IMG/VR virus record: IMGVR_UViG_3300027631_000035
Location: 1 to 47,554 of that record
DNA from: a virus
Reading direction: 5' to 3' (one strand)
Length of the DNA stretch: 47,554 bases
In this document: positions 1 through 47,554 of the stretch, piece by piece
Layout: the number at the start of each line of letters is the position of its first letter
Numbering within the stretch: the stretch's first letter is position 1
Program-made: the position numbers and the translations under genes
Notes under the pieces: model-generated
Database searches by the model: none
Seen by the model: the letters and a program-made list of their open reading frames with translations, nothing else
Told to the model about the DNA's origin: nothing

Positions 1-1213
1 CTATATCATTTAATAAATTTTCACTTTCGTCATAATCTAGTAAAAAACTGTCATAAGTATATAATACCAATTTAGTGTTTTTACCTCTTAACAATTTATT
101 TAACTCCGTTAATATACAAACATTCATTGAAGTTTCCAAATTTTGTAATATATAATTAAACAACTTTTGTGGATTCATATTTTCCAACTCGCTCTTTTTA
201 AAGCAATAACCTGAAATTGGCACAGAAACTTGTCCCGAGTTATTAAACTCATTCCAGTTGTTATCAATAAATTTCTTTACTTGTTGAAAAAATTCAAGGT
301 GCTCATACTCTTTAAATACGCCTCCGTATAGTTGCTTAAACGTGAGTTCTTTGGCTTCTTTATAGCTCGTCCCATATAGGTCCGCGAATGCTTGGTGGAC
401 ATCCACATCGCCAAAATCATAGGCAACCAAACGACTAGCGAGATGAGGATGATATGCACTAATATCGTATTCCACAAACCCATGACTCGGTATAAAGCTT
501 CTCCTTGAACCATTATCTTTGTTTAATGCGGCAAAATTAAGGCCATTAAAAGTGTTACTTGGTCTACGTGTAGTTGTAAATAAGTTATAACTGGTGTAGA
601 CTTTACCATCACTGATTGAGTAGTGAGGATTGATTTGGCTAAAATATTCATTAAAAACTGTTTCATCTATGTTTATTCCATTTTTTTCGATTCCAAAGAA
701 TGCGATTGTTGATTTATTATTATAAAAGTCAAAGTACGTAGGTAAATCCTGTGTAAAATGTGGTTTTACCTTATTATAAATATTTTCACATACTTCATAA
801 TGCTTAACTACCGGAATTATTTTATTTATTTTTAGATTGTCCGGATACTTGTTATAAAAATATGTGTGGGTTGGTGTTTGATCTTGTATATACGGAGGAA
901 TGAGTATGTTTATATCGCGCAGGCCCTTAATTTGAAAGTAATATAGCGCATTCTTCTTGTCACGCACCCATAGACACTCAATTGACGTTAATAACGCGTT
1001 TACTAATGTTGTACTTACATTTAATGTCTCACTATGGTCAATACATAACATAAAACCTTTTGATTCATTAGACGGTCTAAAATACACTAAAGATACATTA
1101 TTTAAAGCAGAATGTATTTTATCGTGATGTGGAATTATCTCCACAAATGCTTCTTTGTATTTTTTATTTATAAGATGCTCAACCTGTTGTTGAGTTTCGA
1201 TTAACCAAAACAT
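1..1213 (-). CDS. Family A DNA polymerase-like protein, 5' part of gene (runs off left edge)
   Basis: The frame is open from an ATG at 1213 to position 1 (404 codons) with no stop, so the C-terminus is outside the window. The polymerase core motifs of family A are visible. Motif A is EYDISAYHPHLASR with the metal-binding Asp at residue 250. The finger helix is AKELTFKQLYGG, near residue 300. Motif C is TYDSFLLDY with Asp388. A conserved NFAALN...RRSFIP stretch precedes motif A. The first 150-200 residues do not show the Asp/Glu motifs of a 3'-5' exonuclease, so proofreading is probably absent or encoded elsewhere. The gene follows the baseplate operon after 32 nt that contain a small dyad (1226-1242). 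Role inferred: phage genome replication. T4 itself uses a family B polymerase. Assignment comes from motifs only. Confidence 0.85.
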   Translation of the reverse strand, partial: MFWLIETQQQVEHLINKKYKEAFVEIIPHHDKIHSALNNVSLVYFRPSNESKGFMLCIDHSETLNVSTTLVNALLTSIECLWVRDKKNALYYFQIKGLRDINILIPPYIQDQTPTHTYFYNKYPDNLKINKIIPVVKHYEVCENIYNKVKPHFTQDLPTYFDFYNNKSTIAFFGIEKNGINIDETVFNEYFSQINPHYSISDGKVYTSYNLFTTTRRPSNTFNGLNFAALNKDNGSRRSFIPSHGFVEYDISAYHPHLASRLVAYDFGDVDVHQAFADLYGTSYKEAKELTFKQLYGGVFKEYEHLEFFQQVKKFIDNNWNEFNNSGQVSVPISGYCFKKSELENMNPQKLFNYILQNLETSMNVCILTELNKLLRGKNTKLVLYTYDSFLLDYDESENLLNDI

Positions 1214-1245
1214 TTATAACCTATTTTGTATGTAATATACAATGG

Positions 1246-1959
1246 TTACTTCATATCTCCAAACTTGCGTTGGGTGGAATTCATATGATTATCTGGGGTA
1301 TTATGTTTTGGGTCTTTATCATTCATTAATGAACTTAAATCTTTATTTTTATCAGTACCTTGATAGAATTTGATGTAATTTTCGTTTAAAAATTTAGATA
1401 ATCCCTTAAAACCATTTTTTTCTTCTAATCTAACTATGTTTCTGTTAGTTTTAAATACATTTTCTACATTTCCATTAATTTGCCAAGGCAAAGAAATTAC
1501 ATTGTATAGTTCCCACAAATATTCACTATTATGTTGTGCTAAATTTTCAAATGTAGATTGATCGGTTTCTATAAAGGTTGTATCGTTTGCTTGTTTAGCA
1601 AAATATCTTGTAAAATATCCTACTTGATAATCTTGTTGGGATGGTTGTGGATAATATGGGGTAGGAACTTTTCGAGAAACATATTGTTCTTTTAAGTTTT
1701 GGGTATAGTTTCCTAATTCTGTTAAAGTACTAAAGTTAGGTGCTTGTTTAGTACGAAGTAGATCTGATGATTGTTGGAAATCTTTTAGATCTATTAATAA
1801 TTCAGGATATCTTAATGCTTGAGGGTTTTGACCAACAAATCTATCTCCAGTTGATAATTTATAATAAGGACCAACATATGAAGTAAAATCAGATGAACGA
1901 ATTAATTCTCCATTGGAAAATAAATTGGTTTGGATTTTTGATTTTGGATAATACGGCAT
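1246..1959 (-). CDS. Hypothetical protein, probable baseplate or tail component
   Basis: A 237-residue protein of unknown function. It is Tyr/Asn/Gln-rich, has no signal peptide or membrane segment, and starts MPYYPKSKIQTNL. It contains a YPELLIDLKDF segment resembling the YPELPKDINDI segment of the LysM-like protein encoded at 4897-5217. The ATG shares one base with the stop of the upstream hub-like gene (TAATG), which implies translational coupling and a role in the same assembly. It is the last gene of the tail operon before the polymerase gene. I infer a structural tail or baseplate role from position only. Confidence 0.6.
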   Translation of the reverse strand: MPYYPKSKIQTNLFSNGELIRSSDFTSYVGPYYKLSTGDRFVGQNPQALRYPELLIDLKDFQQSSDLLRTKQAPNFSTLTELGNYTQNLKEQYVSRKVPTPYYPQPSQQDYQVGYFTRYFAKQANDTTFIETDQSTFENLAQHNSEYLWELYNVISLPWQINGNVENVFKTNRNIVRLEEKNGFKGLSKFLNENYIKFYQGTDKNKDLSSLMNDKDPKHNTPDNHMNSTQRKFGDMK

Positions 1960-4895
1960 TATGTTTTAACTTTTCTATTTGAACTGACTGTAAGACTTTC
2001 AATTTTTGTAGTCCATTCATTATTACCTATAGTATGAGATATACCTTTAATTAAAAAGTTAATTACACCTCCTTGGTCTCCGGATCTATAACTATATGGT
2101 AGAATTTCTTCTGTGATTGAAAACCGTTCATAGTTTTTCATTCCTGATAATCCTTTCATGTTTAATGAAAGATTAAAGGGGATAAAAAATGGAGAAGATG
2201 CTTTACCTTCTATAGCATCATTACCTGTTAAATATAATGATATATCTCTATTTGCTGAGCGAACATTATCTACTGTATCCGTAGCAAATTTTCTACTTTG
2301 GTAAAGACTATTAACTGCTTTTCCTACATATTGGATGTTAGTTTTAAATAATGCTTTTGGATCTAATTTACCAGCTTCGGCACCTTCAATACTACTTTTA
2401 TCTAATTTTATAGTCATTAATCGATCTGTAAATCCAACATTTAGTTTAGATAAACCTGTTGCATTTTCACCTACAACATTTCCACCTGCTTGAGCGGAAA
2501 TTGTAGCCATTGATGCCATATTGGGAGGTAATTGAACTTGAAAATCAACATTAGTTATAAAACTACCTTTAGGTATATCATTTGTTCCTATTCCATATAC
2601 TTGGAATACACCCATTTTATTATTTTTTCTTTCAGCTTCTAAAATTAAATTTTCAACATTATCTAAACTACTACCTTCAATAATTTTTAAAGTATTATTT
2701 TCAGAATCAAATACAGGTTCTAATTTATTTACATTACCTAAAACATCATTAACTCCATCTAACATAGTTGTTAAAAATTTAAGTAAGTTAGTTTTACCAT
2801 TAACATCTGTGTTTTTATCTAAACATCCTGCTATATAATCAATATTAACAAATATATTCATTAATTTACCCGCATAATCATTATTGTTAACAAAATATCC
2901 GGGAATTTCTTTAGTAAGAATATCCCATGAAGTATTTTCATCTTTGTATTTACTTGGAATAACACATACTCTAGGGTCTGAAGAGAATTGGGATGGGAAT
3001 CTTAAACAAAAATTATATTCAGAACTAAAATCAATTGTAAAAATAGGGTTTCCTAATTTTTTATTATCCATTCCAGCATCATCACCTGCTTTTTTAGTAG
3101 GATCATAATAAAGAAGATTTTCTTGAATCCATTTTAATAAATAACCTAATCTTACATAATAAAAATTTAAATTTAAGGTTGAAGCTCCTGTAGAGGTGGG
3201 ATTTGAAGAATTGGCAACAAATGTTAGTTTTAAAAGATTATCTTTATCTAATCCTTTACTAGCTTCTTGTCTCCAATTATATAACTGTAAATTTAAAGCT
3301 GTTTTGTTTTTTGATTCTACTGAGGTTTCCGGGGATAATTGAGCAATTTCTTCTTCTTTAGCTACAGATTGCAAGGCGCCTTCTAATGCTTTAAGTTCAG
3401 CATCAGCTTCAGCTTGACTTGCTTTAGCAGTATCTTCAGCTTTTGCTGAATTTCCTTTTAAAATAGATAAATTATTTAATGATTTTATTAAAGTTCTAAG
3501 GGATGGAATAATAGGTGTTAGTTTAGCTACAAGTGCAGCATTACCTTCGGGGCCAGGACCAGCTTCTGTTATAAATGCTTCTATTTCAGGGATTGCTTGT
3601 TGAGCAGTATTAGCAAGTCCTTTAAGATCGGAATTAGTGTTAAGGTTATTAAATTGGGCTAAAATTGAAGCATTAATTAAAGTTGAATTTTCAAATAAAG
3701 GTACTGATGTATCATTTGTGTTTTTTGCTGTTGTAAAAGCAGTAGAATAGTTTTGACTTATTTTTTGAGCAAGTTTAGATGAATTATAAGAAACAAGTGC
3801 ATCTTCAAATCCTTTATTAACTGCCTCAGCCGCTAAAGGGGCTTTGGTTTTCTTATCTGCAATTTTTGTTTTTTGAGAATCAATTGCTGATTTTTTCTTA
3901 GTTCTAACTTGTGTTGGAGTTGGATCTTTTTTTAAATTAGCAGCATTAGTTGTATTAACTTTAAGAGTTTCAATAATATCTCCTAAACCTATTAAATTTA
4001 AATCAATATCATAAGAACCATCATCATTAAATTTCCAAGTAAAATTAGTTACTTTACCTAACATAGCATCATAATTATAGCATTCATCAATTCTTTGTTT
4101 TTTAATTGCTTTAATTATGTCTTGTTGTGTAGTACCATCTTTAAAAAATAATTTAAAAGGTTCAGTTGCAAATTCTTTTCTTTCTCTTAAAGGAGTGATT
4201 GTTGGATTATTAGGATCGGGTGGACTTGGGGAATTTTTAGAATCTAACCAAATATTGTGACCCCATTCTAAAAGCATTGAATAACCAATTCTAAAATAAA
4301 GAATATCAAAAATTTGTAATTGTTCTACGGAATAAACTTTAATTTTTACTGATGCTTTTGCTAGTGCTCCTCTATTATAAAAACTTACATCTGCTGAGAT
4401 AATTGAAGGCATAGGAACAAACCCTTTTGAAGAAATACCTCCCCAACCATAGGCTGCTATAGTTCCTATAGGATCATTTTCTTGTCCACTATTATCTCCA
4501 TAAACTCCAAATTTAATAGCGGGACTTAAAGAATTATTAACACCTACTGTACCACCAAACAAAATGCAAGATTGGGCTAATTTATTTCCAGTAAGATTTT
4601 CATTAATTTTTCGTTCTTTAAGTTGGTTTTTTCCAGCAGATAATAAATCATTTGTTACTTTTTCTTGTGTTGCAGTATCTTGGATTGTACTTCCGGAAAC
4701 TTGAATTTCTATAAAGGTTGGAGTTGTTCCTATACTGATTGATGATGCTAATCTTAAAAATGCATTGCTATTATTCCCATATACTAAATGAGAATCTGTT
4801 TTATATCTAGTTCCAAGAAAATTTTGTCGAGTTTCTATTTGATTAATAACTTCTTCATCAAAAACTTGGCCGGTGATGTTTCCATTTTTTGCCAT
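1959..4895 (-). CDS. Large baseplate/hub-like structural protein
   Basis: A 978-residue protein placed after the tape measure and LysM-like genes, where contractile phages encode the central hub. The N-terminal third includes segments such as YSMLLEWGHNIWLD and DIDLNLIGLGDIIETL, which resemble the beta-rich domains of hub proteins (gp27/gpD type). From about residue 300 to 545 there is an Ala/Lys/Glu/Gln-rich helical insertion, probably coiled coil. The C-terminal part again looks beta-rich and ends with a segment on orientation and self-contained strands (NEWTTKIESLTVSSN). The gene is one base from the upstream LysM-like gene and shares one base with the downstream gene. No lysozyme domain is evident. 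The hub call rests on gene order and weak local resemblance. Confidence 0.55.
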   Translation of the reverse strand: MAKNGNITGQVFDEEVINQIETRQNFLGTRYKTDSHLVYGNNSNAFLRLASSISIGTTPTFIEIQVSGSTIQDTATQEKVTNDLLSAGKNQLKERKINENLTGNKLAQSCILFGGTVGVNNSLSPAIKFGVYGDNSGQENDPIGTIAAYGWGGISSKGFVPMPSIISADVSFYNRGALAKASVKIKVYSVEQLQIFDILYFRIGYSMLLEWGHNIWLDSKNSPSPPDPNNPTITPLRERKEFATEPFKLFFKDGTTQQDIIKAIKKQRIDECYNYDAMLGKVTNFTWKFNDDGSYDIDLNLIGLGDIIETLKVNTTNAANLKKDPTPTQVRTKKKSAIDSQKTKIADKKTKAPLAAEAVNKGFEDALVSYNSSKLAQKISQNYSTAFTTAKNTNDTSVPLFENSTLINASILAQFNNLNTNSDLKGLANTAQQAIPEIEAFITEAGPGPEGNAALVAKLTPIIPSLRTLIKSLNNLSILKGNSAKAEDTAKASQAEADAELKALEGALQSVAKEEEIAQLSPETSVESKNKTALNLQLYNWRQEASKGLDKDNLLKLTFVANSSNPTSTGASTLNLNFYYVRLGYLLKWIQENLLYYDPTKKAGDDAGMDNKKLGNPIFTIDFSSEYNFCLRFPSQFSSDPRVCVIPSKYKDENTSWDILTKEIPGYFVNNNDYAGKLMNIFVNIDYIAGCLDKNTDVNGKTNLLKFLTTMLDGVNDVLGNVNKLEPVFDSENNTLKIIEGSSLDNVENLILEAERKNNKMGVFQVYGIGTNDIPKGSFITNVDFQVQLPPNMASMATISAQAGGNVVGENATGLSKLNVGFTDRLMTIKLDKSSIEGAEAGKLDPKALFKTNIQYVGKAVNSLYQSRKFATDTVDNVRSANRDISLYLTGNDAIEGKASSPFFIPFNLSLNMKGLSGMKNYERFSITEEILPYSYRSGDQGGVINFLIKGISHTIGNNEWTTKIESLTVSSNRKVKT

Positions 4896-4896
4896 A

Positions 4897-5217
4897 TTAT
4901 ATTCTATTTATTGTATTAAAAAGGGTTTTTGCAAGTGATACATTATAAGGAATTCTTATTTCTTCTCCAACAGGGATAAATAGGGAATTTTGTGGCATTA
5001 TATCAGGATTTCCTGATGAAATAATCCACCATAAATTTATATCACCGTAAAATTGTTGAGCTAATAAATCTAATCTATCCCCTTCAGTAGTAATAACATA
5101 AATATCATTAATATCTTTTGGTAATTCAGGATATCTAGTACTTCGTTGAATAGGGAAAATTTTATTTCCTTCTGCTTCTGAAAATGGGATTAATGGTGTA
5201 TTATTATATCTACTCAT
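4897..5217 (-). CDS. LysM-like baseplate wedge protein (gp53-like)
   Basis: A 106-residue protein. Residues about 41-92 form a LysM-type module: a start resembling VITTEGDRLDLLAQ, then FYGDINLWWIISSGNP, then a C-terminal FIPVGEEIRIP. T4 gp53 and P2 gpX-type tail proteins carry such a domain and join the wedge or hub to the tail tube end. The N-terminus (PLIPFSEAEGNKIFPIQRST..YPELP) is a typical lead-in. The start codon shares one base with the stop of the upstream gene, and its own stop is one base from the next gene, so it is co-translated with the 455- and 978-residue proteins. Domain call is confident. Exact equivalence to gp53 is inferred. Confidence 0.75.
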   Translation of the reverse strand: MSRYNNTPLIPFSEAEGNKIFPIQRSTRYPELPKDINDIYVITTEGDRLDLLAQQFYGDINLWWIISSGNPDIMPQNSLFIPVGEEIRIPYNVSLAKTLFNTINRI

Positions 5218-6584
5218 TATACATTAGTTTGAGAAGAATTTTGAACATTTTTATATCCTCCAGCATTATTACTAAAAGGTGATTTTTTACCAAATGTTAT
5301 AAAAGGAGCATTAACATCATTTCCATTTCCTGAAGTAACATATTTCTCGCTAACTGTTTGAGGAATAAAATTATGGATAGGAGTAAAGTTAATACTACCA
5401 AGATCAATTAACTTAGGCATAGCGTATCCGTTATATATTTGATTACCATCTTTATCAAATACTGGGCCTGTGGTTGGGTTAGGACTAGTAGATGTTGCTG
5501 AAAAGGATGGAAGAGGATTAACTCTAACACCTTGGTCATTATAAGGAACTTCCCATCCTGCCTCATCATCTTGTGCAAATGTTACTCCTTTAATTATACC
5601 TGGGAGATTAGTAATGTAATCTCCAATAGTAAGTTTAAATAAATTACCTCTCATAAAACCTGCTTCTGTATAGTCTGGGGCCATTAATGATGCTAAGTAA
5701 TTTAATTTACTATAAACAGATGACTGTTCCAAACTAGAAAGAACAGGAACTTTAAGACCAAAACTTATTTCTCTACCAAATCCATTATATGAATAAAAAT
5801 CTTCTCCTCTACCCATATATTTTGTGTTTTTCCAATCTGCTGTATAGCTGTCAGATAAACCGCTTATGTAAGCTCTAAAATGAATATATGTGTTAAGACC
5901 TGAGCCATCATTATTTATTTTAACAAAATAAACGGGTACGGTATCTGTTAGATATTCTCCCTTTGGACCATCTTTACTTTGGTATAAAGGACTTACAGTA
6001 ATTTTATCTACTCGTTGAGATTTTTTAATACTTAATTCTCTTTTATTTTTAAAAGTTGCTGCTTCACCATAAGTGCCTACACGATTAAAAGTAGGATTTA
6101 ATCCAAATGTAAAAGTATTTCTTAAATGGATTCCTGTGGCTGCTAATGCTGTATTTGCAACATATGAAGCAGGATTAATAAATTGCCATTTTGAAACATT
6201 ATTACCATATTGTCTAATATTTTGGGTAATTAGTAATGCTTGTTCTTTAGCAAGAAATTGTAAACCTTGTTCACTAATTAAAAATTTACTTATTCGTTCA
6301 GTATCTTGAAAAGTAGATTTAGTTAAAACTCCTTGACCTCTATATAAACTGTCAATAAAAGTTTTAGAAGATTGAGAACTATCTAATGAGGGAAGAGGAG
6401 TAGTTACTAAAGGTTTAGGATTCGATCCATTACCGGAAATACCTGCATCACCAGGAGTTCCTGCTCGATAAGGTACTGCTCTAAGATCATAAGCATTTCC
6501 TTTTCCGCTATCATGCTTATAGAGATCTCCATTAGCATAATACTTAAAGGAAGCAGGATCGGTAAGGAGTGTTACTAAACCCAT
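5217..6584 (-). CDS. Baseplate/tail-tube-end structural protein
   Basis: A 455-residue protein with no membrane segments. A conserved-looking C-terminal half (about residues 215-350) contains short beta-type segments: YIHFRAYISGLSDSY, FSYNGFGREISFGLKVPVLS-like, GNLFKLTIGDYITNLPGII and a terminal DEAGWEVPYN. Such patterns occur in proteins at the tube-baseplate junction (gp48/gp54 or distal-tail types), where a tube-like fold is common. The first ~100 residues are Gly/Pro/Ser-rich and probably extended. It lies between the tape measure and the LysM-like gene with a 6-nt gap upstream and a one-base overlap downstream. Function is inferred from position and not proven. Confidence 0.55.
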   Translation of the reverse strand: MGLVTLLTDPASFKYYANGDLYKHDSGKGNAYDLRAVPYRAGTPGDAGISGNGSNPKPLVTTPLPSLDSSQSSKTFIDSLYRGQGVLTKSTFQDTERISKFLISEQGLQFLAKEQALLITQNIRQYGNNVSKWQFINPASYVANTALAATGIHLRNTFTFGLNPTFNRVGTYGEAATFKNKRELSIKKSQRVDKITVSPLYQSKDGPKGEYLTDTVPVYFVKINNDGSGLNTYIHFRAYISGLSDSYTADWKNTKYMGRGEDFYSYNGFGREISFGLKVPVLSSLEQSSVYSKLNYLASLMAPDYTEAGFMRGNLFKLTIGDYITNLPGIIKGVTFAQDDEAGWEVPYNDQGVRVNPLPSFSATSTSPNPTTGPVFDKDGNQIYNGYAMPKLIDLGSINFTPIHNFIPQTVSEKYVTSGNGNDVNAPFITFGKKSPFSNNAGGYKNVQNSSQTNV

Positions 6585-6590
6585 TAATAA

Positions 6591-6758
6591 TTACTTAGGT
6601 TGATTATCAATATATTTAGGTGGAGTTTGTCCATCTAAATCTAATTTAGATTTAGTTTTAAAATCTTTTTCTAATCTTGATTTTTGTTGATTTTCAATTT
6701 TTGGGGTTTGTCCAAATAAACTCAACGCGCTTGCCTTTAATAAATCTAAAATTGTCAT
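6591..6758 (-). CDS. Small hypothetical protein (55 aa)
   Basis: A short frame from ATG 6758 to TAA 6591 encoding 55 residues, beginning MTILDLLKASALSLFGQTP. The motif GQTP followed by Pro/Lys occurs twice (FGQTPKIE and DGQTPPKY), so the protein may bind something as a short bivalent peptide. It sits exactly in the gap between tape measure (stop at 6795) and the 455-residue gene (start at 6584). It is preceded by the recurrent octamer TATTTATA (6773-6780), 14 nt upstream of the ATG. That makes it the probable first gene of the baseplate operon. No family recognised. Confidence 0.65.
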   Translation of the reverse strand: MTILDLLKASALSLFGQTPKIENQQKSRLEKDFKTKSKLDLDGQTPPKYIDNQPK

Positions 6759-6772
6759 GGTTTTTTTTTGTT

Positions 6773-6780
6773 TATAAATA
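6773..6780 (-). promoter_or_regulatory. Putative late promoter octamer, baseplate operon
   Basis: Exact TATTTATA, 14 nt before the ATG at 6758 of the 55-residue gene. Confidence 0.6.
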
Positions 6781-6794
6781 TTGAAAAATAAAAA

Positions 6795-9638
6795 TTATTG
6801 TTGTTTAAAGTTACCAAGTGCTAATGCTTGGCCTACTTTTTGTCCATCTAAAGTTACTACTCCACCTCTTTCAACTGCTGCAATAAGTCTATCTATTTTA
6901 GCTTCTAAAGCTTGAGTATTAATATTCATAGATTTATTACTATTAAGAGGAACTACGGCTTCAGGACCTGCTTCACCAATTAAGGCATTTGTTGGTTTTG
7001 TAACAATACCACCTTCTGCTAATTTAACTTTAGGGAATTCAACTAAAGGGATTGTATTACCACCAAATCCAGGAACAAAATCTAACATTGCATTTATTGC
7101 TCTAACAGGTACATTTAACATGTATGAGAATACACCTAAAACTAGATTTATAAGTCCATTTGCTATGTTTTTTAACCCATCTGCTACTGCTGAAAAATCT
7201 CCTTTAAGAATTCCACCAATAATTTTAGCAACACCCATAAAGAGTTCTAAAACTGGTTGAAGAATAGGCATTAATGATTGAAATGCTTGTACTAAAATTG
7301 GGACTAATATTTTAGTTAATTCAATTATAACCTCTAAAATTGGTTTTAAAATAGGCAAAATTAGATTTAATATTTCAGTTACTAAAGGCATAAACGCTTT
7401 AATAATATCCATTACTATTGGGAGAAGCATTTGAATTAACTCAACAATTACTGGGAGTAGTTGTTTGGCTACATCTGCAAACATTGCTACTAATTTAATT
7501 AATATAGGAACCATGGATTTAAAAGCATCAGCTATCAGAGGTAATAAATCTTTAGCAGCATTTGCTAACATTAATACTATAGGTGATATACTTTTAATCA
7601 AACCAGCAATAATAGGACCTAATTGTATAAAAATAGAAGCAATTATTGGTAGAAACTGTTTAGCCATGTCTACTACAACTTCAAGTATAGGATCTAATGC
7701 GGTGAATATAGCATCAATAACAGGTCTTAAACTTTTAAATATATCTTTTATTACTGGGAGGAGTGTTTCTACTAATTCTTTTATAATTGGAGCTAAATGT
7801 TCAACAATAGGGGTAATAAATTCAAGTACTAATGGACCTAATTCTTTAAATGCTTCTACTATTGGATGAATTAATTCAAATATTTTTGCGAATTGGTTTG
7901 CTCTTGCTTCTTCAGCAGCTGCTAATCTTTCAGTTACAGAGGCTGAGGATTGCATTGCTGCAACACCTTGTTTTTGTGAATCTAATAATTGTTGGTTTTC
8001 GGAAACTGCTTCTTTTTGACCAACTAACATATCTGCCATTTGATCAACATTCATACCTAAAGCTTTTGCAGTAGCTTCTTTTTGTAAAGTATTCATTTTT
8101 TCAAATCTAGCAGCATCAATACCTTGTTTATTTACTTCTTCTAGTACCCCAACTAAATCTCCTGCTAATGCTTTTTTTCTTGCTTCTTCAAGATTTAATT
8201 CTTGACCAGTAAGCAATTCAGCTTCCATTTCGGCTGCTATTGAATCTTCAATATTTAATAAAGAATCAGCAATACCTCTAATATTATTTAATTCCATACC
8301 TAATTTCTTAGATTGGATAAATGCTTTAGTTAATCCTTCGGCTGAACCTCCCATGTTGAGTTTAATAACATTAGAGATTTTACCTACACCTTCCATAACT
8401 TCTTTTGTGCTAACATTTACTTTTTGAGTTCTAATAGTCTCTTGTGCTGTTCTAGCCATAGCATCTGCTACTTTACCAGCATCTTCACCTGTTAATTTAG
8501 ATAATCTATGAATATCGGCTAAATTTTCAGCTGACATTCCTGCAAATACGTTTAATCTCATAAAAGTATTTAATGTACTTTGAGATAATTTTTCTGTTCC
8601 TTTTAAGGAACCATATATCTGAGTCATTGATTGGGTAGCAGCACCACCTGTAATACCCATAGCTCCACCAACTGCTCTAGCTTCACCAGCTAATTCATTT
8701 GCTTTGCCTTGAGCTACACCTAATGTTCTAGCTACTTGAACATTTTCTTCACTTAATCTTTTTGCTGCTTCTTCTCCTTTTTCATAAGCATTTTTTATCA
8801 TTGATATAATAGCTATGGGTCCTAAAGCTGATTTTAGGGCAGCCCCAAAAGCCGCAACTCCTACTTTCATTTTACCAAAAGTACCTAATGCTTTTTTACC
8901 ACCATCCGTTAATTCATATGATAATTCTTTTGCTTTTTCACTTGCGGCTTCTAAACCTAAGTTTTTCCCAACTTCACCTAAACCCATTTTTGATAAAGCC
9001 CCTGATACTCCGGTAATTGCTCGACCAAATGTACCCATCCCCTTATTAAGATTTTCTTGGCGTTTTTGTTGTTCTTCTAAATATACTTGATTTTCTGATA
9101 AAACTTTGGAAGTATCTTTTAACAACATGTATTGTCTTTCTTCAGATGACAAGTTTGCTTTTTGAGTTGATAAAGACTTTTGGCGAGTCATTACTTGTTG
9201 AGATAATTTATCAGCTGCTTCTTTAGCACCTTTTACTCCTTGAATTTCTTGATCTCTTAATCCCTTAAGTATTTCTTTAGATTTATTTAAACCTTTTTCT
9301 TGGTTAGCAATAAATTGAAGTTTCTTTTTTCCTTCTTCTCCAATTTCTTTTTCAATTTGGAGTTGTTGTCTTCTTGCTTGGTTTTGAAGTTTTTCATTTT
9401 TTGCTAAATCTCTACTTACATCTTTTAATGAAGAATATTCTGATGCTAAATTTTGTGTAAGTGAAACAGCTTGTTTTGTTAAATCTACTGATAATTTATC
9501 TGTGGTATATTTATCTTTTGAAGTTTTATATAAAAAGGACATTTTATCATTTAAAGCTCCAACTAAACTTAATTGTTCAGCGAGAGCAGCATTGTTTTCT
9601 TCAATGTTCTTTTTTGATATTTCCTCTTTTTTAGCCAT
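6795..9638 (-). CDS. Tail tape measure protein
   Basis: A 947-residue protein. The N-terminal ~220 residues are strongly charged and helical (coiled coil). Residues about 250-560 are Ala/Gly/Met-rich. A long hydrophobic stretch (roughly 600-830) carries a Pro about every 11 residues followed by Ile/Leu/Val (patterns such as LPIIASIF, LGPIIAGL, LLPVIVEL), typical of tape measures. The C-terminus has the motif GGIVTKP..ALIGEAGPEAVVPL seen in many phage tape measures. It sets tail length and is packed in the tube. At about 0.15 nm per helical residue the tail would be near 140 nm (inference). An octamer TATTTATA lies 18 nt upstream. It follows the chaperone pair, as in lambda- and Mu-type tail operons. 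Confidence 0.9.
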   Translation of the reverse strand: MAKKEEISKKNIEENNAALAEQLSLVGALNDKMSFLYKTSKDKYTTDKLSVDLTKQAVSLTQNLASEYSSLKDVSRDLAKNEKLQNQARRQQLQIEKEIGEEGKKKLQFIANQEKGLNKSKEILKGLRDQEIQGVKGAKEAADKLSQQVMTRQKSLSTQKANLSSEERQYMLLKDTSKVLSENQVYLEEQQKRQENLNKGMGTFGRAITGVSGALSKMGLGEVGKNLGLEAASEKAKELSYELTDGGKKALGTFGKMKVGVAAFGAALKSALGPIAIISMIKNAYEKGEEAAKRLSEENVQVARTLGVAQGKANELAGEARAVGGAMGITGGAATQSMTQIYGSLKGTEKLSQSTLNTFMRLNVFAGMSAENLADIHRLSKLTGEDAGKVADAMARTAQETIRTQKVNVSTKEVMEGVGKISNVIKLNMGGSAEGLTKAFIQSKKLGMELNNIRGIADSLLNIEDSIAAEMEAELLTGQELNLEEARKKALAGDLVGVLEEVNKQGIDAARFEKMNTLQKEATAKALGMNVDQMADMLVGQKEAVSENQQLLDSQKQGVAAMQSSASVTERLAAAEEARANQFAKIFELIHPIVEAFKELGPLVLEFITPIVEHLAPIIKELVETLLPVIKDIFKSLRPVIDAIFTALDPILEVVVDMAKQFLPIIASIFIQLGPIIAGLIKSISPIVLMLANAAKDLLPLIADAFKSMVPILIKLVAMFADVAKQLLPVIVELIQMLLPIVMDIIKAFMPLVTEILNLILPILKPILEVIIELTKILVPILVQAFQSLMPILQPVLELFMGVAKIIGGILKGDFSAVADGLKNIANGLINLVLGVFSYMLNVPVRAINAMLDFVPGFGGNTIPLVEFPKVKLAEGGIVTKPTNALIGEAGPEAVVPLNSNKSMNINTQALEAKIDRLIAAVERGGVVTLDGQKVGQALALGNFKQQ

Positions 9639-9656
9639 TAACTGTTAAATATATGT

Positions 9657-9664
9657 TATAAATA
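9657..9664 (-). promoter_or_regulatory. Putative late promoter octamer, tape measure gene
   Basis: Exact TATTTATA (in ATATTTATAAC), 18 nt before the ATG at 9638 and directly behind a terminator-like hairpin. Confidence 0.6.
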
Positions 9665-9692
9665 TTAAAAGGCACCAAAATTTGATGCCTTT
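9665..9692 (-). terminator. Terminator-like hairpin before the tape measure gene
   Basis: An imperfect 23-nt stem-loop AAGGCATCAAA/TTTGGTGCCTT on the coding strand followed by only four T and then AT-rich DNA. The octamer of the tape measure gene begins right behind it. The short T run makes it weaker than the other three. Confidence 0.65.
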
Positions 9693-9699
9693 ATAATAA

Positions 9700-9912
9700 T
9701 TATTTTAATTTACTTTTATCTGGGTTTACCCAATCTAATGCTGTGCGATTAGATGACTTACCTGTGTTTTTATTAGCTTCACTTTCTTTAGCTAAGGATT
9801 CGGATATAAAATTATATGTTGCATTTCTAAGCCATACAGGCATGTTATAAACGGTATCATAATCATATCCACCCTTTCCATAAAATAAAATTTCATGGAT
9901 TATTCTAAACAA
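9700..9912 (-). CDS. Probable frameshift extension of the tail-assembly chaperone
   Basis: A 70-codon frame whose only plausible own start is a TTG at 9912 with no good ribosome site. The frame is open upstream to 9966, so it overlaps the end of the 248-residue gene, and a run of seven T (9940-9946 on the coding strand) lies in the overlap. A +1 or -2 shift there would append GLTQEYRLSLFRIIHEIL... to the chaperone. The product is helical and contains NMPVWLRNATYNFI. Tail chaperones of many phages (lambda G/GT; Mu-type) make such a frameshifted longer form immediately before the tape measure gene. I therefore read this as the T-like extension and not as an independent gene. A terminator-like hairpin follows. 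Confidence 0.65.
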   Translation of the reverse strand: MFRIIHEILFYGKGGYDYDTVYNMPVWLRNATYNFISESLAKESEANKNTGKSSNRTALDWVNPDKSKLK

Positions 9913-9919
9913 TGAAAGT

Positions 9920-10666
9920 CTATACTCTTGCGTCAGGCCAAAAAAACTGGACCTGTAAAGGAATAGCTACCTCCTCTTCGCTATTTTCACCTTCGTATAA
10001 AAAAGTCATTTTTACATCAGGGTTAATTGATTTAAGATAAACTCTAAAAGCAGAAGCATCTTTTGCTAAAAGATAATTATCTATAAACTCTCTAATTGTT
10101 TTTTGATCTTCATCTTCGTTTACTGAAGAAATTTGATGTTTTAAACGGGTTGAAAGTTCAGCAGAATTATTTTTATTAATACGTTTAAGTCCTTTTACTT
10201 CAGCATCAATATCTTTTTCCATTTTTCCTGTAAGTAATTTAAAAGTTATTTCATTTTGAGAATGTGGTAAAATATATTTAAATAAATTAACTCCTTTTTC
10301 AAGAATTAAGGATTCATCTAATTCAACCGATGGAAGCTCTGCAAGATTAACTGTGATTTCTTCATTATTATAGGTAAAAGAATAATCTTTACCATACCCT
10401 AAAACGCGAGCTGCTACTAATATAGCGTTTTTATCTCCAAGAAATAAATCTTCATAATTAAATTTAGTAACCAATAAAGATTGAAGTAATTTATCAATTA
10501 CAATACCTTGTTTGATATAATTTTGATTAGTAAGAATGTCTTCTTCTTTAGCAGTCATGTATTTCATTTCAACTTTACCGCTTGATAGAGGATGTCCTTC
10601 AGGGTATAATAAACCTTTTGAAGGTAATTCGATTGTTTCCGTAGGAAATTTGATTTTGCTGTCCAT
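9920..10666 (-). CDS. Tail assembly chaperone / gp26-type protein
   Basis: A 248-residue soluble protein. The N-terminus IKFPTETIELPSKGLLYP followed by VEMKYMTAKEEDIL resembles the T4 gp26-type baseplate family and tail-assembly chaperones of Bacteroidota phages. The middle is mixed alpha/beta with an acidic helical segment (about 150-200). It lies between tube and tape measure genes, the standard place of a tail chaperone that coats the tape measure before tube polymerisation. Its last codons contain TTT TTT TGG, a slippery T7 run that may fuse it to the next frame. An octamer TATTTATA is 31 nt upstream, just behind the terminator of the tube gene. Family call is moderate; the chaperone role comes mainly from position. 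Confidence 0.7.
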   Translation of the reverse strand: MDSKIKFPTETIELPSKGLLYPEGHPLSSGKVEMKYMTAKEEDILTNQNYIKQGIVIDKLLQSLLVTKFNYEDLFLGDKNAILVAARVLGYGKDYSFTYNNEEITVNLAELPSVELDESLILEKGVNLFKYILPHSQNEITFKLLTGKMEKDIDAEVKGLKRINKNNSAELSTRLKHQISSVNEDEDQKTIREFIDNYLLAKDASAFRVYLKSINPDVKMTFLYEGENSEEEVAIPLQVQFFWPDARV

Positions 10667-10697
10667 AATTTTTATTTAGTATAACTTTGTTGTCGTA

Positions 10698-10705
10698 TAT
10701 AAATA
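10698..10705 (-). promoter_or_regulatory. Putative late promoter octamer, chaperone gene
   Basis: Exact TATTTATA, 31 nt before the ATG at 10666 and directly behind the tube terminator. Confidence 0.6.
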
Positions 10706-10709
10706 TATG

Positions 10710-10742
10710 AAAAAAAAGGAAGCTCGCAAAAAATGCGAGCTT
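10710..10742 (-). terminator. Intrinsic terminator after the tube gene
   Basis: Stem AAGCTCGCA/TGCGAGCTT with a T-rich loop, then CC and a run of T. It ends just upstream of the octamer at 10698-10705. Confidence 0.9.
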
Positions 10743-10766
10743 TCTTAGATTATTTTTAAAAATTTA

Positions 10767-11255
10767 TTAGAAATTCAATACACAATAATCAGGTTGAACT
10801 ACCATTGTAAGATTTACTGCTGTGTCTGCTGTGTCCCAGTTATATTCACCGAAGTTAGCACTTGTGATAAAACATCCTTTTAAAATCCATTCTGATACGA
10901 TGTCACCTACAGGTCCTAATACGTTAAATGTTAAATCTTTCTTATACATATCCGAATAACCATCACGTCCTGTTACTGATTCGTGGTGTAAACGTACCCA
11001 TTCCATTACTGCTTGAGCTCCGGAGGGAGTAATAGGATCAAACAATGTAAATGTAATAGGATCCCATTTAGTCATACCTTTAACATAACGTTGAACGTTA
11101 ATATGGTTTAATTGAACTGTACCTGAGTTTACCGTAATAGCACTTACACCTTTAATTTCGTATGAAGGAATACCATCAATATACATGATGAATCGGTTCG
11201 CCTGTTTTGGTTCAAACGCGGTGAAAAATATTTCGTTAGAATCTAATATTGCCAT
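10767..11255 (-). CDS. Tail tube protein (gp19-like)
   Basis: A 162-residue protein of the size of T4 gp19 (163). It has the family's features: N-terminal FEPKQANRFIMYIDGIPSYEIKGV, the loop with YVKGMTKWDPITFTLFDPI, an AVMEWVRLHHESVTG helix, and the C-terminal WILKGCFI...FGEYNWDTAD. The protein forms the inner tube through which DNA passes. It follows the sheath gene after 48 nt containing the octamer TATTTATA (11279-11286). A strong intrinsic terminator (10710-10742) lies just after its stop, so the tube may be transcribed as a single-gene unit, fitting the need for many copies. Confidence 0.93.
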   Translation of the reverse strand: MAILDSNEIFFTAFEPKQANRFIMYIDGIPSYEIKGVSAITVNSGTVQLNHINVQRYVKGMTKWDPITFTLFDPITPSGAQAVMEWVRLHHESVTGRDGYSDMYKKDLTFNVLGPVGDIVSEWILKGCFITSANFGEYNWDTADTAVNLTMVVQPDYCVLNF

Positions 11256-11278
11256 TTTGTTTATTTATTTAATTTTGT

Positions 11279-11286
11279 TATAAATA
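11279..11286 (-). promoter_or_regulatory. Putative late promoter octamer, tube gene
   Basis: Exact TATTTATA (in ATATTTATAAC), 23 nt before the ATG at 11255. Confidence 0.6.
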
Positions 11287-11303
11287 TTTAATTTTTAAAT
11301 TTC

Positions 11304-13028
11304 TTATCCAGGGAATGTTGCACCTGTTGGTAAGATGTTGAAATCCAAGTAAATAAATTCGGCCGTTTTGGTTGGTTGAATATAAATTTGACCTACCATT
11401 TGGTTTCTATCGATTACATCTGCTGGGTTGTTACTATCGTCCATAATTACTTTAAAAGCATACAAACCTTGTTTTTGTTGTACTGTTTCCAAGTATGGGT
11501 TTACGGATGCTAAAAATGAATTTCTTGTAGCGATTGTATTTTGTTCGAATACTAAGTTTTGAGCTACTTCTGAAATGAAATTTTTAAGAGCAATTAACAA
11601 ACGACGAACATTTACACGATCTAAAGCTGATGCTTTTTTCTGTAATGTTTTTTGACCATATACTACTACTCCGTTTGCAGGGAATGTAGCTATTGGGTTT
11701 ACAGCTCCTATATAAAGATTATCGCGTTGGGTTTGAGTTAATTTAGTTTCTGCTTTAACTACAAGATTTAAACCACCTCTATTAATACCTGCTGGTGCAA
11801 ACCATGGCTCAGATACTGTATCATTGTAAGCAAATACACCAGGAATTACTGTTGATGCTGGGATCCATACTAATTGTCCTGAATCTGGTTCAACGATTTG
11901 AACCCAAGGCCAATATGAAGCTGCATATGAAGTATTTCTATTTCCTGCTTGTGTAGTTGCTGAGGATACGGTTGAACCATAAGGTACTAAATCTGCTATA
12001 AAAATATTATCACCTCTATTTTGAGTATTATTGATAATAGTAGTCATTTGAGCACCGTAGTTAGTATCGGAATTATATAAACCAGGAGTTACTAATACAT
12101 TAAATTTATAAGCATCTTGGTTAGACATTAAATTAATTGAATTTGTATAATTAAGAGCTATTAATCCTTGAGTATTAGAAGTATTGATTGTATCATAAAA
12201 ATTAGCTCCTGCTTTTAATGTACCAACAGCACTACCAAATGATCCACTATTACTAGCAGGCATAAAGGCAGCATATGCTGTAGTTGGATATCCACTATTG
12301 TCAAAATAGTTAGGCATTAAGAAATCTGGATCAATACTAGATACATAAACATATTTTGAATTACGTTTGTAATTACCTACAGTTTGTACTGAAAGAGAAG
12401 ATGTGTTATATACATCGTATTGATCCCCAATTACTTTAGAAATAAAGTTTGGTTGAGTTGGATCTAATGATAAATTAGTCCAGTTTTCTAATATAACAAC
12501 ATTATTGGTGTTGTCATTACCTCGTCTAATAAATAAATCAAATGTGCCTGAGGCTGTATTTGAATTTGCAATTTGCCATCTAAGGTTATAGTTTGAACCT
12601 GATGCTAATGATCCACTAACATCTAAAGAACTAGTACTATTCATAATAGTACCTTGAGAGATAGTAGTTAAAGTAAAGGCACTACCACTTGCAATAGCTC
12701 CTGCTGTACTACCTGAAATAAAGGATGATGTTGCAGATGTGTATGAACCACTAGCTACTCTAGTTACTAATAAAGTTTCACCACCGTTAGCAAAATAATT
12801 ATATGCTGTAATTGAGGTAAAAAATGAGTAAACGTTACTAGCGCTAAGGAAAGTAGAACCAAATTTATTAGTATAATCACTGTATGAAGTAACAATAGTT
12901 GGAACTTCAACAGGTCCTATTACTGTAGGTCCAAGAATAGCAGCACTATTTCTGATGGGTCCTTGGGAAACAAATGAGTTATCATTTTCGGATGCGAGGA
13001 CTCCTGGGGATATTAATGATTCGGCCAT
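11304..13028 (-). CDS. Contractile tail sheath protein (gp18-like)
   Basis: A 574-residue protein, somewhat shorter than T4 gp18 (659). The N-terminus LISPGVLASENDNSF and the following PIRNSAAILGPTVIGPVEVPT are typical of T4-type sheaths. The C-terminal domain has the conserved NVRRLLIALKNFISEVAQNLVFEQN and a final VGQIYIQPTKTAEFIYLDF, the strand that donates to neighbours in the sheath lattice. The central ~100-300 region is Ser/Thr/Asn-rich and surface-like. It contracts during infection. The coding-strand octamer TATTTATA lies 25 nt upstream of the ATG. Identification is from motifs and its neighbour, the tube gene. Confidence 0.93.
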   Translation of the reverse strand: MAESLISPGVLASENDNSFVSQGPIRNSAAILGPTVIGPVEVPTIVTSYSDYTNKFGSTFLSASNVYSFFTSITAYNYFANGGETLLVTRVASGSYTSATSSFISGSTAGAIASGSAFTLTTISQGTIMNSTSSLDVSGSLASGSNYNLRWQIANSNTASGTFDLFIRRGNDNTNNVVILENWTNLSLDPTQPNFISKVIGDQYDVYNTSSLSVQTVGNYKRNSKYVYVSSIDPDFLMPNYFDNSGYPTTAYAAFMPASNSGSFGSAVGTLKAGANFYDTINTSNTQGLIALNYTNSINLMSNQDAYKFNVLVTPGLYNSDTNYGAQMTTIINNTQNRGDNIFIADLVPYGSTVSSATTQAGNRNTSYAASYWPWVQIVEPDSGQLVWIPASTVIPGVFAYNDTVSEPWFAPAGINRGGLNLVVKAETKLTQTQRDNLYIGAVNPIATFPANGVVVYGQKTLQKKASALDRVNVRRLLIALKNFISEVAQNLVFEQNTIATRNSFLASVNPYLETVQQKQGLYAFKVIMDDSNNPADVIDRNQMVGQIYIQPTKTAEFIYLDFNILPTGATFPG

Positions 13029-13053
13029 GTTAATGAGTTGTTTTTTATTCTGT

Positions 13054-13061
13054 TATAAATA
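13054..13061 (-). promoter_or_regulatory. Putative late promoter octamer, sheath gene
   Basis: Exact TATTTATA (in ATATTTATAAC), 25 nt before the ATG at 13028. Confidence 0.6.
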
Positions 13062-13084
13062 TGTTAAAAATTTTTAAAAGTCAT

Positions 13085-13330
13085 TTATTCGTGAATATTT
13101 TTAAATTCGCCTGTTTTTAAATTTAAAGCGACTTCACCATATTTTTCTTGTAACTCAATTCCAATTTTAGAACAATTTTCTTCTAAAACTTGTAATTCTT
13201 GGATTAATTTATTTTTTTTATTTTTTAAACATTGTAACTCATATTCTAAATTACCAAGTTGATTTTTTAAATTTTCTCGTTGGTTATTTAGTTGATTTAA
13301 TAAATGTAACTCTTCAGGGGTTAAAAACAT
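13085..13330 (-). CDS. Small coiled-coil protein (81 aa)
   Basis: A protein of 81 residues from ATG 13330 (MFLTPEELHLLNQL...). It is almost wholly a Leu/Asn/Gln/Lys/Glu heptad coil (LNNQRENLKNQLGNLEYEL, then KNKKNKLIQELQVLEEN). No domain is recognised. A GTG six bases upstream (13336) is an alternative start, but it leaves only two bases between it and the octamer TATTTATA (13339-13346); ATG is preferred. It lies between the glycosyltransferase block and the sheath gene. It may be an assembly factor or a partner that oligomerises; nothing more can be said. Confidence 0.65.
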   Translation of the reverse strand: MFLTPEELHLLNQLNNQRENLKNQLGNLEYELQCLKNKKNKLIQELQVLEENCSKIGIELQEKYGEVALNLKTGEFKNIHE

Positions 13331-13338
13331 ATTCACGA

Positions 13339-13346
13339 TATAAATA
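13339..13346 (-). promoter_or_regulatory. Putative late promoter octamer, coiled-coil gene
   Basis: Exact TATTTATA, 8 nt before ATG 13330. Confidence 0.55.
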
Positions 13347-13357
13347 TTCGTTCTATA

Positions 13358-14557
13358 TTAAATATTAAGAAGTTTGTTAAGAGATTCAATTATTTGAGAA
13401 GGTTTAATAGTTTTTGTACACTCAAATTGACGTGGTGTATCTTTATGATCAGGACACCATTCCCAATCACCCGGATTTAACCATTCTCTATTAAAACATC
13501 CATTACATACATTAGTATCATAGTTAAATATACGTTCACAATCAAGAAACTCACTATATGGTAAACTAAATCCTGAGATTAGTATTACAGGTGTACCTAT
13601 AGACCATGCTAACCAAGATAACCCACTACCAACACCTATAAAAGCATCAGCGTGTTTAATATCTACCATTCTATCTTCAATCGGATAATTACCTGTTTTA
13701 TTAATTACTCCTTTTAATTTACCTCCTAATTTTGAATCATGCCATTTATCACCTAATTTTTCTTGGGTGATTATTACTACTTTATATCCTTTTGCATTTA
13801 AATAATCAATTACTGTTTGCCATCCGCCTGGGTAATTCCAATATTTAGCATGTGCTGAAGCGTGAGGTGCAATAACAACATATTTACCATGAATTTGTCT
13901 TCCCTTATTAGGAACATTAATTTTTGGTTTAGTTTCTACATAAGATAATCCTAATACAGATGTTGATGTTTCTCCTAATGGATGTTGTTTAAAATCAATT
14001 GGGATTTTTAAATTATTTATAGTTCTATCTTCATTATAAAACCAACCAATATTGTACATAGCATATAAATCATGTACTTCAGTACCTGGGGTAACAAATT
14101 CTAATTCAGGGTATTCTTTTTCAAACCATTCATTGTGAAATGTTGAACATATTACATGACATTTATGAACTTTTCTAAATTCATCTATAAACGGAAACCA
14201 AGCTAAGGTATCACCTAATGCTGAGGACTCTAAATGAATATAAACTCTTTTTTCTCTAGCATTAAAATCATGTTCGAATACTAATTCATCATTTTCTTTA
14301 TCGTAAACTTCAATTCTCCAATTAATGAAATATTCAATACCTGGTTTGGTCCACATATTGTTAGTAATCTCTGCTTCATATACTAATTCATCTTTAGATT
14401 TATTAAAAAATTTAGCTACATATGTTTTAGAGTTAGAACCTATAATTTCTAAAAATGCTCCTTTTAAAAAATTAAACTTAAATGTATTATTATTTTCCTT
14501 ATTTGGAATGTTTAATTGGGGGGTGTTATTATACTCCTTAATCAATATTTCTTTCAT
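13358..14557 (-). CDS. TibC/AAH-like protein O-heptosyltransferase (GT9-related)
   Basis: A 399-residue protein matching the autotransporter strand-loop-strand O-heptosyltransferase family (TibC, AAH). The core contains GDTLAWFPFIDEF (about 115-127), a PGGWQTVIDYL segment, and GVGSGLSWLAWSIGTPVILI-type nucleotide-sugar site followed by SGFSLPYSEF. The C-terminus holds four cysteines at 351, 354, 368 and 380 in the spacing C-x2-C-x13-C-x11-C, close to the iron-binding cysteines known in TibC. Family enzymes add heptose from ADP-heptose to Ser in adhesin repeats in the cytoplasm. A 100-residue N-terminal beta-rich region precedes the GT-B fold. The start overlaps the upstream GT gene by 20 nt. 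Target here is inferred to be the giant Ser/Thr-repeat fibre; the sugar donor is unknown. Confidence 0.85.
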   Translation of the reverse strand: MKEILIKEYNNTPQLNIPNKENNNTFKFNFLKGAFLEIIGSNSKTYVAKFFNKSKDELVYEAEITNNMWTKPGIEYFINWRIEVYDKENDELVFEHDFNAREKRVYIHLESSALGDTLAWFPFIDEFRKVHKCHVICSTFHNEWFEKEYPELEFVTPGTEVHDLYAMYNIGWFYNEDRTINNLKIPIDFKQHPLGETSTSVLGLSYVETKPKINVPNKGRQIHGKYVVIAPHASAHAKYWNYPGGWQTVIDYLNAKGYKVVIITQEKLGDKWHDSKLGGKLKGVINKTGNYPIEDRMVDIKHADAFIGVGSGLSWLAWSIGTPVILISGFSLPYSEFLDCERIFNYDTNVCNGCFNREWLNPGDWEWCPDHKDTPRQFECTKTIKPSQIIESLNKLLNI

Positions 14558-15488
14558 ATACTTTAATTAATTCTTTAGAACGGTTAAACCATGATAATTC
14601 TTGAGATGTTACTACTAATTTATCTCTATATAATGACCAATTACTTAATATATCTTTTAAACCTCTATCCATTTCAAATACATCACGTGGAGATCTCCAA
14701 GCACCGTGAAAATCTGTTTCAATTTCCCAGTTAGCAATAAGAGGTAAACCAGCAGCTGCTGCTTCAATCATTGTTAAATTAGGATGTCCAGCTTCTAAAA
14801 TAGTTGGGTGTATAAAAATATCGTGGGTGTGATATAATTCCAATAATTTACTATTAGGAGTATCAAAAACCAAGTTTAGTTTAGGGTAACCTAACATCCA
14901 CAGGTGTCCATTAAAAAATCTTTTATTATCTGAAGGGCCTGCTATTGTAATTTCTAAATTATTAAGCATTGCTAACCCTAACCCTAAAGCAAAACCTTTT
15001 CTATCAAATGTAGGATCTCCACCTAAACCATTATTAGCTATCATTAATAGTTTTGGATTAGCAGGAGTATTTTTTTGTTTTGGATATAATTCATTTGTGT
15101 TAACACCATGAGAGAAATAAACACATTTATCACTTTCAAAGTAGTCAACTAAAAATCTAGCAGGCATTAAAGATATAAGTGAACCTTCAATTGCTTGGAG
15201 GTTTTCTTTATAAACATGAGAATCCTTACCATAAAAGAAAGCATGATGGTCGTGTAATTGGTAAACATATGGTATACCTCTTTCTGCTAATTGAATTGCT
15301 AGATTAGCTACGTGACAATGAACTATATCATATTCTCCAGGATTAATTTGACCTGACATTTTAATATCTACTTCATGTCCTAATTCTTTTAGATTTTGGG
15401 TAAATTCCCAAACAATTTTTTCAATAGCTCCCCATGCTGGAGGTGGGATTGGAATACCACAACCCGGATCGACTTGACAGATTTTCAT
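14538..15488 (-). CDS. GT4-family glycosyltransferase
   Basis: A 316-residue GT-B type glycosyltransferase. The N-terminal domain begins MKICQVDPGCGIPIPPPAWG and has an EKIVWEFTQNLKELGHEV helix and the YDIVHCHVANLA segment. The C-terminal domain has SHGVNTNELYP, then the acceptor-side EAGHPNLTMIEAAAAGLPLI, containing the family's E-x7-E-like arrangement. It resembles GDP/UDP-sugar retaining transferases. The start shares one base with the stop of the upstream multi-domain GT (TAATG), and its end overlaps the O-heptosyltransferase-like gene by 20 nt, so all three are made together. Donor and acceptor cannot be told from sequence. Its partners suggest glycan extension on a protein or on a phage/host polysaccharide. 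Confidence 0.85.
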   Translation of the reverse strand: MKICQVDPGCGIPIPPPAWGAIEKIVWEFTQNLKELGHEVDIKMSGQINPGEYDIVHCHVANLAIQLAERGIPYVYQLHDHHAFFYGKDSHVYKENLQAIEGSLISLMPARFLVDYFESDKCVYFSHGVNTNELYPKQKNTPANPKLLMIANNGLGGDPTFDRKGFALGLGLAMLNNLEITIAGPSDNKRFFNGHLWMLGYPKLNLVFDTPNSKLLELYHTHDIFIHPTILEAGHPNLTMIEAAAAGLPLIANWEIETDFHGAWRSPRDVFEMDRGLKDILSNWSLYRDKLVVTSQELSWFNRSKELIKVYERNID

Positions 15489-18145
15489 TATGTTGTAAAT
15501 ATTAAAGGGTTATCGGTTGAAGCATCTTTAACAGTTTGTTCTATAATACTATAACCTGGGAGATGTTTTGTATAAATTTTTTCGGCTGTTCCTATTTTTA
15601 ATTTAGCAACATTACACATCCATAAATCAATAGCATCCCAAGTCATAGTTTCTAATAATGTTTTAATTTTTTTAGTTTTAATATTATTAATTAAATATGA
15701 TTGTGCTGGGATAAAAGGGGTTACATTTGTATAAATGTCATCAATTTTAGGTCCATTTAAATTTCTATCTTGCCATGGATTTCCAAATCCAATAACATCC
15801 ATATCTGTTTGATATGATAATTTATTAAATCGAATTAAAGATTCATATAACTCTTGATAATCACTATCTACTATAACATCGCCTTCTACGATTAATACAA
15901 AATCATAGTCTGTATTATCCTCAGCGCATATAGCATTTTTATGAGCTAAATAACAACCATAATGTCCAGGAGCTAATTTATAATAACCAGGTACTTCTTG
16001 AATTTCGTGTGGACGTGCACATGTTTCTTTAGGTGGAAGCCCTTTCCATATTTCATTAACTCGTTGTTCGTATAATATACCTGTTTTTTTACAGAAATCT
16101 TTAATATTATCTATTGAACGGATTTCTTTTTCATTAGTTTCAGGTTCAGTAACTAAATGCATTAATTTAATTTTAGGTAAATGATTTTTTACTTCAATAC
16201 TTCCATTAAATTCTAAATTTGTTACCTGGATTGTGGTGATTTTTAGGATTTTATGGTAATTACTTATAGTAAATACTACCTCCATTCCTTCTTCGTATGG
16301 AAGGATTTTATAATAATCTGTTTTACCCTCTATGTTTAATTCATCAAAGAATACTTCGTTTTTATCCTTATCAAGTACTTTAATTTGAATTAATCTTGAT
16401 TCTTTACTATTAGAAATTCTAATATAAGGAGCAAATGTGTTAGGAATATTAGTAGATAGTACAGTGTAATATTCTACTTGGGAAAAATCAGAATGATCAA
16501 AAGTTTCTATACTTTTTTGATTAAATATTTCAATATCTTCAAAATAAATTTGATCTGAACTTCGTTTAAATATATGATGCCACATATTTTCTAAACCATT
16601 ACTTTCACTTCCTAATTGGAAACGTAAATGTTCATAATCTTCAGTATTAAATACTTGGTGAACATGATCTAAAAAGAAATCTGAGTTGGAAGCATAAAAA
16701 TAAGTATGTAAAGCATCACCTTCTGATGCTCTATATTTACCAAAGTATGCTTTTTTATTATCTAATATTTCAGATACTTCATTAATATGTTTTGTATTTT
16801 GAATAGTGTAATCAAAATTGATAAAGAATAATTTTTTATATCCTAAATTTTTAGCTAAAGCAGCACCGTTTACATAATTTGAATAAACACTAGGGCCATG
16901 ATATAAATCATTATCATTTCCTCTTAAATTAATATGGACTTTATGATCAGGAAGATCAGCCCAATAATTACAATAATATGAATGTTTAGTTAAAATATTA
17001 TTGTTATCAACAACAACATAATCTGCTTTTGCTTCTATAGCAAATGGAACAGGAATATGTGATGTAACTAATACTTTTGTTCCTCTAGCATGAATTGAAT
17101 CAATTGTTTTTAATGTAGTTTCAACTATAGTATCACTTATTGGGAAAGTTGATAATATAAAAATTTCTTCATTTAAATTAGATTCTTTAACACCTAATTT
17201 TTCAGCAATTTTATTACAATTAATTTTAAAATCATCAAACTTTAAATAATTAATAGTTTTAAATTTATCAAAATAATTTAAATAAACTGGGAGATTATAT
17301 ATTAATGTAGGGATTTGATTTGAAATGGCCTCACGAATAACTAATGGCATTGTTTCTTTATCATTATCATGTCCACGAGAGGTAAACAAGAATAAATCCA
17401 TTGCCTGATAGAATTTATCAACGTCTGTACGTTCGTTCCACCATGTTAAATTTGGGGGAGTGTTTTGAGCTAATGGTTCCCAATACCATTTAAAATTATC
17501 TGCTCGGTTTCCTAAACTATGAAATTCCACATCAGGAAATTGTTTAGCATATTCAAAAAATTCAGCTTGATTTTTACGAGATGTATATAATCCAACATGT
17601 AAAACGTGTTTTTTAGCGGGATCTAATTGTAGATTACGCAATGCCTCTTCACGGTCAGGACGTTCTATATATTCAATAGGATATTCGACTAATACGCTAG
17701 GAACGTTAATATCTTTATATTGATTTATTTGCCATTGAGATACAAACATGAATTTATCAGGAAAGAAACGTTTATCTTCTGTGTTATAAGAAGAATCATG
17801 TGACGTTTCTATAATGATATAACTTCTATCTTGTTTATAAATTTGTTTGGCTACTTCTTCATCCATAAAAAACTCAGGAATTTCTTCCAAATGGATAATA
17901 TCAGGTTGGACTTGATTAATAATATCAATCAGTTCTATTTTATTTTCTTCTAATGTAAAGAATTTATCCGGATCAATAAGGTTTTGGATTTTATTTTTTG
18001 TAACTACAAGAATACCTCCAGTACAATCAACCCATTCTACAAGATAAATTTCAAATTCATCTTTAAGTAATTCAATTTTTTTAGTTAAATATTGAGGGAG
18101 TCCGCCAGTTGATAGATGCGGTGCAACATATAACAATTTTTTCAT
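15488..18145 (-). CDS. Multi-domain glycosyltransferase (GT4-like, middle domain, GT25-like)
   Basis: An 885-residue protein with three parts. Residues about 1-310 are GT4-like: start KKLLYVAPHLSTGGLPQYL, PDIIHLEEIPEFF, VLHVGLYTSRKNQ, and the acceptor-site segment MPLVIREAISNQIPTLIYN. About 325-650 is a region with no clear family: it begins EEIFILSTFPISD and includes a VEYYTVLSTN start of a likely beta-sandwich. About 658-885 is GT25-like: YYKLAPGHYGCYLAHKNAI, then FVLIVEGDVIVD in the place of the family's acidic donor-metal motif, then YLINNIKTKKI. GT25 includes LPS and collagen galactosyltransferases. The gene heads the GT block, 14 nt after an octamer variant (18160-18167). Activities are inferred. 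Confidence 0.8.
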   Translation of the reverse strand: MKKLLYVAPHLSTGGLPQYLTKKIELLKDEFEIYLVEWVDCTGGILVVTKNKIQNLIDPDKFFTLEENKIELIDIINQVQPDIIHLEEIPEFFMDEEVAKQIYKQDRSYIIIETSHDSSYNTEDKRFFPDKFMFVSQWQINQYKDINVPSVLVEYPIEYIERPDREEALRNLQLDPAKKHVLHVGLYTSRKNQAEFFEYAKQFPDVEFHSLGNRADNFKWYWEPLAQNTPPNLTWWNERTDVDKFYQAMDLFLFTSRGHDNDKETMPLVIREAISNQIPTLIYNLPVYLNYFDKFKTINYLKFDDFKINCNKIAEKLGVKESNLNEEIFILSTFPISDTIVETTLKTIDSIHARGTKVLVTSHIPVPFAIEAKADYVVVDNNNILTKHSYYCNYWADLPDHKVHINLRGNDNDLYHGPSVYSNYVNGAALAKNLGYKKLFFINFDYTIQNTKHINEVSEILDNKKAYFGKYRASEGDALHTYFYASNSDFFLDHVHQVFNTEDYEHLRFQLGSESNGLENMWHHIFKRSSDQIYFEDIEIFNQKSIETFDHSDFSQVEYYTVLSTNIPNTFAPYIRISNSKESRLIQIKVLDKDKNEVFFDELNIEGKTDYYKILPYEEGMEVVFTISNYHKILKITTIQVTNLEFNGSIEVKNHLPKIKLMHLVTEPETNEKEIRSIDNIKDFCKKTGILYEQRVNEIWKGLPPKETCARPHEIQEVPGYYKLAPGHYGCYLAHKNAICAEDNTDYDFVLIVEGDVIVDSDYQELYESLIRFNKLSYQTDMDVIGFGNPWQDRNLNGPKIDDIYTNVTPFIPAQSYLINNIKTKKIKTLLETMTWDAIDLWMCNVAKLKIGTAEKIYTKHLPGYSIIEQTVKDASTDNPLIFTT

Positions 18146-18159
18146 AATAACTTATTTCC

Positions 18160-18167
18160 AATAAATA
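18160..18167 (-). promoter_or_regulatory. Putative late promoter octamer variant, glycosyltransferase block
   Basis: TATTTATT (one mismatch) 14 nt before the ATG at 18145, in the context GTATATTTATTGG. It would start the three-gene glycosyltransferase unit. Confidence 0.45.
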
Positions 18168-18194
18168 TACTAAAGAAAATTTAAAGTTCCAAAC

Positions 18195-18893
18195 TTAGCT
18201 CATAGTAACATCCCAAAGTGAACCTGTTTTATTTGCTAATGGTGAATTAAGAGCTATTGTTGCAGTGCCATAAGTTGTTGAGTCATAAGTATTACCTCCA
18301 TTATTTACCGTTGCACTTGTAAAAAATGGACTACCATTAATAAAAAAATTTGCAGTTACAGCTCCTGCAAGACCAGGGTATGAAGGAGATGTTTGGATGT
18401 CTAAAACCCAATAATAAGTGTTTATTAGTGGGGTAATAGTATCTTGCTGTATGTCAGCTCCAAAAGTAGGGAAAAATGGAGCTAGGGAGAATCCTCCAGC
18501 AGCATATATATATGTTAATGAACTATCGTAAAGGGTTAATCTAATATTAAAATCATAACAATCTGGTGGGTCTGGGGGCATTATGGGAGAAGGACCACTA
18601 TAGGCACCATTAACAGTTATTAATCTATCATAATTACTATCATAAAAATAATTTAATCCTGAAAAATCACTTACTTTTATATTTGTAGTTTTTGCAGTAG
18701 TAAGATATATTCTATTTGCTCCTGATCCTTCACCTTGTCCCCAATTATTATCAGGTTGATTACCAGAACCATTTAGACCTGTAAAATATGAAAAAAAACT
18801 CATAGTATTTAAGCTAAGGATACCTGTAGAATAAGCACCATTAGCTTCACTCCATATATCACTAAAATTTATACTTGAAGTTGGAACTGCCAT
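18195..18893 (-). CDS. Tail-fibre-associated structural protein (232 aa)
   Basis: A 232-residue protein rich in Ser, Thr, Tyr, Asn and Gly, predicted beta, with no signal peptide. The N-terminal SINFSDIWSEANG is reminiscent of the short 'isls-i-e-g' leaders found on many phage fibre proteins. A Pro cluster (PIMPPDPPD) sits about residue 105. It starts two bases after the stop of the giant fibre gene and is therefore co-transcribed with it. It could be a fibre tip, an adhesin or a fibre attachment piece; no fold family is recognised. Confidence 0.6.
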   Translation of the reverse strand: MAVPTSSINFSDIWSEANGAYSTGILSLNTMSFFSYFTGLNGSGNQPDNNWGQGEGSGANRIYLTTAKTTNIKVSDFSGLNYFYDSNYDRLITVNGAYSGPSPIMPPDPPDCYDFNIRLTLYDSSLTYIYAAGGFSLAPFFPTFGADIQQDTITPLINTYYWVLDIQTSPSYPGLAGAVTANFFINGSPFFTSATVNNGGNTYDSTTYGTATIALNSPLANKTGSLWDVTMS

Positions 18894-18895
18894 TT

Positions 18896-21800
18896 TTATT
18901 TATTTAATTTATCTTCTAAATCTTTGACTTTTTTACTTAATTCTTTAATTGCTTCAATTAATAAAGCATTTAAGTTACCATATGCTACTGATTTCATTCC
19001 TGTTATAGCATCTGTATTAACTACTTCTGGGAGAATTAATTCTACTTCTTGTGCAATTACACCTGCATGTCTACCTTTATAATTTTCTTTATCATCTAAT
19101 CTTGTAAATGTTACACCATTTATTTGGTTAATTTTATTGATAGCATCTTCTATTATTTGTATATCACCTTTTACTCTTCTATCAGAGAATGCTTGAATAT
19201 CATTTGATGCGTATATAGATACACCACTTACGTTACCGCTTACGTGTAGAGGATATGATGGAGAAGTTGTACCAACACCTAATCTGCTGTTTGTCATATC
19301 AGCATATAAGAACGATACACTTTGTACTGTTGTTGTACTTGTTGTGCGTACTAAGTAATCAGGTTGGTTAGTAAATACACCACCACTAATACCTGATGTA
19401 CCATTGATTGATTGACCACTTGTACCCGAAGCTCCAGTAGTACCATTTGAACCATTTACTCCTGAAGTACCATTAGCTCCACTAGCACCATTGTTACCTG
19501 AGTTTCCATTTGAACCTGAAGTTCCAGTAGTTCCTGATACTGCACTTACTCCTGAAGCACCTGCGTTACCATTATTACCTGAAGATCCGTTTGAACCTGA
19601 AGTTCCTGAAGCACCACTTACTCCACTAGGACCTGCACCTCCATTATTACCAGCTGAACCACTTGTACCATTTGTTCCTGATAATCCTGAGTTTCCTGAG
19701 TTACCTGCAGCTCCTGAAGTACCGTTTGAACCTGTAGTTCCATTTGTTCCTGATAGTCCTGAGTTACCTGAAGCACCTGCGTTTCCATTGTTACCACTTG
19801 AACCATTTGAACCTGAAGTTCCTGAAGCACCACTTATTCCACTTGCTCCTGCTCCTCCGTTATTACCATTTGAACCTGAGGTTCCGTTTGTACCTGATAA
19901 TCCTGAGTTTCCTGAATTTCCTGCTGCTCCTGAAGTACCGTTTGAACCTGAAGTTCCACTTAAACCACTATTTCCTGAGTTTCCTGCAGCACCATTATTA
20001 CCGTTTGAACCTGTGGTTCCGTTTGTACCTGATAATCCTGAGTTTCCTGAATTCCCTGCTGCTCCTGAAGTACCATTTGAACCTGTGGTTCCATTAGTTC
20101 CTGAATTTCCTGAGTTTCCTGAGGCACCGTTATTACCATTGTTGCCTGAAGTTCCGTTTGAACCTGTTGTTCCTGATAATGCGCTATTTCCACTGTTACC
20201 TGCAACACCATTACTACCATTTGTTCCTGATGAACCAGTTGTACCTGATAATGCGCTGTTTCCACTGTTTCCCGCTGCACCGTTGTTACCTGAAGATCCG
20301 TTTGAACCTGTTGAACCTGAAGTACCGGATGCTGCACTTACTCCTGAAGCACCTGCGCCTCCATTATTACCTGAAGATCCGTTTGAACCTGTTGTACCTG
20401 ATAATCCACTTAAACCACTGTTTCCTGCATTACCATTATTACCTGAAGTTCCGTTTGAACCTGTTGTTCCGTTAGTACCTGAGTTTCCTGAGTTACCCGA
20501 GTTACCATTTGAACCTGAGGTTCCATTAGTACCTGAGTTACCCGAGTTGCCTGAAGCGCCATTATTACCTGAAGTTCCGTTTGAACCTGTTGTTCCTGAT
20601 ACTCCTGAGTTACCTGAGTTACCTGAGTTACCAGTAGCACCATTACTACCATTTGTTCCTGAGGAACCAGTTGTACCTGATGCTGCGCTGTTTCCACTAT
20701 TTCCGGCGGCACCATTATTACCTGAGGATCCTGAAGTACCTGTTGAACCTGATGTACCGGATAATGCACTGTTTCCACTGTTACCTGCAGCACCATTAGA
20801 TCCATTTGAACCTGTTGAACCTGATGTACCTGAAGTGGCACTTAATCCGCTATTTCCTGCAGCACCTGCGTTTCCTGAAGTACCGTTTGAACCTGTAGTT
20901 CCACTTGTACCACTTACGTTTGAAGTACCATTAGCACCTGCTGCTCCGTTTGAACCATTTGAACCTGATGTTCCACTAGTACCACTTACAGCACTTGCTC
21001 CACTATTTCCTGCGTTACCACTTGAACCATTTGTTCCTGTTGAACCTGAAGTTCCTGAGGTGGCACTTAATCCGCTATTACCTGCAGCTCCTGCGTTTCC
21101 TGAAGTACCATTTGAACCTGTAGTTCCACTAGTACCACTTATATTTGATGTACCACTATTTCCAGCAGCACCGTTTGTACCGTTTGAACCTGAAGAACCG
21201 GATGTTGCGCTAATTGTGCTAACACCTGCTACTGCAGCTCCTCCAGAACTACCATTTGAACCAGTTGTTCCTGATGTTCCGCTTACTGAGGAAGCACCGC
21301 TATTACCTGCATTACCTGCTGAACCATTAGTTCCGGTAGAACCACTTGTTCCTGAAGTAGCGCTTAAACCACTATTACCTGCAGCACCTGCGTTTCCGGA
21401 TGAACCATTAGAACCTGTAGTACCTGAAGTTCCACTTATGTTTGAAGTACCATTAGCACCTGCTGCTCCGTTTGAACCCGTTGTACCTGAAGAACCTGAA
21501 GTACCACTTGCTGCGCTAGCTCCATTATTTCCTGCGGCACCAGCAGAACCGCTAGTTCCTGAAGAACCGCTTGAACCACTTACTGCTGATTGTGTACTTT
21601 GACCTGATGTTGCTGCCGCTCCCGTTGTACCTGATGAACCAGTTGAACCTGATGTACCTGAGGTAGCACTTAATCCGCTATTTCCAGCAACACCTGCATT
21701 ACCATTTGATCCATTAGATCCTGTAGTGCCACTTGTGCCACTTACATTTGAAGTTCCACTAGCACCAGCAGCTCCATTTGAACCTGTTGATCCTGTAGAA

Positions 21801-24800
21801 CCTGAAGTTCCGCTTATATTTGAAGTACCACTGTTTCCAGCAGCACCATTACTACCATTTGAACCTGTAGAACCTGAAGTACCACTTAATGCAGAAGCTC
21901 CACTATTTCCTGCGTTACCATTTGAACCATTAGTTCCTGTAGAACCGCTAGTTCCTGATGTTTGGCTTAATCCTGAGTTACCAGCAGCACCTGATGTACC
22001 ATTAGTACCTGTTGAACCTGAAGTACCTGAACTTCCTGCAGTTCCTGATGTTTGACTTGCACCTGAAGTACCTATTGCACCTGAAGTACCATTCGAACCA
22101 GTTGAACCACTTGTTCCTGAAGTTTGACTTAAACCACTGTTTCCAGCAGCACCCGTTGAACCATTTGTTCCTGTTGAACCTGAAGTTCCTGAAGTAGCAC
22201 TTGCACCTGAGGTGCCATTAGCTCCTGTAGCTCCATTTGAACCGTTTGAACCACTTGAACCTGAAGTGCCACTTGCAGCACTTGCTCCACTATTACCTGA
22301 TATTCCATTCGAACCATTTGTTCCTGAAGAACCAGTTGAACCTGAAGTGCCGCTTAAAGCTGATGCACCTGAGTTACCTGCAGCCCCGTTTGAACCGTTA
22401 GATCCTGATGTACCTGAGGTACCTGATAAAGCACTTAATCCGCTATTACCTGCTACACCTGCTGAACCGTTAGTTCCTGAAGAACCAGTTGTACCTGAAG
22501 TTCCACTTAATGCAGAAGCTCCACTGTTTCCAGCATTTCCTGATGAACCGTTAGTTCCTGTAGAACCACTAGTACCTGAAGTTGCACTTAATCCACTATT
22601 TCCTGCTATTCCAGCATTTCCATTTGAACCTGCTGAACCAGTTGAACCACTTGTACCACTTACGTTTGAAGTTCCATTAGCACCTGCGGCTCCATTTGAA
22701 CCATTTGAACCTGTAGTTCCACTTGTACCACTTATAGCACTTAAACCTGAGTTGCCTGCTGCTCCTGATGAACCGTTAGTACCCGTTGAACCTGAAGTAC
22801 CACTTGTTGAGCTTAAACCTGAGTTTCCAGCGGCTCCAGCATTACCTGATGAACCTGCGGAACCAGTAGTTCCGCTAGTTCCACTTATATTTGAAGTTCC
22901 ATTAGCACCTGCAGCACCATTTGAACCATTTGAACCAGTTGATCCTGAGGTACCGCTTAAAGCACTTGCTCCACTATTTCCTGCGTTACCACTTGAACCA
23001 TTTGTTCCTGTTGAACCTGAAGTTCCTGAAGTAGCACTTGCACCTGAGGTGCCATTAGCTCCTGTAGCACCATTGGAACCATTAGATCCTGATGAACCTG
23101 ATGTTCCACTTGCAGCACTTGCACCTGAATTTCCAGTAACACCTGCTGAACCGTTAGTTCCTGAAGAACCTGTTGATCCTGAAGTACCACTTAATGCGCT
23201 TGCCCCTGAATTACCTGCGTTACCTGAAGAACCATTTGTTCCTGTTGAACCTGAAGTACCGCTTATATTTGAAGTTCCGTTTGCACCAGCAGCTCCATTT
23301 GAACCTGCTGATCCTGATGAACCTGAAGTTCCACTTAATGCACTTGCTCCACTATTACCTGCTATACCTGCAGAACCTGTAGTTCCTGAGGAACCTGTAG
23401 TTCCAGAAGTTGCACTTAAACCGCTATTTCCAGCGACACCTGCGTTACCGTTTGATCCGTTAGATCCTGTAGTTCCTGAAGTGCCACTTATGTTTGAAGT
23501 GCCACTAGCACCTGCTGCTCCATTTGAACCCGTTGATCCTGATGAACCTGAAGTTCCGGATAATGCACTAGCTCCTGAATTACCTGCGTTACCTGAAGAA
23601 CCATTTGTTCCTGTTGAACCTGAAGTTCCTGAAGTAGCGCTTAATGCTGAAGCACCTGCTACTCCTGTTGAACCATTTGTTCCTGATGAACCTGTTGTAC
23701 CTGATGTAGCACTTAATGCTGAAACACCGGCTACACCTGCAGAACCATTAGTTCCTGAAGAACCAGTAGAACCACTTGTTCCTGAAAGTGCTGAAGCACC
23801 TGAGTTACCTGTGTTTCCACTTGATCCGTTAGAACCTGTTGAACCACTTGTTCCTGATAATGCACTTGCTCCATTTGATCCAGTATTACCTGAAGAACCA
23901 TTTGAACCTGATGACCCTGATGTGCCACTAACAGCGGATATTCCTGATGCACCACTAATACCTGATGAACCTCCTGTACCTGCACTACCTGATGTACCTG
24001 AAGTTGCACTTGCACCTGAAGTACCTGCAACTCCTGATGCCCCTGATGAACCGCTTGTTCCTGTAGAACCACTTGTTCCTGAAGAACCAGCAGTACCTGA
24101 GGTTGAACTTGCACCTGATGTACCGGCAGCTCCTGATGAACCATTAGATCCTGTAGAACCACTAGTACCTGAAGTTGCACTAGCACCACTTAACCCTGCA
24201 GCACCTGATGAACCTGAAGTTCCTGTAGAACCACTTGTTCCACTTGTTGCGCTTAAACCACTATTTCCAGCAACACCTGCTGAACCTGAAGTACCGCTTG
24301 AACCAGTTGAACCTGAAGTACCTGATAAAGCACTTGCTCCTGAATTTCCAGCATTACCTGATGAACCGTTAGTACCAGTAGAACCACTAGTACCACTTGT
24401 TCTACTAAGACCTGAAGTTCCATCAGCTCCTGAAGAACCGTTTGAACCTGAAGAACCAGCCGAACCTGAAGTGCTGCTTAAACCACTAGTTCCATTATTT
24501 CCTGAAGTACCTGAAGTTCCTGATGAACCTGCTGTACCTGATGTTTGACTTAATCCACTGTTTCCTGCTACTCCTGCTGAACCATTGGTTCCTGTTGAAC
24601 CTGAAGTACCGCTTGTAGCACTTGCTCCACTTGTACCTGCATTTCCTGTAGCACCATTTGAACCATTAGATCCTGATGAACCACTTGTTCCACTTAAAGC
24701 ACTAGCTCCACTATTTCCTGCGTTACCTGTCGAACCGTTAGTACCAGTAGAACCACTTGTTCCACTTGTTGCGCTTAATCCGCTATTTCCTGCTGCACCT

Positions 24801-27800
24801 GCTGAACCATTAGATCCTGATGAACCTGATGTTCCACTTAAAGCTGAAGCTCCTGAGTTACCAGCTACTCCGTTTGAACCTGAACTACCACTTGAACCTG
24901 TAGAACCACTTGTTCCTGATAATGCACTAGCACCTGATGTACCAGCATTTCCTGTTGAACCGTTTGTTCCAGTTGAACCTGATGTACCTGATGTTTGACT
25001 TAATCCTGAATTACCAGCAACACCCGCTGAACCTGAAGTTCCGGTTGAACCACTAGTTCCACTTGAACCTGCAGTACCACTTGTTGCACTTGCACCTGAA
25101 GTACCTGCGTTTCCTGATACTCCATTTGAACCATTTGAACCTGATGAACCACTAGTACCACTTAATGCTGAAGCACCTGAGTTACCTGCGTTACCTGAAG
25201 AACCGTTTGTTCCAGTAGATCCTGAGGTACCTGATGTTTGACTTAATCCGCTATTTCCAGCAGCACCTGCTGAGCCACTAGTTCCTGATGAACCTGTTGA
25301 ACCTGAAGTACCGCTTAAAGCACTTGCTCCACTATTTCCAGCGTTACCATTTGAACCATTTGAACCAGTTGAACCTGAAGTTCCTGAGGTAAAGCTTAAA
25401 CCACTGTTTCCAGCATTACCTGCTGAACCTGAAGTTCCTGTTGAACCTGAGGTTCCTGAACTTCCTGCTGTACCGCTTGTAGCACTTGCACCACTTAATC
25501 CAGCAGCACCTGATGAACCTGAAGAACCTGATGAACCAGTTGAACCTGAAGTTCCGCTTAATGCTGAAGCTCCTGAGTTACCTGCATTACCACTTGAACC
25601 ATTTGAACCTGTAGAACCGCTAGTTCCTGAGGTTTGGCTTAAACCACTGTTTCCTGCGGCTCCTGCTGAACCTGAGGTTCCTGTTGAACCGCTTGTTCCG
25701 GAAGTTGCACTTGCTCCACTATTTCCAGCATTTCCTGAGGTACCATTAGTACCAGTTGAACCACTAGTACCGCTTGATCCTGCTGTTCCTGATGTTGTTG
25801 AAGCACCTGAAGTACCTGCAGCTCCTGTACTACCATTAGTTCCTGATGAACCGGAAGTTCCTGATAATTGACTTAAACCATTAGTTCCAACAGCACCTGA
25901 TGTACCTGCTGAACCTGAAGAACCTGAAGTACCAGAGGCTTGACTTAAACCATTAGTTCCTGCATTTCCTGAGGAACCTACTGTTCCTGATGAGCCACTT
26001 GTTCCACTAGTAGCACTTAAAGCACTTAATCCAGCAATTCCTGCTGAACCTGAAGTACCATTTGAACCTGTAGAACCACTTGTTCCACTTAATGCACTTG
26101 CACCTGAGTTTCCAGCATTTCCACTTGATCCGTTTGAACCAGTAGAACCACTAGTACCACTTAATGCACTTATACCTGATGTACCTGCATTACCACTAGA
26201 ACCATTAGTTCCTGTAGAGCCACTTGTTCCACTTGTGTTGCTTAAACCGCTATTTCCAGCATTACCCGCTGAACCATTTGTACCGGTTGAACCTGAAGTA
26301 CCACTTGTATTTGATAAACCTGAGTTACCTGCAGCTCCTGCAGAACCACTAGTTCCTGTTGAACCTGAAGTTCCTGCTGAACCTGATGTATTTGAAGCAC
26401 CTGATGTGCCTGCATTTCCTGATGAACCTACGGTTCCTGATGAACCACTAGTACCTGATGTAGCACTTAATGCACTTGCACCTGCCGCTCCTGCTGAACC
26501 TGAAGTTCCAGTTGAACCACTTGTACCACTTGTATTACTTAATCCGCTATTACCTGCGACACCATTTGAACCTGAAGAACCTGATGAACCCGTTGAACCT
26601 GAAGTACTGCTTAATGCTGAAGCTCCAGCTATTCCTGCTGAACCTGAGGTTCCTGAAGAACCTGTAGAACCACTTGTTCCACTTAAAGCACTTGCTCCTG
26701 AAGTACCTGCTGCACCTGAAGATCCATTTGAACCTGTTGATCCTGAAGTACCACTTGTAGCACTTAATCCACTATTTCCAGATGCGCCTGCAGAACCTGA
26801 GGTTCCTGAAGAACCTGTTGAACCTGAGGTACCACTTAAAGCACTTAAACCTGATGTACCTGCTACACCTGAAGATCCATTTGAACCTGTTGATCCTGAT
26901 GAACCTGAAAGTGAGCTATTTCCACTAGATCCTGCTATACCTGAAGAACCTGTAGTTCCTGTTGAACCTGATGTTCCTGAAGTTGAGGATGATCCGCTTT
27001 GACCTGATGCACCCGCAGATCCTGTTGTTCCTGAACTACCAGTTGTGCCTGAAGTTGCGCTAATAGCTGAAGCTCCGGCTACTCCTGCTGAACCTGATGT
27101 TCCTGAAGAACCTGTTGAACCTGAAGTTCCTGAAAGTGCTGAAGCACCTTGTGAACCTGCTATACCTGATGAACCATTTGTACCAGTTGAACCACTAGTG
27201 CCACTTAAAGCACTTGCTCCTGAGGTACCTGCAACTCCTGAGGATCCATTTGAACCTGTAGAACCACTTGTTCCTGATGTTTGACTTAATCCACTATTTC
27301 CTGCGGCTCCTGCGGAACCTGATGTTCCTGAAGAACCTGTTGTACCTGAGGTAGAGCTTAATCCGCTATTTCCAGCCGCACCTGCTGAACCACTAGTTCC
27401 ACTTGAACCTGTTGAACCTGAAGTACCACTTAAGGCACTTGATCCTGAGGTACCAGTATTACCTGAAGTACCATTAGAACCAGTAGAACCTGAAGTTCCT
27501 GAAAGGGCTGAGACTCCACTTGAACCAACTGCTCCACTAGATCCATTTGAACCTGTTGAACCACTTGTTCCACTTGTAGCACTTGCACCTGAATTACCTG
27601 CAATTCCTGATGAACCATTTGTACCAGTTGAACCACTTGTTCCTGATGAACCAGCAGTACCTGATGTAACACTAGCACCTGATGTACCTGCAATACCTGT
27701 TGAACCGTTAGTTCCTGATGAACCGGAAGTTCCCGATAATTGACTTAAACCGTTAGTTCCAGCAGCACCTGTTGTACCTGCTGAACCTGAAGAACCTGAA

Positions 27801-30800
27801 GTTCCACTTATATTTGAAGCACCATTATTACCTGCATTTCCACTTGATCCATTTGAACCTGTAGAACCGCTTGAACCTGATGCGTTACTTGCTCCTGATG
27901 TTCCAGCATTACCTGTTGAACCATTAGTACCACTTGAACCGGATGTTCCTGAAGTAGTACTTAAACCACTATTACCTGAGGCACCTGAAGTACCGTTAGT
28001 ACCTGTTGAACCACTTGTTCCTGAACTTCCTGCTGTGCCTGAAGTAGATGAAGCGCCACTTGTACCTGCAATTCCTGTAGCGCCATTTGAACCATTAGAT
28101 CCAGATGAACCTGAAGTTCCACTTAATGCTGAAGCCCCACTGTTACCTGCTGCACCTACTGAACCTGAAGTACCACTTGAACCAGTTGAACCACTTGTGC
28201 CACTTAATGCACTTGCTCCGTTATTTCCAGCAGCCCCGTTTGAACCATTTGAACCTGAAGATCCTGAAGTACCTGATAATGCACTTGAGCCACTATTTCC
28301 AGCATTACCTGAAGTACCGTTTGTACCTGTTGAACCTGAAGTTCCTGATGAACCTGCGGTTCCTGAGGTTGTACTAGCACCTGAAGTACCTGCAGCACCT
28401 GTTGAACCATTTGTTCCTGAAGAACCTGAGGTACCTGATAATTGGCTAGCACCATTTGTACCAGCATTACCTGTTGAACCATTTGTTCCTGAAGAACCTG
28501 ATGTGCCACTTAATGCACTTAATCCGCTATTACCTGCAGCACCTGCAGAACCATTTGAACCACTTGAACCTGTAGAACCACTAGTACCACTTAATGCGCT
28601 AGCACCACTGTTTCCAGCATTACCTGAAGAACCATTAGTACCTGTTGAACCGCTTGATCCTGAACTTCTGCTTAAACCACTAGTTCCTGTGTCCCCATCT
28701 CCTGAAGTACCGTTTGTACCTGTTGAACCACTTGTACCTGAAGTTCTGCTAAGGCCTGATGTTCCTATATTTCCTGAGGTACCTACAGAACCTGATGATC
28801 CTGAAGTACCTGATGTTTGACTTAATCCTGAGTCACCAGCAGCACCTGCTGAACCTGAAGTTCCTGTTGAACCTGAGGTTCCACTATTTCCTGAAGAGCC
28901 AGCTGTTCCTGAAGTTTGACTTGCACCTGAAGTACCTGCTGCTCCTGTAGAACCATTAGTTCCTGTAGAACCTGAAGTACCTGATGATGCACTTGCCCCA
29001 TTGCTTCCAGCGTTACCTGTTGAACCATTTGTACCCGTTGAACCTGAAGTGCCTGATGTAGCGCTTAAACCGCTATTTCCAGCAGCACCTGCTGAACCTG
29101 AAGTGCCACTAGAACCAGTTGAACCTGAAGTTCCACTTAAAGCACTTGTTCCATTTGAACCAGCAGCACCTGAAGAACCGTTAGTACCAGTTGAACCTGA
29201 TGTTCCACTTAATGCTGAAGCTCCTGAAGAACCTGCTATTCCTGATGACCCATTTGAACCTGTAGAACCTGAAGTACCTGCTGTAGCACTTAAACCACTG
29301 TTACCGGCTGCACCTGCTGAACCATTAGATCCGGATGAACCAGTTGAACCTGAAGTACCTGAAAGTGCTGAAGCTCCATTATTTCCAGCATTACCTGAAG
29401 TACCGTTTGTACCTGAACTGCCTGAGGTACCGCTTAATTCACTTGCTCCTGATGAACCTGCTATACCTGAAGAACCATTTGAACCTGTAGAACCTGAAGT
29501 TCCACTTATATTTGAAATACCACTATTTCCAGCAGCACCGTTTGTACCATTTGAACCTGTAGAACCACTTGTTCCACTTAATGCACTTGCTCCGCTATTT
29601 CCAGCGTTTCCACTTGAACCTGAAGTTCCAGTTGAACCCGCTGTACCACTTGTATTACTATCACCTGATGTACCTGCGACTCCAGTTGAACCATTAGATC
29701 CTGTTGAACCGCTTGTACCAGCTGTTGCACTTAAACCACTATTTCCAGCAATACCTGCTGAACCTGAGGTGCCATTTGAACCTGTAGAACCACTAGTACC
29801 TGATAAGGCACTTGCACCGGAGTTTCCAGCATTTCCACTTGATCCGTTTGAACCAGTAGAACCACTAGAACCTGCTGTATTACTTGCTCCGCTTGTTCCT
29901 GCATTTCCAGTTGAACCATTTGTACCTGTTGAACCTGAAGTACCTGAAGTTGAACTTAAACCTGATTGACCTGCAAAACCTGCTGAACCTGAAGTTCCTG
30001 AAGAACCAGTTGAACCACTTGTTCCGCTTTCTGCACTTAATCCATTTGTTCCTGCTATACCTGTAGATCCATTTGAACCTGCAGAACCACTAGTTCCACT
30101 TAATGCGCTAGTACCTTGTGAACCTGCTAAGCCACTAGATCCGTTTGAACCAGTTGAACCGCTAGTACTACTAAGAGCACTTGTTCCATTACTACCTATA
30201 TTTCCTGAAGTACCATTAGATCCTGTTGAACCTGATGTACCACTTAATGCACTTAAACCTGATGTACCTTCAATACCTGAAGTACCATTTGAACCTGTAG
30301 ATCCTGATGTACTACTTAATGCTGAAACACCTGCAATACCTGCTGAACCTGAAGTTCCTGAAGATCCTGTAGTACCTGAAGTGTTGCTTAAACCACTACC
30401 TCCAGCAACACCTGTGGAACCACTTGTTCCTGATGAACCAGTAGAACCACTTGTTCCTGATAATGTACTTAAACCATTTGTACCAATAACACCACTTGAA
30501 CCATTAGATCCACTTGAACCTGAAGTCCCACTTTCTGCACTTAAACCACTAGTTCCTGTAATACCTGAGGAACCATTTGAACCTGATGTTCCTGAAGTAG
30601 CGCTAAGAGCTGATGATCCTGCTACACCTGCTGAACCAACTGTTCCTGATGAACCCGTTGTTCCTGAGGTAGCACTTAATGCTGAAACACCGGCAGCACC
30701 TGATGAACCTGAAGTTCCTGAGGAACCTGTAGAGCCGCTTGTTCCACTTTCTGCACTAGTACCTTGTGAACCATTTAATCCACTAGATCCATTAGATCCG

Positions 30801-32881
30801 GTTGAACCTGAAGTGCCACTTATATTACTTAAACCACTGTTTCCAGCAGCACCATTTGAACCTGATGAACCTGATGAACCTGTAGAACCACTTGTTCCAC
30901 TTAAAGCACTAGCTCCACTATTTCCTGCGTTACCACTTGAACCATTTGTTCCAGTTGAACCACTTGAACCTGCTGTTGAACTTGCTCCACTTACTCCTGC
31001 ATTTCCACTTGAACCATTAGTACCTGTTGAACCACTTGTTCCTGAAGTAGCACTCAACCCACTATTTCCATCTACACCATTTGAACCTGATGAACCAGTT
31101 GAACCACTTGTTCCACTTAATGCTGAGGATCCATTATTACCTATATTTCCGGAGGTTCCGTTTGAACCAGTTGAACCACTAGTGCCACTTAATGCACTTA
31201 ATCCACTATTTCCTGCAGCTCCTGATGAACCTGATGAACCACTTGAACCTGTAGAACCTGAAGTACTACTTAATGCGCTTGCTCCTCCTGAACCTGCATT
31301 ACCTGTTGAACCTGAAGTACCTGTTGAACCTGAAGTACCTGAGGTAGAACTTCCTCCGCTATTTCCAGCATTACCTGCTGAACCATTTGTTCCCGTAGAA
31401 CCACTTGTTCCACTTGTATTACTTAATCCGCTATTACCTGCGGCACCTGATGTACCGTTTGAACCTGAAGTACCTGAAGTACCACTTAAAGCTGATGAAC
31501 CATTATTTCCAGCATTTCCTGATGAACCAGTAGTACCTGATGAACCAGCAGTACCTGATGTTTGGCTTAAACCTGATGCACCTGCAACACCTGAAGTTCC
31601 ATTAGAACCACTTGTTCCTGATGTACCTGCTTCTTGACTAAGTCCATTTGTACCAATAACTCCTGAAGTTCCATTAGAACCGCTTGTTCCTGATGTACCT
31701 GAAAGAGCTGAAGATCCAGCATTACCATTAGCACCACTACTTCCTGAAGTACCTGTTGAACCACTTGTAGCACTAGCACCTGAGGATCCAGCATTACCTG
31801 AAGTTGCATTATTACCTGAAGTACCTGAAGTACCTGTTGTATTACTTGAACCTGAAGTTCCAGCATTACCTGAAGTTGCATTATTACCTGAAGTACCTGA
31901 AGTACCTGTTGTTCCTGAATTTCCATTAGTACCAGCAACACCTGATGTGCCGTTTGTACCTGAAGTGCCTGATGTACCTGAAGTTTGACTTAATCCACTA
32001 TTACCGGCAACACCTGAAGTTCCATTAGTACCATTTATTCCACTTGTTCCTGAAGAACCCGTTGAACCTGATAATCCGTTTGTACCTGAAGTACCGTTTA
32101 TTCCATTAGCTCCACTAGTTCCTGAAGAACCTGTTGAACCTGATAATCCGTTTGTACCGTTTGTACCGTTTGTACCGTTATCACCTGAGGTACCTGAAAA
32201 ACCCGTTGAACCTGATAATCCGTTTGTGCCGTTTGTACCATTTGTTCCATTAGCTCCACTAGTTCCTGATGAACCTGTTGAACCTGAGTTCCCGTTTGTG
32301 CCTGAGGTACCATTTGTTCCATTAACACCTGAGGTACCTGAAGAACCAGTTGAACCTGAATTTCCGTTTGTGCCGTTTGTACCATTTGTTCCATTAGCTC
32401 CACTAGTTCCTGATGAACCTGTTGAACCTGATAATCCATTTGTGCCTGATGTGCCTGATGTGCCTGATGTACCAGCAACACCTGCTGTTCCATTCGAACC
32501 ATTAACACCACTTGTACCTGAACTTGAATTTACATATCCTACTAATCCTGTAGTTGGATTATATGTTACTACATATGGGCCAGCTTGTACTGGTAAAGTT
32601 TGTAGTATAAGAGGTTGTGAAGATCCGGAAATTACTAGCGAACCAGTAATTACAGCTGAACCTGAAAAAGGAAATCCTACACTTGATGCGGAAACATATA
32701 CGGTTACACCAGTTGTATCAAATGTTGTTAATGCAACTGAACCGGAAAAGTTTAAAAAAGGAACACTAGAACTAACTAATGTACCATTTTGGTAAATATC
32801 AATAGTACCACCACCGGTATTATTAGGATCTACGTTATATACGCCTACGGGAACTTGGTCTAGGAATCTTACTTGAGCCAT
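18896..32881 (-). CDS. Giant collagen-like tail fibre with S74 chaperone domain
   Basis: A 4661-residue protein. Residues 1-121 form a beta-rich head (MAQVRFLDQVPVGVYNVDPN...) that likely attaches to the virion. Residues 122-4499 are Gly-X-Y triplets, X/Y mostly Ser, Thr, Asn and Ala, with only one Pro noticed. In the central part a triplet without Gly (ALS, ATS, QTS, NTS) recurs about every 8-11 triplets; N- and C-terminal zones have fewer. Residues 4500-4565 hold a beta segment with LGVGTTSPSYPLHVSG. From Ser4566 the last 96 residues are a peptidase S74 (intramolecular chaperone) domain. It begins SDRRVKGDI, includes RHAGVIAQEV, and ends in a coiled coil. S74 domains trimerise fibres and cut themselves off before that Ser. 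The octamer TATTTATA is 18 nt upstream. The trimeric collagen-like rod is inferred. Confidence 0.9.
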   Translation of the reverse strand: MAQVRFLDQVPVGVYNVDPNNTGGGTIDIYQNGTLVSSSVPFLNFSGSVALTTFDTTGVTVYVSASSVGFPFSGSAVITGSLVISGSSQPLILQTLPVQAGPYVVTYNPTTGLVGYVNSSSGTSGVNGSNGTAGVAGTSGTSGTSGTNGLSGSTGSSGTSGANGTNGTNGTNGNSGSTGSSGTSGVNGTNGTSGTNGNSGSTGSSGTSGANGTNGTNGTNGLSGSTGFSGTSGDNGTNGTNGTNGLSGSTGSSGTSGANGINGTSGTNGLSGSTGSSGTSGINGTNGTSGVAGNSGLSQTSGTSGTSGTNGTSGVAGTNGNSGTTGTSGTSGNNATSGNAGTSGSSNTTGTSGTSGNNATSGNAGSSGASATSGSTGTSGSSGANGNAGSSALSGTSGTSGSNGTSGVIGTNGLSQEAGTSGTSGSNGTSGVAGASGLSQTSGTAGSSGTTGSSGNAGNNGSSALSGTSGTSGSNGTSGAAGNSGLSNTSGTSGSTGTNGSAGNAGNSGGSSTSGTSGSTGTSGSTGNAGSGGASALSSTSGSTGSSGSSGSSGAAGNSGLSALSGTSGSTGSNGTSGNIGNNGSSALSGTSGSTGSSGSNGVDGNSGLSATSGTSGSTGTNGSSGNAGVSGASSTAGSSGSTGTNGSSGNAGNSGASALSGTSGSTGSSGSSGSNGAAGNSGLSNISGTSGSTGSNGSSGLNGSQGTSAESGTSGSTGSSGTSGSSGAAGVSALSATSGTTGSSGTVGSAGVAGSSALSATSGTSGSNGSSGITGTSGLSAESGTSGSSGSNGSSGVIGTNGLSTLSGTSGSTGSSGTSGSTGVAGGSGLSNTSGTTGSSGTSGSAGIAGVSALSSTSGSTGSNGTSGIEGTSGLSALSGTSGSTGSNGTSGNIGSNGTSALSSTSGSTGSNGSSGLAGSQGTSALSGTSGSAGSNGSTGIAGTNGLSAESGTSGSTGSSGTSGSAGFAGQSGLSSTSGTSGSTGTNGSTGNAGTSGASNTAGSSGSTGSNGSSGNAGNSGASALSGTSGSTGSNGTSGSAGIAGNSGLSATAGTSGSTGSNGSTGVAGTSGDSNTSGTAGSTGTSGSSGNAGNSGASALSGTSGSTGSNGTNGAAGNSGISNISGTSGSTGSNGSSGIAGSSGASELSGTSGSSGTNGTSGNAGNNGASALSGTSGSTGSSGSNGSAGAAGNSGLSATAGTSGSTGSNGSSGIAGSSGASALSGTSGSTGTNGSSGAAGSNGTSALSGTSGSTGSSGTSGSAGAAGNSGLSATSGTSGSTGTNGSTGNAGSNGASASSGTSGSTGTNGSTGAAGTSGASQTSGTAGSSGNSGTSGSTGTSGSAGAAGDSGLSQTSGTSGSSGSVGTSGNIGTSGLSRTSGTSGSTGTNGTSGDGDTGTSGLSRSSGSSGSTGTNGSSGNAGNSGASALSGTSGSTGSSGSNGSAGAAGNSGLSALSGTSGSSGTNGSTGNAGTNGASQLSGTSGSSGTNGSTGAAGTSGASTTSGTAGSSGTSGSTGTNGTSGNAGNSGSSALSGTSGSSGSNGSNGAAGNNGASALSGTSGSTGSSGTSGSVGAAGNSGASALSGTSGSSGSNGSNGATGIAGTSGASSTSGTAGSSGTSGSTGTNGTSGASGNSGLSTTSGTSGSSGTNGSTGNAGTSGASNASGSSGSTGSNGSSGNAGNNGASNISGTSGSSGSAGTTGAAGTNGLSQLSGTSGSSGTNGSTGIAGTSGASVTSGTAGSSGTSGSTGTNGSSGIAGNSGASATSGTSGSTGSNGSSGAVGSSGVSALSGTSGSTGSNGTSGNTGTSGSSALSGTSGSTGSSGTSGSAGAAGNSGLSSTSGTTGSSGTSGSAGAAGNSGLSQTSGTSGSTGSNGSSGVAGTSGASALSGTSGSTGTNGSSGIAGSQGASALSGTSGSTGSSGTSGSAGVAGASAISATSGTTGSSGTTGSAGASGQSGSSSTSGTSGSTGTTGSSGIAGSSGNSSLSGSSGSTGSNGSSGVAGTSGLSALSGTSGSTGSSGTSGSAGASGNSGLSATSGTSGSTGSNGSSGAAGTSGASALSGTSGSTGSSGTSGSAGIAGASALSSTSGSTGSSGSSGSNGVAGNSGLSNTSGTSGSTGTSGSAGAAGASALSATSGTSGSSGTVGSSGNAGTSGASNTSGSAGTSGSTGTSGSAGAAGNSGLSNTSGTSGSTGTNGSAGNAGNSGLSNTSGTSGSTGTNGSSGNAGTSGISALSGTSGSTGSNGSSGNAGNSGASALSGTSGSTGSNGTSGSAGIAGLSALSATSGTSGSSGTVGSSGNAGTNGLSQASGTSGSSGSAGTSGAVGTNGLSQLSGTSGSSGTNGSTGAAGTSGASTTSGTAGSSGTSGSTGTNGTSGNAGNSGASATSGTSGSTGTSGSAGAAGNSGLSQTSGTSGSTGSNGSSGNAGNSGASALSGTSGSTGSSGSSGSSGAAGLSGASATSGTAGSSGTSGSTGTSGSAGNAGNSGLSFTSGTSGSTGSNGSNGNAGNSGASALSGTSGSTGSSGTSGSAGAAGNSGLSQTSGTSGSTGTNGSSGNAGNSGASALSGTSGSSGSNGSNGVSGNAGTSGASATSGTAGSSGTSGSTGTSGSAGVAGNSGLSQTSGTSGSTGTNGSTGNAGTSGASALSGTSGSTGSSGSSGSNGVAGNSGASALSGTSGSSGSNGSAGAAGNSGLSATSGTSGSTGTNGSTGNAGNSGASALSGTSGSSGSNGSNGATGNAGTSGASATSGTSGSTGTNGSAGVAGNSGLSQTSGTAGSSGTSGTSGNNGTSGLSSTSGSAGSSGSNGSSGADGTSGLSRTSGTSGSTGTNGSSGNAGNSGASALSGTSGSTGSSGTSGSAGVAGNSGLSATSGTSGSTGTSGSSGAAGLSGASATSGTSGSTGSNGSSGAAGTSGASSTSGTAGSSGTSGSTGTSGSSGASGVAGTSGASATSGTSGSAGTGGSSGISGASGISAVSGTSGSSGSNGSSGNTGSNGASALSGTSGSTGSNGSSGNTGNSGASALSGTSGSTGSSGTNGSAGVAGVSALSATSGTTGSSGTNGSTGVAGASALSATSGTSGSTGTNGSSGNAGNSGASALSGTSGSSGSTGSNGAAGASGTSNISGTSGTTGSNGSNGNAGVAGNSGLSATSGTTGSSGTTGSAGIAGNSGASALSGTSGSSGSAGSNGAAGANGTSNISGTSGSTGTNGSSGNAGNSGASALSGTSGSTGSSGTNGSAGVTGNSGASAASGTSGSSGSNGSNGATGANGTSGASATSGTSGSTGTNGSSGNAGNSGASALSGTSGSTGSNGSNGAAGANGTSNISGTSGTTGSAGSSGNAGAAGNSGLSSTSGTSGSTGTNGSSGAAGNSGLSAISGTSGTTGSNGSNGAAGANGTSNVSGTSGSTGSAGSNGNAGIAGNSGLSATSGTSGSTGTNGSSGNAGNSGASALSGTSGTTGSSGTNGSAGVAGNSGLSALSGTSGTSGSNGSNGAAGNSGASALSGTSGSTGSSGTNGSNGISGNSGASAASGTSGSSGSNGSNGATGANGTSGASATSGTSGSTGTNGSTGAAGNSGLSQTSGTSGSTGSNGTSGAIGTSGASQTSGTAGSSGTSGSTGTNGTSGAAGNSGLSQTSGTSGSTGTNGSNGNAGNSGASALSGTSGSTGSNGSNGAAGNSGTSNISGTSGSTGSTGSNGAAGASGTSNVSGTSGTTGSNGSNGNAGVAGNSGLSATSGTSGSTGSSGTTGAAATSGQSTQSAVSGSSGSSGTSGSAGAAGNNGASAASGTSGSSGTTGSNGAAGANGTSNISGTSGTTGSNGSSGNAGAAGNSGLSATSGTSGSTGTNGSAGNAGNSGASSVSGTSGTTGSNGSSGGAAVAGVSTISATSGSSGSNGTNGAAGNSGTSNISGTSGTTGSNGTSGNAGAAGNSGLSATSGTSGSTGTNGSSGNAGNSGASAVSGTSGTSGSNGSNGAAGANGTSNVSGTSGTTGSNGTSGNAGAAGNSGLSATSGTSGSTGSNGSNGAAGNSGNSALSGTSGSTGTSGSSGNNGAAGNSGNSAASGTTGSSGTNGSNGATGNSGNSGNSGVSGTTGSNGTSGNNGASGNSGNSGTNGTSGSNGNSGNSGNSGTNGTTGSNGTSGNNGNAGNSGLSGLSGTTGSNGSSGNNGGAGASGVSAASGTSGSTGSNGSSGNNGAAGNSGNSALSGTTGSSGTNGSNGVAGNSGNSALSGTTGSNGTSGNNGNNGASGNSGNSGTNGTTGSNGTSGAAGNSGNSGLSGTNGTTGSNGNNGAAGNSGNSGLSGTSGSNGTSGAAGNSGNSGLSGTNGTSGSNGNNGGAGASGISGASGTSGSNGSSGNNGNAGASGNSGLSGTNGTTGSNGTSGAAGNSGNSGLSGTNGTSGSAGNNGGAGPSGVSGASGTSGSNGSSGNNGNAGASGVSAVSGTTGTSGSNGNSGNNGASGANGTSGVNGSNGTTGASGTSGQSINGTSGISGGVFTNQPDYLVRTTSTTTVQSVSFLYADMTNSRLGVGTTSPSYPLHVSGNVSGVSIYASNDIQAFSDRRVKGDIQIIEDAINKINQINGVTFTRLDDKENYKGRHAGVIAQEVELILPEVVNTDAITGMKSVAYGNLNALLIEAIKELSKKVKDLEDKLNK
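18899..19186 (-). other. Peptidase S74 / intramolecular chaperone domain of the fibre
   Basis: This stretch encodes the last 96 residues of the fibre protein. It starts at the Ser of SDRRVK; the Ser and Lys correspond to the catalytic pair of endosialidase-type autoproteases. GRHAGVIAQEVELILPEV and YGNLNALLIEAIKEL follow, both typical of the family. In known members the domain trimerises, folds the preceding beta structure and is then released by cleavage before the Ser. Confidence 0.9.
19385..32518 (-). repeat. Gly-X-Y coding repeat tract of the giant fibre gene
   Basis: About 13.1 kb of degenerate tandem repeats encoding about 1,460 triplets. The basic unit is 9 bp. Longer units of about 24-33 residues (72-99 bp) recur, for example GTSGSTGSNGSSGNAGNSG followed by a Gly-free triplet. 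Near the N-terminal end a 33-residue unit (GSTGSSGTSGANG-type) is repeated several times. A register break (GDGDTG) occurs near 28690-28705 and a double Gly-free step near 21575-21600. Synonymous codons vary between copies, so it is not a simple recent microsatellite expansion. Confidence 0.9.
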
Positions 32882-32899
32882 TATTTAGTATTTATCTGG

Positions 32900-32907
32900 T
32901 ATAAATA
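32900..32907 (-). promoter_or_regulatory. Putative late promoter octamer, giant fibre gene
   Basis: Exact TATTTATA, 18 nt before the fibre ATG at 32881. Confidence 0.6.
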
Positions 32908-32917
32908 TGGCAAAGAA

Positions 32918-33874
32918 TTATATTGCGTTAATTTTTTTCTTAATTTCTAGAGATTTTATTGTTTCAGGTGTAGTAATAGATCCATTACCATTATCTTGGC
33001 CATTATAAAGAGCATCATTAGAAGATGCCTCAATTGAAAATATAATTTTTGTTTTATCTGAGAATTTTTTCAATGAATTTATATCTTTTTGTAATATTTC
33101 AGGGACTATATATCCATTTAACTTAATGTTAAATGTACTTCTTATTAAACGTTCATCATTAGCAACTAATTCAGTTTGGAAACCAAATGAATCAATCATA
33201 GACTTAAATTTAAAACGTTGAGGGTCACCCCAATATGCATCTGAAGCATAGTTAATTGCTTCTACTATTTTATTAAGTTGTTCTACATAATATGTAAAAA
33301 CTACACACGTGTAAGTTATAGTAACATAATCCGGAATAACAGTTGCATAAAATTGTTTTTCAGGAATTCTATTATTTAATACTTTAAAATTATCGTATGA
33401 GTTTCTTGGATCGTATTTTTTAGTTGAAACACTATAATTGTGAGGATTATTAGCATCTAATTTATTACCAATACTTCTAACTTTATCCATTGATTCACGT
33501 TTAAACATGAGTAATGGTGCTTGAATTCTTCCATTTTGATCTCTATAGTACCCATCTTTTTGAAATGATTTCCATTTTTCTTGTGAACCATAAATAATAG
33601 GAACAGGTAAACGTTCACCATTTTGAATGACTGAGGGTTGGATAACATTTTCAAAATAATAAAATACAGCTTCATCAATATCTTTGATACCAATGCTAAA
33701 AGGTTTTGTATTATCGTCCCTAAACGACGTCTGTAATGCGCGGTTAACACCAGGGACATTTGGGTCGGCGTAATTAGGATTACCTGCGGGAACATACGTT
33801 GAAACATGCTGTTCAACGCTTATTTCTCGTTGTGTTTTTGGAGTTGGTTTATTTAATCTGTTATTAGTAGCCAT
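32918..33874 (-). CDS. Tail terminator / sheath-stabilising protein (gp15-like)
   Basis: A 318-residue protein. It matches T4 gp15 (272 residues) in the order of short motifs. VPIIYGSQEKW corresponds to VPITYASKEHF of gp15. TCVVFTYYVEQLNKIVEAI corresponds to its FTRYEDDMFQIVEQIL. FNIKLNGYIVPE corresponds to its FEVNGWMYPP. gp15 caps the tail tube and sheath and joins the tail to the neck. The first ~60 residues (Pro/Thr/Gln-rich) and a final Asp/Gly/Ile tail are additions. The ATG shares one base with the stop of the gp14-like gene. The alignment is from memory of T4 gp15. Confidence 0.8.
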   Translation of the reverse strand: MATNNRLNKPTPKTQREISVEQHVSTYVPAGNPNYADPNVPGVNRALQTSFRDDNTKPFSIGIKDIDEAVFYYFENVIQPSVIQNGERLPVPIIYGSQEKWKSFQKDGYYRDQNGRIQAPLLMFKRESMDKVRSIGNKLDANNPHNYSVSTKKYDPRNSYDNFKVLNNRIPEKQFYATVIPDYVTITYTCVVFTYYVEQLNKIVEAINYASDAYWGDPQRFKFKSMIDSFGFQTELVANDERLIRSTFNIKLNGYIVPEILQKDINSLKKFSDKTKIIFSIEASSNDALYNGQDNGNGSITTPETIKSLEIKKKINAI

Positions 33875-34464
33875 TACATTCTAGATAAAATTATATTTAT
33901 TCTGTCTGATGGTACATAGTGACATACACATTCTACATCTACATTATAACCAAAATTTTCTAATCCTGGATTTAATGGATTGTTACCTGCAGCATCATAA
34001 TTAGGAAATGCAGGATCTTTACCTACATAATAATTAGTCATATTAGTATTATCTACTTCCCAATATCCATTTTGATATTGAATAATATCACCTACTTCAG
34101 GTTGAATTTCAGCACCATATTGAACAACTGGGTTTTGTTGAAATGTTCCAAATCCTTGTCCTTGATTTGCATCATTTAACTTACTTATTAAATCATCTCT
34201 TAAAAACCTAAAAGTCATAGGCCAATCAAAATCAACACCTAAATCACTTACTGGAGAGGTTGTATCTCCAATCTCTGCAATAGTAAATAACATAACAGGA
34301 TCAGCAAAATTTCTACCTTCAAAAGCTTCACCATACATGTTAGTATTTGTAGATCCTACTTTATATTTGTAATACATTACTTCTTGAGATATAATATTTC
34401 CCATCAACTCTCGATTGACTCTTCGAAACATACTTACATCTCTTGCTCCACCGTATAATGCCAT
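33874..34464 (-). CDS. Neck protein (gp14-like)
   Basis: A 196-residue protein (T4 gp14 is 256). The N-terminal GGARDVSMFRRVNRELMGNI, followed by VMYYKYK, and the later FLRDDL and GDIIQYQNGYWEVDN segments are typical of T4-type gp14. It ends with a Cys-containing VECVCHYVPSD. With gp13 it closes the filled head and makes the collar that accepts the tail. It lies one base after the gp13-like gene and overlaps the gp15-like gene by one base, the T4 order 13-14-15. Confidence 0.8.
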   Translation of the reverse strand: MALYGGARDVSMFRRVNRELMGNIISQEVMYYKYKVGSTNTNMYGEAFEGRNFADPVMLFTIAEIGDTTSPVSDLGVDFDWPMTFRFLRDDLISKLNDANQGQGFGTFQQNPVVQYGAEIQPEVGDIIQYQNGYWEVDNTNMTNYYVGKDPAFPNYDAAGNNPLNPGLENFGYNVDVECVCHYVPSDRINIILSRM

Positions 34465-34465
34465 G

Positions 34466-35692
34466 TTATCCTATAAAAATTGTCATTGGTACTTGGCTGA
34501 TTTCAGCAACACGAGCTACTGATTCTGCTTGTCTTCTTTCAAGTAATGCTTGACGTGAGGTTTCATTAAAATATTCTCTTAATCTTACAATTAATGCTTC
34601 TCTTTCTGTAGCAGCAGATGAAACTAAATTATCTCCATTTAGTGTTACTTCTGAGCCTGGGATTGGTATTGTTGAGTATTTGTTTCTTATTAGTCCTAAA
34701 GCATCTTTAGCTCTAGCTAAAGTATATTCAAAAATCCAAGCTCTACCAATTGAATTGATTTGTGTATAAACAGGATTTACATAAGGTACATTTGATGTGT
34801 TTGAAATTTTGTTAGTTCCATTAGCAAAGGCTGCATCTATTCTATCTTGAACTTTGATAAAATCAAATATTAAATAATGACCATATCCTAATCCACCCCC
34901 ATCATCTACTCCAAAGTCAAAAGCTCCTGTTCCAGGTATTGGGAATACTGAAAGAATATTATTTACAATATTAAATGAATAGTTTGAAAGTGTTACTGTG
35001 TTTTGCATTTCAATAGCTTGAATGTTTTGCATAGTAAAACTTGTAGGCATCATCAAATAAGTAGCAGAACCAAGTCCAAATCCATATAAACCAGCAGCAG
35101 GAACACCTCCTAAACCACCTTGTCCTGTCATTAAAGTAGGAGAATATAATTGACTAATTGCTGGAGGTGGTTGATAAAATACATTTTTTATTTCAACCCC
35201 ACCTATAATTCCATTTTCTTCAGCCCAAGCTGCTAAATCATAATTTTGAACTCCAGCAGAAAGAGGTAATTGTCCTTTAAACCAAGTTACATTACCACCT
35301 GTTCCTGCTTCTTCTCCATATTGTTGAGACAATCTAACAATACTAGAGAATGTAGGAGTAACTATATCTGTATTTACATCTACAGAGGTTGATGCTCCTT
35401 CTAGAGATAAATAATTATCCCTTGTTTGGAAAGCATATAATTCATTTCCATAAATAGTTGTTGCTTCTTCAAATCCAGCCCAAAAATTAATATCTTGTAA
35501 TTCGACATTTTCAATAGGATATCCTAAACGTAAAGCACAAAAGTTAGCAACTTTATTAGCATCAGTTTTAAATTGAGTATCACTGTCGTAAAACCCAAAA
35601 GGGGTTGGTGGTGGCCATATGTTTAAATCATAATAAGATGCTGATACTTGAGCAAATGATGATGAACCAGGCCAAATTGGAATGTTTGCCAT
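34466..35692 (-). CDS. Neck protein (gp13-like)
   Basis: A 408-residue protein, longer than T4 gp13 (309). Residues about 40-100 contain FKTDANKVANFCALRLGYPI, then VELQDINFWAGFEEATTIYG and RDNYLSLEG, a segment conserved in gp13-type proteins of marine T4-like phages. The middle is Gly/Pro/Tyr-rich. The C-terminal ~120 residues are helical (RAWIFEYTLARAKDALGLIRNKY) and end in a YFNETSRQALLERRQAESV coil. It is encoded directly before gp14-like and gp15-like genes. The call rests on the N-terminal motif and gene order. Confidence 0.7.
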   Translation of the reverse strand: MANIPIWPGSSSFAQVSASYYDLNIWPPPTPFGFYDSDTQFKTDANKVANFCALRLGYPIENVELQDINFWAGFEEATTIYGNELYAFQTRDNYLSLEGASTSVDVNTDIVTPTFSSIVRLSQQYGEEAGTGGNVTWFKGQLPLSAGVQNYDLAAWAEENGIIGGVEIKNVFYQPPPAISQLYSPTLMTGQGGLGGVPAAGLYGFGLGSATYLMMPTSFTMQNIQAIEMQNTVTLSNYSFNIVNNILSVFPIPGTGAFDFGVDDGGGLGYGHYLIFDFIKVQDRIDAAFANGTNKISNTSNVPYVNPVYTQINSIGRAWIFEYTLARAKDALGLIRNKYSTIPIPGSEVTLNGDNLVSSAATEREALIVRLREYFNETSRQALLERRQAESVARVAEISQVPMTIFIG

Positions 35693-35701
35693 ATTGTTTT
35701 A

Positions 35702-36124
35702 TTAAATTGTTACGATATAATATTCTATACTTGCTGCACTGCTTGAAGGTTGTACTTTAACTGATTGGATATCATTAAAAGCTAAGCCACTTGTGCTTCC
35801 AGTCATTTTACTTGTAGACATCATATATGAACTACCAGTAGCAATTAAATAACTCATAGCTTCTGTTGAAGAAGATACAATTAATTTAACAGGTGTAACG
35901 GTAGAGTTATTAGTTACTCTAACATATTGTATACTACTAGTTACAAAGGTTCCAGCACCAGGTACAGAATCCAGTGAAAATAATGTTGTAACTGAACCTG
36001 TAGGTACACTTAAAATTCTATTATCAACATAATTAACATTGTTAATTGTTTGAGTGACAGAAGAACCTACATTATCTCCGTTTAATGTTAAGATTTCAAA
36101 TATTTGGGAAGTAAAAGTTGCCAT
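35702..36124 (-). CDS. Hypothetical virion protein (140 aa), beta-rich
   Basis: A 140-residue protein rich in Ser, Thr and Val with no charge clusters, predicted nearly all beta. It begins MATFTSQIFEILTLNGDNV and ends IEYYIVTI. No family recognised. The octamer TATTTATA lies 10 nt upstream, and the neck gene follows after 9 nt, so this gene starts the neck transcription unit. A structural or decoration role is inferred from composition and place. Confidence 0.6.
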   Translation of the reverse strand: MATFTSQIFEILTLNGDNVGSSVTQTINNVNYVDNRILSVPTGSVTTLFSLDSVPGAGTFVTSSIQYVRVTNNSTVTPVKLIVSSSTEAMSYLIATGSSYMMSTSKMTGSTSGLAFNDIQSVKVQPSSSAASIEYYIVTI

Positions 36125-36134
36125 GCTTTTTATT

Positions 36135-36142
36135 TATAAATA
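36135..36142 (-). promoter_or_regulatory. Putative late promoter octamer, neck operon
   Basis: Exact TATTTATA within TATTTATAAATA, 10 nt before the ATG at 36124. Here the coding strand also contains a T4-type TATAAATA overlapping it. Confidence 0.65.
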
Positions 36143-36163
36143 TTAAAAAGCTATGGTTCATTC

Positions 36164-36898
36164 CTATTTTTTTGACTTTCCGCTTGTTCCTGATGAACTT
36201 GTAATAATTCCAATTTCTGCTGCCTCTTCGTATAATGAAATTAAATCATCTACTATTGGATCTCTATGGTTTTTAATTAAAGTAATTGAACACATATTTT
36301 TAATTTTACGTCCTGCTGTATATAAAAATCTAAAACCTGAATCGCGTCTTGATTTTAAATCTACTTGGTGATCATCACCACACACAATCATTTTTGAACG
36401 TAAACCAATACGAGTAGCAATCATTTCCATTTGTTCATGAGTAACGTTTTGTGCCTCATCAACAATAATACATGAATCTAAAAATGTTCTACCTCGCATA
36501 AATGCTAAAGGTACAATTTCAATAGCACCATCCGCAATTAATTTTTCAACCTTTTCTTTATCATATAAAGCATACATATTTTGATAAATTGGTTGAATCC
36601 ATGGGTCCATTTTTTCTCTTAAGTCACCTGGTAAGAAACCAATTTCTTCTTTAGATACTGTTGGGCGTGTAATAATAATTTTAGCAAAATGTCGTCTTAA
36701 AAGACCGTCTAAAGCAACTTGAACCGCTAGTAATGTTTTACCACTACCCGCTCTACCAGCTAAAATTGTTAATGTATTTTTTAATATTTCATCTTTAGCG
36801 TTTTTTTGCTCTTCGTTTAAAGGAATTTTAAAATTTATTGGGTTTTTCACTATTCGTTTTTCTCTAAATACCTCGTCGGTATGATGGTTTGAAGTCAT
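36164..36898 (-). CDS. phoH: PhoH-family ATPase
   Basis: A 244-residue protein with a single P-loop domain. Walker A is GRAGSGKT (48-55). Walker B is IIVDEAQN (144-151). GDDHQVDLK and a helicase-like SLYEEAAEIG follow. This is the PhoH fold common in phages of marine bacteria and in their hosts. It has ATPase/RNA-helicase-like motifs, but its role in infection is unsettled. Its start lies 35 bases inside the end of the decarboxylase gene, so the two are probably coupled. The C-terminus (SSSGTSGKSKK) is a short flexible tail. Confidence 0.92.
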   Translation of the reverse strand: MTSNHHTDEVFREKRIVKNPINFKIPLNEEQKNAKDEILKNTLTILAGRAGSGKTLLAVQVALDGLLRRHFAKIIITRPTVSKEEIGFLPGDLREKMDPWIQPIYQNMYALYDKEKVEKLIADGAIEIVPLAFMRGRTFLDSCIIVDEAQNVTHEQMEMIATRIGLRSKMIVCGDDHQVDLKSRRDSGFRFLYTAGRKIKNMCSITLIKNHRDPIVDDLISLYEEAAEIGIITSSSGTSGKSKK

Positions 36899-37613
36899 TA
36901 TCTTGGAAATTAATTTTTACTAATTTATCAAGTCCTGCATTAACATGCATTGTGTCATCTAATACAGTCTCGAAATTAAATCTTTCGTCTAAAGGTAAAA
37001 CTAAATCTACTTGTGACCCCCATCGAATTAAACTAAATCTTTCGTTCTGGGCACATAGATCTAATTGCTTTTTAAACGGAGCAATTACATTTACATCTTC
37101 ATCTGCAATTTGTATTAAATAGTATGTGTAATCAAGAGAAGGAACATACACTTTGTTAAACATGCGTTCATTGTACTTTAAATATTCCATATTATTTGGA
37201 TTGATTACCTTATTTAAGATATCCTTCTCAACCGCTAGCATGGGTTTGTTTGTAGATTCGATGGGTTCTAATGATTCGTACGTAAGTACGCCACCATAGG
37301 GTATTCTGTTGATATGGACGTCGTAAAACGACATAAATATGCCAATTACTAACGATGGTTTATCATATTCATCATTACCCATTACATTTTTAAGAGTATA
37401 ATTCATACCCTTAATTTCTACAACTGCTTCATCAGGATGTACAACTTTTTGATAAATAATAGTTCCATCAGCTGGGCTGTAAAAATGTTCATTATCAATA
37501 TAAGTTGGACGGATTGGGTCTCTAAAAAAGAAAGTATTAGATAACTCACCTACAGAAAGTTTAGATAATTCTTTAACTTCTCCGTTTAACCATTCTGTTA
37601 ATGTCTGGGCCAT
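36864..37613 (-). CDS. psd: Phosphatidylserine decarboxylase-like protein (short type)
   Basis: A 249-residue protein matching short-type phosphatidylserine decarboxylases. Visible motifs are SPADG (46-50), FYDVHINRIPYGG with His100 (the short-type DVH-x-NR-x-P pattern), NERMFNKV, and RWGSQVDLVLP with Gly199-Ser200, where the proenzyme would cut itself and turn the Ser into the pyruvoyl cofactor. Known family members make phosphatidylethanolamine from phosphatidylserine at the membrane. No transmembrane helix is seen; short-type forms are peripheral. The stop overlaps the PhoH gene by 35 nt, and the start shares one base with the amidinotransferase-like gene. Key residues are present, so activity is plausible. 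Substrate could differ. Confidence 0.85.
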   Translation of the reverse strand: MAQTLTEWLNGEVKELSKLSVGELSNTFFFRDPIRPTYIDNEHFYSPADGTIIYQKVVHPDEAVVEIKGMNYTLKNVMGNDEYDKPSLVIGIFMSFYDVHINRIPYGGVLTYESLEPIESTNKPMLAVEKDILNKVINPNNMEYLKYNERMFNKVYVPSLDYTYYLIQIADEDVNVIAPFKKQLDLCAQNERFSLIRWGSQVDLVLPLDERFNFETVLDDTMHVNAGLDKLVKINFQDNDFKPSYRRGI

Positions 37614-38527
37614 TATAGAAGAGATTTAGAATGATCTACTCTATTTAAATGCATCACCATACAAGAAAGCATAGCTCCTGATTTCATGAATTCTGATAAG
37701 TTAAATATAACAGGTTCCATTCCTTCATTTGAACATATTTTTTCTAAAGATGCAATTTTAAGTTTTTCACCTTCATAATATTCATGAGATTTTTTAAGCT
37801 CAGCAATATTTGAAGCACATAAAACCATATTACCCATTCTTACTGAGTTTGTCATTCCACATAAAGCATTATCAACATCTACATCAATAATTTCAGTATG
37901 TGTTTCTAACATTTTAAGTTCATCTTCATCATATAACTCTGTGCAAACTAAAGTTTTATACTCATTTAATGGGAATATAGAACAATCTAAATGATACAAA
38001 TATTCATCAGTCATAGCAACTTTAAGAATGTTCATATCAAAATTTTCTTCCATCCATTCATATGTTTTAATGTTTGAACGAATACCATAACCCCCTACAT
38101 AAACATTATCATATAAATGTTTAATATCAGCTTCACCTTCCCATTTGTATGGAGAAATGTGAGTATCATAACCCATCATTTTAAAGAATTTTTCACCTAC
38201 TAATTCTTCACCTTTACGAGGATCTGAAGAGTAATTAGATAATAAAATTGTGTTTTTGTCTTTAAGGTGTGGTAATTGTAAACCTAAATTAGCGACATAC
38301 ACTTGATCTTGGAAATTACCTTCTGATGGTAATAAGTGTACTAATGATTGACCTGCCATAAAGTTATACAAATCCATAAATTGTTTGTAAGCTTTAGGTT
38401 TATTGATTGATAATTCATCATCTGTTAATTCTTGCATCCAGATGTTGTTTGGATCACTTGTTGATAAAGTGAAGGGAAAGTTCATTACATAACTTTGTAA
38501 AGGCAACTGACTTGGTGTTTCTTTCAT
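37613..38527 (-). CDS. Amidinotransferase/DDAH-superfamily enzyme
   Basis: A 304-residue protein of the guanidino-group-modifying superfamily (arginine deiminase, DDAH, amidinotransferases). The LPSEGNFQDQVYVAN segment gives the first acidic substrate motif. WEGEADIK corresponds to the family's Glu/Asp motif. YHLDCSIFPLNE supplies His179. Near the C-terminus GAMLSCMVMHLNR supplies the nucleophile Cys289. These form the Cys-His-Glu catalytic set. The exact substrate (arginine, methylarginine, or another guanidine) cannot be read. It is the first gene of the auxiliary cassette, behind the capsid terminator and an AT-rich leader with a 12-bp palindrome (38563-38574). It is translationally coupled to the decarboxylase. 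Confidence 0.8.
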   Translation of the reverse strand: MKETPSQLPLQSYVMNFPFTLSTSDPNNIWMQELTDDELSINKPKAYKQFMDLYNFMAGQSLVHLLPSEGNFQDQVYVANLGLQLPHLKDKNTILLSNYSSDPRKGEELVGEKFFKMMGYDTHISPYKWEGEADIKHLYDNVYVGGYGIRSNIKTYEWMEENFDMNILKVAMTDEYLYHLDCSIFPLNEYKTLVCTELYDEDELKMLETHTEIIDVDVDNALCGMTNSVRMGNMVLCASNIAELKKSHEYYEGEKLKIASLEKICSNEGMEPVIFNLSEFMKSGAMLSCMVMHLNRVDHSKSLL

Positions 38528-38562
38528 ATTGTAACTAATTTATTATTCTAGTATACATATGG

Positions 38563-38574
38563 TATAGGCCTATA
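38563..38574. promoter_or_regulatory. 12-bp perfect palindrome upstream of the auxiliary cassette
   Basis: TATAGGCCTATA lies between the capsid terminator and the amidinotransferase-like gene, with CATATG and GTATAC, two 6-bp palindromes, next to it. It could be an operator, or part of a promoter with a TATACT-like element beside it. No octamer is present in this gap. Confidence 0.35.
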
Positions 38575-38579
38575 TAAGT

Positions 38580-38607
38580 AAAAAAAAGCCCCGATTTCTC
38601 GGGGCTT
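38580..38607 (-). terminator. Intrinsic terminator after the capsid gene
   Basis: The coding strand shows a GC-rich stem AAGCCCCGA/TCGGGGCTT with a short loop followed by eight T. It separates the capsid gene from the auxiliary cassette. Confidence 0.9.
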
Positions 38608-38639
38608 CTTTTACAAATATTAATCCTTTTTACTTAAGA

Positions 38640-40403
38640 TTAAATGGTATTTAAACCATTGATATAAATCTTACCATAAAACTCAGGACGTAACATTTTC
38701 TTAGCGTAACGAGTCAATAAACCTTTACGTGGTGTAAATGTTTCAGGATCGTACACTAATGGAGTCATGATTAAAGGAATGTATGGAGCGAATACAGCAC
38801 CTGTTTCCAAGAACTGAGAACCTCTATAACCCATAAGGATTAAGTTTTCAGTCATGTAAGGGTTTTTGTAAACTTTGTAACGACCATTTACTGTTCCAAT
38901 TTTCTGTACACCGAAAGCATATTCCATTTGATCAGCTTCACCGTTGTTGGTAGAAGCAAATCCTGGGATTGACTCAAGGATAGTAGCGATTGTTGGAGAA
39001 GTTACTAAGAAGTTAGCACCTCCACGTAAAGTCAACTGGTGAATTTTATTAGATACTTTTTGGATTTTAGTACCTAATGTTTGGAACCATTGACCTTGTG
39101 TGTTGTAGAAACCTTGTGTTCCTGAAGCTGCGCTAAAAGCACCGTTTGAATAAACTGTGTTGTTAATAGCTGACCAGTACTCAGTTGCAGCAGCAGCATC
39201 TTCAATCAACATATCTAAAATTTCCAAATCAATTTCCATTGAAATGTACTCAGACATGATGTTTGTTAATTCCGCTTCAGCATCGATGTTTTGGTAAGCA
39301 GCTAAATCTTGAGCAAATTCAGGAGTCCATACAGCTTTCAACTTTTTAGTCTTAGCAGTAATGGCTTGTGATTGCATTCTTACGTTGATCTCAGGGATAA
39401 CGATTTGAGCAGATGACGCAGCATTCGGTACTGAGAAAGAACCTGAAGCTTCGAAATCACCACGACCTGATCCACTGTAGTTATTACCACCTGAATAAGT
39501 TGGGATACCATCTACGTTACCATTTTTCTCATAGAAATAAGTAACTGAAGCTGTATTTAAGGCAGTGTAAGTAGCAGAAGACGTAAAGAAGAAAGTAATT
39601 GTACCAGCTGTGTAGTTATAAGTTGTAAAAGCTTGTAACAAGTTATTAGGGTTAAATACACCACCATCTTTACTACCTGAAGGTACGAAACCACGAACTG
39701 CATCTTGATCAAATCCTGTAAGGATAGAAGCTGTAGTTAATGTTAATGCTATTACTTCACCAAGAACAATAGAAGCTGAATAATCAGAATCAAATTGTAA
39801 TTGAGCCCATGTAGCATCGATTGCTGAACCTGTACCTGCAGCTATTGGGGATGGAAGTGCTCCACCATTTGCAGATCCTGTAACATTTGCTGATGCTGAA
39901 AATTGGTTAGTTGCGTAAGTGAAACGACCTTCTGGACCACCATATAAACCACCTACAGGAGCAGGAGTAGAGAATGGGAATTGAGAAGCTGTGTTTCTGT
40001 TACCATACAAAGATGTACCAGCAGTAAATGGAGTCTTAGAATCACCATATTGGAAATCTAAGAAGAACACTAGTCCTGATGGCATGTTCATTGGTTGAAC
40101 TGAAACGAATTCTTTAGCTACGATTGTACCGAATACTTTACGTACTAAAGGTAATGCAATACCAGCCCAGTTTTCACCTTGTCCGTTAGAAACGAATGAT
40201 GAGTTAGAAGAGATAGTGTTGTTTTCAGTTACTAATTGTTTTGCTTGATTTTCTAACATGATTGACATGTTATTTTTATCAAACTCTGCCAAACCTTCTA
40301 AAAGGCCTGTTTTAGCCCATTTTCCGGCTAATTTAGCAGCGTCGCTCTGTAATGACTTCCAAGAGCCAGCTGCGCTTTCGAGTAATTGTTGTACTTGTGA
40401 CAT
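38640..40403 (-). CDS. Major capsid protein (gp23-like)
   Basis: A 587-residue protein, T4 gp23-like (521). The N-terminal delta region has KTGLLEGLAEF and MLENQAKQLVTE, matching the propeptide of gp23. The probable gp21 cut lies after Glu60 (VTE|NNTISS, inferred). The mature part starts with VQPMNMPSGLVFFLDFQYG, a hallmark of the family. The core holds ITAKTKKLKAVWTPEFAQDL and ends with LGTKIQKVSNKIHQLTLRGGANFLV and KIYINGLNTI. Later strands form the HK97-type shell. A strong terminator follows (38580-38607). No octamer is seen just upstream, so it may be read from the scaffold transcript. Confidence 0.93.
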   Translation of the reverse strand: MSQVQQLLESAAGSWKSLQSDAAKLAGKWAKTGLLEGLAEFDKNNMSIMLENQAKQLVTENNTISSNSSFVSNGQGENWAGIALPLVRKVFGTIVAKEFVSVQPMNMPSGLVFFLDFQYGDSKTPFTAGTSLYGNRNTASQFPFSTPAPVGGLYGGPEGRFTYATNQFSASANVTGSANGGALPSPIAAGTGSAIDATWAQLQFDSDYSASIVLGEVIALTLTTASILTGFDQDAVRGFVPSGSKDGGVFNPNNLLQAFTTYNYTAGTITFFFTSSATYTALNTASVTYFYEKNGNVDGIPTYSGGNNYSGSGRGDFEASGSFSVPNAASSAQIVIPEINVRMQSQAITAKTKKLKAVWTPEFAQDLAAYQNIDAEAELTNIMSEYISMEIDLEILDMLIEDAAAATEYWSAINNTVYSNGAFSAASGTQGFYNTQGQWFQTLGTKIQKVSNKIHQLTLRGGANFLVTSPTIATILESIPGFASTNNGEADQMEYAFGVQKIGTVNGRYKVYKNPYMTENLILMGYRGSQFLETGAVFAPYIPLIMTPLVYDPETFTPRKGLLTRYAKKMLRPEFYGKIYINGLNTI

Positions 40404-40434
40404 TGTTTTTAAGTTGTTTTTTTATTTGTTAAAA

Positions 40435-41634
40435 TTATTTTTTAATTCCAGCTAATGTTTGCCAACGGGCATACTGGTCATTTACTTCAAGAATTGGACT
40501 CTTTGTTGGAGCAATACCTGCTGCTTTAGAAGCACCACCAATCATAGATTCTGTTACAGAGGATTTTCTTTCTTTAACTTCACCTGATAGGGTTTCAAAT
40601 ACTAATTTTGCTTCTTTAGTAGTAGTTGCTTTATCAAAGGCTTCCAATACTTTTACTTTTTGATTTTCGGTTAAGTTTTTAGCTCTAAAGACTTTGTTAG
40701 TGTAAAGTAATTTAGCATTTAACAAATTAACCTCGTTTAAGTCAGTTTTAATAGTTTCGATAGTAGAATAAGCTTCATCAAGTTTAGCTTCCATTTCTTT
40801 TAGCTTTTTCTTGTAATCTTCAACGCCTTCTTCTTCAGCAGTGTCTTTTTTGTCACCACGTTTAGCAGCAGGAACGTCTCCTTTATTACCACCGTACTTT
40901 TTTCTTTCTTTTAACTCGGCTACTAATTCGTCGATATTAATTTCCTCTTCTTCACTTTCTTCTTCTTCGCCTTCTTCTTCACCTTCTTCGCCTTCCATTT
41001 CACCTTCTAGTTCCCCAGAAGCTACCATATCAGCGATTACTGATTCGATGAATGATTTAAGATCATCTTCAGACATATTTTCAAGATCAACTTCCTCATC
41101 TTCTGAATCCTCGATACCATCAGCATCTTCGTCTTCATATCCTTCTTCCTCTTCTGCAACATTACCTTTGGCATTGTTGTCAGCAGGATACTTAGGATCG
41201 TTAATTAGGGTGTCTTCACCTTCCATTAAGTCTTCACCTTCTTCCATGTCATCTAATTCTCTAAGAAGTTCATCAAGATCCATTTCGTCCATTTCATCTG
41301 CTTCATACATGTCATCAGCTTCAGACATTTTTTTAGTACCTAATTTTTTCATGCCCATTTGGCCTTCGTACCCTTTTTTGTCATTAGCTTCATCCATTTC
41401 TGTAGATTCATCCATGTCGAAATTTTCTTTCATTTCCTTCTCATGTTTCATTTCAGCTACTTTCTTGTCTTCAGCTTCATCCATTTCATCCATTTCGGAA
41501 AGCTTTGCAGCTAACTTTTCTTTTAGATATGGGGTGAATGCTTCTTCAAGAGCAGCTTTTGCGTTTGCAATAGCAGTTTCTTTAACGGCTTTTGCATCAG
41601 CGATTGCTTCTTTTAGCAAGTCTCTGTTGTTCAT
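40435..41634 (-). CDS. Prohead scaffold protein (gp22-like)
   Basis: A scaffold-type protein of about 399 residues from ATG 41634, which has a GAGGA element 10-15 nt upstream. An in-frame ATG at 41670 would add 12 residues but lacks such a site. The centre is extremely acidic (runs of Asp/Glu with Met), and the N-terminal 40 residues are helical (LLKEAIADAKAVKETA). A Lys-rich coil (LKERKKYGGNKG, KKLKEMEAKL) follows, and then a long helical C-terminus ending GGASKAAGI. T4 gp22 is likewise acidic, helical and next to gp21 and gp23. It fills the prohead and is degraded by gp21. Position and composition support this call more than sequence identity. Confidence 0.8.
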   Translation of the reverse strand: MNNRDLLKEAIADAKAVKETAIANAKAALEEAFTPYLKEKLAAKLSEMDEMDEAEDKKVAEMKHEKEMKENFDMDESTEMDEANDKKGYEGQMGMKKLGTKKMSEADDMYEADEMDEMDLDELLRELDDMEEGEDLMEGEDTLINDPKYPADNNAKGNVAEEEEGYEDEDADGIEDSEDEEVDLENMSEDDLKSFIESVIADMVASGELEGEMEGEEGEEEGEEEESEEEEINIDELVAELKERKKYGGNKGDVPAAKRGDKKDTAEEEGVEDYKKKLKEMEAKLDEAYSTIETIKTDLNEVNLLNAKLLYTNKVFRAKNLTENQKVKVLEAFDKATTTKEAKLVFETLSGEVKERKSSVTESMIGGASKAAGIAPTKSPILEVNDQYARWQTLAGIKK

Positions 41635-41869
41635 ACTGTTTGTCCTCAAATTTGTTTGTTGGAAATACACTTATTGTTGACGATTGTCGAAGTGTAATAA
41701 AATTTATTTTCGTGATGCGATATAAGAAGATCGCATATTACATCGATACATATATCAAGATTCTTTAAAATCGCCAGTTGCATAAAAAAAAAGAAACCCC
41801 TACATTTCTGCAGGGGTCGATCTAAAGAGCCTATCTTTAGAGGGGAATTTGCCTAAGGTAGCAGGCATC
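41635..41869. other. Intergenic leader between protease and scaffold genes
   Basis: The longest non-coding interval in the window (235 bp). It holds the terminator-like hairpin at 41784-41817, a second weaker dyad at 41821-41841, a 7-bp stem hairpin at 41715-41736 (ATGCGAT/ATCGCAT), and a dyad around 41670-41696 ending in CACTT/AAGTG. No octamer TATTTATA is present, although a start for the scaffold/capsid transcript would be expected here. A different promoter may be used. Confidence 0.5.
41784..41817 (-). terminator. Intrinsic terminator after the protease gene
   Basis: On the coding strand a stem ACCCCT/AGGGGT with a 10-nt loop is followed, after a short TTC, by a run of nine T. It lies between protease stop (41870) and scaffold start. 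Confidence 0.85.
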
Positions 41870-42478
41870 TTAAAAAATGGGACAAGTCCCATTAGCGCAA
41901 AGTATCTCAGTTAATAGAGAATTTACTTTTGCAAATTTATTTTCGGGAAGATTTTCTTTACCTTCTTTTACTAGTTGCATATATGAACCTGGGTTAGAAG
42001 GAGTTGAAACAAAATCCCAACATAGTAATTCAAAATCATCTTGTACTTCTAAAGTACCTTCATTCATTTCTTTTAAAGAACCCATGCCGCGAGATGATAC
42101 ACCTACCATAACGTTATTTTCAATAAGGGCTTTTAAAATATTACCTGATATTGTTGGTAGAATTTCTAATGTACCCATTACTTTATCACCAACCCAATAA
42201 ATTTCACGAATAATATGTGATACGTTTTTTAAATTAATAATTGTGGATTCAGGGTGATCTAATTCACCTGTTGCTCGATTTTCTTTAACAACATCCATGT
42301 ATTTGTCAATTTCACGTTCCCATAATTCTTTTGGGTAGTATCTTCCATTACCGTTTTTTATTTCGGCAGTAGCAAGTATTCCTTGAACTAGAGGATTACC
42401 TGAAGGGGCTTTTAAACCTTCGGTTAAACTTCTAGGTGTTACTAAAAACGGAATAGTTTCAATTAATACTTGTTTCAT
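41870..42478 (-). CDS. Prohead maturation protease (gp21-like)
   Basis: A 202-residue serine protease of the S77 type (T4 gp21 is 212). ATGELDHPES holds His75. The segment MVGVSSRGMG carries the Ser (128 or 129). The N-terminal GLKAPSGNPLVQGILATAEIKNGNGRYYP is typical of the family. It matures the prohead by cutting scaffold and capsid propeptides after Glu in an L/I-x-E context, acting inside the prohead. The start is one base after the 309-residue gene, and a terminator-like hairpin follows 50 nt after the stop. The catalytic residues are intact, so it is judged active. Confidence 0.88.
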   Translation of the reverse strand: MKQVLIETIPFLVTPRSLTEGLKAPSGNPLVQGILATAEIKNGNGRYYPKELWEREIDKYMDVVKENRATGELDHPESTIINLKNVSHIIREIYWVGDKVMGTLEILPTISGNILKALIENNVMVGVSSRGMGSLKEMNEGTLEVQDDFELLCWDFVSTPSNPGSYMQLVKEGKENLPENKFAKVNSLLTEILCANGTCPIF

Positions 42479-42479
42479 A

Positions 42480-43409
42480 TTAGTAATTCATTATGTCGTT
42501 ATCTTCATCAATCACTTCTTCTTTAGCTTTACCTGTCATCTTTTCATAGATTTTTTGAGTTTTAGCTTTATGTTTTTCAAGTTCTTTAATTTCTTTATTA
42601 AGAGTTTTAACCATTGATTGATCAATCATTTCTGCTAATTCTTCTGATTCAGCTAATGCTAATTTTGCTTTACGTTTTTCAATAGCTTCATCAATAGCAG
42701 TTAATTTAGCTTCTAAAGCAATTGCTTGTGATGATTTTTCTACTTCTTTAATATGGTCATTAATTGAAGGACGTTTTGCTTCGTTTAAACCTTCTTTAAC
42801 AGCTTTAGGCATATCACCATATCCTGATGATTTGTATTTACCTTTAGGTGCTACAGGATCTCCACCTCCAACAAAATCTTTAGTGTATCCAATTCCTTTA
42901 ATACCAAATGAAGCTTGAGTATTATAATAAGTAATATCTTTAACCATGTTTTTTAACACGATTTGTTTTAATTCATATACACTTTTATCTTTATTTTTTT
43001 CATCCTGCATTTCAGTATAAAAACCCATTAAAAATGACTGACCATAAACGTTGTCAATATTATCAGGATTATTATTATCAAACTGGTTAGCTAAATCTTT
43101 AGCTACTTCAGGTGCAGATTTTTCAAATGTATTTTGATCACCATATTCTTTTTGATTTTTAACACCTACTGCTTCTTCTAATTTTTCATTAAAAATTTTA
43201 AACCAGTTAGGTTGAGTAGTAGGTTGAGTAACAACACCACCTACAGCTTCACTTAAAAGACTTTTGCTTTTTAAAATAGATACAGCTGAAGTAAAGTCAT
43301 TACCATGAGTAATATATTCAGGGAACATATTTCTAGCTACTTTAAGAAAATGATCTTTATTACCTTTTCCTTCTTTGATGAGTTGATATTCTTGTTGTAA
43401 AGTTTTCAT
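42480..43409 (-). CDS. Prohead core / internal head protein (309 aa)
   Basis: A 309-residue charged, helical protein rich in Lys, Glu and Ala. It starts MKTLQQEYQLIKEGKGNKDHF and its C-terminal ~90 residues (SINDHIKEVEKSSQAIALEAKL... KELEKHKAKTQKIYEKM) form a probable coiled coil. An acidic tail (VIDEDNDIMNY) follows. No family recognised. It lies directly before the protease gene, where T4-like phages encode core proteins (gp67/gp68 type) that are cut by gp21. The octamer TATTTATA is six bases upstream of the ATG, nearly a leaderless start. Confidence 0.6.
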   Translation of the reverse strand: MKTLQQEYQLIKEGKGNKDHFLKVARNMFPEYITHGNDFTSAVSILKSKSLLSEAVGGVVTQPTTQPNWFKIFNEKLEEAVGVKNQKEYGDQNTFEKSAPEVAKDLANQFDNNNPDNIDNVYGQSFLMGFYTEMQDEKNKDKSVYELKQIVLKNMVKDITYYNTQASFGIKGIGYTKDFVGGGDPVAPKGKYKSSGYGDMPKAVKEGLNEAKRPSINDHIKEVEKSSQAIALEAKLTAIDEAIEKRKAKLALAESEELAEMIDQSMVKTLNKEIKELEKHKAKTQKIYEKMTGKAKEEVIDEDNDIMNY

Positions 43410-43415
43410 TTTTAT

Positions 43416-43423
43416 TATAAATA
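43416..43423 (-). promoter_or_regulatory. Putative late promoter octamer, 309-aa gene
   Basis: Exact TATTTATA, only 6 nt before the ATG at 43409 and immediately after the stop of the 93-residue gene. Confidence 0.6.
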
Positions 43424-43705
43424 TTATGTGTATAAAAGTACAGGTGCACTACCAGCAGCTAAACTACAAGAAGTTATTCCTAAGGGAATTGTTACTCCTG
43501 CAGGAATTGTGAATGAAGGACCGGTTGCTTCTAATACGGAACCATTGGTTGCGTATGAATTACCATATTTGAATGCTAAGATAGTGGATCCTGTTATTGC
43601 CACTGATGAGCCTGTTCCTAAAGAGGTTATACCAGCAAAAGATCCAGTAACTGAACTTCCTGCTGTTAAAATTACTCCACCAAAATTTACGGGTATATTT
43701 GCCAT
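43424..43705 (-). CDS. Small beta-rich Ser/Gly/Thr protein (93 aa)
   Basis: A 93-residue protein rich in Gly, Ser, Thr, Ala and Val with almost no charge, predicted beta (MANIPVNFGGVILTAGSSV..., GVTIPLGITS). Composition differs sharply from the charged core proteins around it and is closer to decoration or capsid-surface proteins. No family recognised. It begins five bases after the 313-residue gene and is the last gene before an octamer. A head decoration role is possible but unproven. Confidence 0.55.
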   Translation of the reverse strand: MANIPVNFGGVILTAGSSVTGSFAGITSLGTGSSVAITGSTILAFKYGNSYATNGSVLEATGPSFTIPAGVTIPLGITSCSLAAGSAPVLLYT

Positions 43706-43710
43706 GTTTT

Positions 43711-44652
43711 TTAATCTTTAAATAGTTCTATTAAGTCGTTTACGTAATCATTTGCTAAATCAGTTCCATATACTACAGAAAATGATTCAGGATTAGATCT
43801 ATAATAATCCATTGTTTTATGTTTTGCTTGTTGTAACAATGGAATTAATTCATTTAATTTTCTTTCTAATTCATCAAAACCTAATAAACGGCTTGAGATG
43901 AATTTTTTTTTATCAGGATCAGTAATATTTAATCCTTGTAAATAATCTTCAACATCAGTATTTGCTTCTCGAAGTGGTTTAACAATAATACCTTTTGCAG
44001 CTTTATTTAGTTTTTTTTTGTTAACTAATTTATATTTAAAATCAGTTATATATTTGTTTTTTGTAACACCTTCAGGACCTGCAGCAGGACCAGGACCAAA
44101 TGTTGCTCCGGGACCTTCACTTACTTTTTTAAATCCTGCTTGCGTATAAGCTCCGTATGTAGATTTTCGAGGAGATGGACCATTATGATTTTCACCCTCT
44201 CCACCTGATATAAATCCTGAGTCGGAGCCAATTGAAGATAATTCTCCAAGCATTCCTTTAACCTGTTCATATTGATCAGGATAATTTTTTCTTAAATGAG
44301 TTCTATAGGCATTAAATGTTTTTTTTAAATCATCAGCAATATCTCTTATGAACGGATCATTTCTTCCATCTTCTGTGCCCAGTAATGCTTGAAGTGATAT
44401 AACAGCATCATTCATTTTTTCTAATGTTTCTGAAAAACTAGCTAATTTGATTACATCACTTGTTGAGCCACCTGTTTCTTTATCAATGCCTTTATTTTTA
44501 AAATATGTTTTTAAATCTTTAGAAAAGAAATCATTTTTCATATCCATGGGGCCATACCTAGCTTCGATACGTTTAATCAATGCTGAGTCTACCTCATTTG
44601 GTTTGAGGATAGCACCATCTGCTTCTTTTAATTTATATTTAAAATTACCCAT
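43711..44652 (-). CDS. Hypothetical prohead-core-region protein (313 aa)
   Basis: A 313-residue protein. The first ~130 residues are charged and helical (FSETLEKMNDAVISLQALLG). A Gly/Pro/Ser-rich linker (about 140-195) follows, then a Lys-rich, helical C-terminal domain (DELERKLNELIPLLQQAKH) ending YVNDLIELFKD. The peptide FKYKL occurs at the start and again after the linker, suggesting a small internal duplication. The start overlaps the upstream gene by eight bases. It lies in the portal-protease interval and may be a core or internal protein; no homologue recognised. Confidence 0.55.
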   Translation of the reverse strand: MGNFKYKLKEADGAILKPNEVDSALIKRIEARYGPMDMKNDFFSKDLKTYFKNKGIDKETGGSTSDVIKLASFSETLEKMNDAVISLQALLGTEDGRNDPFIRDIADDLKKTFNAYRTHLRKNYPDQYEQVKGMLGELSSIGSDSGFISGGEGENHNGPSPRKSTYGAYTQAGFKKVSEGPGATFGPGPAAGPEGVTKNKYITDFKYKLVNKKKLNKAAKGIIVKPLREANTDVEDYLQGLNITDPDKKKFISSRLLGFDELERKLNELIPLLQQAKHKTMDYYRSNPESFSVVYGTDLANDYVNDLIELFKD

Positions 44653-45502
44653 TTGTTTTTACAAGTTCTTCTAAAAGTGCATAATATTGTAACAAGTTAA
44701 CTAAATCATCATTCCCCACATTAGCCGTTTTGCCTAAAGGTAATAACATATTGTTAACTTCATTTAATTTAATTTTTACAACTTTATCAGTAACTTTTTT
44801 AGTCATTTTAGTTAATTCGTCTTTAATTTCCTGAATTTTAGTGTTATAAAATGTTTTTAATTTAGGAGTTGAATCAACTGAATTGATAAATTCTTTAAGT
44901 ACTGATTTTTGGTTATTATTTAATGATTCATATTTACCATTAAATTTTTCTAATAGTACTTTATAGGTTAAAATACGTAAGTCCTTATCATATGATTGGA
45001 ATTCAATCATTAAATCCTCTTCTACTTTTTGTTTATCAACAGCACGTGTTGTTAAACTTTCTAAAAGAGAAATTTTGTTTTCAATGATTTGACTAGGATT
45101 AGATAAATTTTCGCTATTATAAATTTCAACTAACGTATATAAAGCAGCGTGTGATTTATAACTTGGAAGATTTGTTTTAAAAAACTCTTCTAAATTATAA
45201 TGTTCGGAAATTTCTTTAATTAAATTATATTTTTGTCTTTTTAAAGTTCCTCTATTAAGGTTCTTAGATGATTCAATAATTGAATTAATTACAACTTCGG
45301 CTTTACCTTCAGTTAAATTTTTATACTTAGATAAAGTTTCATACAATTTGTATTCTCTACCTAACTCAGTTCTTACAAAATATTTTTTTAATATATGTGT
45401 AGCTTTTGAATCTTTTCCTGACAGAGTGTCTGCAGTAATTTGTCTTACCAAAAGTTCGAAAAGAATTCCTGTATTTTTATACTTAGAATGTTTAATGTTC
45501 AT
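44645..45502 (-). CDS. Hypothetical helical protein near portal (285 aa)
   Basis: A 285-residue protein, almost all helical and Lys/Glu/Leu-rich, starting MNIKHSKYKNTGILFELLVRQI. No known domain is recognised. The octamer TATTTATA lies 16 nt upstream, and GGGGA just before the ATG may act as a ribosome site. Its position right after the portal gene and before the other core-region genes suggests a head-assembly role (inference). Confidence 0.55.
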   Translation of the reverse strand: MNIKHSKYKNTGILFELLVRQITADTLSGKDSKATHILKKYFVRTELGREYKLYETLSKYKNLTEGKAEVVINSIIESSKNLNRGTLKRQKYNLIKEISEHYNLEEFFKTNLPSYKSHAALYTLVEIYNSENLSNPSQIIENKISLLESLTTRAVDKQKVEEDLMIEFQSYDKDLRILTYKVLLEKFNGKYESLNNNQKSVLKEFINSVDSTPKLKTFYNTKIQEIKDELTKMTKKVTDKVVKIKLNEVNNMLLPLGKTANVGNDDLVNLLQYYALLEELVKTNG

Positions 45503-45518
45503 TCCCCAAAGGTTTTGT

Positions 45519-45526
45519 TATAAATA
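45519..45526 (-). promoter_or_regulatory. Putative late promoter octamer, 285-aa gene
   Basis: Exact TATTTATA on the coding strand (in ATATATTTATAAC), 16 nt before the ATG at 45502. Confidence 0.6.
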
Positions 45527-45537
45527 TATAAAGATTT

Positions 45538-47439
45538 TTATTCTCTTATTTGATTTTCATCTAATAGTGATTCTTTGGGTTTTGGTGTTTCAAGTGTGAC
45601 CTTTTTTACTAAACCTTCAATTAAAGCTCTGTTTTTAAGATACACTTGTTTTGCTTCTAAAGATAATGGAGAACCTCCTTTATATTGAGGACGGATAGAA
45701 TCCGACTCATTATCATCGTTTTTCATTCCTTTAGCACCTAATCTATCTTTACCAAAATTATCATCTTGTGTATTGCGAGTTGTTGATTTTTCTTCAGGAC
45801 GTCCCATTTCTAAATCATCTCCATATCCTACAGGTACATTTTCTGGTTGGTCAAACATTCTACCTTTACCATACAATGAAGCTAAATCGTGTGGTGTTCC
45901 ATATGATTTACCTGTTACTTTTGGGTCATTACCTTCTTCTTCTAATTGTTTATATCTAAAAGTGCGTTTTTGATCTTCAGCTAGTAAATCTCTATATTCA
46001 TCAAATTCATCTTGGCTGAAATGGAAGACATTATCATAAATCCAATCTGTAGGAAGTAATTTACTTTCCATGATTTTTTGGGCTAATTCAACCTTTTGAG
46101 TTAGTAACGCAATTTTTTCTTGGTCGTAAATAATTGATGGACCTGTTAAATCTAATTCAAAATTTGTTAATTCTTCACCTGTGTATCCTTGCGAATATAA
46201 GTGAACTAATGCGATCTTATATAATTCTGATAAGGTAATGCGTTGTATACGGTCAATTGTGCGAGCAAAACGAATATCTTCAGCCGCTAATGTAGCTTTA
46301 CCACTTAAATCCTTATCATAACCCATAAACGCTTTAGGTACTTTAAGGGCAGCAAATAATTTATCACGTAAATAAGTAACATCTTGAATACCATCATATT
46401 GTAAACCTGGTGTGGTTTCAATTTTAGTAGATGAATCATTACCACGAACGGGGATATAAAAATCTTCTAATAGATTTTGTTGATTATATTTTAAATTATA
46501 TTCACCTGTTTGAGAATCCATTAATGGAGTACGTTTCATTGTTGAAATTGTTTTCTGCATGAAATTTTCTACTTCATTTGGAGGAATCGAACCAACATTA
46601 ATATAAAATATACGACGATCAGGGCTACGTGAAATTCTATGAATTAACATAGCATCTTCCATTAACACGTATTGTTTAAAAATACGACGAGCTGGTTCCA
46701 AATATGAACGACCATAAGGAAGATAATTAACATCTGTTAATAATCTAAAATGAGCCATTTCATAATTGTCAAAATAAATACCTGGTTGATTGTCTTGAAA
46801 TTGGCCTAAAGAAGGAGTACCATAATAACCTGAACCACCTGCATAAATACCTTCAGGTGAATATCTAAATCTTACAGCATTTGGATGTTCTTTATCGTAG
46901 TTTTCTTGTCTTTCAATATGATATGCTGTGTAGGGAATAACATTATAAACACCATATTTTTCAGCAATTTCCATTTTAAGGAAAAAGTCACCATATTTAC
47001 ACATTTGGCGAATCCAAGACCATAAATTAAATTCAATATTTAATACATCATAAAATAAGTTATAAAGGACTTGTTGTATATCTTCGTTATTACTTTTAAT
47101 ATGAAGTACTTCTCCCATATCATTTTTAAGGGTAGATTCATCAGAAATAATATCAAGAGCAGAAGCAACAATAGCATCATAGTCCATATTATCATAGTCT
47201 GAATAAACCATAGTACGTAAGTACTGCCAATTTATACCAATTTGAGATCCTAGTAAAGATGTGGAAGCTGGGGAGTATAAACGATTATATCTATCCTGTA
47301 AGGAATTTGTTGCTACATCTCCGGAACGTTGGATTGAATCAACGTCCATTACTTTTAATTCATTGCCACCTTGATTTCTAATAATGACATCTGTAGAAAA
47401 TAATCTTTGTAATCGGGTAAATAAACTAGTATCTGCCAT
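45538..47439 (-). CDS. Portal protein (gp20-like)
   Basis: A 633-residue portal (T4 gp20 is 524). Typical features are MVYSDYDNMDYDAIVASALDI in the N-terminal clip/wing region, LFYDVLNIEFNLWSWIRQMCKYGDFFLKMEI, YEMAHFRLLTDVNYLPYG..YLEPARRIFKQ, and DRRIFYINVGSIPPNEVENFM. The FAALKVPKAFMGYDKDLSGKATL segment and the helix ADEDQKRTFRY-like region complete the core. The C-terminal ~110 residues are hydrophilic and probably disordered. It forms the dodecameric vertex that initiates head assembly and passes DNA. The octamer is 17 nt upstream. Confidence 0.95.
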   Translation of the reverse strand: MADTSLFTRLQRLFSTDVIIRNQGGNELKVMDVDSIQRSGDVATNSLQDRYNRLYSPASTSLLGSQIGINWQYLRTMVYSDYDNMDYDAIVASALDIISDESTLKNDMGEVLHIKSNNEDIQQVLYNLFYDVLNIEFNLWSWIRQMCKYGDFFLKMEIAEKYGVYNVIPYTAYHIERQENYDKEHPNAVRFRYSPEGIYAGGSGYYGTPSLGQFQDNQPGIYFDNYEMAHFRLLTDVNYLPYGRSYLEPARRIFKQYVLMEDAMLIHRISRSPDRRIFYINVGSIPPNEVENFMQKTISTMKRTPLMDSQTGEYNLKYNQQNLLEDFYIPVRGNDSSTKIETTPGLQYDGIQDVTYLRDKLFAALKVPKAFMGYDKDLSGKATLAAEDIRFARTIDRIQRITLSELYKIALVHLYSQGYTGEELTNFELDLTGPSIIYDQEKIALLTQKVELAQKIMESKLLPTDWIYDNVFHFSQDEFDEYRDLLAEDQKRTFRYKQLEEEGNDPKVTGKSYGTPHDLASLYGKGRMFDQPENVPVGYGDDLEMGRPEEKSTTRNTQDDNFGKDRLGAKGMKNDDNESDSIRPQYKGGSPLSLEAKQVYLKNRALIEGLVKKVTLETPKPKESLLDENQIRE

Positions 47440-47456
47440 TTTGTTTTTTGTTTATA

Positions 47457-47464
47457 TATAAATA
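47457..47464 (-). promoter_or_regulatory. Putative late promoter octamer, portal gene
   Basis: Exact TATTTATA on the coding strand, 17 nt before the portal ATG. Part of a recurrent set; see the finding on the motif. Confidence 0.6.
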
Positions 47465-47472
47465 TTGTAAAA

Positions 47473-47554
47473 TTATCCTAATAACCAACTAATATCTTCC
47501 ATTCCTTTATCTGTTTGAACGGAATATGGGTTTTTAATTTGATTTGGATTATAG
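47473..47554 (-). CDS. C-terminal end of an unidentified gene
   Basis: From the right edge a frame reads 26 residues to a TAA at 47473-47475. The peptide ends KGMEDISWLLG. It is too short to name. It stops 33 nt before the portal start, so it is the upstream neighbour of the portal gene. In T4-type layouts a terminase or another head/tail gene would be possible there. Confidence 0.6.
   Translation of the reverse strand, partial: YNPNQIKNPYSVQTDKGMEDISWLLG

What the first reader, a model, noticed from the sequence alone, without database searches (positions are those of the whole stretch)
13358..32881. Candidate phage-encoded protein O-glycosylation system for a giant fibre
Seen: a fibre gene with about 1,460 Ser/Thr/Asn-rich Gly-X-Y triplets is followed, after one small gene, by three tightly coupled glycosyltransferase genes. 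The last is a TibC/AAH-type O-heptosyltransferase with its Cys4 motif. Known: BAHT enzymes modify Ser in repeated adhesin segments in the cytoplasm of the bacterium. Also known: galactosylated Thr in the Y position stabilises collagen-like helices in some worm cuticle collagens, and BclA-type bacterial collagens are O-glycosylated. Inference: the phage builds a sugar-coated, repetitive fibre, with the enzymes initiating (TibC-like) and extending (GT4, GT25-like) the glycan. It could protect the fibre, mimic host surface glycan or stabilise the rod. I know of no described phage system with this combination.
Basis: partly seen in the sequence, partly recalled or inferred. Interest (0 to 1): 0.9.

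Follow-up and report, generated by a model that had tools for sequence, protein, structure and literature searches.

The report
Phage's own sugar-coating kit for fibres
This virus of bacteria probably carries its own enzymes for attaching sugars to the more than a thousand serines of its giant collagen-like fibre, and the same pairing of enzyme and serine-rich, proline-free fibre turns up in other large phages.

Summary
Gene 13358-14557 is a TibC-family protein O-glycosyltransferase (TIGR04414, 333 bits, cut-off 200; predicted fold TM 0.79 to TibC); catalytic Asp and four cysteines are kept. The 4,661-aa fibre has 1,283 Gly-X-Y triplets, mostly Ser in Y, almost no Pro.

The idea passed tests its author could not run. 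In relatives, 13 of 13 TibC+ records have a long Gly-X-Y fibre, 13 of 13 complete TibC- intervals do not; the trait switched about five times on the neck tree, the fibre following. Of contigs picked only for GTSGTSGTSG DNA, 21 of 50 carry TibC, against 2 of 50 for GPTGPTGPTG (both also have Ser-type runs) and 1 of 28 neutral ones; in length-matched pieces 14 of 120, 0 of 120, 0 of 61. Viral enzymes branch apart from most adhesin-modifying bacterial ones, whose target repeat was not found in the fibre.

Limits: no chemistry is shown; the donor sugar is unknown; one lineage has TibC without a visible Gly-X-Y fibre; size-stratified whole-record controls are thin. Phage virion glycosylation (mycobacteriophages) and viral collagen glycosylation (mimivirus) are known kinds, so this is a new variant.

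The parts
18896..32881 (-). Fibre gene, 4,661 aa: N-terminal anchor (about residues 1-121), Pro-free Gly-X-Y shaft with mostly Ser in Y (about 122-4491), C-terminal Peptidase_S74 chaperone
18195..18893 (-). 232-aa protein of unknown family directly after the fibre; possible fibre-tip or accessory protein (inference)
15488..18145 (-). 885-aa multidomain glycosyltransferase: GT4 domain, a middle GT-A-like domain, beta-strand region, C-terminal GT25-like domain (sub-threshold)
   Evidence: model of low confidence, pLDDT 69
14538..15488 (-). 316-aa GT4-like glycosyltransferase (Pfam below cut-off; PHROG glycosyltransferase)
13358..14557 (-). 399-aa TibC-family (TIGR04414) protein O-glycosyltransferase with iron-finger Cys4
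13085..13336 (-). 83-aa gene between the enzymes and the sheath; the same small gene precedes the sheath in TibC+ and TibC- relatives, so it marks the border of the interval and is probably not part of the system
11304..13028 (-). Tail sheath gene, border of the interval
32918..33874 (-). Conserved gene before the fibre, other border of the interval (called neck here by its place; the name is inferred)

Best explanation
A phage-encoded protein O-glycosylation cassette acts on the phage's own collagen-like fibre. Late in infection the fibre chain is made in the host cytoplasm. The TibC-type enzyme transfers a sugar from a nucleotide sugar of the host to serines in the Y position of GTSG and GNSG stretches (initiation). 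The GT4-like enzyme and the multidomain GT4/GT-A/GT25-like enzyme lengthen that glycan. The C-terminal S74 chaperone then helps the chains to trimerise, giving a long, sugar-coated, Pro-free shaft. Shown here: enzyme family, gene order, shaft composition, co-occurrence and co-switching. Inferred: the transfer reaction, the acceptor serines, the order of enzymes, the trimer. Unknown: the sugar (heptose is possible, not established) and its benefit (helix stability, shielding, or host-glycan mimicry).
For: TIGR04414 333.4 bits against cut-off 200, next family RfaQ 39.6 bits; phmmer to TibC E 6e-60; predicted fold TM 0.79 to TibC, 0.37-0.52 to LPS heptosyltransferases and another GT9. Catalytic Asp (D116) and the four Cys invariant in 24 aligned sequences. 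Co-occurrence: 13/13 vs 0/13 for records where the interval could be judged; about 5 independent switches, fibre type goes the same way in 4.6 on average, opposite in 0. The shaft is swapped while the N-terminal anchor stays: G004 and G015 have the anchor with other shafts and no enzyme gene found. TibC-blind samples: whole records 21/50 vs 2/50 and 1/28; fetched pieces of similar length 14/120 vs 0/120 (p 8e-5) and 0/61. Nearest Ser-type Gly-X-Y within 16 kb of TibC in 14 of 20. TibC modifies Ser and not Thr, at QNSGG and NTSAA in TibA; [NT]S[GA] occurs 416 times in the fibre, 89 per 1,000 aa, and 0-12 per 1,000 in the other 30 window proteins. Shafts beside TibC are Ser-in-Y and Pro-poor; Gly-X-Y shafts of immuto-like relatives with no TibC seen are Thr/Gln-in-Y, most with Pro.
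Against: No sugar has been shown on any such fibre. A lineage of which 10 of 15 loci were searched whole (fragments up to 54 kb) has a GT gene and TibC between neck and sheath with no Gly-X-Y gene seen. 29 of 50 GTS-type records show no TibC, nor any GT9 protein; most are fragments, but three are >=100 kb. By size the whole-record excess is clear only at >=100 kb, with six controls (p 0.002); at 40-100 kb p is 0.09, or 0.25 if the two TibC+ immuto-like records that I had set aside are put back among the controls. Gly-X-Y fibres of other composition occur without TibC in immuto-like phages (12 loci). Thumb-tip residues F265/V266, needed for the active TibC dodecamer, align with Asp-Lys. TIGR04415 was not found in the fibre pieces tested. 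HldE domain II: 1 weak contig-edge match in 23 records; HldE domain I over cut-off in 1 of 4 bacterial bins, not in the Winogradskyella one; so ADP-heptose supply is unproven.
Confidence: 0.72

Rival explanations
1. The three enzymes remodel the host's surface glycans (for example O-antigen), as proposed for glycosyltransferases at a like genome position in pelagimyophages, and their neighbourhood to the fibre reflects a shared host-recognition island.
For: Pelagimyophage authors read the glycosyltransferases in the island before the neck gene gp14 as O-chain modifiers (passages); a heptosyltransferase of a huge wastewater phage was read as an LPS enzyme (passages). GT4 and GT25 domains are common in LPS synthesis (recalled).
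Against: The TibC family is a protein O-glycosyltransferase family (PMC4358343). The cassette switches with the fibre shaft type on the neck tree and goes with Ser-type, not Pro-type, shafts in TibC-blind samples.
Confidence: 0.13
2. TibC modifies another virion protein (sheath, baseplate or a different fibre), and the Gly-X-Y shaft is only a frequent companion.
For: One lineage keeps a GT gene and TibC next to the sheath with no Gly-X-Y gene in fragments up to 54 kb; in G095 the Gly-X-Y ORFs seen near TibC are of the Pro type.
Against: In the window no other protein is comparably rich in the known acceptor context; the shaft type switches with the enzyme while sheath and neck stay.
Confidence: 0.1
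3. Co-occurrence without function: both gene types are carried in certain large phages and move together in a hot spot.
For: Size and lineage are partly confounded in whole records.
Against: Sister records differ in both traits together (G012 and G015, supported pair); two TibC- relatives with the same fibre anchor have other shafts; the excess holds in length-matched pieces and across diverged viral TibC branches.
Confidence: 0.05

Closest known systems
TibC / AAH, bacterial autotransporter heptosyltransferases (BAHT), PDB 4RAP and 4RB4
   Same: Same sequence family (TIGR04414) and fold; catalytic Asp, Lys, Arg, Trp and four Cys kept in the window protein.
   Different: No TIGR04415 target found; neighbour is a collagen-like fibre; Pro300 equivalent is Gly, thumb-tip Phe-Val aligns with Asp-Lys; the viral enzymes lie across a supported branch from 18 of 23 bacterial ones.
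Virion glycosylation of mycobacteriophages (Freeman et al. 2023)
   Same: Phage-encoded glycosyltransferases thought to decorate virion proteins.
   Different: Capsid protein in what I read; I saw only the description in PMC11256854 (passages), the paper itself is not held.
Mimivirus L230 lysyl hydroxylase / glucosyltransferase
   Same: A virus enzyme that glycosylates the virus's own low-proline collagen-like proteins in vitro (passages of PMC9614988).
   Different: Acts on hydroxylysine with a domain like human GLT25D1; eukaryotic virus.
BclA and other bacterial collagen-like glycoproteins
   Same: Glycosylated Gly-X-Y proteins (passages of PMC8968730).
   Different: Published averages are Pro in X 19% and Thr in Y 31.6% over bacteria, against almost no Pro and mostly Ser in Y here; enzymes not compared.
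Phage tail fibres with collagen-like repeats
   Same: Gly-X-Y shafts.
   Different: The immuto-like relatives have GPT/GxQ shafts; the Ser-type shaft with its own enzyme cassette did not appear in the listings of my searches.

Membership tests
TIGR04414 TibC/AAH sequence family | Score above the curated cut-off | tested here: met
   333.4 bits, cut-off 200
TIGR04414 TibC/AAH sequence family | TibC fold with N-terminal beta-barrel | tested here: met
   model pLDDT 87.6, strands in residues 24-97, TM 0.79 to 4RAP over its length
TIGR04414 TibC/AAH sequence family | Catalytic Asp110 and sugar-site Lys230, Arg286, Trp305 | tested here: met
   aligned Asp, Lys, Arg and Trp are kept in the window protein; the Arg is not kept in several distant viral relatives
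TIGR04414 TibC/AAH sequence family | Cys4 iron finger | tested here: met
   C351, C354, C368, C380 invariant in 24 sequences; iron binding itself not testable
BAHT in the functional sense | Neighbouring autotransporter with strand-loop-strand target repeats (TIGR04415) | tested here: not met
   no TIGR04415 in a 667-aa fibre piece, the fibre's N- and C-terminal parts or the sheath; the Bradyrhizobium neighbour used as control scores 98.7 bits, cut-off 30, the Lentisphaerae one does not match
BAHT in the functional sense | Hydrophobic thumb tip needed for the dodecamer | tested here: not met
   F265-V266 align with Asp-Lys, next to a three-residue gap, so by alignment only
BAHT in the functional sense | Transfer of heptose from ADP-heptose to Ser | not testable with these tools
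   needs enzyme assay
LPS heptosyltransferases (RfaC/F/Q and III) | Score above family cut-offs | tested here: not met
   39.6 of 467, 27.9 of 170.2, 23.7 of 185.3, 12.9 of 134.6 bits
Collagen-like protein (PF01391) | Gly-X-Y repeat over cut-off | tested here: met
   247 bits, cut-off 27.2, for a 667-aa piece
Collagen-like protein (PF01391) | Triple helix | not testable with these tools
   regular non-Gly triplets about every eighth position leave room for another fold, for example a polyglycine-II-like bundle (inference)
GT25 collagen galactosyltransferases (COLGALT1) | GT25 domain | tested here: inconclusive
   Pfam GT25 19.3 bits, cut-off 24; COLGALT1 is the top Foldseek hit but TM 0.18 on a model of pLDDT 69, and in VIA-align it is tied with many GT-A folds

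The most novel reading that the evidence does not exclude
Viruses of bacteria carry a widespread branch of TibC-type enzymes devoted to collagen-like shafts, and glycosylated Ser in Y takes over the stabilising role that Pro and hydroxyproline have in other collagens, so these shafts could lose proline almost altogether (one Pro-bearing triplet of 1,272 in the window's unbroken runs). The adhesin-modifying bacterial enzymes would then be one branch of a largely viral family.
Probability: 0.33. Interest if true: 0.9.

Novelty: new variant of a known kind. Interest (0 to 1): 0.78.

Why it matters
It gives a recurrent but uncharacterised class of giant phage fibres a testable biosynthesis: which enzyme acts, on which residue, and what the sugar does. 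If right, a protein glycosylation family known from bacterial adhesins has a large viral branch with a new substrate class, glycosyltransferases in phage tail regions should not all be read as host-surface modifiers, and Pro-free collagens stabilised by sugar become a testable natural design.

Tried and rejected
Rejected: LPS heptosyltransferase; a chance pairing. DNA glycosylation was not pursued: the families do not point to it and the TibC family acts on protein.

A first impression that L335/L422 (TibC without Gly-X-Y) is an exception was dropped: its contig begins inside an SSGTSGNSG-type ORF. The two TibC+ records of the GPT control also hold Ser-type runs about 5 kb from TibC, but I leave the control count at 2 of 50. 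The one TibC+ neutral record (G173) has TibC near its contig edge and no Ser-type pattern in 67 kb.

Led nowhere: tblastn for the repeat in cultured phages gave no match, probably because of the low-complexity filter; profile search of the 885-aa enzyme in the PDB; a phage-encoded ADP-heptose gene; HldE in 4 bacterial bins; the fold of the 885-aa enzyme as a whole. One search was a throw-away pattern used to learn what record the window is. One search (worm collagen) gave only a listing.

Rows dropped before counts. Of the 50 records (chosen for length among the loci, plus immuto), 24 were left out of the 13/13 comparison: 11 without TibC, 10 of them with Gly-X-Y, whose interval is cut or (G029) unclear; G035 and G037 with TibC and Gly-X-Y but no neck gene; 11 with TibC, whole or partial, and cut upstream, one of them with Gly-X-Y. 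TibC+ rows were judged from neck to TibC, TibC- rows from neck to sheath. G031 has three ORFs of 12-15 Gly-X-Y triplets in its interval; I counted it as without a long fibre. In the tree I used 11 of the 80 loci and 11 of the 17, counted L291 (Thr/Gln-type Gly-X-Y) as without Ser-type, and L422 as with it although its run lies elsewhere on the contig. brought in 120 stretches, of which 80 were printed: I sent the 50 at >=30 kb among those; 19 more of >=30 kb among the 40 unprinted ones were not searched whole. One search likewise: 50 of 120, chosen by length from the 80 printed, one of 14.3 kb overlooked. From 61 loci I sent the 28 at >=20 kb. The 22 immuto-like contigs were chosen after setting aside L335 and L336, known to have TibC; with them it is 2 of 24, and the excess over all 52 such controls has p 1.4e-5. 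One search repeats the test on all 120, 120 and 61 fetched pieces; among the 40 and 40 pieces not sent before it is 6 and 0. In the distance table G009 was counted as a miss although its near twin G006 has the fibre about 4 kb away; G080 was entered as 4.7 kb and is 5.7 kb, without effect on the count within 10 kb. The 40-100 kb control count has 8 immuto-like records; the recount is 7.

Full report
What is there. The window is a viral record of 47,554 bases. The genes of the structural block that I translated lie on the minus strand. Capsid and sheath are closest among isolates to Flavobacterium phage immuto (52-53% identity), then Microcystis phage Mel-JY01; a Winogradskyella genome bin holds a contig with the same order (Gly-X-Y ORF, three enzymes, sheath; TibC 60% identical). 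So a T4-like phage of Bacteroidota is likely; the host is inferred.

The fibre. 4,661 aa. An N-terminal part of about 121 residues is followed by 1,283 Gly triplets and 170 in-register triplets with another residue at the Gly position, then an S74 chaperone. Y is Ser in 669 of 1,272 triplets of unbroken runs, X is mostly Ser, Thr, Asn or Ala, and Pro occurs once. Of the spacings between non-Gly triplets 95 are exactly eight, and 105 of the 170 have Ala. Seven of the relatives tried share the spacing; L492 and L515, from other TibC+ records, have unbroken shafts.

The enzymes. The last gene is a TibC-family protein by curated score, by comparison with the sequence of the solved structure and by predicted fold. 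In the eLife paper on TibC (PMC4358343; outline and three of four parts of the results read) D110, K230, R286 and W305 and the four Cys are needed for activity, and TibC modifies Ser, not Thr. All are kept here. P300, which sets the stereoselectivity for the sugar, is Gly, and the thumb tip F265-V266 aligns with Asp-Lys, so I assume neither the same sugar nor the TibC ring. The two other enzymes are a GT4-like protein and an 885-aa protein with GT4, GT-A-like and GT25-like parts. That COLGALT1 heads the Foldseek list is suggestive only: the model is poor and many GT-A folds tie.

Co-occurrence in the lineage. Using the neck-like gene and the sheath as borders, 26 of the 50 records can be judged. 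With TibC: G001, G002, G003, G006, G009, G012, G013, G016, G017, G030, G032, G033, G034, all 13 with a Gly-X-Y fibre. Without: G004, G005, G015, G019, G020, G021, G022, G027, G028, G031, G036, G042 and immuto, none of 13 with a Gly-X-Y ORF of more than 15 triplets in the interval (G031 has three ORFs of 12-15 triplets, and G021 five collagen matches elsewhere in its 269 kb). Fisher p for 13/0 against 0/12 (immuto left out) is 2e-7, but relatives are not independent. On the neck tree of 48 rows, which includes the exceptional lineage, TibC needs at least 6 changes and Ser-type Gly-X-Y 5; in five independent supported pairs the fibre type goes with the enzyme in 4.6 on average and never the other way, sign test median p 0.0625, the least that five pairs can give. 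In G004 and G015 the same fibre anchor (MAQVRFLDQVP type) carries a different shaft, in G004 SHAEG repeats, and no enzyme gene was found. Shaft and enzymes thus seem to move as a unit.

TibC-blind test. I collected viral contigs only by DNA for GTSGTSGTSG. TIGR04414 over the cut-off occurs in 21 of 50 records of >=30 kb, and in 11 of 14 of >=100 kb. Controls: 2 of 50 for GPTGPTGPTG (1 of 29 at >=30 kb), 1 of 28 for an arbitrary 16-mer, 0 of 22 immuto-like contigs (2 of 24 with the two that I had set aside). Fisher p: 7e-6 against GPT, 1.6e-4 against GPT at >=30 kb, 1.4e-5 against the other 52. By size: >=100 kb 11/14 against 0/6, p 0.002; 40-100 kb 5/21 against 2/37, p 0.09, or 4/39, p 0.25. 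So size and lineage explain part. To remove size I asked which fetched pieces (up to 15 kb, about 1 Mb for each of the two Gly-X-Y sets) hold TibC: 14 of 120 GTS, 0 of 120 GPT, 0 of 61 neutral; p 8e-5 and 0.003. Of 20 positive records measured, 14 have Ser-type Gly-X-Y within 16 kb of TibC, 13 of these within 8 kb; in records of >=80 kb, 8 of 14 lie within 10 kb where 14% is expected, p 1.7e-4. Not near: G069, G078, G088, G103, G105, and G095, whose near Gly-X-Y ORFs are of the Pro type. Among phage records in INPHARED, 4 of 50,697 match the window enzyme.

Substrate type. Ser-type shafts of the TibC+ group have 0-1.4% Pro and 49-76% Ser in Y (some records carry further GPQ-type fibres, and G034 a short ORF with 2.8% Pro); immuto-like phages with no TibC seen have Thr and Gln in Y, and Pro up to 48% (five of the twelve were searched whole). 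Published averages for bacterial collagens are Pro in X and Thr in Y (passages). TIGR04415, the target repeat of bacterial relatives, is found beside the Bradyrhizobium TibC and not in the fibre pieces, nor beside the one Lentisphaerae TibC tried. In the TibC tree (quick method, midpoint root) 18 bacterial rows are split by a branch of 99% SH-aLRT from 47 rows: 38 viral, 5 from bacterial bins and 4 doubtful. Of these nine bin contigs, L358, L360, L361, L363, L364 and L403 carry Ser-type Gly-X-Y ORFs (15-156 triplets); L359 has a mixed one; L362 and L411 none. Among the other 55 bacterial loci none has a Ser-type Gly-X-Y ORF of 20 or more triplets.

Against. Ten records of one lineage have neck, GT, TibC, small gene, sheath with no fibre between and no collagen match in the fragments. 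29 of 50 GTS-type records have neither TibC nor any GT9 protein. Donor sugar supply was not established. Nothing here measures chemistry.

What is known. Phage-encoded GTs and glycans on capsid proteins are described for mycobacteriophages (read only as cited in PMC11256854, passages). Mimivirus L230 hydroxylates and glucosylates viral collagen peptides (passages of PMC9614988). Glycosyltransferases near the neck in pelagimyophages were read as O-antigen modifiers (passages of PMC7029224), and a heptosyltransferase of a huge phage as an LPS enzyme (passages of PMC10747093). Searches (top listings seen) showed no paper on a TibC-type enzyme with a phage collagen-like fibre in the held open-access library; most papers of subscription journals are missing there.

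Verdict. It is a new variant: known kinds of enzyme and of fibre in a combination that recurs in large phages.

Noticed in passing
window 18896-32881: Ala (or Asn, Gln, Ser) stands at the Gly place about every eighth triplet (24 residues), in 95 of the spacings exactly eight; shared with several close relatives, absent from some other TibC+ phages. Hinges, or a fold other than a plain collagen helix.
   Followed up: partly
L081:4750-8430 and L081:2-3052: Microcystis phage Mel-JY01 has one 1,226-aa protein with GT-like parts and a C-terminal TibC domain, 1.7 kb after an ORF with 202 Gly-X-Y triplets (Ser in 134 Y positions), most of which the record annotates as genes on the other strand.
   Followed up: partly
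L788 (G094:78000-97999): A phage whose TibC frame has seven in-frame TGA codons, suggesting TGA recoding, still has GTSGTSG DNA about 0.7 kb from TibC and Ser-type Gly-X-Y ORFs beyond.
   Followed up: no
L424-L438: A lineage with neck, GT, TibC, small gene and sheath in a row and no fibre gene between; its TibC substrate is unknown. One member (G060) has long Ser-rich repetitive ORFs (EYDGSSW type) elsewhere.
   Followed up: partly
L271-L273 (G034, G037): A Ser-type fibre ORF is followed by three ORFs with Pro, Tyr and Gln (GPQ, GYQ), so one phage can hold two kinds of collagen-like shaft.
   Followed up: no
L173:7297-8403: A relative with the same fibre anchor has a short shaft of SHAEG-type repeats instead of Gly-X-Y.
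   Followed up: partly
window 18195-18893: A 232-aa protein of no known family directly after the fibre, found in part of the relatives; candidate tip protein.
   Followed up: no
L358: A contig binned as Winogradskyella looks like a phage contig (Gly-X-Y ORF, GT genes, TibC, sheath); it points to Flavobacteriaceae as hosts.
   Followed up: partly
L357 (G032:1-216): A weak HldE domain II-like match (34.5 bits, cut-off 181.5) at a contig edge of a TibC+ phage; a possible sugar-nucleotide gene.
   Followed up: no
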